DNA from: an uncultured Bacteroidales bacterium
GTDB lineage: Bacteria; Bacteroidota; Bacteroidia; Bacteroidales; Paludibacteraceae
Assembly (NCBI GenBank): GCA_902798385.1
Contig: CADBWK010000010.1
Coordinates: forward strand, 1-62,724
DNA length: 62,724 bases
Direction: 5' to 3'
A program made the translations under genes and the position numbers. Numbering within the stretch: position 1 is the first letter of the stretch; every line of letters starts with the position of its first letter. The notes under the pieces were generated by a model. It ran no database searches. It worked only from the letters and a program-made list of their open reading frames with translations, and was not told where the DNA came from. Below are positions 1 to 62,724 of this stretch, piece by piece.

Positions 1-372
1 GCGGTACTGGCATTTGCGTGGGAGACCAATGAGCCGGTACATATGTTTGACTTCTTTATCCGCAACAACGATGAAATAGTATATAGCGGAATCACATCGA
101 CACCGTCTATCAGCATTTCCACCATGGAGACACCTGTTCCCGGAACATACCAATATACGTGGGGCGTGCGTTCACGAGACGAAAGCGGAGATCCTATTGG
201 CGAATGGGCTTATTCAGAAGCGGAAATGGTTATTGAGCAATCCACAGAGCAACTCCCCTTAATAGAGGGTGATGATTCTGCTTCCAAACCTGTAAAATTA
301 TTATGGCAAAACCGCTTATACATCCTTCGTGGAAATAAGATATACACCGTTCAGGGACAGGAAGTCAAGTGA
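1..372 (+). CDS. C-terminal end of a secreted protein with a short sorting-like tail (5' truncated)
   Basis: The reading frame is open from base 1, so only the last 123 residues are present. The visible part looks beta-rich and fibronectin-like (alternating Tyr/Trp/Val with a TYQYTWGVRSRDESG stretch), then an acidic linker, then a tail of about 25 residues containing LYILRGNKIYTVQGQEVK. That tail recurs at the end of the lyase at 3348, the subtilase at 12597 and the LRR protein at 43248, which suggests an exported cell-surface protein. The catalytic or binding part lies upstream of the window, so the function is unknown. It ends 18 bp before the DsbD start. Confidence 0.75.
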   Translation, partial: AVLAFAWETNEPVHMFDFFIRNNDEIVYSGITSTPSISISTMETPVPGTYQYTWGVRSRDESGDPIGEWAYSEAEMVIEQSTEQLPLIEGDDSASKPVKLLWQNRLYILRGNKIYTVQGQEVK

Positions 373-390
373 TCGGACAACCTATTGGCA

Positions 391-1938
391 ATGAAAAGAA
401 TACTAACTATATTAGTAGCCCTTATCCCGCTTTTTGCGGCGGCAGAACTTGTGCAGCCGGTGACGTGGAGCGGAGAAGCGGTAGGAGATAGTGTGCGGAT
501 AAAAGCAGCTATTGAACCCGGTTGGCACATGAATATCATCGAGTTCGGCGAACGTGAGTATGACGAGGAGTTCGCAGACTCGTTTGTCATTACGTTGGCT
601 GCCAACGAGCTGACACCTATCCGTTTCAATGCCTGTGACGATAAGATGTGTACAGCGCCCGAGGTGTGGGAGTATACGGCTGAAGGAGTGAAGGAATTAA
701 CGAATGAACGAGTTAGCGACACACGTTCTGTATGGCTCATCTTCCTATTAGGTCTTTTGGGCGGACTATTAGCCATCTTTACTCCTTGCGTATGGCCGAT
801 TATTCCGATGACGGTAAGCTTCTTCTTGAAGAAAGGCGGCGGACTGAAGGATGCGATATTATACGGACTAAGCATCATCGTGCTCTATGTGGGCTTGGGA
901 TTATTGGTGACCTTGCTCTTCGGTGCGTCCGCGCTGAATGACCTCAGTACCAACGCAATAGTGAATATCTTCTTCTTCCTTCTATTGGTAATCTTTGCAT
1001 TGTCGTTCTTCGGACTCTTCGAGATAACGCTTCCGGACAGTTGGTCAACGGCTTTGGATAATAAGGCACGCAGTACCGGAGGCTTCCTGAGTATCTTACT
1101 CATGGCCTTCACGCTGGTTATTGTATCCTTCTCGTGCACCGGACCGATTATCGGCACGCTGCTCGTGGAAGCAGCCGGCAAATCGCTCTTGGCACCCACG
1201 ATGGGTATGTTGGGCTTTGCGATTGCTTTGGCCTTGCCATTCTCGCTCTTTGCAATGTTCCCCGAATGGATGAAGAGTGCACCCAAATCGGGTGATTGGA
1301 TGACCTCCTTCAAAGTGACGCTTGCTTTCCTCGAACTGGCTCTATCCCTCAAATTCCTCTCTGTCGCCGACATGGCGTACGGATGGGGCATCCTGCCTCG
1401 TTGGCTGTTCATCGCTATCTGGATTGCATGTTTCGCAGGCATCGGTATCTATCTGATTCGTAAGAGTTGGGTAGGGAAGACGATTGCGGTGGCTTCGTTT
1501 GCTTTTGCAATATACCTTGTTCCGGGACTCTGGGGTGCACCTGTGAAAGCGATTGCTGCTTTTGCACCTCCGATGGAGATCGAAGGTCGCGAGGTATTCA
1601 ATGATTACGACGAAGGCCTTGCTTATGCTCGTCAGACCGGTAAACCCGTCATCATCGACTTCACCGGATATGGCTGTGTGAACTGCCGTAAGATGGAAGC
1701 GTACGTGCTGGATGACGATAGCGTGAAGACCCGCTTGCAAAACTACGTCTTCATCGAACTGTTTGTGGATGACAAGCGCGACGGAATAGGCGATAAGAAC
1801 AGTAAGATCCAGCGCGAGTTGTATGGCGCGAACGCCCAACCGTTCTACGTCCAACTCGATGCCTATGGACACCAAGTAGCGGAGCCGATTGCCTTTACCA
1901 CCGACCCGCTCGAATTTATCAATTGGCTAAAATACTAA
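391..1938 (+). CDS. dsbD: Thiol:disulfide interchange protein DsbD-like
   Basis: Inner-membrane protein that passes electrons from cytoplasmic thioredoxin to periplasmic thiols. Residues 1-18 form a signal peptide; about 20-110 are a DsbD N-terminal beta domain with a Cys pair (CDDKMC); about 115-390 are the multi-helix CcdA-like core with the two half-site cysteines in TPCVWP and SFSCTG; the last 110 residues are a thioredoxin fold with CVNC. At 515 aa it has the three-module layout of Bacteroidota DsbD. I chose the ATG at 391 over the TTG at 385. It lies 18 bp after the preceding gene and 4 bp before rlmB, probably co-transcribed. Confidence 0.92.
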   Translation: MKRILTILVALIPLFAAAELVQPVTWSGEAVGDSVRIKAAIEPGWHMNIIEFGEREYDEEFADSFVITLAANELTPIRFNACDDKMCTAPEVWEYTAEGVKELTNERVSDTRSVWLIFLLGLLGGLLAIFTPCVWPIIPMTVSFFLKKGGGLKDAILYGLSIIVLYVGLGLLVTLLFGASALNDLSTNAIVNIFFFLLLVIFALSFFGLFEITLPDSWSTALDNKARSTGGFLSILLMAFTLVIVSFSCTGPIIGTLLVEAAGKSLLAPTMGMLGFAIALALPFSLFAMFPEWMKSAPKSGDWMTSFKVTLAFLELALSLKFLSVADMAYGWGILPRWLFIAIWIACFAGIGIYLIRKSWVGKTIAVASFAFAIYLVPGLWGAPVKAIAAFAPPMEIEGREVFNDYDEGLAYARQTGKPVIIDFTGYGCVNCRKMEAYVLDDDSVKTRLQNYVFIELFVDDKRDGIGDKNSKIQRELYGANAQPFYVQLDAYGHQVAEPIAFTTDPLEFINWLKY

Positions 1939-1942
1939 ATTT

Positions 1943-2734
1943 ATGATAAATCACCAATCAAAAATCACAAATCACAAATCCTACGACACGAAGCGTCCGC
2001 CGGAGAAAGAGATGATCTTCGGTATCCGTGCGGTGATGGAAGCCATCGATGCCGGCAAAGTGCTTGATAAAGTACTGATTCGTCGCGATATGTCCTCTGC
2101 TATCGGCAGAGAGTTATTGTTGAAGTTGGAAGGCACCGGAACGCAGATCCAACGTGTGCCGTTGGAGAAACTCAATCAGTTCACCGATAAGAATCATCAA
2201 GGTGTGATCGCATTCCTTAGCCCGATAGAGTTCACACCGTTGGATAGTTTGGTGCAGAGCCTGTATGACGAAGGTAAGACGCCGTTACTGATGATGCTGG
2301 ATGGTGTAACAGACGTACGCAATTTCGGTGCGATCGCACGTACCTGCGTGTGCGCAGGTGTACACGCGCTTATTATAGGTACGCGCGGTAGTGCAGCTAT
2401 CAACGGCGATGCCGTCAAAGCCTCTGCGGGTGCGTTACATTCCCTGCCTATTTGCAAGGTGGAGAACTTGCAGAACGCATTGACCTATCTCCGTGACAGC
2501 GGTTTAAGCATCGTAGCAGCTACCGAACACACCGATCGGAACTACACGGAAGTCGATATGACCGTGCCGACTTGTATCGTCATGGGGTCCGAAGAGAAGG
2601 GTATCTACGAAGAGAACCTCAAACTCTGTACGGATAAGGTGCGTTTGCCGATGACCGGCACGATCGAGTCACTCAATGTTTCTGTGGCAGCCGGTGTATT
2701 CATTTATGAAGCTATCCGCCAAAGAGGGTTATGA
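1943..2734 (+). CDS. rlmB: 23S rRNA 2'-O-ribose methyltransferase, TrmH/SpoU family (RlmB-like)
   Basis: SAM-dependent SPOUT methyltransferase expected to modify a guanosine in 23S rRNA. A substrate-binding N-terminal domain is followed by the SPOUT knot motifs DGVTDVRNFGAIARTC, MGSEEKGI and SLNVSVAAGVF. The first 20 or so residues are abnormal: they are encoded by a 7-bp-period repeat array and have no counterpart in the family, whose proteins usually start near the EMIFGIRAV motif. The true start could be the ATG at 2012 instead of 1943. Its stop overlaps the next start by 4 bp (ATGA), so the two are probably translationally coupled. Confidence 0.9.
   Translation: MINHQSKITNHKSYDTKRPPEKEMIFGIRAVMEAIDAGKVLDKVLIRRDMSSAIGRELLLKLEGTGTQIQRVPLEKLNQFTDKNHQGVIAFLSPIEFTPLDSLVQSLYDEGKTPLLMMLDGVTDVRNFGAIARTCVCAGVHALIIGTRGSAAINGDAVKASAGALHSLPICKVENLQNALTYLRDSGLSIVAATEHTDRNYTEVDMTVPTCIVMGSEEKGIYEENLKLCTDKVRLPMTGTIESLNVSVAAGVFIYEAIRQRGL
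1946..1980 (+). repeat. Heptad (7-bp period) array at the rlmB start
   Basis: About five units of 7 bp, each starting AAT: aatcacc, aatcaaa, aatcaca, aatcaca, aatcc. It lies just after the annotated ATG and would encode a low-complexity N-terminal extension of RlmB. Same class as the arrays at 4911, 51986, 54663 and 55664. Confidence 0.85.
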
Positions 2735-3411
2735 CGGTTTTATACGAAGATAATCATATTATTGCCGTCAACAAGACCTGCAACGAGATCGTGCAGGGCG
2801 ATAAGACCGGAGACACGCCCCTTTCGGAAATCGTCAAGGCCTATATCAAAGAAAAGTACAACAAACCCGGCGAGGTCTTTCTTGGCGTAACTCATCGTTT
2901 GGATCGTCCTACGAGCGGGGTAGTGCTCTTTGCTCGAACCAGCAAAGCCCTCACCCGTCTCAATGAGATGTTTAAGTCCCATGAGCAGATCAAAAAGACC
3001 TATTGGGCTATCGTACAAGGCTGCCCTAAACAACCCGAAGCACGACTCGAAAACAGGCTGATTCGTAACGAGACACAGAACAAAAGCTATATTGCCAAAC
3101 CGCACGCAAATAATGCGAAGCAGGCCATTTTGGAATATAAAACCTTAGTTCGCGGCGAAAACTACACGCTTTTAGAGGTTAATCTGGAGACCGGACGTCA
3201 TCATCAGATACGCTGTCAATTGGCTGCAATCGGCTGTCCCGTGAAGGGCGATCTGAAATATGGATCCAAACGCTCCAATCCCGATGGAGGCATATGCCTG
3301 CACGCACGAAAAATAGAATTTATTCACCCTGTAAGTAAAGAAAATATATGTATTACAGCTCCCGTTCCAAACGATTCTTTGTGGCAGCAACTCTCTGCCT
3401 CTGTTCAGTAA
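2731..3411 (+). CDS. RluA-family pseudouridine synthase
   Basis: Converts uridine to pseudouridine in rRNA or tRNA; the exact target cannot be told. The catalytic aspartate lies in HRLDRPTSGVVLFA, and the family signatures LETGRHHQIRCQLA and GDLKYG follow. There is no N-terminal S4 domain, so it is the short RluA/RluC-like form (226 aa). It overlaps rlmB by 4 bp upstream and the lyase gene by 64 bp downstream in another frame. Confidence 0.9.
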   Translation: MTVLYEDNHIIAVNKTCNEIVQGDKTGDTPLSEIVKAYIKEKYNKPGEVFLGVTHRLDRPTSGVVLFARTSKALTRLNEMFKSHEQIKKTYWAIVQGCPKQPEARLENRLIRNETQNKSYIAKPHANNAKQAILEYKTLVRGENYTLLEVNLETGRHHQIRCQLAAIGCPVKGDLKYGSKRSNPDGGICLHARKIEFIHPVSKENICITAPVPNDSLWQQLSASVQ

Positions 3412-5027
3412 TTGCATCAGCGGCTGTGTTGCCGGACACCCTTCTTGCCTTCCCGGGCGCAGAAGGATTCGGTAAGTACACTTCCGGTGGTCGCGGAGGT
3501 AAGGTGGTTTATGTCACTAGTCTGGCAGATGATGCCAATGGTGATACCGAAGGAACGCTCCGTTGGGCTATGAAACAGTATCCGAACGAACCGCTTACAG
3601 TATGCTTTGCCGTAACAGGTGAGATACGGCTCGTCAAGGATCTGCGTATCAACCGCAAGAACTACACGATAGCTGGTCAAACAGCGCCGGGAGTGGGAAT
3701 TGTCATCACGCACAATAAGGTTAATTGTGGCGGTTCAGAGAATTTTATTATTCGTAATATACGCTTCCGCGTAGGAAATGAGACGGCCGGCGGAGACTTT
3801 TGCAAAGAGAACGCGTTCGGAGCGGAGAATAGTAGTAATTTCATCATCGACCACTGCGATTTTGGTTGGTCGGCAGAAGAGAACATCAACACGTTCGACG
3901 GGCATTTCTTTACAGTACAATACTGCCTGGTACACGAGGGATTATATAATTCCGGTCACCCCAAGGGCGCGCGCGGATACGGCTGCCAGTGGGGAGGTTC
4001 GCCTGCTTCCTATCATCATAACTTGTTAGCCCATAATAACGGCCGTTCATGCCGTTTTAACGGTGCACGTAATAATGATCGCGTGGTGTATTTGGACTAT
4101 ATCAACAATGTGAATTTCAATTACTACGGTGGTAGTAGCGGTTGTCACGGAGGTGAGAATACCTGCGATGACAAGTATTATAACGGCAAGAACTCCGGGC
4201 ATGAGGTGAATTTTGTCAATAACTACTATATCAAAGGACCGAATACAACGAACACACGTCTTTTCTTCGTGGCAGATGAGAAACGAAAGGATGGAGATCC
4301 AAGTAAGGGACCGAGCCAATGGTACGTTAATGGCAATATTTATGAAGGAGAACCCAATGCAACAGCCAATAACTGGAGTGCGGTAACGATCAAGACTTAT
4401 ACCGAAGAGCAAGCACGCGTAGACACGCTTATCCGCACGAAGACGCCTTATTGGGACTGTAACGCCGACTCAACGGAGTTCTCGGGTTTGTATGATTTTG
4501 AGATGTACGCTTATGCCGTAGAGTCTTTTGAGACGGCAGAACAAGCGCGGCAGAATGTCTTAGACACCGTTGGGGCTTTCCCCCGTGACCACGTGGAGAA
4601 ACGTATCATTGCAGAGACGCGCGATAACACCTACACCTATTCGGGGAGCAAAAGCAAAAAGAAGGGTATCATCGATACACCCGCTGATGCGGAAGGTTTC
4701 TATGACTATACCGTTGTAGCACCTTTGCAAGACACCGACCTCGATGGCATGCCGGACACTTGGGAAATCGCCAATGGCTGTGACCCGAATACACCGGATA
4801 ACAACGTCCGCCATGCGAGCGGTTATACCATGCTCGAGATGTATCTGCACTACGCCATGACTCATAAAGCTCCCATGGACGATGGCTACCAAGAACCGCA
4901 GGGAGTTGAAATAACCAATTACCAACAACCAATCACCACTAAAATACTCCGCGACGGACAGATTTATATCCAACGCGGAGCAAAAACATACACCCTTCAT
5001 GGGCAACTTATAGAGGCAGGTAAATAA
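3348..5027 (+). CDS. Secreted pectate-lyase-like (PL1-type) beta-helix protein with C-terminal tail
   Basis: Predicted polysaccharide lyase that cleaves pectic polymers outside the cell. A signal peptide (about 1-26) is followed by the Bacteroidota PL1 start FPGAEGFGKYTSGGRGGKV and a right-handed parallel beta-helix (about 30-390) rich in Asn ladders and metal-binding Asp/His. Near residue 460 is a calcium-type loop, DTDLDGMPDTWE. The last 40 residues are a linker encoded by a heptad repeat and the shared tail GQIYIQRGAKTYTLHGQ. The ATG at 3348 lies inside rluA; it is chosen because it gives a normal signal peptide. The 3' end overlaps rsmG by 20 bp tail to tail. Substrate specificity is inferred only from family. 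Confidence 0.82.
   Translation: MYYSSRSKRFFVAATLCLCSVIASAAVLPDTLLAFPGAEGFGKYTSGGRGGKVVYVTSLADDANGDTEGTLRWAMKQYPNEPLTVCFAVTGEIRLVKDLRINRKNYTIAGQTAPGVGIVITHNKVNCGGSENFIIRNIRFRVGNETAGGDFCKENAFGAENSSNFIIDHCDFGWSAEENINTFDGHFFTVQYCLVHEGLYNSGHPKGARGYGCQWGGSPASYHHNLLAHNNGRSCRFNGARNNDRVVYLDYINNVNFNYYGGSSGCHGGENTCDDKYYNGKNSGHEVNFVNNYYIKGPNTTNTRLFFVADEKRKDGDPSKGPSQWYVNGNIYEGEPNATANNWSAVTIKTYTEEQARVDTLIRTKTPYWDCNADSTEFSGLYDFEMYAYAVESFETAEQARQNVLDTVGAFPRDHVEKRIIAETRDNTYTYSGSKSKKKGIIDTPADAEGFYDYTVVAPLQDTDLDGMPDTWEIANGCDPNTPDNNVRHASGYTMLEMYLHYAMTHKAPMDDGYQEPQGVEITNYQQPITTKILRDGQIYIQRGAKTYTLHGQLIEAGK
4911..4943 (+). repeat. Heptad array in the linker before the C-terminal tail of the lyase
   Basis: Units aataacc, aattacc, aacaacc, aatcacc, then act: a 7-bp period in frame inside the coding sequence, giving the linker ITNYQQPITT directly before the sorting-like tail. 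Confidence 0.8.
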
Positions 5028-5622
5028 CCTGTTTGGTCTCGAACCACTCGCCTTTAAACCAATTGCTGCAGGGGGTAACCTCTGCAGTTTTTATGTACGG
5101 AGCAATCTCTGCCTGTAAATCCCCGCCTTTGAGTACGACCAATCCGTTTGGTACGGCATTGCGATGCTTGTTGGAGATGTTTTTCTGCACTAACTTGACC
5201 AAATCGGGTAGGGGCATCACAGCACGAGAAACGACAAAATCGAACTTCTGCTTCTCTTCTTCTACGCGTTCTTGTTTGCATACCACATTGGTCAACCCTA
5301 ACGCCTTTGCCACTTCTGTTGCAACCTTGATCTTCTTGCCGATCGAATCAATCAATAGGAACTGACATTCCGGAAACAGAATCGCCAACGGGATACCCGG
5401 AAAACCGCCTCCTGTACCGACATCCATAATAGTTGTACCCGGCTGAAAAGGCAGTAACTTAGCAATCGCTAAGGAGTGCAGCACATGGTGTTCGTACAGA
5501 TTGTCTATGTCCTTACGCGAAATGACGTTGATCTTGCTGTTCCAATCGCGATAAAGTGCGTCAAGCTGAGCAAACTGCTCAGCCTGACGTTCTGTTAGTT
5601 TAAAATATTCAGAAATAATCAT
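5008..5622 (-). CDS. rsmG: 16S rRNA (guanine527-N7)-methyltransferase
   Basis: SAM-dependent methylation of 16S rRNA G527. The SAM-binding motif is IMDVGTGGGFPGIPLAILFP, and SRAVMPLPDLV and LKGGD are typical RsmG signatures. At 204 aa it is full length. It overlaps yebC by one base (TAATG) and is the last gene of the four-gene unit starting at the promoter at 11017. Confidence 0.93.
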   Translation of the reverse strand: MIISEYFKLTERQAEQFAQLDALYRDWNSKINVISRKDIDNLYEHHVLHSLAIAKLLPFQPGTTIMDVGTGGGFPGIPLAILFPECQFLLIDSIGKKIKVATEVAKALGLTNVVCKQERVEEEKQKFDFVVSRAVMPLPDLVKLVQKNISNKHRNAVPNGLVVLKGGDLQAEIAPYIKTAEVTPCSNWFKGEWFETKQVIYLPL

Positions 5623-6341
5623 TATTCTGCCATGTTGGTGAATACGTTCTGAACGTCCTCGTCTTCCTCGATCTTGTCGATGAGTTTCTGTACGGACTCG
5701 CGTTGCTCGTCTGTCAGTTCCTTGGTATCGTTCGGGATACGAACAAACTCCATGGATTGAATCTCGAAGCCGTTGTCCTCAAGGTATTTCTGCATCGAGA
5801 CAGCTGCATCGAAATCCGAGTAGATAACGATCGTGTTCTCTTCTTCGTCCACGCCAAGTTCTTCTACGCCGAAGTCAATCAACTCCAACTCCAACTCATC
5901 CAGATCGATGCCGTCCTTCATCGTCACAGTAAAGCATGCTTTACGATCGAAGAGGAACTGCAACGAACCCTGTGTGCCGAGTGTTCCGCCGAACTTGGTG
6001 AAGTAGGAGCGGATATTGGCTACTGTACGCATGTGGTTGTCGGTAGCGGTCTCCACGAAGATAGCAATACCGTGCGGACCGTATCCTTCGTAGTTGATCT
6101 CCTTATAACCCTCCGATGACTTATCGGTCGCTTTCTTGATGGCACGATCGATGTTATCCTTCGGCATGTTCTCGCGCTTGCATTGTTGAATCAAGGCGCG
6201 CAGACGCGGGTTAGAGTCCGGATCCGGTCCACCCTCGCGGGCAGCAATAGTGATTTCCTTACCTAATTTGGTAAATGTGCGGGACATATGTCCCCATCTT
6301 TTCAGTTTTGTCGCTTTGCGATATTCAAACGCTCTTCCCAT
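5622..6341 (-). CDS. yebC: YebC/PmpR (TACO1-like) family protein
   Basis: Three-domain YebC fold; members are described as DNA-binding regulators or as factors easing translation of proline-rich stretches. Signatures seen are WGHMSRTFTKLGKEI, NPRLRALIQQCKRENMPKDN and GYGPHGIAIFVE. Full length at 239 aa, with an acidic C-terminus. It follows the OmpA gene by 14 bp and overlaps rsmG by 1 bp. Confidence 0.92.
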   Translation of the reverse strand: MGRAFEYRKATKLKRWGHMSRTFTKLGKEITIAAREGGPDPDSNPRLRALIQQCKRENMPKDNIDRAIKKATDKSSEGYKEINYEGYGPHGIAIFVETATDNHMRTVANIRSYFTKFGGTLGTQGSLQFLFDRKACFTVTMKDGIDLDELELELIDFGVEELGVDEEENTIVIYSDFDAAVSMQKYLEDNGFEIQSMEFVRIPNDTKELTDEQRESVQKLIDKIEEDEDVQNVFTNMAE

Positions 6342-6355
6342 TGTAATATGTTGTT

Positions 6356-9007
6356 TTAATTGTTATTTTCTTTATCGGGAGCATCTTCTACCGGTTGGGG
6401 ATCAGCGTGGTCGAGGACGGTCTCAATATGTACTTCCTCGAAACTGATCTTGAACTCAACGCGGCGGTTCTTTGCACGACCGGTCTTGGTGTTGTTATCA
6501 GCAATCGGTTGATCTTGACCGTATCCGACAGCCGTCATGCGTTGGAAGTCAACACCCTTCTTGATCATATAATCCATTACGGCCTGAGCACGTTTTTCAG
6601 ACAGGTTCTTGTTCGCCTCTGCATTACCGGTGTTATCCGTGTGACCCTGAACCTCAATGATATAATTGCTGTTCTCAATGAAGATATTAGCAATCTGGTC
6701 GAGGAGCGGGTAGGATTTCTTTTTGATAGTTGCCTTGCCGGTCTCAAACTCGATACCTTGCATTGCTTTTTGGAGCAATTGACGAACCTCACGTTTCAGT
6801 TCCGGACAACCCTTATTCTCTTTCAAACCAGGTACAGTCGGACACTCGTCTTTATAGTCAGGTACTCCATCTGCATCACTATCCAGCTCACAGCCCTTAG
6901 CGTCTACATGACCCCATGCTGCTTTCGGCGTGTTAGGACACTCGTCCATATAGTCAGCTACGCCGTCGCCGTCACTATCGATCGGACAACCCTTGGCATC
7001 GACTTTGCCATGAGCCTCTTTCGGCGTACCCGGACACTCATCCAGATAATCAGCTACGCCGTCACCATCGGTATCCATCGGACAACCCTTGGCATCAACT
7101 TTGCCATATGCCTCTTTCGGCGTACCCGGACACTCATCCAGATAATCAGCTACACCGTCACCATCGGTATCCATCGGACAACCTACGCTATCCACCATAC
7201 CGCGTGCGGCCTCCGGAGTGTTCGGACAACGATCCTTGTAGTCCTCAACACCATCACCGTCGGTATCTAATGCACAGCCAACGCTATCCACGAAACCGAT
7301 TGCGGCTGCCGGCGTTCCCAGACAGTGGTCTAAGTAATCAGGTACACCATCGTGATCCTCGTCCAACGGACAACCGTTCTCGTCCACTTGTACACCACGC
7401 GGCGTATCCGGACACATATCGAGTTTGTCCCACACGCCGTCTTTATCTTTATCCTTGCGGTTGGACCCCCAGCAAATGGAGAAACCGAGCGCGAGATTAA
7501 CCATCTTTGCCTTATAGGGCAGCACATACTTGTCGCTGTTCGGCAATTTAGCATAACTCGTCGGGATATAATCCATAGCAAGCGTAAGGTTGATTCCGTC
7601 GTACGGCATAAATCCGATACCGGCGCCAATATTGCTGTACTTGCCGTTGTTCATCAACGAGTAGCTCACGGCAATATTAAACCAGTTGACCGGACGGAAT
7701 GCCGCACCGAACGTAACTTCTTCGTACAAACGCGCATTGTACAGACGAGTCGCAGAAACGACACCGATACCAACGCGATTGTCCCAGAAGTTAGCATCCA
7801 GACCAATGTTCAGACGGGCTGATGTCATGCGAGCAAAGCCTTTTTTCTGGCCATCTCCGAAACGAACACCGTTTAACATATTGATCAGGTTGTTCGTTAC
7901 GGTGTCCATCAACATCTGGGTGTTGAAATTACCGTTCTCATCCTTATACTTGCTGTATTCGATATTTCCGGCTCCTTCAAACTTCACCTGAGAACTATCC
8001 AACGTACACTCGAAACGGGTAGCTTTCGTCCAATAGATGAAACCAAGATCGGTAATAGCTGCACTAACTTGCAGTTGCTCAATCGGCTTCCAGGTAAAAC
8101 CGAGGTCAATAGCAGCACCGTAGCCCGAAGGAACGGCCATCTTCATCAGTTTCTTGGTATCTACCTTGCCATCAGTCTTGTAATCGATCAGCTTGTCGAT
8201 ATCGAGTTTCTCAGCACTTGGATCTTTGCCGCTGATACCGTCATATATCTCTTTTCCGGTCTTGCCTCCTACGTATTGAGCCAGATAATCACCGTTAATC
8301 GGACCCGCTACATCAAGTTGCATCGTACCACCAATCTTCCACCATTCCGTATCGGCATACAGGTTGAGTTGCTTGTTGTTAAGACCGACATAAGCCGTTC
8401 CCAATAGCACTTTTAACTTACCACCGACTGTCCATTGGTCGTTGATCTTATGGCTGTATCCGCCTTCAATTTCGGTGTATATAGAGGCGCCGGCTCCTAA
8501 ACCCGAAAGACCTACGATGTTTTGAGCACCGTTGCTCAAGTTCTTCATACCGCCGCCTAAAGCAAATTCAAAGATAGACTTTGGCACGGTCGTTCCCATT
8601 TCGATGCGCTCATTGATACCAATCGTTAAGTACCCGTTATCTTTGATACGGAAACCCATGTTCAAGAAACCAATCGTCACGTCGCCGTTGAGATAAGTCA
8701 TACTACGCAACTGCTTCAAGAACTTACTCTTGTCCGCATTCGGGTGAAGTGGAGTGATCGTATTGCCGGTAGCAGGGTCAATGAAGAAGATGTCACTCAT
8801 TGTCAGCGAGTTGTCACCGATCCCAAACTGCGACCATCCAAGTGGAGTAAAGTTGATAAAACCTTGACTCACTGGTTGGAACGCCGGGTTGATCGTGTGA
8901 CGCATCGGCGCGTTCTCCAAGAAGTAGAGTGTGGTTACTTGCTGTGCACTTGCACTAATGGTTAGCATCGCCACGAGGGCTGCGAGAATAAAACGTTTCG
9001 TTGTCAT
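6356..9007 (-). CDS. DUF5723 beta-barrel, thrombospondin type-3 repeats and OmpA peptidoglycan-binding domain
   Basis: Outer-membrane anchor protein of 883 aa. Signal peptide (1-21); a DUF5723 barrel (about 25-510) beginning with TLYFLENAPMRHTINPAF; about eight TSP3 calcium repeats (520-760) of the form D-x-D-x-D-G-V-x-D-x2-D-x-C-P; then an OmpA domain (about 770-865) with the peptidoglycan-contact stretch GHTDNTGNAEANKNLSEKRA, and an acidic tail. The TSP3 units are nearly identical at DNA level (see 6985). It probably links the outer membrane to peptidoglycan through a calcium-stiffened rod. It starts 13 bp after the lipoprotein gene. Confidence 0.88.
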   Translation of the reverse strand: MTTKRFILAALVAMLTISASAQQVTTLYFLENAPMRHTINPAFQPVSQGFINFTPLGWSQFGIGDNSLTMSDIFFIDPATGNTITPLHPNADKSKFLKQLRSMTYLNGDVTIGFLNMGFRIKDNGYLTIGINERIEMGTTVPKSIFEFALGGGMKNLSNGAQNIVGLSGLGAGASIYTEIEGGYSHKINDQWTVGGKLKVLLGTAYVGLNNKQLNLYADTEWWKIGGTMQLDVAGPINGDYLAQYVGGKTGKEIYDGISGKDPSAEKLDIDKLIDYKTDGKVDTKKLMKMAVPSGYGAAIDLGFTWKPIEQLQVSAAITDLGFIYWTKATRFECTLDSSQVKFEGAGNIEYSKYKDENGNFNTQMLMDTVTNNLINMLNGVRFGDGQKKGFARMTSARLNIGLDANFWDNRVGIGVVSATRLYNARLYEEVTFGAAFRPVNWFNIAVSYSLMNNGKYSNIGAGIGFMPYDGINLTLAMDYIPTSYAKLPNSDKYVLPYKAKMVNLALGFSICWGSNRKDKDKDGVWDKLDMCPDTPRGVQVDENGCPLDEDHDGVPDYLDHCLGTPAAAIGFVDSVGCALDTDGDGVEDYKDRCPNTPEAARGMVDSVGCPMDTDGDGVADYLDECPGTPKEAYGKVDAKGCPMDTDGDGVADYLDECPGTPKEAHGKVDAKGCPIDSDGDGVADYMDECPNTPKAAWGHVDAKGCELDSDADGVPDYKDECPTVPGLKENKGCPELKREVRQLLQKAMQGIEFETGKATIKKKSYPLLDQIANIFIENSNYIIEVQGHTDNTGNAEANKNLSEKRAQAVMDYMIKKGVDFQRMTAVGYGQDQPIADNNTKTGRAKNRRVEFKISFEEVHIETVLDHADPQPVEDAPDKENNN
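6985..7176 (-). repeat. 96-bp tandem repeat encoding TSP3 units
   Basis: Two adjacent 96-bp copies (6985-7080 and 7081-7176) differ at only a few positions; more diverged copies continue on both sides. Each encodes 32 residues of the calcium-binding rod, so copy number could change by recombination. Confidence 0.85.
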
Positions 9008-9020
9008 AATTCAGCCCTCC

Positions 9021-10898
9021 TTATTTATTTAAATTTAATACAATATCTGCTTGCGCTGTAAGTCCGATCTTCAGCGTGAGTCCAGTGTCTTCGGTTATCT
9101 TGGCCGTAAAGCCCTGCTTAGTATCGTACTCATCCTGAAGCGTTCTGTTTTCCAATTGTGCCGTATAAACAATGTTCTTTATTTTGGGCAGCATGTTCAA
9201 CTTGTCTTTGGTCAACAGGACAGAGAATACAGTCTTTCCGTCACTTGTGCGTTGCCAGCTACCGCCGATATATTCATATTGCGGAGCAACGAACGTAAGC
9301 GAGTCCTCTGCAAAGAGTGTCAGCGGCTTACTCGGATCTTCCGGATTCATGATCGTATCGCCCTTCTCATCCAGACAGCGGAAGACGGCACGGATATCCA
9401 GCGGAATCGTGTTGTATGCTGTCATAAAGAGAGTAACATTCGTCGTCTTCATCGTGTCGATGATATCGTTCTTTTTTGTCAATGAGTCGATGCTGTATTG
9501 GCTCAGATTAACCTCACGAAGGGTGTCCGTATAATCCAGGTGCATTCCCTCGTCGAAGATCAACGGCAATGTAGTGTGCGTGTTTACGCGTACGGTCATA
9601 TCCGGAATGACACGGATCTGCGGAGTCGTTTGAGCATTAAACTCAACGTTGAAGCGATAACCCAGTTGCTTTGGAACGCCTTTGAACAAGCGATTGAGAC
9701 GTCCGCCTTCAGGAGTCTTGTCAAAATGAACCCACATATTAGTCGTTGAATCGCCAATCGCACTACTCAACGGGAGGTATTCGTCGTCCTCAAAGTTAAT
9801 CGTCTTAGTCTTCAATTCATTCGGACCGAATGCTGCGTCTGCACGCTCGTCTTTACTGTTGATGGTAAAGAGGTATGCATCGCGAATACGCAGCGCACCT
9901 GCGATTTTTGTCGTGATGTCAATGTCAACTCTCGGTTCTGAGAAAGGCAAACTTGCGCGAGTGAGGAACTCCATCTCGTTCCAACCCTTTGATATGTCAA
10001 CCGTGTTCTCATCGTGCATCTCACCCGAAGGTTCAAACATACCCCAGATAGCTTTGTAATCCAGGAATTGCACTTTCATGTTATAATTGAAACCGGAACC
10101 TTCTGGTACTTTTACACTTTCTCCTACTGGGATATTCACCGTAAAATCTACGGTAAATTTTACACTGTCCACTACATTGGTCAGGTACTCAATCAAAGAA
10201 GCCGGATGAAGGTTCTTCATCAGCACAATGCTGAAATCTCTCAAACGGGTATCGATGGAATCACCAAAGGCTGTATATTGTGCAAAGGCGGGATTCCCTT
10301 TTTCATAGACGAGCATAGACGTCGAACCATCCATCGGATGAACGCGGTCGCCTAAGTTAAGCACGATACGTTGAACATAATTCCAATCCAAGGTCATCCC
10401 ATTTTGAATGCTGATGGTTGATACGAAACTTGCCGAGTCAATCATCGCACTGTCCAAACGCTGTTTCCCGATAGAGTCAGGGTGGTTAATACCGTCCAAC
10501 TTCAAAGTCAACGGGAAGGGAATGGTGATATCCGTGCCTGTACCGGGAATGTATTTGTTACCATCGGGGGCAGGCGCATAATTTAATGCTGCATACACAT
10601 CGAGCAACGGCATTTTTACATCCGGAATATACTTCTTCAACTCAAACTTACTATAGTTACGAGTAATAGGGGTGTCCAACTTGAGCACAAAGACACCGTT
10701 CTCAACGAACAAGTGATCTACTTTTCCGTCACCGATGAAATCACCGATCTTCATGTGTATGTTTCCAATAGGCAATACTAAGCCCATTTCTACTTCGGCT
10801 TTCTTGTCGATGTTACCCAAGTCAACGTCAGAATGACATCCGGCCAACATACAACCTGCCGTAATTGCAATCAATGCATAGAGATGTTTACATTTCAT
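9021..10898 (-). CDS. Large beta-rich lipoprotein of unknown function
   Basis: Not recognised as a named family. The ATG at 10898 is chosen because it gives a short basic N-terminus, a hydrophobic stretch and a lipobox LAGC (Cys about residue 20); a longer upstream frame adds only unlikely residues. The remaining 600 residues are predicted mostly beta, with Asp/Thr-rich strands and no obvious catalytic motif. It is the first gene of the unit with the DUF5723/OmpA protein, so a partner role at the cell envelope is likely. Its mRNA leader starts with two small hairpins. Confidence 0.8.
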   Translation of the reverse strand: MKCKHLYALIAITAGCMLAGCHSDVDLGNIDKKAEVEMGLVLPIGNIHMKIGDFIGDGKVDHLFVENGVFVLKLDTPITRNYSKFELKKYIPDVKMPLLDVYAALNYAPAPDGNKYIPGTGTDITIPFPLTLKLDGINHPDSIGKQRLDSAMIDSASFVSTISIQNGMTLDWNYVQRIVLNLGDRVHPMDGSTSMLVYEKGNPAFAQYTAFGDSIDTRLRDFSIVLMKNLHPASLIEYLTNVVDSVKFTVDFTVNIPVGESVKVPEGSGFNYNMKVQFLDYKAIWGMFEPSGEMHDENTVDISKGWNEMEFLTRASLPFSEPRVDIDITTKIAGALRIRDAYLFTINSKDERADAAFGPNELKTKTINFEDDEYLPLSSAIGDSTTNMWVHFDKTPEGGRLNRLFKGVPKQLGYRFNVEFNAQTTPQIRVIPDMTVRVNTHTTLPLIFDEGMHLDYTDTLREVNLSQYSIDSLTKKNDIIDTMKTTNVTLFMTAYNTIPLDIRAVFRCLDEKGDTIMNPEDPSKPLTLFAEDSLTFVAPQYEYIGGSWQRTSDGKTVFSVLLTKDKLNMLPKIKNIVYTAQLENRTLQDEYDTKQGFTAKITEDTGLTLKIGLTAQADIVLNLNK

Positions 10899-10934
10899 AA
10901 TGAATAAATATAGTTTGTTTGTTATGTCCACAAT

Positions 10935-10976
10935 TTCTTAGCCTCTGCGAGGCACGATTATTAATCTGCGATTAAT
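10935..10976 (-). promoter_or_regulatory. Leader with two hairpins, GCA loops
   Basis: On the minus strand the transcript would begin with an ATTAATC/GATTAAT hairpin (10960-10976) and then a GCCTC/GAGGC hairpin (10941-10953), both with loop GCA. The second hairpin and its flanks (TTCTTA and ACGATTATT) recur at 40870-40897 with changed but still pairing arms. Confidence 0.65.
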
Positions 10977-10985
10977 TTTTGCGTG

Positions 10986-11017
10986 CAAAATTACAAAAAA
11001 AAATCTACATATGCAAA
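10986..11017 (-). promoter_or_regulatory. Bacteroidota promoter for the lipoprotein-OmpA-yebC-rsmG unit
   Basis: -33 element TTTG at 11017-11014, 20-nt spacer starting CATATGTAG with a T-tract, -7 element TAATTTTG at 10993-10986. Transcription would start near 10980. Confidence 0.85.
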
Positions 11018-11040
11018 CATTTTAGAATTTTTCTTGAAAA

Positions 11041-12423
11041 TTATCGCAATATATAGATTTTCTCTGTTGCTCGTGTCACAGCCGTGTACAACCATCGAAG
11101 ATACTCCCGCTTCTCTTCCGCTACCAATTCCTTCACGCCTTCATCCGTGAATCCCTTATCGATATACACGTGTTTCCACTGTCCGCCTTGCGCTTTGTGA
11201 CACGTCACGCAGTATGCAAACCGCACCTGTAACGCATTGTAATAAGGTGAGTCATAAATTTTCTTGATCAACTCTTTCTTATTCCGTATCTCCGGATAAT
11301 CCTCTGCAATGCGCGCAAAGAGTTCTTTCTGCATCGTATAATTAGCCTCCGGATTGTCCGTCTTTAACGTATCTATCCAGATAAGTGCATCAATCTCCCA
11401 GTTGTAATCAATCGATCGCAACGAAGCCCTCGCAAACTCAAATCCGTATAGTTCATGGCGGTTATATAGCCGCACGATCTCAAACATATCGCCGTTAGCT
11501 ATAAACTCCAAATCCTCGTACTCCTGAGCCCAGAAATAGTTGTTCTTGGTTACCATCAGCCGATCGCCGTTCGACACATCCTCTTCCTTATACAGCACAC
11601 GCGCTCGCACACCCCCGTTATACAGATTCGTCATCTTATTGCTCCGTGTGATAATAAGTGTCTCTTCTGCGCCTACTTCACGCCAACTATTCTCCAAGTA
11701 CTCAATCACCTCTTCACCAGGCACTTTGATTACATCGCGTCCATTGGGCGTCACTTGACACATTCCTTCTTCCCGTATCTGTGTAGCCTCACTCAATATG
11801 CCGCTGTCCAAGGCCTGTCGCGCAACTACCGCTAATCGAAACTCGCTAACTGCTAATCCGTAACTATGCAGCATATAGGCGGCATCCAAGGCTGGACTCT
11901 GCGAGCTTCCTACCGGTGGTAATTGCGCATCATCGCCAACCAATAGCAAGCAGCATCCTTGACCGTTATACACATACCGAACCAAATCGTCCAGCAGGCA
12001 ACCGCTTCCAAAAGTGGCATTATCCCGATTGCCGCTTAACATCGAGGCCTCATCAACGATAAAAAGCGTGTTTTTATGCAAATTGTCGCTCAGCGAGAAG
12101 GCTTCGCTACCCAACTGATTCTGCCGGTATATCTTCTTATGAATTGTATAGGCCTGTTCTCCCGAATACTTACTCAATACCTTCGCTGCACGCCCGGTGG
12201 AAGCCAACAGCACGCATGGTTGCTTGAGTTTCTTTAATGCCCGTACCAACGCACTCATCACACTCGTCTTACCTGTACCCGCGTATCCTCGCAAAATAAA
12301 CGCTTTTCGCTCATCGCGGGACACCAAAAAGGCACCGAGCGCTTGAAATAACCCGGTCTTTTCCTCGTTTGGTTCAAACGGTAATTCCGCCTTAATACGT
12401 CCTATAATGAAGTCTTGAAGCAT
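11041..12423 (-). CDS. RecD-like superfamily 1 DNA helicase / AAA ATPase
   Basis: ATP-driven 5'-3' type helicase, 460 aa. Walker A is GYAGTGKTS (about residue 46), Walker B is LFIVDEASML, motif III is LVGDDAQLPPVG, and the C-terminal UvrD-like part has AYCVTCHKAQGGQW and LYTAVTRATEKIYIL. There is no RecBC-binding region, so it is the stand-alone form common in Bacteroidota. Probable role in DNA repair or recombination. It is a single gene, divergent from the SRP RNA; no clear promoter was found for it. Confidence 0.88.
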   Translation of the reverse strand: MLQDFIIGRIKAELPFEPNEEKTGLFQALGAFLVSRDERKAFILRGYAGTGKTSVMSALVRALKKLKQPCVLLASTGRAAKVLSKYSGEQAYTIHKKIYRQNQLGSEAFSLSDNLHKNTLFIVDEASMLSGNRDNATFGSGCLLDDLVRYVYNGQGCCLLLVGDDAQLPPVGSSQSPALDAAYMLHSYGLAVSEFRLAVVARQALDSGILSEATQIREEGMCQVTPNGRDVIKVPGEEVIEYLENSWREVGAEETLIITRSNKMTNLYNGGVRARVLYKEEDVSNGDRLMVTKNNYFWAQEYEDLEFIANGDMFEIVRLYNRHELYGFEFARASLRSIDYNWEIDALIWIDTLKTDNPEANYTMQKELFARIAEDYPEIRNKKELIKKIYDSPYYNALQVRFAYCVTCHKAQGGQWKHVYIDKGFTDEGVKELVAEEKREYLRWLYTAVTRATEKIYILR

Positions 12424-12438
12424 TTTTTTTGCGATTTA

Positions 12439-12470
12439 TTTGCATATGTCAAAAAAAAGCAGTAATTTTG
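12439..12470 (+). promoter_or_regulatory. Promoter of the SRP RNA gene
   Basis: TTTG at 12439-12442, 20-nt spacer CATATGTC plus A-tract ending GCAG, TAATTTTG at 12463-12470. Transcription would start around 12477. Confidence 0.9.
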
Positions 12471-12487
12471 CAGCCGTTTTTGAGAGC

Positions 12488-12592
12488 TATAGGCAGGTGC
12501 TATACGACCAGCTCCCTCTAAACTCCCCCAGGACTTGACCGTAGCAAGGGTAGGAGGTTGTAGCGGTGCGATGTAGTTAGCCTGCCTTTTTT
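12488..12592 (+). ncRNA. ffs: Signal recognition particle RNA, small bacterial type
   Basis: About 100 nt. The outer stem GGCAGG (12492-12497) pairs with CCTGCC (12581-12586) and a T-run follows as terminator. Inside are the SRP hallmarks: CTCCCCCAGG on the 5' side and AGCAAGGGTAGGAGG on the 3' side, forming the helix-8 symmetric loop that binds Ffh. The apical segment between CAGG and AGCA reads ACTTGACCGT rather than the usual form with a GGAA tetraloop. Its own promoter lies directly upstream. The 3' end is only 4 bp from the stop of the convergent subtilase gene. Confidence 0.92.
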
Positions 12593-12596
12593 GTGC

Positions 12597-14015
12597 CTAC
12601 TCAACACGTTGACCGGCTAAATTATAGATATGCCCGTGACGAATGATCAGCACTTGCTCGCCTCGTATAACCTTACGAGGTTTTTCTGTATCTTCTGTTT
12701 GAACATTCTCCACACTCTCCATCGGAGTCGGCATCGTATAAGCTTTCCATGCATTGGGAATACCATAACCGTAGCGATCGGAGCTGGGATGGGTGTAGCG
12801 ATCTGATGAGCGGATAATACGTTCACGGATCTGCATCGCGTTCTCTTCCGGCAGAGCTGACCATAAAGCGGCCGCAAGACCGGCCAACAGCGGCGTCGCA
12901 AAACTGGTGCCGTTGGAGTAACAGGGAAAACCATAAGGCGACATAACCGATGCCTGTACCCCTACCGCACACACGTCCGGTTTGATACGTCCGTCCGAGG
13001 ATGGACCATAACTGGAGAAAGCTCCGATTGCACCTTCCACGTCCACCGCACCTACGGTGAGCACACTGTCCGCGTCTGCCGGCGCACTGATCGTGTGCCA
13101 CTCTTTATCACCCTCGTTACCTGCCGCTACGCAGACCAGCATGCCTTTCCGCGCTGCGATAGTAGCCGCACGGCTCGCGCGCGTGGTCTTGCCATCCAGA
13201 TCGGTCGTCTTATCCAGTGTCCAGGCATCGTTGTCAAAGCGCGCATAGCCCAACGACACCGAGAACACATTCACACCCAACGAATCGGCTTTCTCAAGCG
13301 CCACCACCAGATTATCCATCTCTTTCGGACTCTCACGATGGTTCTCTACCTCCTCCGACCGCATGAGGTAGTAGTTCGCCTGCGGTGCTGCGCTGTTATA
13401 CTCATCTGTAAGTGCAGAGATCGTACTCAAGCATTTCGTACCGTGATCGCCGGTCTCACCGTAGAAATCATCCGTGTCGTCCGTAAAATCGAAATGCCCT
13501 AACTCTTGCGTTTGCCGAAAACAAGGCATCGTATTGGCATTCAGAAAACCTCCGTCGCAAACGGTCATTAGGATGCCTTGTCCTTTAAATCCCGCTTGGT
13601 GTAAGGGGGGGAGATTGTATAGTTGGAGTTGCCCGTCTGTAATATTCGACGTCTGTATTTCCGCTAAGGTAGATGCCGCAGGCATCAGGCGTTTGCTCAG
13701 ACCATAAATAGGCGCACTGTCATCTCGCGTCATCTCTACATCGGTAACAAACGACAAAGCTTGTACTTTTGCCGCTTTCACTTCGTCCATCTCACACGTC
13801 ACGCCGTTGAACCAACGACTCTGATGGTAGATCATCACACCCATCCGACGCAAACTGTCGATATACATCGAACTAACCGGATAATCCAACTCGTCTGTCT
13901 CAATGCCCCATTTCTGTCGCTGCTCCACGGCGCGATCAGACAACTGCGGAGTTGTCTTTTCCGGTTTGTCCGTGAACGAAACAAAATAGGCAAAAAGGAA
14001 GATCAGCGCAAGCAT
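12597..14015 (-). CDS. Secreted subtilisin-like (S8) serine protease with C-terminal tail
   Basis: Extracellular or surface endopeptidase, 472 aa. A hydrophobic N-terminus (LALIFLFAYFVSF) serves as signal or anchor, then a short propeptide-like region. The catalytic triad is visible: Asp in VCDGGF, His in GDHGTK, Ser in NGTSFATPL; the oxyanion Asn is in AAGNEG. After the catalytic domain comes an acidic linker and the shared tail EQVLIIRHGHIYNLAGQRVE. It is the last gene of the long leftward run and overlaps rlmD by 13 bp. Confidence 0.9.
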   Translation of the reverse strand: MLALIFLFAYFVSFTDKPEKTTPQLSDRAVEQRQKWGIETDELDYPVSSMYIDSLRRMGVMIYHQSRWFNGVTCEMDEVKAAKVQALSFVTDVEMTRDDSAPIYGLSKRLMPAASTLAEIQTSNITDGQLQLYNLPPLHQAGFKGQGILMTVCDGGFLNANTMPCFRQTQELGHFDFTDDTDDFYGETGDHGTKCLSTISALTDEYNSAAPQANYYLMRSEEVENHRESPKEMDNLVVALEKADSLGVNVFSVSLGYARFDNDAWTLDKTTDLDGKTTRASRAATIAARKGMLVCVAAGNEGDKEWHTISAPADADSVLTVGAVDVEGAIGAFSSYGPSSDGRIKPDVCAVGVQASVMSPYGFPCYSNGTSFATPLLAGLAAALWSALPEENAMQIRERIIRSSDRYTHPSSDRYGYGIPNAWKAYTMPTPMESVENVQTEDTEKPRKVIRGEQVLIIRHGHIYNLAGQRVE

Positions 14016-15418
14016 AATTGTACCACATTTTCTACGTGTTGGGTGTGCGGGAACATATCTACCGGTTGCACCTTGGTCACTTTATACTTGGCATCCAACA
14101 ACGCCAAGTCCCGTGCCTGTGTAGCTGGATTACAACTAACATACACGATCCGTTTCGGCGCGGCATTCAAGATCACATTCACTACATCTTCGTGCATTCC
14201 GGCACGCGGAGGATCCGTAATAATAACATCCGGACGACCATACTGCGCCACAAAATCATCATTCAAAATATCCTTCATGTCTCCTGCGAAGAAGAGCGTA
14301 TTCTCGATATTATTAATCTTTGAATTGACTTTTGCATCCTCAATGGCCTCGGGCACATACTCAATACCGATTACTTGTTTGGCCTTTCTCGATACAAAAT
14401 TGGCAATCGTTCCGGTGCCTGTATACAAGTCATAAACCAACTCATCGCCGGTCAATCCGGCAAACTCACGCGCTACTTTATACAACTCATAAGCCTGCTC
14501 CGTGTTGGTCTGATAGAACGACTTCGGTCCCACTTTAAACTGCAAGCCTTCCATCTCTTCCATAATGTGGTCTTGACCATAATATACCTTCACATCCAGA
14601 TCGCCGATCGTGTCGTTGAACTTCAGATTCTCCACGTAGAGTAGGGCGATAATCTCCGGAAATTCTTGATGCAACCATTCCAACAATCCCATACACGCAT
14701 CTGTAACCGGTTCTCCAAAACTTACTACGAGCATCAATTCGCCTTTGTGATTATTCCTCAGTATCAGCGTCCTTACTTGCCCTTCGTGCGTGTGTTCATT
14801 ATAAAACGTAAGCCCGTGCGTGCGAGCGTACTCGCGTACGCCGTTGCGGATCCGGTTATTGATTTCCGGCATCAAATGGCATTCCTCGATGTCCAAAACC
14901 TTATCAAAACAATTCGGAATATGGAAGCCGAGTCCGTACGAACTATCTACTTTATCTAATCCGCCGGCTGCCTCAATAACCTCCCATGGAAACCATTTGC
15001 GATCAGCACAAGTGAACTCCAACTTATTGCGGTATTCATATACATGCTTACTGCCCAAAATCGGACTAATCTCCGGCAACTCGATCTTCCCGATGCGGGT
15101 CAGATTATCCACAATCTGTTGTTGCTTGTATTGTAACTGTGCCTCGTACGGCAGAATCTGCCATTTGCAACCGCCGCAAACGCCGAAATGTTTGCACCTT
15201 GCCTCGCATCGTACTTCACTTGGCTTCACCACGCGCAGCACTTTTGCCTCCATGAACGAGTGTTTCTTCTTGGTGACCTGCATATCCACCACATCGCCCG
15301 GAACACAATTCGGCACGAAACAAACGAGGCCGTCTATACGTACCAACGCTTTGCCCTCAGCTGCCACGCCGGTGATCTCTACGTTCTCAATAATTGGTAA
15401 ATTTTTCTTCTTGCCCAT
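14003..15418 (-). CDS. rlmD: 23S rRNA (uracil-C5)-methyltransferase, RlmD/TrmA family
   Basis: Adds a methyl group to C5 of a uridine in 23S rRNA (U1939 in E. coli numbering; the target here is inferred). N-terminal TRAM domain (about 1-60), iron-sulfur cysteines in RCEARCKHFGVCGGC, SAM pocket DLYTGTGTIANF, and the catalytic motifs ITDPPRAGMH and YVSCNPATQARDL. Full length at 471 aa. It overlaps the subtilase by 13 bp and lies 4 bp after the amidase-like gene. Confidence 0.92.
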   Translation of the reverse strand: MGKKKNLPIIENVEITGVAAEGKALVRIDGLVCFVPNCVPGDVVDMQVTKKKHSFMEAKVLRVVKPSEVRCEARCKHFGVCGGCKWQILPYEAQLQYKQQQIVDNLTRIGKIELPEISPILGSKHVYEYRNKLEFTCADRKWFPWEVIEAAGGLDKVDSSYGLGFHIPNCFDKVLDIEECHLMPEINNRIRNGVREYARTHGLTFYNEHTHEGQVRTLILRNNHKGELMLVVSFGEPVTDACMGLLEWLHQEFPEIIALLYVENLKFNDTIGDLDVKVYYGQDHIMEEMEGLQFKVGPKSFYQTNTEQAYELYKVAREFAGLTGDELVYDLYTGTGTIANFVSRKAKQVIGIEYVPEAIEDAKVNSKINNIENTLFFAGDMKDILNDDFVAQYGRPDVIITDPPRAGMHEDVVNVILNAAPKRIVYVSCNPATQARDLALLDAKYKVTKVQPVDMFPHTQHVENVVQLCLR

Positions 15419-15422
15419 GATC

Positions 15423-17621
15423 TTATCTTTCTAACAGCCATTCAATAGAATGCCGATATATCTTATCAAACTCTTGTACAGCCTCCAATGGAAAACCGTA
15501 AAGCAACGTTCTATGCTCATAACCCACCGCTGCAGGACAGCGCATATCCTCATAGGTTGCCATGCGGATAGCATTCTTTTCTGCCTGTATGCCTTCCGGA
15601 CAACACGTGAAAATCTGCACCTCATTCGGCTCCAAAACCAAATGATAGATGCGGCGCCAGGAGGCAGCTATACGTCCGTTACGGGTTGCTTGTGCTGCAT
15701 AATAACTCGCATGCATGGTGTTGCTCAACCACTTTGGATCGATCTTACTCACATGATCGCTACTCATCAGCACACGTCCGCCATGACGAACATATGCACT
15801 GATTTGTTCCCGTGTCTTGTCTCGTAGCGGCTCTCGCTGTCTTCCGCAAACCACGTCTACGATCGCATAGGTGCTGTCAATCTGCGCCATTTGCTCGGTC
15901 GCACTCACATAACTGATTTGCATCTTATACAACGCTTGTCCGTGCTGTACGGACCAGTTATGCGTGTTGCCGACAGTGATCTGTCCAGCATGGTCTCTGT
16001 AGCATGCACCCCATCCGCAGTTGTCGTCATTCTTCCATTCGTTAGCACGTCGGTAATCCCATTGTTGACCTATATAGGCGCAACTGAACCCGTCCTCACA
16101 GGCATAACTGCCCGGCACAATGCCGGCGAACGTGGAGTCGGCAAACCATTCCACACCGTACGTGTCATCAAAGCCATCGATGATCAAAGCCGTCGGAGCA
16201 TCCTCTTGTTCACTCAGATAGGCGCTGATCATCGGACTCGGCAAACTCAAACCTCCTTCATTGCCGGCAACGACATAGTAGTTGTATTGAACGCCGCGCT
16301 GGAGTTCCAACTGCAGTTGTGTCGATCCTTCCACCTGCTGAATGTCCCATTCTCCGTCATTGGCTTGCACATAAACCATATAATAGGAGGCTTTTGCGCT
16401 TGGCTCTAAACTGTCCGTCCGGGCTTCCCAGCGCAACAAACCGCTTTGATCGATCGCCAACTGCTGAACCGGCAGCGGTTGTACCGTTACATCGCGGCCG
16501 TTCAGATAACGCAATATGCCCTTATACACCGCACGAGCCGCTGTGAAACGGAATTGCGGATCCAGACCATACCGCATATCTGCCATGTTTTTATGACTCA
16601 GCAACTCCAGGATGATACTCGGAACGACCGGCACACGTGTCTCGCAGTAATTCGCTTCTTTCAACTGACGTCTTGTCCATTCCGGAGCAATCACACGCAT
16701 ATCTTCCGTCACTTGCGTTTGGATATAATCCGCCAAATTACGGTTGACGCGTTCTCGGTCTCGGCCGTCGCGTAAGGTCGTTTGACCATCATCGTCTTTG
16801 GCGGTATAGATGACTAACGTGCCGATGATCGTACTGTCATTCCCGCTGTCTTGACCGTCCGTATGGAAGGCGATACACAAATCAACCGGCGCTTCCAAAC
16901 TATTTACCCACATCGCACGACATTTCATATCGTCCTTATACTCATTCCCCTCGTACAAATCCCAAAGCGTGGAATCCGCACCTTGACTTTTCATCCAATA
17001 GCGTGCCCCTTCTGTCCATTGGGGCATACCGGATGCACCCAAAGCTTGTTGATCCAATCCCGCACGTGGGGACAACACGGTGGCACCCGCATTCTCCAGC
17101 ATCTTGGTAATATTACGCACATACTCTTGGCTATACAGATCTTCCACGGTTGTCCAGAGTGTTGCTCGCTGCCAGATCCATTCGTCGCGATCTCGGTTGA
17201 AATACAAGCCGTGACTCGGGTAGAGTACAATAGTGCGCTCTGTTAAGTCTTTAGACTTAGTCTCCCGGGAGCCGCCTTTTGCGCATTCCGTGATCAAACT
17301 CTCAATATCCGTCTGACCGCTGTAGATAGTCACATTGCCTTTCTCATGTCCCAAAGTCCAAAGACTCACTTTTCGCTTAATCTCGGCTACGTTTTCCGGT
17401 GTCCAACGAACGTCGCGAAGCGTCAGATTGGTCTTCAGCGTCACTTGATTACCGTTAATACGCATCTGTTTGACGCGCACCGAAGGAGACCAGACACGCG
17501 AAAATCCCGTCCAGACCATCAACGAATCACCCAACTCCCGCATGCCGATCTGTGCTTGTGCTACAGAACAAAAGAGTAGGGCGCAGAATAGAATAAGTAC
17601 CTTGTACTTAGAAATCCTCAT
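15423..17621 (-). CDS. Amidase_3-like secreted protein with fibronectin-like and C-terminal sandwich domains
   Basis: Exported protein of 732 aa (ATG at 17621 preferred to the GTG before it). Signal peptide 1-24. About 125-390 resembles zinc N-acetylmuramoyl-L-alanine amidases: SHG near the start of a strand, CIAFHTDGQ, and VPSIILELLSH supply possible His/Glu ligands. About 395-480 looks like a fibronectin type III domain, and 485-725 a domain with VDVVCGRQREPLRDKTREQ and VRHGGRVLMSSDHVS, similar to the golvesin/xanthan-lyase-like proteins of Bacteroidota. Cell-wall cleavage is inferred and could be wrong. It overlaps the gene before it by 14 bp. Confidence 0.6.
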   Translation of the reverse strand: MRISKYKVLILFCALLFCSVAQAQIGMRELGDSLMVWTGFSRVWSPSVRVKQMRINGNQVTLKTNLTLRDVRWTPENVAEIKRKVSLWTLGHEKGNVTIYSGQTDIESLITECAKGGSRETKSKDLTERTIVLYPSHGLYFNRDRDEWIWQRATLWTTVEDLYSQEYVRNITKMLENAGATVLSPRAGLDQQALGASGMPQWTEGARYWMKSQGADSTLWDLYEGNEYKDDMKCRAMWVNSLEAPVDLCIAFHTDGQDSGNDSTIIGTLVIYTAKDDDGQTTLRDGRDRERVNRNLADYIQTQVTEDMRVIAPEWTRRQLKEANYCETRVPVVPSIILELLSHKNMADMRYGLDPQFRFTAARAVYKGILRYLNGRDVTVQPLPVQQLAIDQSGLLRWEARTDSLEPSAKASYYMVYVQANDGEWDIQQVEGSTQLQLELQRGVQYNYYVVAGNEGGLSLPSPMISAYLSEQEDAPTALIIDGFDDTYGVEWFADSTFAGIVPGSYACEDGFSCAYIGQQWDYRRANEWKNDDNCGWGACYRDHAGQITVGNTHNWSVQHGQALYKMQISYVSATEQMAQIDSTYAIVDVVCGRQREPLRDKTREQISAYVRHGGRVLMSSDHVSKIDPKWLSNTMHASYYAAQATRNGRIAASWRRIYHLVLEPNEVQIFTCCPEGIQAEKNAIRMATYEDMRCPAAVGYEHRTLLYGFPLEAVQEFDKIYRHSIEWLLER

Positions 17622-18165
17622 CACTCAAATCAGCGTTTGCTTTACGGTTCTTAAGCGTAGCCTCCTGATACGATTTCAACAAATCAGCGGACATCTTCTC
17701 CTGATAACCCTCAGAGATATCATAATCCTTGGCCTCATTCTCTTTGAAAACCACACGCACTTTGATAATAGCGATACCTGCCTCCAGTTTCTCGATCACT
17801 TCCGGCAATACCTCATACGACGTCTCCGTCCAATACTTGGTAATGGTAGCACGACCGACTTTCTCCGTGTTCTTGTACTTCTTTACTTCGCTCCCTGCCG
17901 CACGGTTCAAACGAACAGCCTTTCCGTCCGCAAAACGAATAAGCACACGCGATGCGTCCGTAAATTCATTAAAATCATTCGTGTTTACGGTCTTTACAAT
18001 CAGTAACGTCACATCTGCGCCATCCTTCTGCTCCTGACAGAAAGCAATCTGAGGCTTCAGATTCTTGTTTACAGAACCGTCAACATGGATAAACTTACCG
18101 CGCTCTGCAGCGCTCATACTCAGCGCCAGCATCAGCGCCATCATTACAGAAAATACCTTCTTCAT
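17608..18165 (-). CDS. Conserved-looking secreted protein, 185 aa, unknown function
   Basis: Signal peptide MKKVFSVMMALMLALSMSAA, then an alpha/beta region with a basic centre (RLNRAAGSEVKKYK) and a charged C-terminal helix. No family recognised. It lies in the long leftward run, after an 11-bp repeat array and overlapping the amidase-like gene, so it is probably an envelope protein made with it. Confidence 0.75.
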   Translation of the reverse strand: MKKVFSVMMALMLALSMSAAERGKFIHVDGSVNKNLKPQIAFCQEQKDGADVTLLIVKTVNTNDFNEFTDASRVLIRFADGKAVRLNRAAGSEVKKYKNTEKVGRATITKYWTETSYEVLPEVIEKLEAGIAIIKVRVVFKENEAKDYDISEGYQEKMSADLLKSYQEATLKNRKANADLSDEDF

Positions 18166-18177
18166 ACCTATATTTTT

Positions 18178-18243
18178 TTAGTTATTCTTTAGTTCTTATT
18201 TAGTTATTCTTTAGTTATTATTTGGTTATTGTTTGGTTGTTGT
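18178..18243 (-). repeat. 11-bp tandem array, six units
   Basis: On the plus strand: ttagttattct, ttagttcttat, ttagttattct, ttagttattat, ttggttattgt, ttggttgttgt. It fills the gap between two genes and runs into the 3' end of the TraB-like gene, where it encodes the low-complexity end QNNNQTITK. Confidence 0.9.
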
Positions 18244-19144
18244 TTTGTTCTTTACCTACCTTTAAGCCTCTGTTTACGGCCCTTACACGGTATCCGATAG
18301 ACCTTAGCTGCTGTAACAACCCCTTCTCTCCACCCAGATAGATGGCGTTTAGCGTAATAAATGCCCCGCCTTCGCTCAGTATGGGTTTCAACCGTTTCGC
18401 CCATTCTACATTACGTTGTGCATACACTTTATAATCCGAAAATGAGATGGATGTCGTATTATTGGGTCCCTCTACCTGATACGCGATATCTGCCAAACGA
18501 CCGTCTCGGTACATATCCCGAATCGTTCGTTCTTGCTTCACTTCGTTCTCCGGATACTCGATCACTTTCAACAATTCCTTACATTGCCAATGAAACGGTT
18601 CTCTGTCAAAAAGCATATACATTGTCTCGCCCACATTATCTAACCCGACAACCGGCATATTGCGTCCGACAGCAACGGCTTCAAAGAAATTCTCCATCGA
18701 TTTCTCTTCATCATACCCGAGCCATTGACGCATCAATTCCGTCCGAAACATCTCCGTCAGATACGCCGGTTTCATCCTACACAACTGGTCTAAACCCATG
18801 CCTAAATTTATGCGAAGGCTATTGTTTATATACTCATACTCGCTTTCGCTATAAAAATTAGTCAATTTGACTGAGTCGGGCAGAACGGCCGCCTGACGTA
18901 ATGCAGCCAAAGCTTCATAGTCCTGCATCGCAAATTCTGTCACTACCTTACGGCATTTCCCAAAGCACTTAAACACATTCGGAATTGTGTCCAGAAACTG
19001 CATCTCAACCAACCGATTCGTGGCTAAAACATACGATTTGCTTCTCGCCCCGTTTCCGCTGATCTCATACAGAACTTGCGCCTCGGTGGAACAAAATCCA
19101 AAGCACAAAAGACAAACAACTGCTATGTATCTGAACGACTTCAT
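18218..19144 (-). CDS. TraB/GumN-like secreted protein lacking the usual histidines
   Basis: Signal peptide 1-22. The overall pattern matches the TraB/GumN (Tiki-like) family: an N-terminal strand YVLATNRLV where the family has GTxH, VVTEFAMQD holding a conserved Glu, RNVEWAKRL, and FITLNAIYLGGEKGLLQQL where the family has VGAxHLxGxxGLL. Both metal-binding histidines are therefore replaced (Arg and Tyr), so the protein may be catalytically dead or assigned to the wrong family. The C-terminus is encoded by an 11-bp repeat. It overlaps the TPR gene by 4 bp. Confidence 0.65.
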   Translation of the reverse strand: MKSFRYIAVVCLLCFGFCSTEAQVLYEISGNGARSKSYVLATNRLVEMQFLDTIPNVFKCFGKCRKVVTEFAMQDYEALAALRQAAVLPDSVKLTNFYSESEYEYINNSLRINLGMGLDQLCRMKPAYLTEMFRTELMRQWLGYDEEKSMENFFEAVAVGRNMPVVGLDNVGETMYMLFDREPFHWQCKELLKVIEYPENEVKQERTIRDMYRDGRLADIAYQVEGPNNTTSISFSDYKVYAQRNVEWAKRLKPILSEGGAFITLNAIYLGGEKGLLQQLRSIGYRVRAVNRGLKVGKEQNNNQTITK

Positions 19145-21093
19145 TTAAATCTCGTTATCAAATTATACGCTTGATAAATACCTAATTCTCCTGCCTTACT
19201 CAAATCGGATAATCCCTTTTCATTCTCGCCGATATATACATACGTCAACCCTCTGTTATAATAGGCTTCCGCAAAATCACCATCTTGGGCGATCGCCTTG
19301 GTATAATATGTTATAGCATCATTGTATTCCTTCTTGGCGCATAGGATGTTGGCTTTGTTATACATCGCAAAAGCAAAATCAGGTTGCATACGCAGTACTT
19401 GGTCATAGTCGCGCAAGATCAATTCATAGTCCCCGTCTGCCATCCGATAGCGCCAGTTGGCGCGGCAGAAGACTATAATCGGCTCTAATTCCCGGTTGGC
19501 TATCACAAGCGCCTTTGTGCAATCATCTACGGCACTCGCATAGTCCTTGATAATAGCGAACTCTATCGCGCGTGCCAGGTACAACTCCGCCGAAGGTGCC
19601 TCGTCCATCATCCGAGTCAAACGGTTGATGTTGGCAAAGTGATAATCAACCATCTCGGCGGAAAGCGTCAACTCCTGACAAGTGAACTTCAACGCCGCAG
19701 GGAGCGCCTCTCTCTTGTTTAACTTATCCACTAACGGATGGTAGTAGTTCGTACGTCGCAAACTTAGATCCTGACTATAATAGTTGAGAACTATATTCGG
19801 CTCATTCACTACGTCCTGATTGCGTTTCTGCACACTTCCTCGAGCCTGAGATTCGTATTTCTCTTCCTCTTCCGGAATGTCCGTTTGATTCTGCGCCGTA
19901 GAAGAAGAGAACTCCTTACGATGGTCTTTCTTCTGTGGCTGGGCATCCGCAATCAACAAATCGGTATTCGGTTGTGCTGCTTGCTGGGCTTGTATCTCAT
20001 CCTTGCGTTGTTCCAACTCATAGGCTTGTTGCCGGTATTGATATGCCCCTTTACTGTCGCCTAACTTTGTCTTCGCTTGTGCGGCAAGGTAGTAGGCTGG
20101 CAGGAAATACGGATAACGTTCAATTAAGGCATCCATATCGCTTACAACAGCTTTCCATTGTTTGAGTTGCATCTCTACCAAACCGCGCTGATAACGCATC
20201 TCTGTGCGCTCCGCATCCAAACTAATCGCTGTATTCAAATCTTCCAACGCGTGGTTATAATCGCCTACTTCCTGACGCATCACGCCGCGGTTATAATAAC
20301 AATCAGCATCCCGAGGCGCAATCTTCACGGCTTGATCATAGTCTGACAGCGCACCGCGATAATTATGCCGATGGTAATGAATGATACCGCGGTTGATATA
20401 ATCACCTGCCCATTTGGAACCCAAGTTAATCGCTTGCGTCAGTTGTACATACGCCTCATCTTCCCGCTCTAACATCAGATTCGTTACACCCAAAGCCGAC
20501 CACGCTGCCGGGTTGTTCTTATCGTACTTAGTCGCTTTTTCAAAAGCATCCAACGCACAGAACGTATCTTTCTTTAACGAACAGATATGTCCTTTCTCTG
20601 ACCAAACAGAAGCCGATTGCGGCTCTCGTTTTAACATCTGTTCAATATCCTCCAAAGCCTCGTCGTAGTGCTTCCTTTGCGCCCGCGTATCCGCGCGTAA
20701 TAACATATAGGTGCGGTTCTCGGGAGAGAAACGTAAAGCCTCTGTATAATCTGCTTCTGCATCCTCTAAACGGTTCATTTGCCGGTAAATATAGCCTCGT
20801 GCATAATAGATACCGGGCGAGAAAGGATTCCGTTCTATGGCCGCATTACAGTCATTTAAAGCCCCTTGATAGTCCTCCAACTGAATCTTGGCAATCGCCC
20901 GATAAAAATAGGGCTCTGCTAAATATGGCTTCAGATGAATCACCTGGTTGAAATATTGAATAGACAGCACATAGTCCTCAAAATACAAGGCATTCCGACC
21001 AATCGCAGTAATACGATCGGTATTCAGTTGTGCTTCTGCCGGAACCAAAAACAACGACAAAAGTGCGAGGACTATTAACTTTTTACTCTTCAC
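19141..21093 (-). CDS. Secreted tetratricopeptide-repeat protein
   Basis: 650 aa with a signal peptide (LIVLALLSLFLVPAEAQ) and about fourteen TPR units in two blocks (about 25-370 and 470-645) separated by a Gln/Glu/Lys-rich linker (375-430). Typical units contain AYYNRGLTYVYIGE-like helices. TPRs bind other proteins, so this is probably a periplasmic scaffold. The start codon is GTG at 21093, lying inside a heptad repeat array. It overlaps the TraB-like gene by 4 bp. Confidence 0.85.
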   Translation of the reverse strand: MKSKKLIVLALLSLFLVPAEAQLNTDRITAIGRNALYFEDYVLSIQYFNQVIHLKPYLAEPYFYRAIAKIQLEDYQGALNDCNAAIERNPFSPGIYYARGYIYRQMNRLEDAEADYTEALRFSPENRTYMLLRADTRAQRKHYDEALEDIEQMLKREPQSASVWSEKGHICSLKKDTFCALDAFEKATKYDKNNPAAWSALGVTNLMLEREDEAYVQLTQAINLGSKWAGDYINRGIIHYHRHNYRGALSDYDQAVKIAPRDADCYYNRGVMRQEVGDYNHALEDLNTAISLDAERTEMRYQRGLVEMQLKQWKAVVSDMDALIERYPYFLPAYYLAAQAKTKLGDSKGAYQYRQQAYELEQRKDEIQAQQAAQPNTDLLIADAQPQKKDHRKEFSSSTAQNQTDIPEEEEKYESQARGSVQKRNQDVVNEPNIVLNYYSQDLSLRRTNYYHPLVDKLNKREALPAALKFTCQELTLSAEMVDYHFANINRLTRMMDEAPSAELYLARAIEFAIIKDYASAVDDCTKALVIANRELEPIIVFCRANWRYRMADGDYELILRDYDQVLRMQPDFAFAMYNKANILCAKKEYNDAITYYTKAIAQDGDFAEAYYNRGLTYVYIGENEKGLSDLSKAGELGIYQAYNLITRFK

Positions 21094-21106
21094 TATTCAC
21101 CTTTAT
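21070..21106 (-). repeat. Heptad array over the TPR start codon
   Basis: On the minus strand: gtgaata, gtgaaga, gtaaaaa, gttaata, gtcctcg. Seven-base period with GT leading each unit. It spans the PBP1A-TPR junction and encodes the first residues of the TPR protein. Confidence 0.7.
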
Positions 21107-23373
21107 TGGCATCCTTCATTCGGATCGAACCATTTCGGTACGTCAAACTCTTCGGTCGGACTATATCCCAAATCCGGATCAGCCAGCACTTTCTGCATAT
21201 ACAACGCGCAGATAGGCAACGCCATCGACGCACCTTGTCCTTCTGCCATATTATCAAAATGTATGCCACGGTCCTCGCCGCCAACCCACGTTCCGCTGAC
21301 CAGCGAAGGAGTAAAGCACATGAACCAACCGTCGGAGTTATTGTTCGTCGTACCCGTCTTACCGCCCATAGGCGCAGTAATACCGTATTTAAAGCGCGTA
21401 CGGACACCTGTACCGTGATCCAGTACTTGACGAAGCATGTAAATCATCTTATAGGCCGTGGTCTCACTGATGATCTCGTGCGTTCTGGGCGTGAATGAAC
21501 CGATCACATTGCCGTTATTATCCTCTATACGGGTGACATACAACGGCTCGGTACGGATTCCTTTGTTGGCAAAAGTCGTGTAGGCATCCACCATCTCTTC
21601 CACACTCACCTCGCATGGACCCAGACAGAGTGATACTACAGGATCGAGTTGGCCTTGAATACCGAATGAACGCATCATCTTAACGAGTTGTTCCGGGGTA
21701 AAGAGCGACATCAGATAAGCCGACATCCAGTTCGACGATTCCTTCAGTCCCCAGGTCAATGTTACCGTGTCGCCTTGGTACTTGTCGTGCGTGTCACGTG
21801 GTACATATCGTGTTCCGTCCGGCAGGATGAAGACTACCGAGTCATACACCCATGTCTCGCACGGCCACATACCCTCGTCCATGGCCAAGGTATATAGGTA
21901 GGGCTTAACGGTAGAACCCACTTGTCGGCGGCCCTTTGTTGCCATGTCATACTGGAAATGTGCAAAATTAGGACCACCTACGTACGCTTTCACATGTCCC
22001 GTATGCGGATCCATCGACATAAAACCGCACCGCAGATAACTCTTGAGCCATTTGATCGAGTCGTACGGACTAAGTACTGTGTCAATCATTCCTTTTTCAT
22101 AGTCAAAGACCTGCATCTCACGAGGCGTCATAAACGCCAGCTTGATAGAGTCCTGACTGTAACCGGCACGCTTCATATTCCGGTAGCGATCGGTCTGACG
22201 CATGGAGCGGTTCATGATACCGTCCACTTCTTCCTGCGTTAACTGTTTGGAGAAGGGCGCGTTCTTTTTACGCTTAAGTTCGCGGAAGAATGCTTTCTGT
22301 TGTGCCTGCATATGTTCGCTCACAGCCTCTTCCGCATAGCGCTGCATACGCGAGTCAATCGTTGTGTAGATCTTCAATCCGTCCTGATAAAGGTCGTACT
22401 TACTGCCGTCCGCTTTGCGATTCTTTTCGCAGAAACCGTACAGCGGGTTATTCTCCCACTGCCACAAATCCAATTGATACTGCTGTTTGTTCCACTCCGA
22501 ATACTCACTCTCTATCGGCTCTTTGGCTGTCAGCACAACGCGCAGGTACTCACGCAGATAAGGTGCGATACCTTGCTTGTGATCCACCGAACTGTAGTGC
22601 AGTTCCAGCGGTAGAGCCGCAATCGAATCATGAGTCGCTTCGTCGATATATCCGTATTTCTCCATTTGCCCTAATACCGTGTTGCGGCGGTTGGTGGCGC
22701 GCTCCGGATGACGAACGGGGTTATACAACGAAGGGTTCTTACACATACCCACTAACATGGCAGCCTCTTCCAACTTAAGGTCTTTCGGTGTCGTGGAGAA
22801 ATAGACCTGTGATGCCGTTTGGATTCCGACGGCATTATACAGAAAATCAAACTGATTCAGATACATCAGCAAGATTTCGTCCTTGCTGTACAACCGCTCT
22901 AACTTGGTCGCAATGACCCATTCGATCGGTTTCTGCATCGCGCGCTCGAGTATATTGTTCGCGCGCGGAGACCATAACTGCTTAGCTAACTGTTGGGTCA
23001 ACGTACTACCGCCGCCGGCACGACCTAACTTTAAGATCGCACGGAACATAGACTTGAAATCCACGCCCGTATGGTCATAGAATCGAACATCCTCCGTGGC
23101 TACCAGCGCGTTAATAACGTTCGGAGACAGATCCGTATAATCTACGCCGATACGGTTCTCATAGCGATAGTATCGTCCCAGCGACTGCATGTCGGCAGAG
23201 ATGATCTCACTGGCAAACGTGTTTTTCGGATTCTGCAGCTCCTCCAACGGGGGTAGGTATCCCAACGCGCCTTTGGTAATCAACCAAATAACGAGAAAAG
23301 CAACCAATAACCCTCCGAAGAAAATACTCCAGAACCAAATCAAAAATGGTTTGTACCAACTCTTTGTGTTCAT
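21103..23373 (-). CDS. mrcA: Bifunctional penicillin-binding protein 1A (class A PBP)
   Basis: Polymerises and cross-links peptidoglycan. One N-terminal membrane helix (about 10-32); a glycosyltransferase domain (about 60-240) with EDVRFYDHTGVD and GGSTLTQQLAKQLW; a transpeptidase domain (about 430-720) with the catalytic serine in STVKPYLYTLAM, SSN, and the KTG motif GGKTGTTNNNSDGW. Full length at 756 aa. It overlaps hemW by 4 bp. Confidence 0.94.
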   Translation of the reverse strand: MNTKSWYKPFLIWFWSIFFGGLLVAFLVIWLITKGALGYLPPLEELQNPKNTFASEIISADMQSLGRYYRYENRIGVDYTDLSPNVINALVATEDVRFYDHTGVDFKSMFRAILKLGRAGGGSTLTQQLAKQLWSPRANNILERAMQKPIEWVIATKLERLYSKDEILLMYLNQFDFLYNAVGIQTASQVYFSTTPKDLKLEEAAMLVGMCKNPSLYNPVRHPERATNRRNTVLGQMEKYGYIDEATHDSIAALPLELHYSSVDHKQGIAPYLREYLRVVLTAKEPIESEYSEWNKQQYQLDLWQWENNPLYGFCEKNRKADGSKYDLYQDGLKIYTTIDSRMQRYAEEAVSEHMQAQQKAFFRELKRKKNAPFSKQLTQEEVDGIMNRSMRQTDRYRNMKRAGYSQDSIKLAFMTPREMQVFDYEKGMIDTVLSPYDSIKWLKSYLRCGFMSMDPHTGHVKAYVGGPNFAHFQYDMATKGRRQVGSTVKPYLYTLAMDEGMWPCETWVYDSVVFILPDGTRYVPRDTHDKYQGDTVTLTWGLKESSNWMSAYLMSLFTPEQLVKMMRSFGIQGQLDPVVSLCLGPCEVSVEEMVDAYTTFANKGIRTEPLYVTRIEDNNGNVIGSFTPRTHEIISETTAYKMIYMLRQVLDHGTGVRTRFKYGITAPMGGKTGTTNNNSDGWFMCFTPSLVSGTWVGGEDRGIHFDNMAEGQGASMALPICALYMQKVLADPDLGYSPTEEFDVPKWFDPNEGCQ

Positions 23374-24431
23374 ATCATCAAATCTTCAATTATCCTGTTT
23401 AATATATGCAGCCCTTGCTGCGTGGCAACAATATGCCCGTCTTCTGTCTCCCGCAATAAACCGGCCTCTATATGCGCCTTGACGTCTTTTTTTATTGCGC
23501 TTCGCTCAACCCCTTTATTCGTCCTCAACCCCAACATAATACGCTCATTGTAGATATCGGTCTCACTCAATACCTCTTGCTCACGCTGCGCCTTGCCGGA
23601 CAAGTACGCTTCCAAATCATCTTTATTCCAACTCCTTATATTCCCCACATAACTGTGTGCTCCAGCGCCGATTCCCACATACGGCGTTCCGTTCCAATAG
23701 CGGCTGTTATGCTTCGCCTCGTAGCCCGGGATGGCAAAATTACTCACCTCGTAATGCACAAACCCGGCTTCCTTCAAGCGCTTGCACAAATAGTCGTACA
23801 TCGCGTTCTCTTCGTCCTCATCGATCGCCGTCAACTCTCCGGCTTCTACACGTTTCGTCAGCACAGTCCCTTCTTCGTACATTAGCCCATAACACGATAT
23901 ATGCTGTATCTTCAGCTCCAATGCTGTCTCAATATCCACTTTCCATTGTGACATGCTCTGTGTCGGCAGGGCATACATCAAATCAATGGAAATATTGTCA
24001 AAACCCGCCTCTTGTGCCATCTTCACGGCCTCTATTGCTTGCGCTGCGTTATGTCGTCTTCCGATCAATTGCAGCAGGTCGTCCTGAAAACTTTGTATCC
24101 CGATGGATAGTCGGTTAATACCCGCTTTTCGGATTGCCTGCAAGTACTCCTGCGTCGCATCGCCGGGATTCAGTTCCATCGTGATCTCTTCCGCCTTATC
24201 CGTACCAACTGCCTCTAAAATCCGTCGTATATCCGCTGCATCTAATGTGCTGGGTGTACCTCCGCCGAGGTATATCGTCTTAATCTCTTCTACTTCATTC
24301 TTTCGCTCAGCAATCTCTTTCAAAACAGCTTCCACATATTTCTTCCTGCGCTCCAAAAGGGTAGTGGAGAAGAAATCACAATAGAGACATCTCTTCTTGC
24401 AAAACGGAATATGTACGTACAGTCCTGCCAT
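23370..24431 (-). CDS. hemW: HemW-type radical SAM protein
   Basis: Radical SAM enzyme of the coproporphyrinogen-oxidase-like HemW group, thought to be a heme chaperone rather than an oxidase. The iron-sulfur ligands are in CKKRCLYC (Cx3Cx2C); also IYLGGGTPSTL, NRLSIGIQSF and the C-terminal HemN-like helical domain. 353 aa, full length. It lies 3 bp after rarA. Confidence 0.9.
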   Translation of the reverse strand: MAGLYVHIPFCKKRCLYCDFFSTTLLERRKKYVEAVLKEIAERKNEVEEIKTIYLGGGTPSTLDAADIRRILEAVGTDKAEEITMELNPGDATQEYLQAIRKAGINRLSIGIQSFQDDLLQLIGRRHNAAQAIEAVKMAQEAGFDNISIDLMYALPTQSMSQWKVDIETALELKIQHISCYGLMYEEGTVLTKRVEAGELTAIDEDEENAMYDYLCKRLKEAGFVHYEVSNFAIPGYEAKHNSRYWNGTPYVGIGAGAHSYVGNIRSWNKDDLEAYLSGKAQREQEVLSETDIYNERIMLGLRTNKGVERSAIKKDVKAHIEAGLLRETEDGHIVATQQGLHILNRIIEDLMI

Positions 24432-24434
24432 CCG

Positions 24435-25655
24435 CTAATCTTTCTTCCAAAATACCGTTCCCTTCAATTCATCCGGCAAGTACTGCTGTTCTACCCAATG
24501 CCCGGGATAATCGTGCGGATACTTATAGCCGTCGGCATAACCTAATTCCTTCATCAGACTTGTCGGTGCATTGCGCAAATACAAGGGCACCGGAAGGTTT
24601 CCTGTCTCCCGTACTTTCTCCAGCGCGGCATCGATAGCCAGATAAGCCGAGTTATCTTTCTTGCAGGTCGCCAGATAAATAGTGGTTTCTGCAAGCGGAA
24701 TACGTCCTTCCGGCCAACCGATTTTATTCACCACCTCAAAGCATGTGTTCGCCAGCAGCATCGCATTCGGATTCGCCAAACCGATATCTTCGCTGGCCAG
24801 AATCACCAACCGACGAGCAATGAACTTCGGATCTTCTCCGCCTTCTATCATCCGAGCCAACCAATAGATCGCCGCTTGCGGATCACTGCCGCGCACGGAC
24901 TTGATAAATGCCGAGATGATATCGTAGTGCATCTCTCCGTCTTTGTCGTACGCCACCGGATTCTGCTGCAACTGCTTGGTCACCGTCTCATTGTCGATCA
25001 CTTTGGCCCCGCTGTTGCTCACTAACTCAATGATATTGAGCAACTTACGGGCATCACCGCCGCTGTATCTTAGCAACGCTTCTGTATCTTTAATCTGCAG
25101 CCCGAGAGACTTGATATACTCATCTTTGGTCAGTACGCGGTTCAACAGTTCCATCAGATCGTCCTTATCCAGACTCTTCAGCACATAGACCTGACAACGG
25201 CTGAGTAGGGGAGTGATCACTTCAAAAGACGGGTTCTCTGTCGTGGCACCGATCAGCGTGATCGTTCCTTCCTCTACTGCCCCGAGCAGACTGTCCTGCT
25301 GACTCTTACTGAACCGATGGATCTCGTCAATAAACAGGATCGGACTGCGGCTGTCTGCCGGCGCAAAGAGTCCGCTGTTCAGACTTGCGTTTCGTTTGGC
25401 TTTGTCAATGACATCCCTCACTTCCTTCACGCCACTTGTTACCGCACTCAGCGTATAGAACGGTCGCTGCAACTGATGGGCAATAATACGCGCCAACGTC
25501 GTTTTGCCGACTCCCGGAGGACCCCACAAGATAAAACTGGCGATATTACCGCTCTCGATCATCTGCCTCAGGATCGCTCCTTGTCCAACCAGATGTTTCT
25601 GACCTATGTACTCGTCCAAACTCTTTGGACGCATGCGTTCTGCTAATGGTAACAT
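24435..25655 (-). CDS. rarA: Replication-associated recombination ATPase RarA (MgsA)
   Basis: AAA+ clamp-loader-like ATPase acting at stalled replication forks. Walker A GPPGVGKTTLA, Walker B LFIDEIHRFSK, sensor 1 IGATTENPSF, and the C-terminal tetramerisation domain with SVRGSDPQAAIYWLARM. 406 aa. It overlaps recN by 13 bp. Confidence 0.94.
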   Translation of the reverse strand: MLPLAERMRPKSLDEYIGQKHLVGQGAILRQMIESGNIASFILWGPPGVGKTTLARIIAHQLQRPFYTLSAVTSGVKEVRDVIDKAKRNASLNSGLFAPADSRSPILFIDEIHRFSKSQQDSLLGAVEEGTITLIGATTENPSFEVITPLLSRCQVYVLKSLDKDDLMELLNRVLTKDEYIKSLGLQIKDTEALLRYSGGDARKLLNIIELVSNSGAKVIDNETVTKQLQQNPVAYDKDGEMHYDIISAFIKSVRGSDPQAAIYWLARMIEGGEDPKFIARRLVILASEDIGLANPNAMLLANTCFEVVNKIGWPEGRIPLAETTIYLATCKKDNSAYLAIDAALEKVRETGNLPVPLYLRNAPTSLMKELGYADGYKYPHDYPGHWVEQQYLPDELKGTVFWKKD

Positions 25656-27220
25656 AGTAATTCTTTCGCTGTCTTTAATGCTGCTTCTGTCACGTTCTTA
25701 CCGCTTACCATCGAAGCGATCTCTGTAATCCGCTCTTCCTTACTCAGTAAACTGATATGCGTCTCTGTGCGGGTTGCCGTATCGGCTTTATATACCTTAT
25801 AATGCGTCTCTCCCAGCGCTGCAATCTGCGGCAAGTGAGTGATCGCAATAATCTGCCGATGTGTCGCCATCTCACGCATGATAGTCGCCATTTGGGTGGC
25901 TATATCGCCGCTTACACCGGTGTCTATCTCATCGAAGATAATGGTCGGCAGCCCCTTTGTGCTGGCAATCAACGCCTTCACACACAGCATCAACCGGCTG
26001 ATCTCACCACCGGACGCCACTTCACTCACATTCCTCAGACTTTGATTCAAGTTCGCTGCAAAGAGCATCTGAACCTCATCACAACCCTTCGGCGTGAAGT
26101 CCTCGGTTGCCATCATAGGAATCTCCACTTTGGCGTGAGCGACGCCCAAACGTGTCAGCCCGCTCACCAGCATCTCACATATATGCGGAATCACTTTCTT
26201 CCGGCTCTCTGTCAGTGCCTTGGTTACTTTGGTCAATGCCGTTTTCTTGAGTTCTACCTCTTTCTGTGCTTGCTCGATATCAAAATCAAAACTATCCAAG
26301 CGATTCACCTGTTCCGCCAACTCATCACGCATGGCAATCAACTCCTCAATCGTTTCTGCACTGAACTTATGCTTCAACTCCTCCAATGCACCGATGCGCT
26401 CTTCCACCCATTCCAGACGTCGTGGATCCATCTCCAGACGATTCGCCATATGCTCCGCTTCTTGAGCGATGTCCTGCAACTCAATACGCGCACTGTCCAA
26501 ACGCTCCTGTAATTCCGGCGCTGCCTCGTCCAACCGGCATGCCCGCAAGGCTTCGATGGCACTGCCTTGCTCACCGCTCAATGCCGCAACTGCCGTCTCT
26601 AAAGCCGCACGGATCTCTTCGGCATGACTCAGACGATACTGCTCTTGCTCCAACTCCTCCAACTCGCCTTCCTGCAGATTCGCCTCGTCCAACAACTGAT
26701 ATCGATACTGAATATAATCGGCATCCTGCTGACTCTTCTTGGCCAAGGTCTGCAACTTATGCAATGCCTCCAACGCGGTTATATATGCCTCGTAATGTGT
26801 ACTGTAATCTGCTTGAAGCGCCTCGTTCTGTGCGATCGCGTCCAGTACCTCCAACTGGAAATCGGCGTTCTCGATCAGCAAGTTCGCGTGCTGCGAGTGG
26901 ATGTCGATCAACTTGTTCGCCAGCACTTTGAGTTCCTGTAGCGTCACCACACTGTCATCCACGAACGAACGGCTCTTGCCGTTACTGTACAACTCGCGGC
27001 GAATGATACCCTCATCAAATTCCGCCTCGATGATACACTTGTCCTCGCCGTCCGTGATGGCTTTGCTGTCAGCGCGTGCACCGAGCACTAAGGCCAACGC
27101 ACCCAGGATAATACTCTTACCGGCGCCGGTCTCACCGGTCAACACCGAGAAACCAGCTCCGAAATCTATATCCAGATGCTTGATCAGCGCGTAGTTCTGT
27201 ATGTGTAAATGCTTAAGCAT
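25643..27220 (-). CDS. recN: DNA repair protein RecN
   Basis: SMC-like ATPase for double-strand break repair. Walker A GETGAGKSIILGAL at the N-terminus, a long coiled coil (about 160-370), the ABC signature region (ASGGEISRLMLC) and Walker B (IIFDEIDTGVSGDIA) at the C-terminus. 525 aa. Upstream DUF4835 is a usual neighbour of recN in Bacteroidota. Confidence 0.95.
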   Translation of the reverse strand: MLKHLHIQNYALIKHLDIDFGAGFSVLTGETGAGKSIILGALALVLGARADSKAITDGEDKCIIEAEFDEGIIRRELYSNGKSRSFVDDSVVTLQELKVLANKLIDIHSQHANLLIENADFQLEVLDAIAQNEALQADYSTHYEAYITALEALHKLQTLAKKSQQDADYIQYRYQLLDEANLQEGELEELEQEQYRLSHAEEIRAALETAVAALSGEQGSAIEALRACRLDEAAPELQERLDSARIELQDIAQEAEHMANRLEMDPRRLEWVEERIGALEELKHKFSAETIEELIAMRDELAEQVNRLDSFDFDIEQAQKEVELKKTALTKVTKALTESRKKVIPHICEMLVSGLTRLGVAHAKVEIPMMATEDFTPKGCDEVQMLFAANLNQSLRNVSEVASGGEISRLMLCVKALIASTKGLPTIIFDEIDTGVSGDIATQMATIMREMATHRQIIAITHLPQIAALGETHYKVYKADTATRTETHISLLSKEERITEIASMVSGKNVTEAALKTAKELLCYH

Positions 27221-27223
27221 TTC

Positions 27224-27256
27224 TTTAAACTTTCAACTTTAAACTTTCAACTGATC
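27224..27256 (+). repeat. Heptad array in the DUF4835-recN gap
   Basis: Plus strand: aactttc, aacttta, aactttc, aactgat. Seven-base period filling almost the whole 39-bp gap between two minus-strand genes. Confidence 0.85.
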
Positions 27257-27259
27257 ACA

Positions 27260-28165
27260 TCATTCGTTAATGCGATCGTACGTATTTTGTCTTGTGGCAT
27301 CGATATCCATCAAGATATCATACACCGCCTTCTTCTCTTTATCCGTTCCTTTCTTGAAGATATCTACCAACTCATCAGCCTTGGCGTCCAGGAAAGTATT
27401 GATCACATAGGTCGCCGGACGAGCCCGATAGGCCTCTTTCAGTACGGGCATGCCCTCCGCGATGCGTGCGCGGCCGTTCGTTACGTTAGCACTCATCTCA
27501 TCCAGCCCCAGACGATGGTACTCGTAGTAATAATTGCGGTATTTCTTAAACGCCTCGTCCAAGAGGTTGTTGATCAGCGCATAGCGGTTGCGGTTGCTGT
27601 CAAAAGCTAACCATCCTTTCTGCTCCGTACCTTCCATGCTCGCACTCTGACAAGCCGTCACGATCTGCTCGCAGGCTTGGAAATAAGGTGTACCGCCTAA
27701 GCGTTGAAAACTGTCCTGGTCATGACCGATGATCAGATAGCAGTAATACGCCAACATCGCCGTGAGGTTCGTTGTGAACGTATGCTGCTGATACTCGATA
27801 CGGTCGTACTCCTGATAAGTGAAATTGAAATTCCTGTCCACGAAATTCAAGAGTGGAGTAGTGTACGTCGTGCCATAAACAGGTCGCTTGCTCTGCAAGG
27901 TCATCTCGCATAAATACAGGTTGTCCGCAGCCGACTTCACTATCAGTAACATACTGCATTCAATGCGTTCCTGTTCGGCATAGGTCATGTTCGTCCAGCG
28001 GTTACTGTTCATGTACTCCTCGATGGTCGTTTTCAGCGTCTCATAGACCTGTTTATTCGAGCCTTCGATCGCATCGGAGTTAATCGTGACCGTGCATTTC
28101 AATTCCTGTGCGTTCGCTATACCTACCGCACAGAGCATGCATGCTATGTAAAAAAACTTTCTCAT
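27260..28165 (-). CDS. DUF4835 family protein (PorD in some type IX secretion annotations)
   Basis: Secreted protein of 301 aa with signal peptide MRKFFYIACMLCAVGIANA and the DUF4835 pattern: QELKCTVTINSD, RWTNMTYAEQERIEC, YFQACEQIV and VLKEAYRARPATYVINTFLDAK near the C-terminus. I recall the family being called PorD of the type IX secretion system; that label is from memory. It overlaps DUF4831 by 4 bp and precedes recN. Confidence 0.85.
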   Translation of the reverse strand: MRKFFYIACMLCAVGIANAQELKCTVTINSDAIEGSNKQVYETLKTTIEEYMNSNRWTNMTYAEQERIECSMLLIVKSAADNLYLCEMTLQSKRPVYGTTYTTPLLNFVDRNFNFTYQEYDRIEYQQHTFTTNLTAMLAYYCYLIIGHDQDSFQRLGGTPYFQACEQIVTACQSASMEGTEQKGWLAFDSNRNRYALINNLLDEAFKKYRNYYYEYHRLGLDEMSANVTNGRARIAEGMPVLKEAYRARPATYVINTFLDAKADELVDIFKKGTDKEKKAVYDILMDIDATRQNTYDRINE

Positions 28166-29196
28166 TTGGATACAGAAACGATATTTCCGGTTTTCTCACT
28201 AAATACAATCTTCGGCAACTCTTTGCCGGTAAACCAACTCTTCGGCAGGGCTACATCTACGCCTAACTGCGCAACAGACAACTCGCGGCTGGTCAACGTG
28301 CTGCCTTTATATACCACGCTCACGGCACAATTGCCCGGGATATTATATACGATTTGCGACAACTCGGCTTTCTTCGCTTTCGGATTAGCGTGACGAATGG
28401 TCTGCTGCTGACAAAGCATGTGAACAACAATCGTATCGGCATCTACATTATCGCCGTCCGTAAAACCGTTCTCGTCGCTGAAGAAAAGCAACTTATCGAT
28501 ATCGGAGGGCTCAACTAGCACACGCTTATGCTCTTTGCGAATATGTTTCTTGCCCACAAACAACTCCGTTAAGGCGCGTTCCTGATCGGCTAACTCCTCC
28601 AGCACTAACTCCATCGATCGTCCGTCTGCCGGGGCATGCTCTACCTCGCCGCTCAACAAGTACATACGCGTCTCGCGAAGATGGAAAATCTGCTTGGCAA
28701 CCTCATTGGCTTGCGCAAGCGGGTTAGCAGCTTTCAGCACTTCTTCCGGTATCGGAGCCGTCTGTAATTTAGGTGCAGGATGCTTGTGGCATTTATGATC
28801 GTCCTCTTTCTTCGATTCCGATTTCTTCGGCTCAAACGGTACGTTATAACCCGTCAACAAACCCTTGTCGTTGATTGTCAACAACATCGGAATGCCGCTC
28901 TCCGAACTCACTTTATGCGGACGCGTATAATCCGTTGAACTTGTCGCGCCGATGCGAACATTCTTCAATGTGCAAAGCGTAGCTGTCTCTTTTACAACGT
29001 CCGTCACACCCAACAAATCTTCTGCATACGCGGCGTAGATACCGCGTTCCTGGGTCTCCACTATATACGTGAATTCCAAGTTAAAAGTGGTCTTCGGACT
29101 GTAATAAACCAATGCCGCTTCGCCTTGTTCCAATACCTGTGCACTAACGGCACTCATCATCATCGCTCCAATGAGCAACAAAAAGAATCTTTTCAT
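28162..29196 (-). CDS. DUF4831 family secreted protein
   Basis: 344 aa from the ATG at 29196, chosen because it overlaps the aroE stop as ATGA and gives a clean signal peptide (MKRFFLLLIGAMMMSAVSAQ). The fold is predicted beta-sandwich-like; a His/Lys-rich insertion (KKEDDHKCHKHPAPK) sits near residue 145. Function unknown; DUF4831 proteins are envelope proteins limited to Bacteroidota. Confidence 0.75.
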   Translation of the reverse strand: MKRFFLLLIGAMMMSAVSAQVLEQGEAALVYYSPKTTFNLEFTYIVETQERGIYAAYAEDLLGVTDVVKETATLCTLKNVRIGATSSTDYTRPHKVSSESGIPMLLTINDKGLLTGYNVPFEPKKSESKKEDDHKCHKHPAPKLQTAPIPEEVLKAANPLAQANEVAKQIFHLRETRMYLLSGEVEHAPADGRSMELVLEELADQERALTELFVGKKHIRKEHKRVLVEPSDIDKLLFFSDENGFTDGDNVDADTIVVHMLCQQQTIRHANPKAKKAELSQIVYNIPGNCAVSVVYKGSTLTSRELSVAQLGVDVALPKSWFTGKELPKIVFSEKTGNIVSVSK

Positions 29197-29909
29197 ATAT
29201 TCCAAATTTTCCAAGCTGCTTTTGCTTGTCCGTATAACATTCCTATTCCGTTCTGAATACTTGCTCCCTGCGCTTTGCCTTTTTTCAAGAACAGCGTCTC
29301 TTCCGGGTTGTACACGCAGTCAAACAATAAATGCCCTGCCGTTACTCGCTCGTACGGGATCGGCGGACAACTGTCCACGTCCGGTAACATGCCTAATGGC
29401 GTACAATTGACAATCACCGTGTGTGCTGCCATCACGTCCTTTGTCAAATCCTCATATCCTAACATCCCTGCTTTCGGTGTTCGGCTGACAAGGGTAGGGG
29501 TAAGCCCTAATTGTTTCAAACCGTAACAAACGGCTTTCGAGGCACCGCCGGTTCCTAAAACCAAAGCCAGCTTGTCCTCTTTCCGCAACAAAGGCTGGAT
29601 CGATTCCATGAATCCCAAACAGTCCGTGTTATAACCCACGCGCCGATGGACCACATTCACAGCTCCTACTTCCTTGGCCGTTTCGTCCAAACGGTCCAGA
29701 TACGGTATAATCTCCTGCTTGTAAGGCATCGTCACATTGAACCCGTCCAGTGAGTCCAACAAATGACCAATCTCCAATTTCAAATTTCCAATCGGTACGG
29801 GGTACAACGAATACTCCGCCTCTATATGCTCTCGCTCAAATTTCTCGGAGAAATATTTCGCCGAGAACGAGTGCAATAATGGAAATCCTATAATACCGAA
29901 GTGACGCAT
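29193..29909 (-). CDS. aroE: Shikimate dehydrogenase
   Basis: NADPH-dependent reduction of 3-dehydroshikimate in aromatic amino-acid synthesis. Substrate motif SFSAKYF, NVTMPYK with the catalytic lysine, nucleotide-binding GTGGASKAVCYGL, and NCTPLGM. 238 aa, slightly short. A variable loop just before NVTMPYK (IGNLKLEIGHLL) is encoded by a heptad repeat. It overlaps tilS by 22 bp. Confidence 0.92.
   Translation of the reverse strand: MRHFGIIGFPLLHSFSAKYFSEKFEREHIEAEYSLYPVPIGNLKLEIGHLLDSLDGFNVTMPYKQEIIPYLDRLDETAKEVGAVNVVHRRVGYNTDCLGFMESIQPLLRKEDKLALVLGTGGASKAVCYGLKQLGLTPTLVSRTPKAGMLGYEDLTKDVMAAHTVIVNCTPLGMLPDVDSCPPIPYERVTAGHLLFDCVYNPEETLFLKKGKAQGASIQNGIGMLYGQAKAAWKIWNI
29760..29796 (+). repeat. 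Heptad array inside aroE
   Basis: Plus strand: aatgacc, aatctcc, aatttca, aatttcc, aatcggt. In frame inside a conserved enzyme, at a loop that varies in length and sequence in the family. Confidence 0.8.
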
Positions 29910-30769
29910 AATTTTCCTTTTTTTATCGTTGCCTGATGGGTCTTTGACGTGAAAACTTTACCCCCTTCACCCTTTTGCAACGCATCGTAAATCTTATCTA
30001 TTTCCGCAAAATCATATCCGCGAAGTTCTTCGTAGAGCTTAGCAACCCCCGCTTCGCGTGTATTTTTGCCATCTAACATATCAGCATAGCCCTGCATGTG
30101 TTCTGCCGTTTGAGCCATGTGTTCGATCTCCGTTTTGCTATATCCTTTCAACTGCTCACGGATGGCATTCCGGGTGATCGATGTGTCACTGTTTGTGCTG
30201 TCATTCACCCAACTCAGCCCGCGCTTATCCCGCAGATAATGCTCGATATAATCTCTCGTTGTACATAGCAGCGGACGTACAACCGGTACACCTTCCGGTG
30301 CCATCGGATTAGCGCTCTTGGGGCGCATTCCGGCAAGTCCACGCAGTCCGGCACCGCGCTTGAGGTTCAGCAACAAGGTCTCTGCCTGATCATTCTGATG
30401 GTGTGCCACGGCAACCGCTTGACATTGATGCTTCTCTGCCACCTGCTCAAACCACGCGTAACGTAATTCCCGGGCCGCCATTTCTACGCTCGCATTATGC
30501 GCTCGCGCGTAAGATAAGGTGTCAAAATCCTTTACCTCCAATGGCACCTTCCATTGAGCACATAGATCCTGCACAAAAGCGGCATCCCGATCACTCTCCG
30601 CGCCCCGCAGATGGAAATTGCAATGTGCTGCCACACAGGAAAAGCCTGCCCGTAACAACACATCGAGTAACGCCACGCTATCCGCACCGCCGCTTATCGC
30701 TACCAACACCGGTTTGTCCTTTTCCAACAATCCCCGCTGCCGAATATATGTCGAAACCCGCCTAAGCAC
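29888..30769 (-). CDS. tilS: tRNA(Ile)-lysidine synthase, short form
   Basis: Makes lysidine at C34 of tRNA-Ile(CAU). The PP-loop ATPase motif SGGADSVALLDVL is near the N-terminus, followed by AHCNFHLRGAESDRDA, VAHHQNDQAETLLLNLKRG and the NxxR segment NAIREQL. Only 293 aa: Bacteroidota TilS usually carry further C-terminal domains to about 420-440 aa, absent here. The gene ends within aroE (22-bp overlap) and begins within the end of ettA (8 bp). Confidence 0.88.
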   Translation of the reverse strand: MLRRVSTYIRQRGLLEKDKPVLVAISGGADSVALLDVLLRAGFSCVAAHCNFHLRGAESDRDAAFVQDLCAQWKVPLEVKDFDTLSYARAHNASVEMAARELRYAWFEQVAEKHQCQAVAVAHHQNDQAETLLLNLKRGAGLRGLAGMRPKSANPMAPEGVPVVRPLLCTTRDYIEHYLRDKRGLSWVNDSTNSDTSITRNAIREQLKGYSKTEIEHMAQTAEHMQGYADMLDGKNTREAGVAKLYEELRGYDFAEIDKIYDALQKGEGGKVFTSKTHQATIKKGKLCVTSVL

Positions 30770-32438
30770 CTAAACCTCTGTACTTCACACGTTTGGGTTC
30801 ACAAGCCTCTTCGCCGAGGCGCATCTTCTTATTCTCCTCGTACTCCGAGTAACTGCCCTCAAACCAGAACACTTTCCCGTCGCCCTCATACGCCAGAATA
30901 TGCGTACAGATACGATCCAGGAACCAGCGATCGTGACTAATCACTACCGCACAACCGGCGAAGTTCTCCAGACCTTCCTCCAGTGCCCGTAGTGTGTTCA
31001 CGTCGATATCGTTCGTCGGCTCGTCCAGTAACAGCACGTTCGCCTCACTCTTCAGTGTCAGCGCCAGATGAAGTCTATTTCGTTCACCACCGGACAATAC
31101 ACCGCATTTTTTCTCTTGGTCTGCGCCGGTGAAATTAAATCGACTCAAATATGCCCGCGCATTGATCTCACGACCGGCTACACGAATGAACTCCGTACCA
31201 CCGCTGATCTGCTCAAACACACTCTTGTTCGGATCGATATCCGTGTGTTGCTGATCAACGTATCCGATCTTCACCGTCTCGCCCACACTGAACGTACCCT
31301 TATCGGCTTTTTCCGTGCCGATGATCATACGGAACAAAGTCGTCTTACCCGCTCCGTTCGGACCGATCACACCCACGATACCGTTAGGCGGTAACATAAA
31401 ATTAAGATCCTCGAACAGCAGTCGATCTCCAAACGATTTGGCAACGCCCTCGGCGTTAATGACCTTATTACCAAGTCTCGGACCGTTCGGAATAAAGATC
31501 TCTAACTTCTCCTCGCGTTCCTTCTGTTCTTCGTTCAACATGCGGTCGTACGACTCCAAACGTGCTTTCTGTTTGGCGTGACGTGCCTTCGGCGCCATAC
31601 GGATCCATTCCAACTCGCGTTCGAGCGTCTTCCGACGTTTGCTGGCCTGTTTCTCTTCTTGCGCCATGCGGTTGGTCTTCTGCTCCAACCAACTCGAGTA
31701 ATTGCCTTTCCAAGGAATACCTTCACCGCGGTCCAACTCCAGAATCCAACCGGCCACATTATCCAGGAAATAGCGATCGTGCGTGATACAGATTACCGTA
31801 CCCGCATATTGTTGCAAGTGCTGCTCCAACCAATCAATACTCTCCGCGTCCAAATGGTTTGTCGGCTCGTCGAGCAACAGGACATCCGGTTGTTGTAACA
31901 GCAGTCTGCACAGCGCAACACGACGACGTTCTCCTCCCGAGAGGGTAGTGACACTTGCATCGTCCGGCGGGCAACGGAGCGCGTCCATGGCTCGATCCAG
32001 TTTCTGGTCGATATTCCATGCGTCGGCTGCATCTAACTTATCCTGCAACTCTGCCTGACGGGCCAATAACTTGTCGAAATCGGCGTCCGGCTCGGCAAAA
32101 GCGGCGTTGATATCATCGTACTCCTTGAGCATGTCCATGATCGGCTGCACACCTTCCTGAACCACCTCGCGCACGGTCTTGTTCGGATCGAGCTTCGGAT
32201 CCTGCTCCAAGTAGCCTACGCTATATCCCGGTGACCAAACCACCTCGCCCTGGTATTCCTTTTCAATACCCGCGATGATCTTCAAAAGGGTTGATTTACC
32301 CGCACCGTTCAGACCGATGATACCGATCTTAGCGCCATAGAAAAAACTCAGGTAGATATTTTTCAATACCTGTTTCTGCGGACCGAAACTCTTGTTCAAG
32401 CCCACCATCGAGAAAATAATCTTCTTATCGTCTGCCAT
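30762..32438 (-). CDS. ettA: ABC-F ATPase, energy-dependent translational throttle EttA
   Basis: Ribosome-associated ATPase with two ABC domains and no membrane part. First domain: Walker A GLNGAGKSTLLK, signature LSGGERRRVAL, Walker B DVLLLDEPTNHLD. Second domain: GPNGAGKTTLF, LSGGERNRLHLAL, NVLLLDEPTNDID. The linker carries the arm/PtIM region. 558 aa from the ATG at 32438 (MADDKKIIFSM); the longer frame upstream is unlikely. The start lies 14 bp inside folA. Confidence 0.94.
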   Translation of the reverse strand: MADDKKIIFSMVGLNKSFGPQKQVLKNIYLSFFYGAKIGIIGLNGAGKSTLLKIIAGIEKEYQGEVVWSPGYSVGYLEQDPKLDPNKTVREVVQEGVQPIMDMLKEYDDINAAFAEPDADFDKLLARQAELQDKLDAADAWNIDQKLDRAMDALRCPPDDASVTTLSGGERRRVALCRLLLQQPDVLLLDEPTNHLDAESIDWLEQHLQQYAGTVICITHDRYFLDNVAGWILELDRGEGIPWKGNYSSWLEQKTNRMAQEEKQASKRRKTLERELEWIRMAPKARHAKQKARLESYDRMLNEEQKEREEKLEIFIPNGPRLGNKVINAEGVAKSFGDRLLFEDLNFMLPPNGIVGVIGPNGAGKTTLFRMIIGTEKADKGTFSVGETVKIGYVDQQHTDIDPNKSVFEQISGGTEFIRVAGREINARAYLSRFNFTGADQEKKCGVLSGGERNRLHLALTLKSEANVLLLDEPTNDIDVNTLRALEEGLENFAGCAVVISHDRWFLDRICTHILAYEGDGKVFWFEGSYSEYEENKKMRLGEEACEPKRVKYRGLGA

Positions 32439-32913
32439 ACTCTGCGAATGTATAATCGTAGGGGTTATTCTCATCAGCGCTGTGTCGTTCTGCGCTCAAT
32501 TGTTTCCATACTTTCGGATCGATCTCCGGGAAGAACGTATCCGCGTCCGGCCAACTATGATGAATATGTGTGATGTAGAGCTTGTCCGCACGCTCCATCA
32601 TCTGCCTGTACACCATGCCGCCGCCGATCACAAAAGCTTCCTCCTCCGGGCTCACTTTTGCTTCCATCTCGTCCAACGAGTACACGGTTTCCGCGCCTTC
32701 AAAAGTCTTTCCCTGTACATCTGTCAGCACGATATTGCGCCTATTCGGCAGCGGGTGTTTAGGCAGCGACAAGAATGTCCGCTCACCCATCATCACCATA
32801 TGCCCGCTCGTGATTTGTTTGAAATGCTTCAAGTCCGCCGGCATGTGACACAGCAAATCGCCTTTCTTTCCGATCGCATAATTCTCCGCGACCGCCACAA
32901 TAATAGAAATCAT
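32425..32913 (-). CDS. folA: Dihydrofolate reductase
   Basis: NADPH-dependent reduction of dihydrofolate, regenerating the cofactor used by ThyA next door. Motifs: ISIIVAVAENYAIGKKGDLL, MPADLKHFKQIT, MMGERTFLSLP and FVIGGGMVYRQMM; a Trp appears in SWPDADTFFPEI. 162 aa, normal. A heptad array fills the gap to thyA. Confidence 0.95.
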   Translation of the reverse strand: MISIIVAVAENYAIGKKGDLLCHMPADLKHFKQITSGHMVMMGERTFLSLPKHPLPNRRNIVLTDVQGKTFEGAETVYSLDEMEAKVSPEEEAFVIGGGMVYRQMMERADKLYITHIHHSWPDADTFFPEIDPKVWKQLSAERHSADENNPYDYTFAEYGRR

Positions 32914-32940
32914 AAATCTAAAATCTTAAATCTAAAATTA
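32914..32940 (+). repeat. Heptad array filling the thyA-folA gap
   Basis: Plus strand: aatctaa, aatctta, aatctaa, aatta, continuing the aatcata that covers the folA start codon. Exactly spans the intergenic gap. Confidence 0.85.
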
Positions 32941-33732
32941 GACGGACACTTGTCCGGCTATATGAGGATGCGGGTCGTATCCTTCTAAAGTGAAATCTTC
33001 GTATTGGAATCCGAACAAGTCTTTCACCTCGGGGTTAATAATCATCTTCGGCAGCGCTCTCGGCTCACGCGTCAATTGCAACTTCACCTGCTCCAAGTGG
33101 TTCAGGTAAATATGTGCGTCACCCAAAGTGTGTACAAAATCACCGCACTTCAAGCCCGTCACTTGCGCCATCATCTGCAGCAACAGCGCATAGCTGGCGA
33201 TATTAAACGGAACACCAAGGAAAATATCCGCGCTCCGTTGATAGAGCTGCAGACTCAACTTTCCGTCCGCTACATAGAACTGGAACAAACAGTGACACGG
33301 CGGTAATGCCATCTTCTCCACTTCTGCCACGTTCCATGCACTCACCATCAAACGGCGACTATCGGGATTGTTCTTGATCTGCTCCACGAGATTTTTGATC
33401 TGGTCGATATGTCCGCCGTTATAATCCGGCCAACTCCGCCATTGATGCCCGTAAACAGGCCCCAACTCACCGTTCTCATCGGCCCATTCGTTCCAGATAC
33501 GTACCCCATGATCCTGCAAGTACTTCACGTTCGTGTCGCCCTGCAAGAACCATAATAACTCATATATAATCGACTTCAGGTGCAGTTTCTTCGTGGTCAG
33601 CAACGGAAAACCGTCCTTCATCTTAAACCGCATCTGGTGACCGAAAACCGACATCGTTCCCGTGCCTGTCCGGTCATGTTTCACGGTGCCTTCTTCCAGC
33701 ACACGCTTGCATAAATCCAAATATTGTTGCAT
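32938..33732 (-). CDS. thyA: Thymidylate synthase
   Basis: Methylates dUMP to dTMP using methylene-tetrahydrofolate. Catalytic Cys in [22 protein letters not shown] at the N-terminus, [18 protein letters not shown] and [12 protein letters not shown] for substrate binding. 264 aa, the E. coli-size form. Stop and folA start are 24 bp apart. Confidence 0.97.
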
Positions 33733-33733
33733 A

Positions 33734-35794
33734 TCAATACAAATTATACGTTGTCTTAATCACCTTGAACTCCGTGCGACGGTTGATCTGGTTGCAAATC
33801 TCCTGCTTGTCCTCCGGCAGACTTGTTATATATGCCTCGTCCAGCACTTGATCCACCGGAATCCACGAATACTGCTTATTGAGCGCTTTGTCGCAAACTA
33901 CCGGCTTCGTCTTTCCGTATCCCACCGGCGTCAGACGTTCCGCTTCGATGCCCTGTTTGAGCAGAAAATCACAACAACTCTGCGCACGTTTCTGACTCAA
34001 CTCATTGTTGAACTCGTCCGTACCCTTCATATCGGTGTGAGCACTCAACTCGATCGTGATATTCGGGTTGTCTTGCAGCAGTTTCACCAAGTGCAGCAAT
34101 TCCGTTTCTGAAGCCTTCGTGGTCTCCCAACGACCGAACTCATAGAAGATATTTTCCATCTTCACCGGTCGCGAGATCGGGTTCAGCGCAAAATTCATCG
34201 TGTAGGTCTTGCTGTCTTTGAGGTTCAGCGTCGTCCATTGTTCCTTGGCGTTCAGATAGCCGCGGGCGGTGGCTAACATCACGTATTTGACATCTTTTTT
34301 CAATTTGATCTTATACGTTCCGTCTCGCCGTGCACTCACTTTACTGTTCGTGCCGTCTGATCCTACGATGCGCAGTTGGGCGTCCGAGAGTGGTGTACCT
34401 TGGTCATCGGTCACGATACCTTCGGCGATAAACTCCATCTCCGGCAGTATAAACCGATAGATCTTGTCGAATCCTTTCTTGTCGCCTCGGTTGGAACTAA
34501 AGAATCCGTTCTGGCTCTCGCCCTCAAACGTGATACCGAAATCATCGCCGGCACCGTTGAAAGGTGCTCCCAGATTGTAAATCACCCATACCACGCTGTC
34601 TTTAAACGTTGTGTCACGGGTTGCCTTGAAGAGATCGAGTCCACCGTATCCCGGGTGACCATTCGAGGCGAAATACAGCGTTCCGTCGGCATGTACGTAC
34701 GGATACATCTCATCCGCGGCGGTGTTGATGCCTTTGCCGAGCGGTTGGGGATTCACCCACGCACCGTTATCCATCTCGGCACACCAGATGTCCTTGCCTC
34801 CTTCGCCGCCGGGAGCGTCACTCACGAAGTACAAAGTATCGCCCGCAGGATTCAACGCCGGGTGTCCCACCGTGATCGAGCTGTCCGCAAACAGTTTCTC
34901 TTCCTGCGGTTCACTCCATTCTCCGCTTGCCCGCTCACTGCGGTAGATCTTGGCACCTAAGTCTTTTCCGTTGATCGGCTTAGAGTAGGTGAACAGCATC
35001 ATATGGCCGTCCTTGGTGAAACAACAAACACCCATCTCGGCTGTACCTGCCGCTTTACCGCCGGTCGAGTCATTCTCTTGCGCGTCTTCCGGGGCATCAT
35101 ACAATCCCTCCGCCAATGAGATATCTTCCCATTCTCCGGCGGCGTTCTTGCGCGTCTGATACAACTGGAACAACTGCTGTCCGGTCACATTACTCGGCCG
35201 CTTCATCGTCTTCTTACCGCTCTTCTGCTTCTCCTGACGATTACTCGTGAACATCAACGCGTCCGTATTATCTCCGATAAACATCGGTGCGAAGTTACTT
35301 GTGCGCTTCTGATTAAACTCCTTCGCTTCGCTAATCTTATATCGACTTGTCTCGCGTTTCCATTCGTCCATCTTCGAGCAAGCGTACTTACCGGCCAAGG
35401 CAACGTAGTTATCCGGGTGACTCTCCAGATACAGATCGTAGTTCTTGGCTGCGTCCTTGTACTTGCCCTGGTACTGCAGCACTTGCGCCGCATGGAGGTA
35501 GATCGTCGAGTCCTGCAACTGGTACTTGCAACGGATCGCACTCTGATAGCAGTTTGCCGCACGAGGGTTGTTAATCAACCGATAGCACTCGCCCTGCTTG
35601 TATGCCACGTAGCCTTTCAGCTGCTTGTCCGTCTTGGCAGAGATACGACTGTAACATGACTTGTAGATATCCGCCGCGACATAGTACTCCCCGATAGCGA
35701 ACTTTTTATCCGCCCGCTTCACACGCTTCTGAATACTGCATCCCGTCAGACACAGTATAGCCAATAGTATGTATAGATACTTAGTCGAGTTCAT
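33734..35794 (-). CDS. PorE-like lipoprotein: TPR, PD40 propeller, carboxypeptidase-regulatory and OmpA domains
   Basis: 686 aa with lipobox LTGC (Cys about 19). TPR-like helices (about 25-150); a beta-propeller with PD40 signatures (170-460) such as [11 protein letters not shown] and [19 protein letters not shown]; a carboxypeptidase-regulatory-like Ig domain (465-560, [16 protein letters not shown]); an OmpA domain (about 570-686) with [20 protein letters not shown]. This domain order matches PorE, a periplasmic peptidoglycan-binding part of the type IX secretion system. It starts inside the end of the DUF1015 gene (14 bp overlap). Related non-PorE proteins have the same layout, so the exact role is inferred. 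Confidence 0.85.
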
Positions 35795-37046
35795 GTACTA
35801 CGAGTCCGCTTCTCAGTTTCGGCTCAAACCACGTCGTTTTCGGCGGCATGATATTGCCCGAGTCGGCGATGTCGATGATCTGCTGCATCGTAACAGGGTA
35901 GAGTGCCAGTGCCACTTTCATCTCGCCGCTATCCACTCTCCGCTTTAACTCGCCTAAGCCTCTAATACCGCCGACGAAATCGATTCGCTTGTCGCTACGC
36001 AGATCCTTGATGCCAAAGATCTTATCCAATATCAAATTACTCGAGATTGTTACGTCGAGCACCCCGATAGGATCCGCATCGTTGTACCGGCCTGCTTTCG
36101 CCGTCAAACTATACCATTTCCCGCCCAGATACAGGCTGAAATTATGCAGTTTATTCGGCTTATAGATCTCCGAGCCTTTGTCTTCTATCTCGAAATCTTC
36201 CGCCAACTTAGCCAAGAATTCCTCCTCGCTAAGCCCGTTCAGATCCTTCACTACGCGGTTGTAGTCGATGATGTTGAGTTGATTGTCCGGGAAACAAACC
36301 GCCAAGAAATAATTAAACTCGGCATCCTTATTGCCCGTCGCTTTCTGCTTCTCTGCGCCGACGCCGGCAGCAGCTGCGGATCGATGATGCCCGTCCGCGA
36401 TGTACATCGCCGGAATCTCAGCAAAGATCTCCGTGATTTGAGCGATCGTCTTTTGGTCGTTGATCACCCAGAAAGTATGCCTGAATCCTTCCGGCGCTGC
36501 CACGAAATCATACTCGGGCGCAGCCTTGCATACCTCTGCTACGATCTTATCCAGGTCGTCGCGGTGAGGGTAGGCAAAGAAAACCGGCTCCATGTTGGCG
36601 TTCAGCGTCCGCACATGTTTCATTCGGTCTTCTTCCTTGTCCCGGCGTGTCAACTCATGCTTCTTAATGCGACCCTCCAGATAATCATCAACCCACGCAC
36701 CGACAACCAACCCGTACTGGGTCTTCTCCTTGCCGCCGGACAAAGGATTGTCCGCAAGGATCGTCTGCGCATAAACGTAGTATTTCTCCGTCTGATCCTG
36801 AACGAGCCAGCCTTTCAACTTAAAACGCTGGTACTGCTGCTTGGCCTCACCGTACACCCGCGGATCGTGTTCGTCCGTTCCTGGCATAAAATTGATCTCA
36901 GGCTTGATGATATGATACAAACTCATCTCATTGCCCGCCGCTTCTTTCCGTGCCTCTTCACTGTTCAGTACGTCGTACGGCCGACTACTCACCTGCGTCA
37001 CCAACTCCTTTGGTGGCCTTATTCCCTTAAAAGGTTTGATTCTCAT
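35781..37046 (-). CDS. DUF1015 family protein (SerK-like)
   Basis: 421 aa. DUF1015 signatures: KPFKGIRP at the start, SSRPYDVLN, HTFWVI, and IADGHHRSAAA. The family includes archaeal free-serine kinase SerK; in Bacteroidota a copy is often next to serC-serA, suggesting a role in serine metabolism. Here serC-serA lie about 12 kb away on the other strand. The biochemical role is inferred only. It follows bactofilin by 6 bp. Confidence 0.88.
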   Translation of the reverse strand: MRIKPFKGIRPPKELVTQVSSRPYDVLNSEEARKEAAGNEMSLYHIIKPEINFMPGTDEHDPRVYGEAKQQYQRFKLKGWLVQDQTEKYYVYAQTILADNPLSGGKEKTQYGLVVGAWVDDYLEGRIKKHELTRRDKEEDRMKHVRTLNANMEPVFFAYPHRDDLDKIVAEVCKAAPEYDFVAAPEGFRHTFWVINDQKTIAQITEIFAEIPAMYIADGHHRSAAAAGVGAEKQKATGNKDAEFNYFLAVCFPDNQLNIIDYNRVVKDLNGLSEEEFLAKLAEDFEIEDKGSEIYKPNKLHNFSLYLGGKWYSLTAKAGRYNDADPIGVLDVTISSNLILDKIFGIKDLRSDKRIDFVGGIRGLGELKRRVDSGEMKVALALYPVTMQQIIDIADSGNIMPPKTTWFEPKLRSGLVVHELD

Positions 37047-37052
37047 AAGAAA

Positions 37053-37418
37053 TTATTTTTTGATTTCCGGAGCTTTCTCTGTGCCCATGGAGCAAGTACC
37101 GTTAAACATTGCACCCGGCTCAACGATCAAAGTCTTTGTGTGTACATCGCCCACGATCTTACCGCTCGTACGCAGACTCAACTGCTGGCTGCAATTGATC
37201 TTGCCTTCCATCAAACCCATGATCTCTGCATTCGCGCAACTAACCGTACCTTTGATCTTACCGGCCTCACCGATAACGACCTTACCCGTACAGTTCAGAT
37301 CACCATCGATCAAACCGTCCACACGAAAATCACTGTCTGCCGTGATGTTACCCACGATCTTACTTCCTGCGGTCAACGCATTGAACATCAAACCGCTCTG
37401 TTGTTTCTCATTTGCCAT
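37053..37418 (-). CDS. Bactofilin (polymer-forming cytoskeletal protein)
   Basis: 121 aa with a central right-handed beta-helix of short repeats (GLIDGDLNCTGKVVIGEAG) and disordered ends, the usual bactofilin plan. It assembles into filaments without nucleotide and helps shape or organise the cell wall. First gene of the long leftward run, with its promoter at 37481-37512. Confidence 0.92.
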   Translation of the reverse strand: MANEKQQSGLMFNALTAGSKIVGNITADSDFRVDGLIDGDLNCTGKVVIGEAGKIKGTVSCANAEIMGLMEGKINCSQQLSLRTSGKIVGDVHTKTLIVEPGAMFNGTCSMGTEKAPEIKK

Positions 37419-37480
37419 AATTCCTATATATTTTTAATTAACATTCGTACACATTTGGCCATAATAACCAAAATCGGGTG

Positions 37481-37512
37481 CAAAGATACAAAAAAAAATT
37501 GACATACACAAG
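37481..37512 (-). promoter_or_regulatory. Promoter of the bactofilin-led run
   Basis: TTG (37511-37509), 20-nt spacer TGTATGTC plus T-tract, TATCTTTG (37488-37481). The -33 element and spacer overlap the terminator hairpin of the gene behind it. Confidence 0.82.
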
Positions 37513-37522
37513 AGTGTATGCC
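37490..37522 (-). terminator. Intrinsic terminator after the PrsW gene
   Basis: Minus strand: 9-bp stem GGCATACAC/GTGTATGTC with loop TCTT, then AA and about nine T. It overlaps the bactofilin promoter. Confidence 0.85.
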
Positions 37523-37546
37523 ATTTTTTGATGAGATTTATCGTTT

Positions 37547-38230
37547 TTAACGCGCTACGATTTCGTTGACTTTCTTCTGTGCGGCCTTTTGGAGCTTGAT
37601 GCAGAAGTAGATCAGAGCGAAGAAACAGATACCTCCTGCGACGGGATCGACCGAGCCGCTCATGGCTAAGGAATCATAGACGCCATGCGCCAAAACGGGC
37701 ATTAAGAAGATCTTGGCGGCAGTCTTTGTGGAGTGATCCACAAAGTGATAAATCGCGTAATAGTAGCCCATTATGATGGCGAAAGCATAGTGTCCGGGAA
37801 CGGCCAGAAGAGCGCGCATAACCGCGACGGAAGCCCATCCTTCTCCGCTGGAGAGGACATAACCGACGTTCTCTATCGCGGCAAAGCCGAGTCCGACACA
37901 AACGGCATAAACGATGCCGTCGAAATGCTCGTCAAAATACGGGTTTTTGCGGAGGATGAGCCACAAAGCCAGAAGTTTGGCTGCCTCTTCCGGAACTGCT
38001 GCCACCAAGAAGGCTTCGAGGGTAGTTCCGAAGAGTGTGGTAGGTTCACCTCCGGCAAAGAGCCAATGCATGACAGAGCTCTCTACGTAAGCGACAGGAA
38101 TACAGATGATTACACCGGCTAAAAGGGCACGAAAAAGCCATTGGAAGGGCTCGGGTTGAGCATCTTTGCGCCAGATATAAAGGAAGAGTAACAATGCGGG
38201 CAACAGCGCCGCGGCAAGCATGAGATACAT
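37547..38230 (-). CDS. PrsW-family intramembrane metalloprotease
   Basis: 227 aa with about seven membrane helices. The PrsW motifs are present: AVPEEAAKL (EExxK), IENVGYVLS, PGHYAFAIIMG and VLAHGVYDSL, which supply the Glu/His metal ligands. In Firmicutes PrsW cleaves an anti-sigma factor; the substrate here is unknown. It lies 11 bp after the orphan gene and ends at an intrinsic terminator. Confidence 0.88.
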   Translation of the reverse strand: MYLMLAAALLPALLLFLYIWRKDAQPEPFQWLFRALLAGVIICIPVAYVESSVMHWLFAGGEPTTLFGTTLEAFLVAAVPEEAAKLLALWLILRKNPYFDEHFDGIVYAVCVGLGFAAIENVGYVLSSGEGWASVAVMRALLAVPGHYAFAIIMGYYYAIYHFVDHSTKTAAKIFLMPVLAHGVYDSLAMSGSVDPVAGGICFFALIYFCIKLQKAAQKKVNEIVAR

Positions 38231-38241
38231 AGTGGTATGGA

Positions 38242-38679
38242 TTAGTTTTTGAGTTCCTGATAAATCATTGCCCGGACGAAGTTGTCGAAGCGGTAATATT
38301 TGCGCGGTTTACCGTCTTTTCCGAGCGGGGCTTGAGGATCAGATTCACCCTCCAGTTGCGCCATAAAACGCTGTTTGTACTGCGCCACTTTTTCGCGCTC
38401 TTCGGGAGTCGCCGAATCGGGATTTTTGAAGGCTTTCATTAAGGCTGTAGTACGTTTAGCCGCCTCTCCAAAGTGCTGTAAATGCGCAAGTTCCGCGCCT
38501 TTTGGAGGATTGTACGTATAGTTTCTTTTGCGCACCTGATAATACGATTCACTAGCGCACTTTCTGGTGAGTTGTCCATCAGGCGTGCGGAGATGTTTTC
38601 TGCGTACAATGAGTTCGTGTTTGCTGTCGAACGCACCTAGTACGTCGTCAATGCCAGCTGAGAATTCAATTTTTGCCAT
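38242..38679 (-). CDS. Hypothetical protein, 145 aa
   Basis: Not recognised. Basic, probably helical, rich in Lys/Arg/Tyr with SYYQVRKRNYTYNPPKG and a C-terminal YYRFDNFVRAMIYQELKN. No signal peptide or membrane helix, so cytoplasmic. It has a clear promoter and an unusually repetitive 5' leader (five 11-bp units). PrsW follows 11 bp downstream, so the two share a transcript. Confidence 0.75.
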   Translation of the reverse strand: MAKIEFSAGIDDVLGAFDSKHELIVRRKHLRTPDGQLTRKCASESYYQVRKRNYTYNPPKGAELAHLQHFGEAAKRTTALMKAFKNPDSATPEEREKVAQYKQRFMAQLEGESDPQAPLGKDGKPRKYYRFDNFVRAMIYQELKN

Positions 38680-38740
38680 TTTTCGATATGTTTTGGGTTA
38701 AATTTTTTGTCAATTTGGTGTTTTAGGATACCAAAATAAC

Positions 38741-38795
38741 CTACTAATCACCTACTAATCACCTACTAATCACCTACTAGTATCCTACTAATATC
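38741..38795 (-). repeat. 11-bp tandem array in the leader of the 145-aa gene
   Basis: Plus strand: ctactaatcac three times, then ctactagtatc and ctactaatatc. It lies between promoter and start codon, so it is transcribed as part of the 5' leader. Confidence 0.95.
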
Positions 38796-38820
38796 GGACT
38801 AAAAGTACCTAAATTGGTTG

Positions 38821-38852
38821 CAAAGGTACAACAAAAATTTGGGATTTGCAAA
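38821..38852 (-). promoter_or_regulatory. Promoter of the 145-aa gene and prsW
   Basis: TTTG (38852-38849), 20-nt spacer ending TTTTTGTTG, TACCTTTG (38828-38821). Transcription would start near 38814, giving a leader of about 135 nt. Confidence 0.9.
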
Positions 38853-38891
38853 TTTTCGGGGACGAAAAATGAAAGAAAAATGGATTTTTTG

Positions 38892-40220
38892 TTAAAAAAG
38901 AGATCCGGACGAGCAAAAAATGACCAACCGAAGCGGACGGGAATCGTCGTCTGCTGTTTTGAATTGCAGGAGTACCGGATCGTCGGGTTTAGGAAGGCGG
39001 ACACCGACTAATTCTGTCCATGGGGACAGTCTGTCTGCCGCTTTGCGTCTGCGTTGAATAGAACGTGTGGAGTCATTTTTACGCTTATGGCTCACGTTCG
39101 GCTGGAAGGGTTCTATGATACGTAGTTGTTCCGCCAGTACGATTTGCTCTGCAGAGGCTACGAAGAGGGCTTCTTTGGATATCCGGCTGCAGTATTCGGC
39201 AAAACGTGTACGGTCAGATTTGTTCATTCCAAGAGCGACGCTCTTGTATCGACCCGGTGCGTCTTTGAACATCAACTTTTTCCAGAGCGGGCACTCAATT
39301 TCTTCTGAGATATAATACGGTTGTTCAGCCGGCACGTAGAAAAAACGCAGTTTCTTACCTTGGATACGAACAGAACGGGTCAATGGCGGTTCTTCCGAGA
39401 TCGGTTGTAGCATGGGATCATTTGGTAAGGTTAATGCGACACGAAAACCAATATATTCGGTGGCAGTCTCGGGTAGATGCCAACGACGTACGGAGAGGTG
39501 GCTGTTCGCGATACACTCATCGTAACTACCGCCCCGTACAATGCGGTAACGGCCTGTGTCGGCGCCGCACGGATCGGGCTGTGTGCTGAGCGTATAATGA
39601 CCATAGATGTCCCGGCACCATTCCGACACATTACCGGTCATGTCGTAAAGGCCTAATTCGTTCGGGTGTTTGCGACCAACCGGGTGTTTCCAATTGCCGG
39701 AACAGGGATAGATCCAACCGACGCTATCCGCCTCATTTCCACCGGCAAAACGGAACTTCTTGCTCTTCGCTCCACCTCTTGCCGCATATTCCCACTCTGC
39801 CTCTGTCGGCAGACGGAAAGGCAATCCTGTGATGCTGTCCAACCTCCGCACAAACTCCTGACAATCGAGCCATGAGACGTACGAGATAGGCACTGTCGGA
39901 TAGCCTTTCGGGTTGATAATCTCCCGCTCGGGCATTACCGCGCGCCAGAGTTGTACGGTCACTTCGGTGGTTGCCATGTAAAAAGGAGAAAGGAAAACCA
40001 GATGAGCCGGTTTGTCGGTATAGAGATCTCTATCTGTCTGATCGAGTGTAGCGCCCATCATAAACGAACCTCCTTCCACGCGCTGCATGGTAAAGTTGAC
40101 ACCGTTGATGGCGATTTCCAAGCGTTGCAATGAATCAGGTACAACCGGCTTATGTTTCCGCGCAAACAGCGGCAACACAAGGCATAACAACCCGATTAGT
40201 ATGATGCTTTTTCGACACAC
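38892..40220 (-). CDS. Formylglycine-generating-enzyme-like (SUMF1 domain) secreted protein
   Basis: 442 aa beginning with GTG and a signal peptide (SIILIGLLCLVLPLFA). About 35-265 is a SUMF1/FGE-like C-lectin fold: GGSFMMGATLDQTDRD, SPFYMATTEVTVQLW, FRLPTEAEWEYAARGG, YDMTGNVSEWCRD and RIVRGGSYDE. From about 275 on, a second part (KKLRFFYVPAEQPYYISEE, CPLWKKLM, LVGVRLPKPDD) looks like a decayed second copy, which I infer from motif order only. Bacteroidota use such domains in surface lipoproteins (GldK/PorK is one), but there is no lipobox here. Function unclear. Confidence 0.8.
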   Translation of the reverse strand: MCRKSIILIGLLCLVLPLFARKHKPVVPDSLQRLEIAINGVNFTMQRVEGGSFMMGATLDQTDRDLYTDKPAHLVFLSPFYMATTEVTVQLWRAVMPEREIINPKGYPTVPISYVSWLDCQEFVRRLDSITGLPFRLPTEAEWEYAARGGAKSKKFRFAGGNEADSVGWIYPCSGNWKHPVGRKHPNELGLYDMTGNVSEWCRDIYGHYTLSTQPDPCGADTGRYRIVRGGSYDECIANSHLSVRRWHLPETATEYIGFRVALTLPNDPMLQPISEEPPLTRSVRIQGKKLRFFYVPAEQPYYISEEIECPLWKKLMFKDAPGRYKSVALGMNKSDRTRFAEYCSRISKEALFVASAEQIVLAEQLRIIEPFQPNVSHKRKNDSTRSIQRRRKAADRLSPWTELVGVRLPKPDDPVLLQFKTADDDSRPLRLVIFCSSGSLF

Positions 40221-40222
40221 GC

Positions 40223-40321
40223 CTCATTGGCAACAAATAGTGTGCCAAAAATGAGCGGGCAATAACTCGGACTTGGCAAGATAGCTACAAAACATGCCCC
40301 CGAGAGAGTACTATCCTTGCC
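40223..40321 (-). promoter_or_regulatory. Structured leader of the FGE-like gene
   Basis: Two hairpins are seen. One (40223-40255, arms CTCATTGGCA and TGCC-A5-TGAG) ends 2 bp before the GTG start codon. The other (40275-40284 with 40311-40321, GGCAAGATAG/CTATCCTTGCC with one bulge) interlocks with a CTCGG/CCGAG pair (40266-40270 with 40300-40304), so a pseudoknot is possible. No clear promoter; a weak TATATTTG lies at 40345-40338. Confidence 0.5.
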
Positions 40322-40350
40322 AAACCCATGCTTTGAACAAATATACTCTC

Positions 40351-40409
40351 AAAAAGACACAAGGTAAAAGAAAAAGACACAAGGTAAAAGAAAAAGACAC
40401 AAGGTAAAG
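40351..40409. repeat. 20-bp tandem repeat, three copies
   Basis: Unit aaaaagacacaaggtaaaag at 40351-40370 and 40371-40390, the third copy one base shorter (40391-40409). It lies between the 69-aa gene and the FGE-like gene. Confidence 0.95.
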
Positions 40410-40457
40410 AAAATGGGCGGAAGGGACGGGGCGAAACATAGACGCGAGTATAGGATA

Positions 40458-40667
40458 CTAGCGAGTGCGGGATGACCGGTTTTTCTTTATGAGTCTATAT
40501 AGTTCCATGCTCCGATCCCATAGACCAAGAAGGAGTCCGAGGATTCCGATGGCGACACCCGTCTTACAAGCCCAGCAACCACAATACAGGACTTTCATCA
40601 TACTCAAATAGGAGAAAGAGAAAATCAAGACAAGCAATAGTTTGAGAGCCCAAATGACGTATTTCAT
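40458..40667 (-). CDS. Small membrane protein, 69 aa
   Basis: Two hydrophobic segments (VIWALKLLLVLIFSFSYLSMM and VAIGILGLLLGLW) around CGCWACK, with a basic C-terminus. No family recognised. A good promoter stands 20 bp upstream of the start, which supports it as a real gene despite its size. Confidence 0.7.
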   Translation of the reverse strand: MKYVIWALKLLLVLIFSFSYLSMMKVLYCGCWACKTGVAIGILGLLLGLWDRSMELYRLIKKNRSSRTR

Positions 40668-40687
40668 AATAATTTGAATTTATAGTG

Positions 40688-40719
40688 CAAAATTACAACA
40701 AAAATTCGACATATGCAAG
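40688..40719 (-). promoter_or_regulatory. Promoter of the 69-aa membrane gene
   Basis: CTTG (40719-40716), 20-nt spacer CATATGTCGAATTTTTGTTG, TAATTTTG (40695-40688). The upstream side is inside a 50-bp repeat shared with the promoter at 42002. Confidence 0.88.
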
Positions 40720-40757
40720 AGGAAATGAAAAATTGCCGCAAATATGCAGCAAAAATG
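40708..40757 (-). repeat. 50-bp promoter-upstream repeat, copy 1
   Basis: Matches 42022-42071 with one mismatch in 50. It starts in the promoter spacer, covers the -33 element and runs upstream. Confidence 0.95.
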
Positions 40758-40759
40758 CA

Positions 40760-41062
40760 AATAAGAAGGCGGCATCATCGATAAAAATAAGAAACGGGAA
40801 TGCACGAAATTAAAATGCGGAGACCTCGCGGGCGGGGCGGGGCGGTGCGGCGGATATAGCCGAATGACATTCTTAACCCGCAAGGGGTACGATTATTTTG
40901 GGACAATAGACGACGTGACGACGCGAGGGCGAAGGGGTCCGAGAACGCGGATGGAAACACCGGATACTATCCGGTAAAATGGACGAAGCTACATATGCCG
41001 GCATAGAATGCGGGGATAATGAACGGAGGATTATTGGGGCGGCGGATAACATCCGCCTGTAA
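40760..41062. other. Non-coding stretch with GC-rich hairpins
   Basis: No gene seen. It contains the second copy of the TTCTTA-hairpin-ACGATTATT element (40870-40897), a GC-rich run near 40829, and perfect inverted repeats ACCGGA/TCCGGT (40959-40975), ATGCCGGCAT (40995-41004) and GGCGGAT/ATCCGCC (41041-41057). Base composition is more GC-rich than the neighbours. Confidence 0.6.
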
Positions 41063-41067
41063 TACGA

Positions 41068-41097
41068 AGAAAAAACGCCCGAGGGGTGGCTCGGGCG
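41068..41097 (-). terminator. Intrinsic terminator after the DUF805 gene
   Basis: Stem CGCCCGAG/CTCGGGCG (41076-41083 with 41090-41097), followed on the minus strand by a run of T. Confidence 0.88.
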
Positions 41098-41119
41098 AAG
41101 AGAGTTATTGAAAGACAGG

Positions 41120-41977
41120 CTATTTCTTTTTAGTCAAAAATATGCATGCTAAAATGCCGGACAAAAGACTAAGCCACATCAAAGTGAAGCATGAAACCAT
41201 CACTATTTGACTACCACCAGGCCAGTGCATATGTCTGCAGACGAACCCCACAATAGCCAGAGCAAGGAAGATAAAAGCAGTACCCTCCACATTACGCAGA
41301 TGCTTAGCTACAGAGAGTCCCTCTTCTACGTAAGCATTTAAAGCGCCATGCATGAAGACGTATATCGCCAGACAGAGGCACAATAAAGCGACAAGAAGAG
41401 GTACTACGACGCAAAGCATAGAAGTACCACCAGGCCAATGCAATGTTCTAAATAAGATACCATTAATCAACACGGCTCCAATAAAACCGCTGTACAAGGC
41501 CAATACGCCCTGAAAAGTTTGTTTTTTCATATTTACGCTAATTTCTTCGTTTTTAATTATGTTGATGTCAGATTCTTGCTCGAAGGGATTTTCACCGTAT
41601 TCATTAGCCGTGGGTTGAGACGGCATAAGGGTGAATACCAATACTACAAAACGGGCTATTGGAGCAAAACTGAGCAATATCCACCATCCAGAACGGCCTA
41701 TATCATGCAAGCGCCGTATACCAACACAAATAGAAGGTACTACTAACAATACAGAAATACTACTCATCAAGCCGATAACCAGTAATGCGCCGAGCACTTG
41801 GGCGCCACTTACTCGGTGGAGATTTAACATCAATACTGCCGATAACGTATAAATGACAATATAAACAAGGTACGTAAATAACGTAAACCACCAATATTCC
41901 GCACGAGATGCTCGACCGGAAATGGTTGAATACTTTTGCTTTAGGCAGATGGATATCGCTTCTTTAAAAGACATCAT
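41120..41977 (-). CDS. DUF805 membrane protein fused to a GldL-like two-helix repeat
   Basis: 285 aa. Residues 1-135 are a DUF805 domain (GRASRAEYWWFTLF, RRLHDIGRSGWW) with about four membrane helices. After a charged linker, residues 150-285 form a second membrane module of four helices in which the phrase HWPGG occurs twice (FRTLHWPGG, CRHMHWPGG). LHWPG is also found in GldL/PorL and other Bacteroidota membrane proteins; similarity is by motif only. Role unknown. Own promoter and terminator. Confidence 0.8.
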   Translation of the reverse strand: MMSFKEAISICLKQKYSTISGRASRAEYWWFTLFTYLVYIVIYTLSAVLMLNLHRVSGAQVLGALLVIGLMSSISVLLVVPSICVGIRRLHDIGRSGWWILLSFAPIARFVVLVFTLMPSQPTANEYGENPFEQESDINIIKNEEISVNMKKQTFQGVLALYSGFIGAVLINGILFRTLHWPGGTSMLCVVVPLLVALLCLCLAIYVFMHGALNAYVEEGLSVAKHLRNVEGTAFIFLALAIVGFVCRHMHWPGGSQIVMVSCFTLMWLSLLSGILACIFLTKKK

Positions 41978-42001
41978 AATGATATGCTGCTAATTTTGCT
42001 G

Positions 42002-42033
42002 CAAAGGTACTATATTTTTCGGACATATGCAAG
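42002..42033 (-). promoter_or_regulatory. Promoter of the DUF805 gene
   Basis: CTTG (42033-42030), 20-nt spacer CATATGTCCGAAAAATATAG, TACCTTTG (42009-42002). Confidence 0.9.
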
Positions 42034-42071
42034 AGGAAAGGAAAAATTGCCGCAAATATGCAGCAAAAATG
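42022..42071 (-). repeat. 50-bp promoter-upstream repeat, copy 2
   Basis: Copy of 40708-40757 with one base change; same position relative to the promoter. Confidence 0.95.
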
Positions 42072-42093
42072 ATCAAAGAAGAAGGCGAGATTG

Positions 42094-42549
42094 TCAACGG
42101 CAAAGATCGTCGGTGTCGAGGAGGATGGTGACCGGACCATCATTGATAAAATCGACTTTCATGTCTGCGCCAAAGCGGCCGGTTTCGACACGGAGGTTGT
42201 ATTGAGTCCGCAGCGTTTCATTGAAATAATCGTACAAGGGGGCCGCCGTTTCGGGTCGTGCAGCACGGATGAAGGAAGGTCTATTGCCTTTGCGGCAATC
42301 GGCATAAAGGGTAAACTGCGAGATACTCAGCACAGCGCCACCGACTTCGTTGAGCGCGAGGTTCATCTTGCCGTCGGCATCCTCGAAAACACGCAGTTGC
42401 GCAATTTTCTTCGCCAACACATCCGCTTGTTCGCGGGAGTCGGTGTCTGTAATGCCGACAAGCAACAGGAAGCCCTTATCAATTCGACCGACGGTATCCC
42501 CGTCAATGCGCACTTCGGCGCGACTGCAACGCTGAACGACTACTCGCAT
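42094..42549 (-). CDS. dtd: D-aminoacyl-tRNA deacylase
   Basis: Removes D-amino acids (and glycine from tRNA-Ala) mischarged on tRNA. 151 aa from the ATG at 42549 ([13 protein letters not shown]). Family motifs [17 protein letters not shown] and the cross-subunit [11 protein letters not shown] are intact. It follows the next gene by 14 bp and is probably co-transcribed with it. Confidence 0.95.
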
Positions 42550-42563
42550 AATGAAGTTTGATA

Positions 42564-43025
42564 TTAGAGATCGCCAGACCAGCCGTGACCTAAGTCCCAA
42601 TGCTCGTCGTATTTGAACTCAAAGTACGGTAAGGCGAAGTACTTTTCCAAAAGTGCTGTTAGTTCGTCCTCAATATCTTTTGCCCATTTACCGACAAAGA
42701 CCACAAAATGATCGACCGCCCATGCTACGCGACCACGCGGCACTTGTGTATAATCCCCACTAAACTTAGTTGGTTCGTGGTTGGCTAAAGCTTTAAAATA
42801 CTGCTTTTGCCAAATCTGACGATGTAGTGTCTGATAGTTTATATAAGGCAAACCTTTATCAGCCGCATCCTCTACCATCTTTGGCGTCAGCTCTTTCTTG
42901 TAAACGCCGAAGAAGTCGTGCTCTTGAGGATCATACCAGAAGATGCCGACTGCCGGCATAGGCTCATCGAACGACTTCATGTCCGCCATGATGGCTTCTT
43001 TTTCACTATGTGATAATGTAGTCAT
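42564..43025 (-). CDS. Conserved-looking protein with [12 protein letters not shown]-terminus, unknown function
   Basis: 153 aa from the ATG at 43025, chosen because the promoter sits just upstream. The protein has many Trp/His/Asp residues: [43 protein letters not shown], and ends [14 protein letters not shown] have a vague memory of this ending as a conserved orphan family but no named function. Cytoplasmic by sequence. First gene of a unit with dtd. Confidence 0.8.
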
Positions 43026-43051
43026 AACTATTATCCAAACCTTTGCGGGTG

Positions 43052-43083
43052 CAAAGGTACAACAAATTTTTGAAATATGCAAA
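43052..43083 (-). promoter_or_regulatory. Promoter of the 153-aa gene and dtd
   Basis: TTTG (43083-43080), 20-nt spacer CATATTTCAAAAATTTGTTG, TACCTTTG (43059-43052). Confidence 0.9.
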
Positions 43084-43169
43084 TATTTATGCAAAAAAGT
43101 TTGGCGGAATAGCGCCAAAAAGTAGACAGCCAAGAGCGGGCAATGATATTGCCCTGGAATGGACGAAGA

Positions 43170-43209
43170 TCAAAAGAAAATCCCCCGCTCTACCAGAGAG
43201 AGGGGGGAT
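43170..43209 (-). terminator. Terminator after the LRR gene
   Basis: Hairpin ATCCCCC/GGGGGAT around 43180-43209, followed on the minus strand by ATTTTCTTTTG. Confidence 0.75.
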
Positions 43210-43247
43210 GGAGGTTGCTGCAATGATGCAACAAAGGTGATTGGAGA

Positions 43248-44384
43248 TTATTTCACCTCTTGACCTGTAAGGGTGAATGTGTGATCACCACGGAGGATGA
43301 GGACTTGGCCATCTTTAATGACCTTGTTGGTGATGGATGATGGGGTGTTAGTGATTTGGTCAAGACCTTCCGGAATGATGCCGTCGGGTATCTGCGAAAT
43401 CGGTAAAATAGAGCCGAAGTTCTTCCATTGGTTGGCTGCTTTGTATGCATCAACACTCTCGTCCGGAACGTACAGAACCGCTGCACTAACATTGGTGTCG
43501 TAGAACGCGTTCATACCGAGTTCAGGAGTTGCAACGGCCTTACAAACCACATTTTTCAGATTTTTCATCGAGAAAGCATACATATTTGTTTCTTGGAGTC
43601 CGCTACCGATGATCAGCGTTTGAACTGCATCACAATCGTCAAATGCGTACTTTCCTACCGTTTCAACGCTGTTGGGCAGTTCAACGGCGGTGATGGCGAA
43701 GCAAGAAAAGAAAGCGTAACTATTGATCGTTTGAACGCCATCTTTTACGCGTATAAATCCCTTAGCGAAAGCGGAACAAGCACTAAGTGTTGTTTGGTTT
43801 TCATGGTCATAAACCATCGGTTCTTCCACGATGCCGTCTACCGTACGTGCGCCGGCATCAGGTCTGTTTTCGCGGCCTTCCGAATAGGCTACATTTGGCA
43901 CTCTACTAAAGGCTTCGTACCGGATCTCCGTAACATTATCCGGCACATACAAATTGGTCAGCGAGTAGCAACCATTCAGGGCGTGTTGGGCAATCAAGGA
44001 TAAGTTCGGGCCAATGGCAAAGGTATGTATGGAATGGCAATCCATGAATGCGTATTGATTAAGATGAACAAGGCTCTGCGGCAGAACGACGTCCTTGATG
44101 GATTTGGCGCCATTAAATGCCCATGAACCAATAGAAGTTAAGCCTTCCGGCAAATTCAGATACTCGATGTCCTCGATGAAAGAGCGCCAAGGCGTATTCG
44201 ATGAACCATAGTGAGGGATGAACCAGCTGTCCGATCCTTTGAGCGTAAAGGAAAGGATCTTAGTGTCGGTGTTATACGACCAATCCACGTTCACAGTGTC
44301 GGCACAAGTGCCATTAATCACTTCTGCTTTAGCAGTAAAGACGAATGCGCTGAGAAGCGCTACGAGAGTAAAAATCTTACGCAT
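43248..44384 (-). CDS. BspA-type leucine-rich-repeat (LRR_5) surface protein with C-terminal tail
   Basis: 378 aa from the ATG at 44384, which gives the signal peptide KIFTLVALLSAFVFTAKA and fits the promoter. About eight LRR_5 units follow (GLTSIGSWAFNGAKSIKDV, SLTNLYVPDNVTEI, NSVETVGKYAFDDCDAVQTL). The end has a linker encoded by a heptad repeat and the shared tail GQVLILRGDHTFTLTGQEVK. Such proteins are often exported adhesins; binding partner unknown. The long open frame upstream of the ATG is not coding. Confidence 0.88.
   Translation of the reverse strand: MRKIFTLVALLSAFVFTAKAEVINGTCADTVNVDWSYNTDTKILSFTLKGSDSWFIPHYGSSNTPWRSFIEDIEYLNLPEGLTSIGSWAFNGAKSIKDVVLPQSLVHLNQYAFMDCHSIHTFAIGPNLSLIAQHALNGCYSLTNLYVPDNVTEIRYEAFSRVPNVAYSEGRENRPDAGARTVDGIVEEPMVYDHENQTTLSACSAFAKGFIRVKDGVQTINSYAFFSCFAITAVELPNSVETVGKYAFDDCDAVQTLIIGSGLQETNMYAFSMKNLKNVVCKAVATPELGMNAFYDTNVSAAVLYVPDESVDAYKAANQWKNFGSILPISQIPDGIIPEGLDQITNTPSSITNKVIKDGQVLILRGDHTFTLTGQEVK
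43322..43358 (-). repeat. Heptad array in the linker before the LRR protein tail
   Basis: Minus strand: aatcact, aacaccc, catcatc, catcacc, aacaagg. It encodes ITNTPSSITNKV directly before the tail, as in the lyase at 4911. Confidence 0.65.
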
Positions 44385-44423
44385 AAAAATGATGGTTTTG
44401 TGAGTTAACAATTCTTTGCGGGG

Positions 44424-44455
44424 CAAAGGTACAACAAATTTTTGATATATGCAAG
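44424..44455 (-). promoter_or_regulatory. Promoter of the LRR gene
   Basis: CTTG (44455-44452), 20-nt spacer CATATATCAAAAATTTGTTG, TACCTTTG (44431-44424). Divergent from the promoter at 44503. Confidence 0.9.
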
Positions 44456-44502
44456 CAGAAAGAGGATTTTTAAAGAAAAAATAAGGAAAAACGCGCGCGG
44501 GC

Positions 44503-44533
44503 TTGCGTATGTAAAAAAAAATGAGTATCTTTG
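44503..44533 (+). promoter_or_regulatory. Promoter of the rightward eight-gene unit
   Basis: TTG (44503-44505), 20-nt spacer CGTATGTAAAAAAAAATGAG, TATCTTTG (44526-44533). The ATG at 44544 is only 10 bp downstream, so the leader is very short or absent. Confidence 0.9.
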
Positions 44534-44543
44534 CACCCGATTT

Positions 44544-44750
44544 ATGTCCGTATTGATTATTATAGGGCTTGTGGGGGCAGCAATTTTGCTGCTTAGCGTA
44601 GGGGTGATCTTTCGCAAAGACCATACCTTCCGCTCCCAGCACATTCATCAGAATGCGCGCATGAAACAAGACCAGATACATTGCGCCAAGACGCTCGACA
44701 AAGAGGAACAGCGCAAATCAGAACGCAAAATTGATATTAACAAATTATAA
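44544..44750 (+). CDS. Small single-span membrane protein, 68 aa
   Basis: One N-terminal helix (VLIIIGLVGAAILLLSVGVIF) then a basic tail with FRSQHIHQNARMKQDQIHC and KTLDKEEQRKS. I recall similar small proteins in Bacteroides with the FRSQ-I-x-QN-x-RM pattern, function unknown. Start at 44544 is set by the promoter; the frame is open further upstream but inside the promoter. 2 bp before the Skp-like gene. Confidence 0.8.
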   Translation: MSVLIIIGLVGAAILLLSVGVIFRKDHTFRSQHIHQNARMKQDQIHCAKTLDKEEQRKSERKIDINKL

Positions 44751-44752
44751 TT

Positions 44753-45376
44753 ATGAACAAGATTAGTATTATCGTTGAATCCATTTTGGCAGCGGGTGTC
44801 GTTGCCTTGTTTATCCTTTTCTTTACGGTTAATCCATGGGCAAAGAAGGCCGGTGAGGCTGTAGAAGCTCAAGGCGAATTGCTGCCTATTGCTGTGGTTA
44901 ACACCGATTCGATCCTCCAGCATTACACCTTGGCGGTTGAGTCTTCGGACAAGCTCCAAGCGCAATATGAGGAGTCGATGGTTAAACTCGATACCAAAGC
45001 GAAAGCATTCCAGAAAGAGTACGAGACTTTCCAACAAGACGTGATCAATTTCCAAAAGAAAGTGGAAGCTGGTGCTTTCCTGAGCCGTGAGCGCGCAGAG
45101 AGCGAGCAAGCTCGTTTGCAGAAGAAAGAGCAACAGCTCATGGCTAAGCAGCAAGAGCTGGAGAACCTTCGTCAGCAGTTGAGTTCTGACTTTATGAATC
45201 AACAGGCTGCGTTGACCCAACAACTCCAGGATTCCGTTCAGGCATGCTTGCGCGACATGAACGCAGACGGTCATTATCACCTTATTCTCAACGACGCAGT
45301 GCTGCTCAACAAGACAGCCGGATACGATATCACAGACGAGGTAATTGAGGCGCTTAATGCACGTTACACGAAGTAA
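44753..45376 (+). CDS. OmpH/Skp-family protein
   Basis: 207 aa. An N-terminal membrane helix (VESILAAGVVALFILFFTV), IAVVNTDSILQHYTLA typical of Skp, then a long Gln/Glu/Lys coiled coil (about 60-155), then an ILNDAVLLNKTAGYDIT end that matches the Skp core. Skp chaperones outer-membrane proteins in the periplasm; the next gene encodes one. The helix may anchor it, as it lacks an obvious cleavage site. Confidence 0.85.
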   Translation: MNKISIIVESILAAGVVALFILFFTVNPWAKKAGEAVEAQGELLPIAVVNTDSILQHYTLAVESSDKLQAQYEESMVKLDTKAKAFQKEYETFQQDVINFQKKVEAGAFLSRERAESEQARLQKKEQQLMAKQQELENLRQQLSSDFMNQQAALTQQLQDSVQACLRDMNADGHYHLILNDAVLLNKTAGYDITDEVIEALNARYTK

Positions 45377-47081
45377 AATAGTCCTCCTCGCCCTGTGCTC
45401 TTTGCTCCTGGTTCCTTGTTCCCTTCGGGCGCAACGGATTCCGGAGATGATCGAGTACACGGAGATTTACGATTTTCTGGAGGAGCTGACGACCGACGGC
45501 GTTATCTATACGAACGCCGCCATCAAACCCTATACCCGCGACTATATAGCCGCACGGCTGATGGAGGCGCAGAGTAGGGATTCGTTGCTCAACAAACGCC
45601 AGAAGGAAGACCTGCAGTTCTATCTGCAGAACTATGCCCTTGAGTGCGACACGCTCCCGACGTATTACTCGTACGGACATCGTCATGTAACACAATGGAA
45701 GACCAACGTGTCTAACCTCAACTTGGCTGACCCGAGTTTGCATATTCTGACGAAGGACAAGATTTTCAAGATGCGTGTTCGCCCGATTCTCGGCATGGAT
45801 ATCAGTTACAACAAGCAAGGCCTGCTGATGCATCGTATCTATGGCGCCGAGATCCAGATGGACATCGCGCATCACGTCTCTATCTGGGGCTCGATACGCG
45901 ATAACTCGTGGTCGGGACAAGGCGTCGACGGTTCTCGTATCACGAAACCCGCTTACCTCAACAATCTTGCCGGCGTGCAATACAAAGAGGCGAGTTACGG
46001 TGGTGATTTCTCCGACTCGCGTGGCGGTATATCGCTCTATGCTTGGTGGGGATCCATCGGTGTCCAGCGCGAACGGATCACTTGGGGTGACGCGCAACAT
46101 TGCTCGAACATTCTCTCGGCTCACAACCCCGCCGTACCGATGTTTACCATTCAAATCACGCCCTGTAAGTGGTTCCAGTTCGACTATTTCCACGCATGGC
46201 TGCCGTCGAACGTGATCGACTCGACCTATTGGTACACCGAGCAACAAACAGCAACGGGGACCCAACGCGAGTACCGCCCTGCCAATAAGTTCATGGCGGC
46301 GAACATGTTCACTTTCATGCCGATCAAATATATTCAGTTCAGTATCGGTAACTCGATCGTTTATGCGGAGCGGAACGTGCAAGCGGCGTATTTCATTCCG
46401 ATTGCGTTCTACAAATCGCTCGACCACCTGCTGACCAAAGGTCTTGCGACGGAGAACCAGAACTCGCAGGCCTTTGCCACCATCACTGTTCGTCCAACCG
46501 ATCACTTACGGCTTTACGGCTCGTTCTTTATCGACGAGTTCAAACTCAGCCGAATGAAGAAATCCGACCCGCAGCACAACCTGTACTCCTATCTGGTCGG
46601 TTTCAACTGGAGCGGTTGGCCGGTTAGAGGTCTGGCGCTGCGCGGAGAGTTTGTACGCTCGAACATAGCGACCTATGAACACTCGATCAAGGTGCTCGAT
46701 TATACCTCGAACAGCTACCAGATGGGGCATTATATGGGCTCGAACTCGCAGAGTATATGGTTACAGATCAGTTACCGTCCCACACGCAGCTTGCGCTTGA
46801 CGCTGGATTATACGAATGACACCAAATACACGGCGTACGATTATATTCGCGGAGATATCGGCAAGATCATTTCGGAAACACCGTTCAAGAACGCTATTTG
46901 GCGAAACGACGAGATCAAGTTCCGCGCGGTATATGAGGTGTTCAACAACTGCTACGCGCATGTGGACGCCGCGTTCAATTATGCGCGGGCAAATGATCCG
47001 GCGGACTTGGCGAAGTACTCGCCTGTTTATCTGCAAGGAAAGAAACTGACTTTCTCTTGCGGACTCAGTTTTGGCTTTTAA
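45357..47081 (+). CDS. Outer-membrane beta-barrel protein, Wzi-like
   Basis: 574 aa from the ATG at 45357, which overlaps the Skp-like gene by 20 bp (an upstream TTG is less likely). Signal peptide SKIVLLALCSLLLVPCSLRA; the mature part alternates Tyr/Trp/Phe and polar residues, ends with aromatic Phe (LSFGF) as barrels do, and has the ITWGDAQHCSNILSAHNPAVP region seen in Wzi-like capsule proteins of Bacteroidota. The family call is tentative. It shares a unit with its likely chaperone. Confidence 0.7.
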   Translation: MHVTRSKIVLLALCSLLLVPCSLRAQRIPEMIEYTEIYDFLEELTTDGVIYTNAAIKPYTRDYIAARLMEAQSRDSLLNKRQKEDLQFYLQNYALECDTLPTYYSYGHRHVTQWKTNVSNLNLADPSLHILTKDKIFKMRVRPILGMDISYNKQGLLMHRIYGAEIQMDIAHHVSIWGSIRDNSWSGQGVDGSRITKPAYLNNLAGVQYKEASYGGDFSDSRGGISLYAWWGSIGVQRERITWGDAQHCSNILSAHNPAVPMFTIQITPCKWFQFDYFHAWLPSNVIDSTYWYTEQQTATGTQREYRPANKFMAANMFTFMPIKYIQFSIGNSIVYAERNVQAAYFIPIAFYKSLDHLLTKGLATENQNSQAFATITVRPTDHLRLYGSFFIDEFKLSRMKKSDPQHNLYSYLVGFNWSGWPVRGLALRGEFVRSNIATYEHSIKVLDYTSNSYQMGHYMGSNSQSIWLQISYRPTRSLRLTLDYTNDTKYTAYDYIRGDIGKIISETPFKNAIWRNDEIKFRAVYEVFNNCYAHVDAAFNYARANDPADLAKYSPVYLQGKKLTFSCGLSFGF

Positions 47082-47093
47082 AAAATCTACTAT

Positions 47094-48737
47094 ATGAAAA
47101 AAGAAATTCAATTCTCCCTTGTCTACCGTGACATGTGGCAGAGTAGCGGAAAGTACGTGCCGCGCAAAGACCAACTTGCAAAGATCGCACCTGTGATCAT
47201 CGACATGGGTTGCTTTGACCGTGTGGAGACCAACGGCGGTGCGTCAGAGCAAGTGAACCTCCTCTACGGTGAGAACCCGAACCAAGCCGTTCGTACGTTC
47301 TGCAAACCATTCAACGAGGCAGGTATCAAGACCCACATGCTCGATCGCGGACTCAACGCGTTGCGTATGAACCCCGTTCCGGCCGATGTACGTCAGTTGA
47401 TGTACAAAGTGAAGCACGCGCAGGGTACGGACATCACTCGTATCTTCTGCGGTCTGAACGATCCGCGTAATATCATTCCGTCCATCAAATGGGCGAAGAA
47501 AGCCGGCATGACCGCGCAGGCTACGATGTGTATCACCTACTCGAAAGTGCACACGGCTGAGTATTACATCAACCTTGCCGAACAACTCATCGAGGGCGGT
47601 GCACAAGAGATCTGTCTCAAAGACATGGCCGGTATCGGTCGTCCGCATATGTTGGGCGTGATCGTAGCAGCTATCAAAGCCAAACACCCGGATATCATCA
47701 TCCAATATCACGGACACTGTGGTCCGGGTTTCTCTGTGGCTTCGATGCTCGAAGTAGCGAAAGCCGGTTGTGATGTGCTCGATGTAGCCATGGAACCGCT
47801 CTCTTGGGGTAAGGTACACCCGGATGTGATCACGATCCAAGCCATGCTCCGTGATGCCGGTTTCCTTGTCAAAGACATCAATATGAAGGCATACATGGAG
47901 GCTCGTTCGCTTACACAGGAGTTCATCGATGACTTCCTCGGTTACTGGATAGATCCGAAGAACAGTCTGATGTCCTCGTTGCTCGTAGGTTGCGGTCTGC
48001 CCGGTGGTATGATGGGTTCGCTCATGGCCGATCTCAAAGGCATGCACGCCGCCATCAATGCCAACCTCAAGAAGAAAGGCGAGAAGGAACTCAGCGAAGA
48101 CGAGCTGCTCGTGCAACTCTTTGACGAGGTACAACGTATCTGGCCGATGCTCGGAACGCCGTGTCTTGTGACGCCGTTCAGCCAATATGTCAAGAACGCT
48201 GCGCTGATGAACCTCTTCAGCCGTTCTATGGGCGAGAAAGACTTCACGCGAATGGATCCTGCGATGTGGGGTATGATACTCGGTAAGTCCGGTAAACTGC
48301 CCGGTGAACTGGCTCCGGAGATCATCGAACTGGCCAAAGAGAAAGGCTTTGAGTTCTATACAGACGATCCGCAGAAACTCTATCCGGATGTACTGCCGCA
48401 GTATATCAAGGAGATGAAAGAACTCGGTTGGGATCGCGGACAGGACGATGAGGAACTCTTTGAGTTCGCTATGCACGATAAGCAATACCGCGAGTATAAG
48501 TCCGGTCTTGCCAAAGAGCAGTTCAATAAAGACCTCGCAGAGCGCCGTGCCAAAGCCGGTCAAGCTGCTGCTATTGCTGCTGCACCTGCCGCTAAACCCG
48601 CTGCCAAAGCAGAGGACGAAATGGCAGCTGTCGCTTATGCACTCCATCTCGCCGGCAAGAAACCCAAAGAGGGTATCATCGCGCTTCCGCGTATACACTC
48701 AACAGCTTGGAATCATAAACATTATACACTTAAATAA
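47094..48737 (+). CDS. oadA: Carboxyltransferase alpha subunit (oxaloacetate decarboxylase / pyruvate carboxylase subunit B type)
   Basis: 547 aa. The DRE-TIM-like barrel (about 5-290) has [11 protein letters not shown], the metal and substrate motifs CLKDMAG and YHGHCGPGF; a conserved PYC_OADA domain follows (300-490). There is no biotinyl domain: after an Ala/Pro/Lys linker ([19 protein letters not shown]) the protein ends with [16 protein letters not shown] and [13 protein letters not shown], a segment that recalls the ends of OadG/gamma subunits. Biotin carrier and membrane beta subunit are not in the window. Co-transcribed with serC. Confidence 0.88.
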
Positions 48738-48739
48738 TC

Positions 48740-49819
48740 ATGAAGAAGTACAATTTCAATGCGGGTCCGAGTATTCTCCCGCAAGAAGTAATCAAACAAA
48801 CAGCTGACGCTGTTATTGAGTTCGAGGGACAAGGTCTTTCTATTTTGGAGATCTCCCACCGTGCCAAATACTTCCAACCCGTCATGGACGAGGCAGAAGC
48901 TTTGATGAAAGAACTTTTAAACATTCCGGAGGGTTACCGCGTACTCTTCCTCGGCGGCGGTGCAAGCCTGCAGTTCTGCATGGTTCCGTTCAATATGCTC
49001 GAGAAGAAAGCGGCCTACCTCAACACCGGTGTGTGGTCGAAGAAAGCACTCAAGGAAGCCAAAGGCTTCGGTGAGGCAGTCGAAGTAGCAGCCAGCACGG
49101 ATTCGATCCCGATGGATTTCGAGATCCCGCAGGATGCCGACTATTTCCACATCACCACCAACAACACCATCTTCGGTACCGAGATCAACGATGACAAACT
49201 CGCAGAGATCTACAAGAAAAAAGGCAATGTACCTTTGGTAGCCGATATGTCGTCCGACATCCTCAGCCGTCCGATCGACGTGAGCCAATACGATATCATC
49301 TACGGTGGAGCACAAAAGAACCTCGCGCCGGCCGGTGTGACCTTCGTGATCATCAAAGAGAGCTGCCTTGGTAAGGTTAGCCGTTATATCCCGACGATGC
49401 TCAACTACCAGACGCATATCGACAACGGTTCGATGTTCAATACGCCCCCTGTACTGCCCGTTTATACGGCAGTCCTCACGCTCCGTTGGCTCAAAGCTCA
49501 CGGTGGAGTAAAATGGATTGAGGAGCGTAACAAAGCGAAAGCAGACCTGCTCTATAAGTGCCTCGATGAGTCGAAACTCTTCATGCCGACTATCTCGAAG
49601 AAAGAGGATCGCAGCCGCATGAATATTTGCTTCGTCTTCAAACCCGAGTATGCTGAACTGCAAGATGACTTCTTCAAGTTCGCTACCGAGCGTGGTATGG
49701 TTGGAATCAAGGGTCACCGTCTCGTAGGCGGTTTCCGTGCTTCCTGCTACAATGCTATGGACCTCGAAGGCGTTCAAGCGCTGGTTGATTGCATTAAAGA
49801 ATATGAAAAATTACACTAA
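48740..49819 (+). CDS. serC: Phosphoserine aminotransferase
   Basis: PLP enzyme converting 3-phosphohydroxypyruvate to phosphoserine. [13 protein letters not shown] at the start, GGGASLQF for phosphate binding, and the PLP lysine in [12 protein letters not shown]. 359 aa. It begins 2 bp after oadA and is followed directly by serA, the preceding step of the same pathway. Confidence 0.96.
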
Positions 49820-49820
49820 G

Positions 49821-50741
49821 ATGAAAGTATTAGTTGCAACAGAGAAACCGTTCGCGAAAGTAGCCGTTGACGGCATTCGTGAAGTGGTAGAGGGCGCAGG
49901 ATACGAACTGGCGCTGCTCGAGAAATATACGGACAAAGCCCAACTCTTGGAGGCTGTCGCAGACGCAGACGCACTCATTATCCGTTCGGATATTGTCGAT
50001 GCCGCTGTTCTGGACGCAGCCAAACAACTCAAGATCGTAGTGCGTGCCGGCGCAGGTTACGATAATATCGACCTCGAGGCTGCTACTGCCCACAAAGTAG
50101 TAGCAATGAACACACCGGGTCAGAACAGTAACGCAGTTGCCGAATTGGCACTTGGTCTGATGGTTTATGCCGTGCGTAACTTATACAACGGTACGTCGGG
50201 CACCGAACTCAAGGGCAAGAAACTCGGTATCCATGCCTTTGGTAATGTAGGTCGTAACGTGGCTCGCATCGCGCAGGGCTTCGGCATGGATGTCTATGCC
50301 TACGACGCTTATTGTCCGGATGAGGCGATGATCGCCGCTAACGTGAAGCCGCTGCATAGTGCAGAGGAGCTGTACAAGACTTGCGATGTCGTAAGTCTTC
50401 ATATCCCGGCCACCGCTGAGACCAAGAACAGCATCAACCACGATCTCGTAAACCTCATGCCGAAAGGCGGCATCCTCGTGAACACCGCGCGCAAAGAAGT
50501 CATTGATGAAGAAGGTCTGATCGCCCTGATGCAAGAACGTGCCGACCTCAAGTATATGACGGATATTATGCCGGTGGCTGATGCGAAGTTCCGTACACTC
50601 TTCGAGGGACGCTACTTCGCAACACCCAAGAAAATGGGCGCACAGACGGCAGAGGCCAATATCAATGCCGGAATTGCCGCTGCAAAACAGATCGTGGACT
50701 TCATCCAAAATGGCAATACACGCTTCCAGGTAAATAAATGA
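49821..50741 (+). CDS. serA: D-3-phosphoglycerate dehydrogenase, short form
   Basis: First step of serine synthesis, NAD-dependent. 306 aa from the ATG at 49821 (1 bp after serC); the longer frame upstream lies inside serC. RAGAGYDNIDL, the Rossmann motif LGIHAFGNVGRNVARIA, and VNTARKEVIDEEGL are seen. It has no ACT domain, so no serine feedback through that domain is expected. It overlaps the next gene by 4 bp. Confidence 0.95.
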   Translation: MKVLVATEKPFAKVAVDGIREVVEGAGYELALLEKYTDKAQLLEAVADADALIIRSDIVDAAVLDAAKQLKIVVRAGAGYDNIDLEAATAHKVVAMNTPGQNSNAVAELALGLMVYAVRNLYNGTSGTELKGKKLGIHAFGNVGRNVARIAQGFGMDVYAYDAYCPDEAMIAANVKPLHSAEELYKTCDVVSLHIPATAETKNSINHDLVNLMPKGGILVNTARKEVIDEEGLIALMQERADLKYMTDIMPVADAKFRTLFEGRYFATPKKMGAQTAEANINAGIAAAKQIVDFIQNGNTRFQVNK

Positions 50742-51985
50742 TCAAGCGATTATTGACCATAATACTGACGCTTTGTGCCGTTGTGTCCTACGCTGCCGAT
50801 GTAGTATGCGTAGGCGCAGCGACGCAGGTCGTTAACGGTCGTGATACGATCTTTGTGTTCCGGGATGAGATTCACCTGCGTTCTACGCGCGGGGCGGTCG
50901 ATTGGTTTACGGAGGACGGAAGACGGATAGCAGCTAACACCGATGAGATATACCCGGACGACGGCATCTATCGGGTAGGGAACAGTCGTTTTATTGCGGT
51001 GAAATACCAGGAACTCGACTCGCTCTCGATCGCTATCGAACCGACCTGCATGAGTACGATCCTGCATATCACCGGTGTCGATGATTTCTTATCGCGCGCG
51101 CACACGTATTCCTTATCTTATAATGCGCTCGCGTGGAATAACGATGCATGGACGGATTCCTTGGTCGAAGATAGCGGAATGTTGGCAGCAACGCTCTATC
51201 TGCCGCCTTTGTATGACTCCACCACCATCACGCTTTGCTACGACAATGCGATCCGCCGCAGTCTGGATTTACCCCTTACTTGCGTTACGGCGACCTTGCC
51301 GCCGGATAGCGTGAAGGCAGTGAATATGCATTTGGTGGCTTTGGCTACCGCACGAGACGCCAAGAACGAGTTAGACCGTCCATCGGAACAACAACTCACA
51401 GACGGCAACTCCTATAGCGGAACCTTGGAGGTGGCGTTCTATTCCAATCCGACTCCCGCAGCCCGTTATTACAAGTGGTCGATCTATAAATCGACCCAAC
51501 ATATCGTGACACGGCGCGATAAGGATATCCGCTATGTCTTCTCGGATCCCGGTTCCTATCGCGTGGTGGGTGCGGTTAATAACGAGTACTGCACCTGTGA
51601 CTCGATGGAGAAAATCATCAATATATCCGAGTCGTACCTGCGTGTGCCAAATGTGTTTACACCGAACGGAGACGGCAAGAACGATGAGTTCCGCGTAGCC
51701 TTCCGTTCTATCAAAGAGTTCCATTGTTGGGTGTATAACCGTTGGGGCAAACTGGTCTATGATTGGACTGATCCCGAGAAAGGATGGGATGGAACGATCA
51801 ACGGTAAACCCGCCGTAGAGGGCGCTTATTTCTATGTCATTCGGGCTTTGGGAACTGATGCTGCCAAGGATGCAGGATACATGTCCAAGATCTCGTATAA
51901 CAAGAAAAAGAACAAGTCCGACCAATCGATCATCGGCGTGTATCAACTATCCGGAGATATCAATTTACTAAGAGGAAAAAGGTAG
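50738..51985 (+). CDS. Exported protein with gliding-motility-type C-terminal domain (type B sorting domain)
   Basis: 415 aa. Signal peptide LLTIILTLCAVVSYA, a beta-rich middle with a PKD-like strand set (FSDPGSYRVVGAVNNEYC), and an end that matches the gliding C-terminal / type B CTD: VPNVFTPNGDGKNDEFRV, YNRWGKLVYDWTDPEKGWDG, AYFYVI. Such domains direct export through the type IX system and surface attachment. Overlaps serA by 4 bp. Confidence 0.88.
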   Translation: MIKRLLTIILTLCAVVSYAADVVCVGAATQVVNGRDTIFVFRDEIHLRSTRGAVDWFTEDGRRIAANTDEIYPDDGIYRVGNSRFIAVKYQELDSLSIAIEPTCMSTILHITGVDDFLSRAHTYSLSYNALAWNNDAWTDSLVEDSGMLAATLYLPPLYDSTTITLCYDNAIRRSLDLPLTCVTATLPPDSVKAVNMHLVALATARDAKNELDRPSEQQLTDGNSYSGTLEVAFYSNPTPAARYYKWSIYKSTQHIVTRRDKDIRYVFSDPGSYRVVGAVNNEYCTCDSMEKIINISESYLRVPNVFTPNGDGKNDEFRVAFRSIKEFHCWVYNRWGKLVYDWTDPEKGWDGTINGKPAVEGAYFYVIRALGTDAAKDAGYMSKISYNKKKNKSDQSIIGVYQLSGDINLLRGKR

Positions 51986-52016
51986 AATATAAATTATAAA
52001 TTTGAAATCATAAATG
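51986..52016 (+). repeat. Heptad array in the gap before the M3 peptidase
   Basis: aatata, aattata, aatttga, aatcata, then aatgcg: 7-bp period filling the 28-bp gap (4 x 7), with the ATG start codon in the final unit. Confidence 0.8.
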
Positions 52017-54161
52017 CGTAAATTCCTAACTATGGCTTTAGCCACTACTGTACTGGCAGCGACGGCTGCTACGAATCCGTTCTTTGACTACAAGAACTGG
52101 AAAACGCCGCACGGCACGTATCCGTTTAATGAGATCCATGCGGAGCATTACATGCCGGCTTTTGAAGAGGCAATGAAGCAAGGATTGCAGGAGATCGACG
52201 ATATCGTTGCTAATCCTGCTGCTCCGACTTTTGCCAACACGATCGAGGCCTACGAGAAATCCGGCGAGATGCTCTCTATCGTGGCAGGTTGTTTTTTTAA
52301 CCTCACGAGCGCGGAGACCAACGACACGCTCCAACAGATCGAGATGGAGTTGAGCCCAAAGCTCTCCGAGTACTCATCGACCATTCGTCTGAACGAAGGA
52401 CTCTTCCAACGTATCAAAGCGGTTTATGAGCAGCGTGACAAACTCAAACTGAACAAAGCGCAGTACAAACTGCTTGAGGATATCTATGAGTCGTTTGCCA
52501 ATAACGGCGCGAACCTCAATCCGGAAGAGAAAGAGCAGTACCGTCAACTGACCGCCAAACTGAGCCAACTGACCCTCCAATACGGTCAGAACGTGCTCAA
52601 AGCTACGAACGCTTGGTCGATGCTCATTACCGATGAAGCACTCTTAGCCGGTCTGAATGACGACACCAAGTCCGTTTTGCGTACCAACGCAGAGAAGAAA
52701 GGACTCGACGGATGGTTGCTCAACCTCAAGCCGACCACCACGATCCCCGTGATGATGGATCTGGATAATCGCGATATCCGTCGTGAGTTATACATGGCAA
52801 ACGCCGGTAAGTGCGTAGGCGGTGAGTTCGATAACACCGGTCTCATCGTGGAGATCGTCAATACCCGTTTGGCTCTTGCCAAGCTCTTTGGTAAAAAGAC
52901 CTATGCCGAGAAATCGCTCCATAAGACCATGGCAGAGACCCCGGAGAACGTGTATCGCCTCTTGGATCAACTGCGTGACGCTTATATGCCCGCTGCCAAA
53001 GCAGAAGTTCAGGAAGTAGAGGAGTATGCCAAGGCACACGGTTTCTATGCTGAACATATCCAACCTTGGGACTTCAGTTACTACAGTAAGAAACTGAAAA
53101 AAGAGAAATTCGATATCTCGGACGATGACTTGAAGCCGTATTTCGAGCTCGAGCGCGTCAAGAAAGGTGTCTTTGGCCTCGCAGAGAAACTCTATGGTAT
53201 CAAGTTCAAAGAGAATAAGAACATTCAGGTTTATCATCCCGAAGTAACGGCTTATGAGGTCTTTGACGAGAAAGGTAAGTTCCTCGCCGTTTACTATGCA
53301 GACTTCCATCCGCGGGATGGTAAGCGCGGCGGAGCTTGGATGAATGATTTCCAACCGCAGTATATCGAGCACGGCAAAGATCATCGCCCGCATATTGTGA
53401 ACGTCATGAACTTTACCAGACCCACCGCAGACAAACCGGCTCTCTTTACCTATAATGAGGTACGCACTTTCCTGCATGAGTTCGGTCATGGTTTGCATGG
53501 TATGCTGACGCGCTGCCAATACGCTTCGCAGAGCGGAACGAACGTGCCTCGTGACTTTGTAGAACTGCCCTCGCAGTTCAATGAGAACTTCATCGATGAG
53601 AAAGAGTTCCTCGATACCTTCGCTAAGCATTATGAGACCGGTGAGGCACTGCCGCAGGAGTTGCTCGATAAGATGCACGCATCGCAGACCTTCATGGCTG
53701 CATATGCCTGCGCACGTCAGCTCAGTTTCGGTTATCTCGATATGACCTGGCATACCTTGGAGCAACCGTTTGAGGTGAACGAGACCATCGGTACCTTAGA
53801 GTCTGTCGTTCGTTTCAGCGACAAGGCGATGGAGCAGGTACAAGTGCTCCCGAACGTTCCGGGTACGCAGATGTGTTGCGCGTTCACACATATCTTCAGT
53901 GGCGGTTACGCTGCAGGCTACTACAGCTATAAGTGGTCGGAATTGCTTGATGCAGACGCGTTCTCCGTCTTCAAAGCCGCACAACAGAAGAAGAATGGCA
54001 CGATCTTCGATAAGAAAGCAGCCAAACGTTTCCGTGAGAATATCCTGGAGAAGGGTGGTACGGAGAAAGCGATGGATCTGTATGTTCGTTTCCGCGGAGG
54101 CGAACCGACCATCAATGCGCTCCTCGAAAGAGACGGTATCAAAGCACAGGAGATCAAATAG
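52014..54161 (+). CDS. dcp: M3-family zinc peptidase, dipeptidyl carboxypeptidase-like
   Basis: 715 aa with a signal peptide (KFLTMALATTVLAATAA), so periplasmic or secreted. Zinc site FLHEFGHGLHGML (HExxH) with a downstream Glu in SQFNENF, and the M3 end FSGGYAAGYYSYKWSELLDAD. It degrades oligopeptides. Last gene of the rightward unit; a bidirectional terminator follows. Confidence 0.93.
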   Translation: MRKFLTMALATTVLAATAATNPFFDYKNWKTPHGTYPFNEIHAEHYMPAFEEAMKQGLQEIDDIVANPAAPTFANTIEAYEKSGEMLSIVAGCFFNLTSAETNDTLQQIEMELSPKLSEYSSTIRLNEGLFQRIKAVYEQRDKLKLNKAQYKLLEDIYESFANNGANLNPEEKEQYRQLTAKLSQLTLQYGQNVLKATNAWSMLITDEALLAGLNDDTKSVLRTNAEKKGLDGWLLNLKPTTTIPVMMDLDNRDIRRELYMANAGKCVGGEFDNTGLIVEIVNTRLALAKLFGKKTYAEKSLHKTMAETPENVYRLLDQLRDAYMPAAKAEVQEVEEYAKAHGFYAEHIQPWDFSYYSKKLKKEKFDISDDDLKPYFELERVKKGVFGLAEKLYGIKFKENKNIQVYHPEVTAYEVFDEKGKFLAVYYADFHPRDGKRGGAWMNDFQPQYIEHGKDHRPHIVNVMNFTRPTADKPALFTYNEVRTFLHEFGHGLHGMLTRCQYASQSGTNVPRDFVELPSQFNENFIDEKEFLDTFAKHYETGEALPQELLDKMHASQTFMAAYACARQLSFGYLDMTWHTLEQPFEVNETIGTLESVVRFSDKAMEQVQVLPNVPGTQMCCAFTHIFSGGYAAGYYSYKWSELLDADAFSVFKAAQQKKNGTIFDKKAAKRFRENILEKGGTEKAMDLYVRFRGGEPTINALLERDGIKAQEIK

Positions 54162-54182
54162 GATCCTATTCCTAGTCAAAGC

Positions 54183-54215
54183 AAATCCCGCCACTCGGAA
54201 GAGTAGGCGGGATTT
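54183..54215. terminator. Bidirectional intrinsic terminator
   Basis: Perfect stem AAATCCCGCC/GGCGGGATTT (54183-54192 with 54106+100-54215), with an inner ACTC/GAGT pair and loop GGAA. It serves the M3 gene on the plus strand and the candidate RNA on the minus strand. Confidence 0.85.
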
Positions 54216-54372
54216 ATTGTAGTTAAGATGTCAGTTTAATACCATACTTTCTTTTAGAAAGCGAAAACAGTCGTCGTCGCGACGCCTGTTTTTCTAAGGT
54301 ATTAGTCTGTTTATTTAAGGTACAAAAAAGATTGGTCTTTTTTAGTTGGATTAAGAACATTTTCTTAAATCC
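54183..54372 (-). ncRNA. Candidate structured non-coding RNA, about 190 nt
   Basis: A strong promoter (54408-54377) leads to a transcript from about 54372 to the terminator at 54183. Folding by eye gives: hairpin 1, 54348-54357 with 54362-54372 (10 bp, one bulge, loop of 4); hairpin 2, 54324-54331 with 54336-54343 (8 bp perfect, loop of 4); a long rod, 54232-54243 with 54298-54309, 54254-54260 with 54291-54297, 54266-54270 with 54286-54290 and 54272-54276 with 54280-54284; then the terminator. A 45-codon frame (ATG at 54360) starts in the loop of hairpin 1 but its basic product is not convincing. No known class was recognised. Confidence 0.6.
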
Positions 54373-54376
54373 GGTG

Positions 54377-54408
54377 CAAAGGTACTGCTTTTTTTTTATA
54401 TATGCAAA
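54377..54408 (-). promoter_or_regulatory. Promoter of the candidate RNA
   Basis: TTTG (54408-54405), 20-nt spacer CATATATA plus A-tract ending GCAG, TACCTTTG (54384-54377). No protein gene lies downstream on this strand before the terminator. Confidence 0.9.
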
Positions 54409-54468
54409 TTTTTTTTTATGTTTTTGAACATATTTTGCAAAATACACTTTACAAAAGCGCACTTTTTG

Positions 54469-55005
54469 CTATAAACGCTCCAACTCGATCACTTCGAGGT
54501 TGTCGATCTTACTGCCGTCGATCGTAAAACGCAACAATGTCTGGCAGGGTTGCCAACCTTGTTTACCGGCTGCGCCGGGGTTCATGGTCAGGAACTTAAA
54601 CTGCGAGTCATATTGTACCTTTAATATATGGCTGTGTCCGCAGACGAACAGATCGATAACATTGTTTATTTGTGATTGGTCATTGGTCATTTTTGATTCC
54701 AGACTTTTCTTAAACCATGGAATGAGCCACGGATTATAATGCCCGGGATAACCGCCGATATGCGTCATCAGCACATTGACATCTTCTACCTTAAAGCGAT
54801 AGAACTCACTCAGACTGTACCGTACATCGCCCGAGTCCATATTTCCGAATACAGCGCGGGTAGGCTTGAACTCTCGCAAGCGACGTAAGACGTCCTCCGA
54901 ACCGATATCCCCTGCATGCCAGATTTCATCCACGTCTTTGAAATGCTCGAAGACGCGTTTGTCCAACAGCCCGTGGGTATCACTCAGAACGCCGATACGT
55001 GTCAT
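54469..55005 (-). CDS. Metallophosphoesterase, YfcE/MJ0936-like phosphodiesterase
   Basis: 178 aa. Metal ligands in GVLSDTHGLLD, HAGDIGSEDVL, VFGNMDSGD and DLFVCGHSHILKV; the family hydrolyses phosphodiesters. The stretch ESKMTNDQSQINNVI just before the CGHSH motif is encoded by a heptad repeat and looks inserted into a loop. It overlaps the permease gene by 4 bp and ends the pheT-led unit. Confidence 0.9.
   Translation of the reverse strand: MTRIGVLSDTHGLLDKRVFEHFKDVDEIWHAGDIGSEDVLRRLREFKPTRAVFGNMDSGDVRYSLSEFYRFKVEDVNVLMTHIGGYPGHYNPWLIPWFKKSLESKMTNDQSQINNVIDLFVCGHSHILKVQYDSQFKFLTMNPGAAGKQGWQPCQTLLRFTIDGSKIDNLEVIELERL
54663..54700 (-). repeat. Heptad array inside the phosphodiesterase gene
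   Basis: Minus strand: aatcaaa, aatgacc, aatgacc, aatcaca, aataaac, aatgtta. Six 7-bp units in the coding sequence; shares whole units with the arrays at 1946 and 55664. Confidence 0.9.
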
Positions 55006-55667
55006 TTGCGGGTCAGTTTATCGATGACAACTATAGAAAGAACGATGGCAACGACGGCCACCGAAACGAAAACGGCAACGTCACGCAGATCGATCACACC
55101 ACGCGAGAGGGCGGAGTAGTGATCCTGCAGAAGCACCCAGTAGAGGATAAAACAAACCAAGGCACCTGCAATAAAGCACACGATCTGACTCTTGCTGAAT
55201 GTCGCGCAGAGCAGGCCTATAGCCATGAATGTACCGCTCAAAAGGATGAGCCCTATGAACGAACCCATGAACGCTCCGCTGTCCAGATTACCCATCGGTT
55301 CGGCCATGTATGCCACTACAAAATAATGCACAAAGCAGGGTAGCAGACCTATCAAAACCAATGTCCATGCGGCGAAATACTTACCGAGCATAATACGGCT
55401 AAGCGAGATAGGCTTCGTGCGAATGAGGTCCCAAATGCCGCTCTGGCGCTCTTCGGAGAGTAGGCGCATGGTCAATGCAGGACAGAGAAGCATAAAGAGC
55501 CATGGACTCAATTGAAAGAGTCCGTCCACTTGGGCGTATCCCGAGTCAATGATATTCCATTGACCCGGAATCACCCAAAGGAAGAGACTGATTGCCAACA
55601 GGTACAATCCGATGACGATGTACGCTATCGGCGTGGAGAAATAATATCTAAGTTCCTTACGGAACAT
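55002..55667 (-). CDS. ABC-2 type permease, GldF-like
   Basis: 221 aa with six membrane helices. MFRKELRYYFSTPIAYIV, LCPALTMRLLSEERQSG and LIRTKPISLSRIMLGKY match GldF/NosY-type ABC permeases. The usual partner GldG and the ATPase GldA are not next to it, so its substrate is unknown. Its first codon lies in the last unit of a heptad array. Confidence 0.85.
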   Translation of the reverse strand: MFRKELRYYFSTPIAYIVIGLYLLAISLFLWVIPGQWNIIDSGYAQVDGLFQLSPWLFMLLCPALTMRLLSEERQSGIWDLIRTKPISLSRIMLGKYFAAWTLVLIGLLPCFVHYFVVAYMAEPMGNLDSGAFMGSFIGLILLSGTFMAIGLLCATFSKSQIVCFIAGALVCFILYWVLLQDHYSALSRGVIDLRDVAVFVSVAVVAIVLSIVVIDKLTRK

Positions 55668-55690
55668 TGGTCATTTGTGATTTGTGATTT
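55664..55690 (-). repeat. Heptad array filling the symporter-permease gap
   Basis: Minus strand: aatcaca, aatcaca, aatgacc, aatgttc. The 21-bp gap is exactly three units and the permease ATG lies in the fourth. Confidence 0.9.
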
Positions 55691-56987
55691 AGTGTTTTAC
55701 TTCGATATCTTTATTCACCGGAGTCTTCGGGAAGAAGATCCAGAACGCGATTGCTACGACAAGTGCGTAAGCAGCGAAGGTGTACCAGCTTGCTTGCCAG
55801 CCTGCCCATACATCACCAAATGGAGCGTCTGCAGGAAGGGCATAGACGTTCTTGTTCACGATAGCTTGCGCAGCCAGCGTACCGATGGTAGCACCGATAC
55901 CGTTGGTCATCACCATGAACAGACCCTGTGCACTCGAGCGCATCGACGGATCGGTCTCTTGATCGACGTACAACGCACCGGAGATATTGAAGAAGTCAAA
56001 CGCAAAGCCGTAAACCACGCAACTCAGTACGAACAGCAGCACGCCCGGCATTGCAGGGTTACCTGCGCCGAAGAAGGCGAAACGAAGTACCCAAGCGAAC
56101 ATAGCAAGCAGCATCACGTTCTTGATACCGAATTTCTTGAGGAAGAACGGAATCAACAGAATACAAACGGCCTCGCAGATCTGGCTGATGGATACGAGCA
56201 TCGTGCTATGCTTAACAGCAAACGTGTCGATGAACTCAGGCGCAGCAGCAAAGCTGCCAAGGAACGGAGTTGCAAAACCGTTGGTGATCTGCAGACTCAC
56301 ACCGAGGAACATACAGAAGATAAAGAACAACGCCATCTTCTTCTGTTTGAACAGCGTAAAGGCTTTCAGACCCAGCGCCTCGACGATATCCACTTTACCT
56401 TCCGACTTGTTAACCTCGCAGTTCGGCAAGGTCAGCGCATAAGCTGCCAGCAACAGGCTCAGACCACCGCTGATAACGAACTGATGTGCCGTCGATTGGA
56501 AGCCCATCAAGTCGATACACCATTCCATAGCGATAAATCCAACCGTACCGAATACACGGATCGGCGGGAAGTCCTTAACCGTATCCATACCGGCTTTGAT
56601 CAGGGCATTGAAAGCAACCGAGTTGGTCAGCGCGATCGTCGGCATGTAGAATGCAACGGAGATCGCATAGAGCGAGAACAACGGAGCAAACTCTACTGCA
56701 TCACCGGCTCCCAGCGCATAGAGACCCGCTGCACCCATAAACAGACCGGCCATCAGGTGACAGAGACTCAAGGTCTTCTGTGCCGGAATCCAACGATCGG
56801 CTACGATACCCATCAGCGCGGGCATAAAAATGGACACGATACCCTGAATAGAGTAGAAAATACCGATGTGCGTACCCATGCCGTGCTCAGCCAGGTAACG
56901 ACCCATACAGATCAGATACGAACCCCAAACGGCGAACTCCAAGAAGTTCATCACGATGAGGCGCAATTGAAGCGATTTGTTTTTCAT
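55689..56987 (-). CDS. Nucleoside:H+ symporter (NupG-like MFS)
   Basis: 432 aa, twelve membrane helices. FLEFAVWGSYLICMGRYL, GIFYSIQGIVSIFMPALMG, and YMPTIALTNSVAF fit the NHS family that imports nucleosides. It starts 15 bp after prfC. Confidence 0.88.
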   Translation of the reverse strand: MKNKSLQLRLIVMNFLEFAVWGSYLICMGRYLAEHGMGTHIGIFYSIQGIVSIFMPALMGIVADRWIPAQKTLSLCHLMAGLFMGAAGLYALGAGDAVEFAPLFSLYAISVAFYMPTIALTNSVAFNALIKAGMDTVKDFPPIRVFGTVGFIAMEWCIDLMGFQSTAHQFVISGGLSLLLAAYALTLPNCEVNKSEGKVDIVEALGLKAFTLFKQKKMALFFIFCMFLGVSLQITNGFATPFLGSFAAAPEFIDTFAVKHSTMLVSISQICEAVCILLIPFFLKKFGIKNVMLLAMFAWVLRFAFFGAGNPAMPGVLLFVLSCVVYGFAFDFFNISGALYVDQETDPSMRSSAQGLFMVMTNGIGATIGTLAAQAIVNKNVYALPADAPFGDVWAGWQASWYTFAAYALVVAIAFWIFFPKTPVNKDIEVKH

Positions 56988-57002
56988 AATAGTATATTTT
57001 TG

Positions 57003-58499
57003 TTAGAACTCACTCGTAAAGTGGAATTTGATATGCTTATAATCCTGCTGCGCCATGCTCAATACGTACGCGCTGTCGGCCATGAATACGTCGCGACCTT
57101 CTTTGTCGTACGCCATGTATTGCGCTTTGCGTTTCTTGAACATGTCCAGTTCGGCGTCGTCGTCGGACTCTATCCAACAGGCTTTGTACATCTGCAGCGG
57201 TTGCCATTTGCATTTGGCCTGATATTCGTGCTCCAAGCGGTATTGAATGACTTCAAACTGCAGTTGTCCTACCGTTCCGATGATCTTACGTCCGTTGAGT
57301 TGGCTCACAAACAGCTGTGCCACACCCTCGTCCATCAGTTGATTAACACCCTTGTCGAGTTGTTTCTGCTTCATCGGATCGGCGTTGTCGATATACTTGA
57401 ACATCTCGGGCGAGAAAGAGGGTAGGCCTTTGAAATGCAGGTGTTCACCTGCCGTCAGCGTGTCGCCGATTTTGAAGTTACCCGTATCGGGCAGACCCAC
57501 TACATCACCCGCAAAAGCCTCATCAACCGTCTCTTTCTTCTGCGCCATGAAGCAGGTAGGCGCAGCAAAACGCATCTGTTGGTCTTTGCGTACGTGGTAG
57601 TAATAGGTGTTGCGAAGGAACTTACCCGAGCAAATCTTAAAGAACGCGATACAAGAGCGGTGGTTCGGATCCATGTTCGCATGAATCTTAAAGCAGAACG
57701 CCGTGAACTTATCTTCCATCGGTTCCACCACACGCTCTTCGGCACCTACCGCAAGAGGGGAGGGGGCGTTTGCCACCAAGAAGTCCAACAACTCCTGTAC
57801 ACCGACTGTCTTATAAGCCGAGCCGAAAAATACCGGCGCTAACTCGCCGCGTAAGTACGCTTCTTTATCAAATTCCGGATAGACGCCATCCACCATCTCA
57901 AGGTCTTCGGCTAACTTACCGCTAACGTCCTCTGGACGTTGGCTTAATGCGAAGACAGACTCAAACTTCAAGCCCTGCCCGTTCGCCCACGTCACGGGTG
58001 TTACTTTAATCTGTAACTCATGCTCCACTTCGTCCATCAGATCGAAGGGGTCTTTACCCTCGCGGTCCATCTTGTTCATGAACACCATGACCGGTGTCTT
58101 ACGCATGCGGCAGACCTCCATCAGACGACGCGTCTGCGTCTCCACACCCTTGGCGGAGTCGATGACCACGATGGCGCTGTCTACGGCCGTCAGGGTGCGG
58201 AAGGTGTCTTCTGCAAAGTCCTGGTGCCCCGGCGTATCGAGGATATTGATGTGATAGCCGCTGTAGTCAAAGCCCATGACGGACGTCGCCACGGATATAC
58301 CACGTTGCTTCTCGATCTCCATCCAATCGGAGGTAGCTGTCTTGCGAATCTTATTGCTCTTCACAGCACCCGCTACATGGATAGCGCCGCCGTATAACAG
58401 CAGTTTCTCCGTGAGGGTCGTCTTACCGGCATCCGGGTGCGAGATGATCGCAAACGTGCGGCGTCTTAATATCTCGTTCTGATCAGCGGAGGGTAGCAT
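57003..58499 (-). CDS. prfC: Peptide chain release factor 3
   Basis: Translational GTPase that recycles RF1/RF2. G1 [18 protein letters not shown]3 DTPGHQDF, G4 [10 protein letters not shown], and the RF3 C-terminal domain. 498 aa from the ATG at 58499; an upstream TTG is less likely. The start lies 17 bp inside pheT. Confidence 0.95.
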
Positions 58500-60972
58500 G
58501 GAACTGGTCTTCAAAGGCCTTCTTCAGGCGGTTCATGACATTCTCGATCTGCGTATCCTTCAGCGTGTTCTCTGCATCTTGGAGGATGAAACTCAAAGCA
58601 TAAGATTTCTTACCTTCCTCGAGGTTCTTGCCTTCATAGACATCGAACAGGAACACATTCTTGAGCAGTTTCTTCTCTGCGCCGAATGCTGCACGAGCCA
58701 AGTCGGCGAACTGGATGTTCTTATCCACGAGCAGCGCGAAGTCACGTTTCACTTCCGGATATTTCGGCAGATCGTTAATAACTGCCTTGTATTGTTTGTT
58801 GAGTTTGAGCAACTCTTTCCAGTACAGATCGGCGTAATACACTTCCTGATCGATGTCGAACTGCTTAAGCAGCCCACGCGCTACGATAGCGATATAGCCG
58901 ATCGCTTTACCATTCTGCTGCGCTTTGAGTACCAAGCCGTCCGAGAAACATTCTACGATACCGCAGCACTTCTCGCCTTGCGGATCGATTGCCGGTTCCA
59001 GCGTCAACTTATTCACATCCACACCTAAGCGCACAAGAATATTGTTCACATATGCACGCAGCTGATAGAAGGTCGTCTTCTCCTCTTTACGCACCCAGCT
59101 CTGTGCGGCTTTGTTTCCCGTCAACCAGAGACCGAGATGCGGTTCCTCACTATATGCACGGAGCGGATCGGCCTCGTTGTTCTCGCGTACAGCGGCATTG
59201 TAATGATAGCAGTTACCGAACTCATAAAACTTGAGGTCGTTGTTCTTGCGGTTCGCGTTACGGGCAATCGATTCGAGTCCGCCGAAGAGTAGGGTCTGAC
59301 GCATCACGCCCAGATCCTGACTTAAGGGGTTCATGATCGTTACACAACTGTTGTTCCAGCCGTCTTTGTAGTACGAGGTCTTGGTCAGGGAGTTATTGAG
59401 AATCTCGTTGAAACCCTGTGCGGTCAGTTGCTCCGCAATCTTACGACGCAGTTTCTCCGGATCGGGCTTGATACCGTACGCCAAACTGGTGTTCAGTTTG
59501 TCCGGGAACTCGACATTGTCGTATCCGTATATACGAAGTATATCTTCTACTACGTCGCACTCGCGTTGTACATCCACGCGGTAACGCGGCACGGCGAGTT
59601 GCCAGATCGTGCCGTTCTTGCTAAGGATCTCGATTTCCAGCGCTTTAAGAATCGTCTCGATCGTATCCTCTCCGATAGCTTTACCAATGAGTGCATTGAC
59701 GCGGTTAATATCGATCGTTACGTCCCACGGTTTGAAATCACCGTTTACGGTATCCGTGATCTCCATCGCGATCTGTCCGCCGGCTACTTCCTGAATGAGT
59801 AGGGCAGCACGTTTGAGTACGTAGATCGTGTTGTTCGGATCACAACCGCGCTCGTAGCGGAAAGAGGCGTCAGTCTGCAAGGTATGTCTGCGGCTGGTCT
59901 TACGGATGGTCACAGGATCGAAATAAGCGCTCTCGAGGAACACATTTTTCGTATTCTCCGTTACACCGCTTTCCAAACCACCGAACACGCCGGCGATACA
60001 CATTGCCTCGTCGCTGTTGGCAATCATCAGATCATGGGCGTCCATCTCGCGCTCTACGCCGTCCAGGGTCACGAATTTCTCGCCTTGCTTGGCATAACGC
60101 ACATGGATGTCGTGATTCTTAATCTTGTCGGCATCGAAGGCGTGCAGCGCCTGACCGCACTCATGCAGTACGAAGTTCGTGACATCCACGATGTTATTGA
60201 TCGGACGCAGACCGATAGCCAACAAGCTGCTCTTGAGCCATTCCGGCGATTCTTTGATCTCTACACCTTGGATGCTCACGCCCGAATAACGCGGACAAGC
60301 GTCCGGTGCTTCTACCGTCACCTTCACCGGCAACTCATGGTTGTCGATCTTAAAGGCCTCTACGCTCGGCTTCGTCAGTGCGATATCCTGTCCGTGTGCC
60401 TTGTAGTACGCGTACAGATCACGTGCTACACCATAGTGCGACGCGGCGTCAGAACGGTTCGGCGTGATATCCACCTCGATGATCGTGTCGTTCTCGATGT
60501 GATAGTAGTCGGCCGCTTTCATGCCCACCGGCGTATCGGCAGGCAGCACAATGATACCGGCGTGGTCAGTGCCCACACCAATCTCATCTTCCGCACAGAT
60601 CATACCCCAGCTCTCCTCGCCACGCAGTTTACCTTTCTTGATGGTAAACGACTCGTCGCCGTCATAGAGCACCGTACCCACGGTCGCCACGATAACCTTC
60701 TGTCCCGCAGCTACGTTGGGCGCACCGCAAACGATCGGCAGCGGTTCAGCTTCACCGACGCTCACTTTGGTGATATGCAAATGATCGGAATTAGGGTGGG
60801 GTTCACATGTCAGCACTTCGCCTACTACCAGGCCTTTGAGCCCGCCCTTGATGGTCTCTACTTCTTCCACTGTTCCTACCTCGAGACCGATAGAAGTCAG
60901 GATTTTCGCTACTGTCTGCGCATCATCCTGCAACGCAATGTAGCGCTTTAGCCACTTGTACGAAATATTCAT
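58483..60972 (-). CDS. pheT: Phenylalanine-tRNA ligase, beta subunit
   Basis: 829 aa. [12 protein letters not shown] start, tRNA-binding OB domain (about 40-150, [16 protein letters not shown]), B3/B4 editing domain, B5, the catalytic-like core, and the C-terminal anticodon-binding domain ([14 protein letters not shown]). PheS is not in the window. First gene of a unit with prfC, the symporter, the permease and the phosphodiesterase. Confidence 0.97.
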
Positions 60973-61011
60973 ATCTTGTATTACTTTTATGCTCTATACG
61001 CAAATCGGCTA

Positions 61012-61042
61012 CAAAATTACAACAAAAATTGCATATATGCAA
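61012..61042 (-). promoter_or_regulatory. Promoter of the pheT unit
   Basis: TTG (61042-61040), 20-nt spacer CATATATGCAATTTTTGTTG, TAATTTTG (61019-61012). The -33 region is a perfect palindrome TTGCATATATGCAA (61029-61042). Confidence 0.88.
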
Positions 61043-61102
61043 GTAATCGCGCGTTTTTTTGCAAAAAACGAAGAAGTTTCACTTCTTTTTTGGGGACAAT
61101 TA

Positions 61103-62353
61103 TTACACATTATGAGGCCGCATAAAACCAGCCGGATCGTCTTCGGTGTCATTCTCGGTACCTTGTACGGCAAAATGAATTTGATTCTTGCCGAAACGCT
61201 CGTTGATGGTATCGATAGCGCGCATCAACCGCTTCTGGCGTGTCGTGTCTTCCACAGCTTGCGTAGCAAAGAGATCCAACTGCACACCCGAATTGCTCTG
61301 TAACTGTGAGAGAATTACCCCCGCCTGTTTGTATTGATATCGCGGCTTATAAATGCGCGATAGAAGTGTCCGCACGGCTTCGATAATCAGGCGTGTGTCA
61401 TCGGTGGGTGTGACCAGTTTGATGGTGTCATCCATGTGGTATTGCGCGAGGTCTGTACGATGCCGATTGGTGGCCAAAAAGACCGTTACAGCACCGCATA
61501 ACGAGCCTTGTTCGCGCAAACGCCTCGTTGCGGCAGTAGCATAGTTACTCAATTCTTTTATAAGAATTGTTTGGTTATCTGTCATGTGTGCGAAGGTACG
61601 GCTGTACATGATGCTTTTCTGGCGTTCGCGGCTGGCTAAAGTGATTGCCGGTTCACCCCGCAGCTCTTTCCATGTGCGGACACCTGTTACGTTGAAAAGT
61701 CGGTGAACCCATGCCTCGGATTTTTGGGTATAGTCGAGCGCTGTTTGGATACCTTCTTGCGTCAGTTTCTTGATGCTCCTTCTGCCTATGCCCCACACGT
61801 CCGCTATCGGCACTTTTGCCAAAGCCTGCTCACGTTTGTATGCTGGCATGATGCAGATACCTTTGTAGGCAGGATATCGCTTAGCAAACCAGGTGGCCGT
61901 TTTGGCGAGCGTATAACTGGTGCCCGCCCCGCAACTGACAGGTATGCCGGTCTTTTCCAATATCAGGTCTTTGAGTTGCTGCAGATAGCTACGAAGTCGG
62001 GTAGGGTCGTCATCCGGCATCATCCCGAAGAACTCATCCACGCTGTACTGGACAAAGTCCAACACCATCTCTGTCTGTTTCACTTCGTCCATAATGTGAT
62101 GGGAAACTTCGTGGTACAGATGATGATGCACGTCAATGACCGTTACATGCTGTTTCTCGATCAGTTTATTTACTTGGAAGAGCGGATTGCCGCGCTTGAG
62201 ACCTGCGGCTTTGGCTTCCTGGTTCAGCGCCAGGATGATACCTCCGTTGTTGCCGTTGTCGTTAGCTACCACGACAGGTGTCCCACGTAGCTCCGGCCGC
62301 GATACCAACTCGCAGCTCACAAAGAAATTATTGCAGTCCAAATGAACAAACAT
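61103..62353 (-). CDS. umuC: Y-family DNA polymerase, UmuC type
   Basis: Translesion polymerase catalytic subunit, 416 aa. DCNNFFVSCE with the first catalytic Asp, the SVDE motif in VQYSVDEFFGM, VWGIGRRSIKKL helix-hairpin, a little-finger domain, and the UmuC-type end YKQAGVILSQLQ and QLDLFA (DUF4113). No UmuD-like gene is next to it. Divergent from gyrA with its own promoter. Confidence 0.92.
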   Translation of the reverse strand: MFVHLDCNNFFVSCELVSRPELRGTPVVVANDNGNNGGIILALNQEAKAAGLKRGNPLFQVNKLIEKQHVTVIDVHHHLYHEVSHHIMDEVKQTEMVLDFVQYSVDEFFGMMPDDDPTRLRSYLQQLKDLILEKTGIPVSCGAGTSYTLAKTATWFAKRYPAYKGICIMPAYKREQALAKVPIADVWGIGRRSIKKLTQEGIQTALDYTQKSEAWVHRLFNVTGVRTWKELRGEPAITLASRERQKSIMYSRTFAHMTDNQTILIKELSNYATAATRRLREQGSLCGAVTVFLATNRHRTDLAQYHMDDTIKLVTPTDDTRLIIEAVRTLLSRIYKPRYQYKQAGVILSQLQSNSGVQLDLFATQAVEDTTRQKRLMRAIDTINERFGKNQIHFAVQGTENDTEDDPAGFMRPHNV

Positions 62354-62369
62354 ACTCCTAAAATCGCTG

Positions 62370-62401
62370 CAAAGGTACTACATTTTTTCGATATATGCAA
62401 A
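62370..62401 (-). promoter_or_regulatory. Promoter of umuC
   Basis: TTTG (62401-62398), 20-nt spacer CATATATCGAAAAAATGTAG, TACCTTTG (62377-62370). No LexA-like operator recognised. Confidence 0.9.
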
Positions 62402-62412
62402 TTCATAATGAT

Positions 62413-62443
62413 CGTGTATGCACGCATGTGGTTGCGCGCGCAT
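62413..62443. other. Alternating purine-pyrimidine tract between umuC and gyrA
   Basis: 18 alternating bases (62413-62430) followed by 11 more (62433-62443, mainly GC). Such DNA can flip to the left-handed form under negative supercoiling. The rest of 62444-62552 shows no gene or clear motif. Confidence 0.5.
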
Positions 62444-62552
62444 TAACCAAAAAACGGGCATAAAGGGCGTTTATTTGCGATTTAAGCGCATGACGGAAAT
62501 CTACCGAGGGGATGTCGAAAATGAGATAAAAATGCAAAAAAACACAAAAATA

Positions 62553-62584
62553 TTTGCACAGTTCAAAAAAAAGTAGTAACTTTG
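62553..62584 (+). promoter_or_regulatory. Promoter of gyrA
   Basis: TTTG (62553-62556), 20-nt spacer CACAGTTC plus A-tract ending GTAG, TAACTTTG (62577-62584). Confidence 0.92.
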
Positions 62585-62625
62585 CGCGATTTTTTGGAAG
62601 AATTATATAATAAATTATATACTAT

Positions 62626-62724
62626 ATGGAAGAAAACAACGAGATTATCAAGAATGATCACATTATTCCGGTGAAGATTGATGAGGAAATGAAATCCTCG
62701 TATATCGACTACTCGATGTCTGTG
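62626..62724 (+). CDS. gyrA: DNA gyrase subunit A, N-terminal fragment
   Basis: Only the first 33 codons are in the window. After a short acidic start the text IIPVKIDEEMKSSYIDYSMS is the conserved GyrA N-terminus, just before the breakage-reunion domain. It introduces negative supercoils together with GyrB. Confidence 0.93.
   Translation, partial: MEENNEIIKNDHIIPVKIDEEMKSSYIDYSMSV

Follow-up and report, generated by a model that had tools for sequence, protein, structure and literature searches.

Degenerate tandem arrays of seven-base units in the genes and gene gaps of an uncultured Bacteroidales bacterium and its relatives

The window, by which we mean the whole stretch of 62,724 nucleotides that was analysed, comes from a 74%-complete assembly of an uncultured Bacteroidales bacterium in 44 contigs. 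Its genes have been called by our own hexamer script, which is not an annotation, and tandem arrays have been detected as local segments that match themselves at a lag of seven nucleotides (lag 7), with score cut-offs of at least 9 and at least 11. AAT-class heptad arrays are found at the 5' end of the rlmB open reading frame (ORF 1943-2734; array 1949-1980, + strand, lag-7 score 17.5), where the RlmB family match begins at residue 22, downstream of the array, and, as a weak array, near the 3' end of ORF 3426-5027 (4910-4938, +, score 9.5). Another AAT-class array spans the gap between the minus-strand genes 32425-32913 and 32938-33732 (32907-32938, +, score 15), the latter being a thymidylate synthase gene according to Pfam. 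A weak one runs from the stop of gene 50738-51985 towards the ATG at 52014 (51970-52008, +, score 9.5) at a 28-nt gap whose downstream ORF is an M3 peptidase, and 35 loci have been compared at this junction. The 21-nt gap TAA...AATG between the minus-strand genes 55689-56987, a nucleoside symporter gene, and 55002-55667 also has an AAT-class array (55665-55690, - strand, score 14; 14 loci compared). Within genes, such arrays lie in aroE (29193-29909, -; Shikimate_dh_N match), where 29759-29792 (+, score 12) is antisense, encodes the segment IGNLKLEIGHLL and has a one-residue gap relative to a solved AroE, and in a metallophosphoesterase gene (54469-55005, -; assigned by Pfam, 16 orthologues aligned), where 54668-54691 (-, score 12) encodes the loop ESKMTNDQSQINN; a PDB search with the latter protein gave no match.

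The remaining arrays of the window are built from other words. An ACT/TTC-class array without assigned strand (21071-21100, score 10.5) lies between 19141-21048 (-) and 21103-23373 (-), a placement that depends on our own start call, as a longer ORF would extend to 21093; the gene 21103-23373 is PBP1A-family-like, with a family match below the cut-off. A CTTTAAA/CTTTCAA array with a perfect period of 14, likewise unstranded (27223-27252, score at least 9 in the lag-7 scan), sits in the gap between the RecN/SMC-like gene 25643-27220 (-) and 27260-28138 (-). A GCTCC/GTTCC-class array (45390-45422, +, score 11.0) shares the reading frame of ORF 45447-47081, which is Wzi-like by its Wzi match and for which no start codon was identified, and reads LALCSLLLVPCSL, a signal-peptide-like stretch; a short ACGGAAG array (50909-50927, +, score 9.5) lies within gene 50738-51985. 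These last two were absent from the original prediction. Nine of the ten loci that it listed have been borne out, but at 43322 a lag-7 array was sought and none was supported, the best score being 6 over 13 nt.

Tandem 7-bp units are far above chance in the window and in the genome sample. Lag-7 segments with a score of at least 9 number 11 in the window (mean 0.52 and maximum 2 in 60 shuffles), and those with a score of at least 11 number 7 (mean 0.08, maximum 2); at the former cut-off, lags 4-6 and 8-13 yield just 0-3 segments each. In a 462.7 kb genome sample, lag 7 gave 83 arrays vs 0 after shuffling, and every other lag from 2 to 30 gave at most 11, lag 14 (43) excepted. The scan for 7-bp periodicity that the prediction had proposed thus gives a signal well above shuffled sequence. 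In the whole genome, four AATN4 units followed by AAT were matched 77 + 71 times, vs 5 + 2 for the reversed pattern.

The nearest relatives, judged by one protein, are Paludibacteraceae/Bacteroidales MAGs. Among 25 genomes of the genus the array density ranges from 0 to 31 per 100 kb, and several congeners carry just 0-3. The period had been described as fixed and the sequence as variable; the word does vary at a kept step, but relatives, in which the period is mostly 7, also use 8, 9 and 11, and period 8 exceeds period 7 in three genomes (G002, G011 and G024). The loci L011 and L018, which are 89.7% identical, have period 8 and period 7, respectively, at the same junctions, L011 having one period-7 array too. 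As had been anticipated, arrays differ or vanish at orthologous places between close species: the same junction holds different words or period 8, and many orthologous junctions have no array. Whole-unit differences among relatives are also seen (a gap of 14 vs 28; +7, +14 and +35), and 4 of the 27 alignment gaps in lag-7 arrays of close loci are multiples of 7, gaps in repeats being placed ambiguously. The compared pairs differ by 4-50% in protein, so that intermediate steps are hidden. Statistics across genomes were calculated without trees, kinship being corrected for in no test, and a few sampled stretches may overlap, some loci perhaps coming from the genomes with G handles. Rows dropped were L111, which overlaps L100, exact duplicates with their flanks, and arrays with N. 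The incomplete, divided assembly behind the window might suggest an artefact of MAG assembly or binning, but arrays stand in frame within conserved genes across many independent assemblies and occur also in genomes whose listed completeness is 100%, among them G097, where a contig of 2.9 Mb or more has matches, and we find such an artefact scarcely credible.

Array density is about 11 times higher outside gene calls than inside. Per 10 kb it is highest in co-directional gaps (16.5), followed by convergent gaps (8.3), divergent gaps (2.3), where arrays are seldom found, and coding sequence (1.3); loops, linkers, signal-peptide-like stretches and protein ends are also array sites, and 175 of 482 arrays lie inside called coding sequence. 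For AAT arrays, the sense:antisense ratio in genes and co-directional gaps is 39:20 (orientation of an array class was omitted if ambiguous, as for 51 of 117 arrays in one comparison). Because of this coding share and this ratio, the spacing of coupled genes, one of the roles originally put forward, is not supported as a general explanation. Some arrays of the window do fill gaps as described, but those at 29759, 54668 and 50909 are intragenic, and those at 4910 and 1949 stand near and at an ORF end, respectively. At junctions an array often provides a stop and an AATG start. The statement that start codons fall in the last unit holds for the AATG phase of 17 of the 30 sense AAT junction arrays having an in-frame ATG near the end, but this is partly automatic given the AAT core. 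A start-codon phase lock was rejected as proof of a role in translation, the AATG phase being largely automatic.

A 3-bp core, mostly AAT, is kept, and the four remaining positions are more variable, both within genes and between them. The AAT core varies in 22 of 156 array-columns vs 80 of 208 elsewhere in 52 coding arrays (p = 3e-7) and in 49 of 240 vs 112 of 320 in 80 noncoding arrays (p = 2e-4). Among triplets with at least 25 arrays, AAT/ATT is the least variable (0.18), AAA/TTT has 0.22-0.23, and the remaining A/T-only triplets have 0.31-0.34. A simulation of core variation agrees with the AAT core but ignores the inheritance of variant units, and the triplet comparison has been used instead. 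In the sample of genome G000, AAT anchors period 7 at 38 loci and the next triplet at 13. The array words have a mean GC of 0.30, and in 0.71 of them, vs 0.56 expected, one strand is free of G or of C. Such features would fit with a selected DNA or RNA function, with AAT in 7-bp steps as a surface for binding, or with unstructured, G-poor leaders that aid initiation without a Shine-Dalgarno sequence between co-directional genes, as would the density peak in co-directional gaps with low values in divergent ones and the frequent stop and AATG start. However, coding arrays keep the core strongly too, numerous orthologous junctions are array-free, the AAT orientation is only 39:20 sense, several unrelated words stand side by side in one genome, and several congeners are almost devoid of arrays (0-3 per 100 kb); we consider this function very unlikely. 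A protein reading 7-bp steps, as suggested earlier, may still be conceivable given the core kept in coding and noncoding arrays, but the coexisting words and the array-poor congeners speak against it.

The original prediction that units recur at distant loci is confirmed, as G000 has 115 word coincidences vs about 10 from intergenic 7-mers. A genome-specific vocabulary in G000 found no support: with at most one mismatch, word identity is 0.089 within the genome and 0.089 on average between genomes. Exact words are on average commoner within genomes than between. No TAACTGA necklace is found among the 25 commonest words of G000 or the 40 commonest overall, and 4-bp palindromes, examined as a possible REP/BIME stem core, have a frequency of 0.39 in period-7 words vs 0.38 expected. 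A copying or mobile process, by which an array at one locus templates others through ectopic microhomology-mediated template switching or gene conversion and so spreads words, could explain the exact word identity of 0.093 within genomes (the maximum of 300 label permutations was 0.031), the formation of 8 of the 11 arrays of L018 from a single word, and the different filling of one junction in close species. Against it, the mismatch-tolerant identity in G000 is equal within and between genomes, the exact excess is carried by small samples such as L018 and L014, in which adjacent arrays could have arisen by local duplication, and no target-site duplication or element gene was noticed in the alignments that include the Dxs-like genes. 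Copying of this kind is, in our judgement, distinctly unlikely.

Arrays inside conserved genes stand in frame for short, weakly constrained segments with a small net length change. When 110 coding arrays were paired with an array-free homologue, 82 were longer, 10 equal and 18 shorter (median +4 aa), and the net change was a multiple of 7 aa in 19, which shows no preference. Proteins entered this set if they had at least 80 aa and no X; the array had to lie more than 15 residues from either end, and the homologue had to be free of lag-7 segments. A parental unit that might have preceded expansion was looked for in the array-free alleles, and no word excess was found there: the mean best match of the array word is 5.31 of 7 vs 5.26 in shuffled pairs, and matches of at least 6 of 7 occur in 40 of 110 vs 36.3, or in 7 of 23 vs 7.3 for pairs with at least 84% aa identity; the alleles are divergent and a seed could have been lost. 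Exact copies occur in 7 of 110 vs 3.1 in shuffled pairs, which leaves room for a few seeds. Reciprocal replacements are seen between G000 and G003 in their Dxs-like genes (94% aa identity). In DapB-like genes, compared between G000 and 29 congeners, loop sites carry differing array words or none, and an array in TsaD is a 12-residue insertion relative to 3zet.

Since array-free alleles have no word excess and net changes do not favour multiples of 7 aa, replacement is indicated rather than pure slippage, and slippage during repair, as proposed, does not by itself account for the origin. Classical heptanucleotide slippage followed by point mutation, in which the amount of DNA that the polymerase holds would favour a period of 7, would account for the whole-unit differences among relatives, for the higher-order periods of 14 and 21 in some arrays and for the greater likeness of neighbouring units: the inter-unit match in 62 noncoding arrays drops with distance (0.852, 0.818 and 0.784, the first value being inflated by lag-7 selection). 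In coding arrays the frame-preserving period 21 has no excess (2:2 vs 10:13), with two good cases, L107 and L108. A heptamer excess is moreover known from many bacteria. Besides the lack of a word excess in array-free alleles and the few changes in whole units, in genes and in array gaps, slippage is opposed by the variation, which spares the AAT core rather than spreading over all unit positions, and by the genomes with period 8 above period 7; it is possible, though on balance unlikely.

No enzyme has been linked to the arrays among MutS, reverse transcriptase (RT) and Y-family polymerase. MutS_V is found in 60 of 61 genomes, the exception being G018 (54% complete), and G000 has two MutS_V matches in open frames; instability from mismatch-repair deficiency was therefore rejected. 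The array-rich genomes G000, G006, G019, G021, G034 and G035 (completeness 97% for G034 and G035, 74% for G000 and 63% for G021) have no RVT_1 match, and a reverse transcriptase or DGR as the writer was rejected for these six. A link to Y-family polymerase, suggestive early on in more complete genomes, is not claimed, the later comparisons giving p = 0.084 with lag-7 density (25 genomes) and p = 0.081 with AAT counts (37 genomes), kinship uncontrolled in both.

Heptamer repeats have been known in several forms. The cyanobacterial short tandemly repeated repetitive sequences (STRR) are heptamer arrays dispersed in the genome, like the present ones, but with a few fixed words. Rickettsia palindromic elements are long palindromes inserted in frame in protein genes; they resemble our arrays in being tolerated in conserved genes, but ours have a short period, replace rather than insert, and are not enriched in palindromes. 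Slippage-derived simple sequence repeats (SSRs) share the 7-bp tandem units beyond chance but not the degeneracy, as their units are near-homogeneous. Direct repeats of TAACTGA are described for Beggiatoaceae, Cyanobacteria and some Bacteroidetes, with two sets in Paludibacter (MacGregor, 2015, PMC4679880): they occupy many loci, mostly intergenic but some in ORFs, often end at a start codon, are mixed with other heptamers, and differ between two Cyanothece strains by indels mostly in 7-nt steps. That system has one exact word, single-base variants being rare as direct repeats, whereas the present arrays have many words on a 3-bp core and 175 of 482 are coding, including replacements in conserved genes; its BOGUAY repeats are forward and just upstream of start codons (PMC4679880). 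Here co-directional gaps are enriched, AAT is 39:20 sense and many arrays are coding. G-rich heptamer SSRs with the word GGGAATC in Xanthomonas and GGGGAYT in Nostoc, as treated in PMC4692102, resemble ours in their period, in having heterogeneous units of which some positions are conserved (GGGANTN), and in varying in length and sequence between close relatives, but they form quadruplexes and are described from intergenic regions, and ours have a word GC of 0.30 and lie also in genes. The same source reports a heptamer excess in bacteria, credits the polymerase-contact idea for it to a 2007 work (its reference 33), and mentions Calothrix heptamers of the STRR (PMC4692102). The heptamer excess is thus already known, and the anchored degenerate form and the coding replacement look new.

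Our best explanation, to which we assign a probability of roughly 0.45, is a genome-wide, fast-turnover degenerate heptanucleotide satellite that arises from a mutational process and is not a signal system. A small local loss of sequence would come first; error-prone repair synthesis would then re-prime repeatedly on a 3-bp AAT match about 7 bases back, laying related but unequal units, and ordinary slippage might later change the copy number. Tracts breaking a frame, fold or promoter would be removed by purifying selection, those at weakly constrained places being tolerated. Several points go against this account: no enzyme is linked, the distant recurrence of words (115 vs about 10) is not predicted by local re-priming alone, slippage as the later step is supported only in part, as 4 of the 27 gaps are multiples of 7, and it is difficult to ascribe the step to a conserved polymerase because L011 and L018 use different periods at the same junctions. 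From the initial idea of a spreading or selected word system with 7-bp steps, the excess beyond chance and the turnover between close species stand; spacing, or slippage alone, does not serve as a general account.

A bolder and improbable reading is that a dedicated Bacteroidota enzyme or repair complex writes AAT-anchored DNA in steps of seven over short stretches of the chromosome, so that the gaps of operons, the loops of proteins and signal-peptide-like stretches are remade all the time. If true, such a system would generate diversity in protein loops throughout the lineage, with a step (7, 8, 9 or 11) and words that switch between close species. As arrays can be compared present and absent at the same sites of close species, in conserved genes as in operon gaps, and as their core and step can be measured, the origin of the seven-base step can be put to the test. 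For gene callers and phylogenetics the arrays are a warning, since array-made start codons and N-terminal extensions, and likewise array-made loop peptides (such as LEIGDWK, ITNYQ and VESGE), are not conserved sequence. The finding points to a possible mutational process by which protein loops are rewritten.

The original prediction placed degenerate arrays with a strict 7-bp step at ten loci of the window, and the observation of 7-bp arrays holds. When local self-match at a given lag was scored with a segment finder (+1 for a match, -1.5 for a mismatch), 11 lag-7 segments scoring at least 9 were found in the window, against a mean of 0.52 and a maximum of 2 in 60 local Markov shuffles, and lags 4-6 and 8-13 gave 0-3 such segments each. 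Nine of the ten predicted loci are among the 11 segments; the exception is 43322, with a best score of 6. The expected excess over shuffled sequence recurs in a 462.7-kb sample of the same genome (G000; the window and 20 further stretches), where 83 lag-7 segments scoring at least 14 were detected against none in one shuffle; lag 14, as a multiple of 7, gave 43, and all remaining lags in the range 2-30 gave 11 or fewer each. Arrays are also present beyond the window, as had been anticipated: the pattern (AATN4)x4 + AAT matched 148 times in the whole assembly and the backwards-read pattern 7 times.

The arrays are degenerate and short, averaging 32 nt in those compared within genes. The 117 arrays of G000 scoring at least 11 have 66 consensus 7-mer words, with 115 word coincidences where intergenic 7-mers would give about 10. 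When all triplets represented by 25 or more arrays are compared, variability is lowest for AAT (ATT on the opposite strand): 0.18 of its columns vary, against 0.36 for the remaining four positions, and the values for AAA and TTT are 0.22-0.23. Since TAA, TTA, ATA and TAT vary at 0.31-0.34 despite having the base content of AAT, an A/T mutation bias is not a sufficient explanation of the conserved core. As a period-7 anchor, AAT was found at 38 loci of the G000 sample and at 148 among other loci, the next triplets at 13 and 67. Stop and start codons, which are both often supplied by the array (TAAAT...AATG), are not the explanation, because the core is kept in coding arrays (variable at 22 of 156 positions, against 80 of 208 remaining positions) as in noncoding ones (49 of 240 against 112 of 320). 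Triplets holding CG (CGG, CCG, CGT, ACG) are the most variable cores tested in period-7 arrays, the opposite of AAT.

For 482 arrays scoring at least 12 in 3.92 Mb of the genus and relatives, with duplicates removed, the density is 56 per 100 kb outside and 5.2 inside genes, as delimited by our own gene calls. Counted per 10 kb of each class of sequence in G000, arrays number 16.5 for co-directional gaps, 8.3 for convergent gaps, 2.3 for divergent gaps (2 arrays) and 1.3 for coding sequence; 52 of 282 co-directional junctions have an array. The earlier claim that several arrays fill gaps between co-directional genes holds in part: at 55665-55690 an array spans the 21-nt gap between two minus-strand genes, but 54 of the 117 arrays in the G000 sample lie within called genes (39 in number). 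Array units also run through the 28-nt gap at 51986-52013, preceding an M3 peptidase ORF. At 40351-40413, a stretch without a called gene, the 20-bp unit AAAAAGACACAAGGTAAAAG is repeated in tandem about three times.

From their translations, we take the array-bearing genes to include HisS, UvrA, MurC, MurG, RsmH, MutY, Rho, Mfd, Dxs, IspH, DapB and LepB; those confirmed by searches are only AroE (Pfam; PDB) and TsaD (PDB). The TsaD array is a 12-residue insertion relative to 3zet, and the AroE array lies within a segment that can be aligned to solved structures at almost unchanged length. Of 41 genomes, 36 yielded DapB-like orthologues; in an alignment of 30 loci (G000 and 29 congeners) some have an array word at loop sites (EELEIGDWRLKIEG, EELKIKNYELKIKD, QFTIHNAQCTI, EELRGKREELREKTG), the remainder having a short or a longer array-free loop. 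A second, non-heptad kind of insertion (PSGSLLEGERM, PSLPEGKE, PSLQGGAGGR, PSPEGKG) occurs in the same loops at the relatives' loci L116, L121, L127 and L135 (DapB) and in the carboxylase linker of L029 and L016. Its intergenic form may be a C-rich/G-rich inverted repeat found in a junction gap of L021. Arrays lie in signal-peptide-like stretches at window position 45390 (LALCSLLLVPCSL) and at L018 13731. Tolerance would explain the places occupied, namely operon gaps, loops, linkers, signal-peptide-like stretches and ends. Separately, 96-bp tandem repeats at 6922-7324, within the coding sequence 6356-9007 (-), are presumably thrombospondin-type-3-like acidic repeats.

When 110 coding arrays were each compared with an array-free homologue (amino acid identity at least 50%), the median net change was +4 aa (82 longer, 10 equal, 18 shorter), and 19 changes were multiples of 7 aa, close to the proportion expected by chance; in the 23 pairs with at least 84% identity it ranged from -5 to +14 aa. 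The DNA alignments inspected are mostly of replacement of a short segment, and in a dxs-like gene of genomes G000 and G003 (94% aa identity) each species has an array opposite the other's ordinary sequence. The array word was searched for in the array-free allele of all 110 pairs: the mean best match was 5.31 of 7 against 5.26 (sd 0.06) in shuffled pairs, matches of at least 6/7 were found in 40 pairs against 36.3 (7 against 7.3 in the 23 closest pairs), and the exact word in 7 against 3.1. Overall, then, no seed is evident, although there is room for a few.

Orthologous junctions have, depending on the species, 7-, 8-, 9- or 11-bp arrays with differing words, a minimal gap (from -4 to a few nt) or a longer array-free gap. 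The relatives' loci L011 and L018 share 89.7% identity over 17.7 kb; the array upstream of one carboxylase-like gene has period 7 in L018 (AATTAAA/G) and period 8 in L011 (CGTCATGA), the window and L012 having none there, and L011 has one period-7 array elsewhere. The junction at 55667/55689 is 14 nt in L014 and 28 nt in L015, a whole-unit difference, and further whole-unit differences are +7, +14 and +35; among lag-7 arrays 4 of 27 alignment gaps of at least 4 nt are multiples of 7, gap placement in repeats being ambiguous. Period-8 arrays (words CGTCATGA, ATATCGAA, TCGACATA) include L011:9953-9992, L011:19859-19907, L029:12769-12810 and L038:14263-14332, and 27 of the 28 listed lie outside called genes. 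Period 9 (ACGTAGTTT) was seen at two L016 junctions. At window 18177-18249 and 38735-38802, 11-bp units (TTTAGTTATTA; AATCACCTACT) are repeated five to seven times, and the relatives' 80 loci gave 45 lag-11 segments scoring at least 11. A dispersed element starting AGACCGC...CTCAAAGTAGAAAG (or CTAAAAGAATAAAG) lies at junctions of L014, L015, L017, L024, L025, L049 and L057; in L017, L024, L049 and L057 it ends with the reverse kind of sequence ahead of the next gene, and it resembles a repeat family of its own or a small mobile unit.

A 3-bp core recurring at a constant step, segment replacement without a general seed and some unit changes fit re-priming during local error-prone synthesis, which would occur repeatedly on a short match and lay down the array, slippage following. 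If the step were set by a conserved polymerase, it should hardly switch between close species; the observed period does switch. Among candidate genes, MutS occurs in 60 of the 61 genomes, and no RVT_1 was found in the array-rich genomes G000, G006, G019, G021, G034 and G035. The presence of a Y-family polymerase is weakly associated with arrays (p=0.08, phylogeny uncontrolled); one with IMS, IMS_C and DUF4113 domains, which we take to resemble UmuC, is encoded at window 61103-62353 (-).

Judged by a single carboxylase-like protein, the closest relatives are MAGs of uncultured Bacteroidales and Paludibacteraceae, many of them rumen-derived. Period-7 density in samples of 26-462 kb from 25 congeneric genomes ranges from 0 (G024, G028) to 31 per 100 kb (G035), and period-8 arrays outnumber period-7 ones in G002, G011 and G024. 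In 117 other Bacteroidota genomes matches to the AAT pattern total 2157 and those to its reversed control 855. At least 10 matches, and no fewer than three times as many as for the control, are present in 28 genomes; the opposite holds for 2, and in 36 the two counts are equal. Period-7 arrays thus reach across the phylum, patchily, and they are also found in genomes listed as complete.

In titles and abstracts, mostly of non-subscription literature, no description was found of degenerate AAT-anchored heptads or of heptad replacement within conserved Bacteroidota genes. The closest published match, as far as the portions consulted extend, is the exact TAACTGA repeats of MacGregor 2015 (PMC4679880), which also describes mixtures of heptamers in Microcystis and Elizabethkingia, some repeats within ORFs and, between two strains of Cyanothece, indels mainly of 7-nt steps. 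Passages of PMC4692102 describe G-rich heptamers and cite an earlier polymerase-contact hypothesis for heptamer excess, and according to part of PMC4060949 prokaryotic repeats with 4-11-bp units tend to occur at normal or weakly elevated frequency. The arrays belong with the bacterial heptamer repeats already known and are marked by a conserved core, their step and a striking habit of replacing loops within conserved genes.
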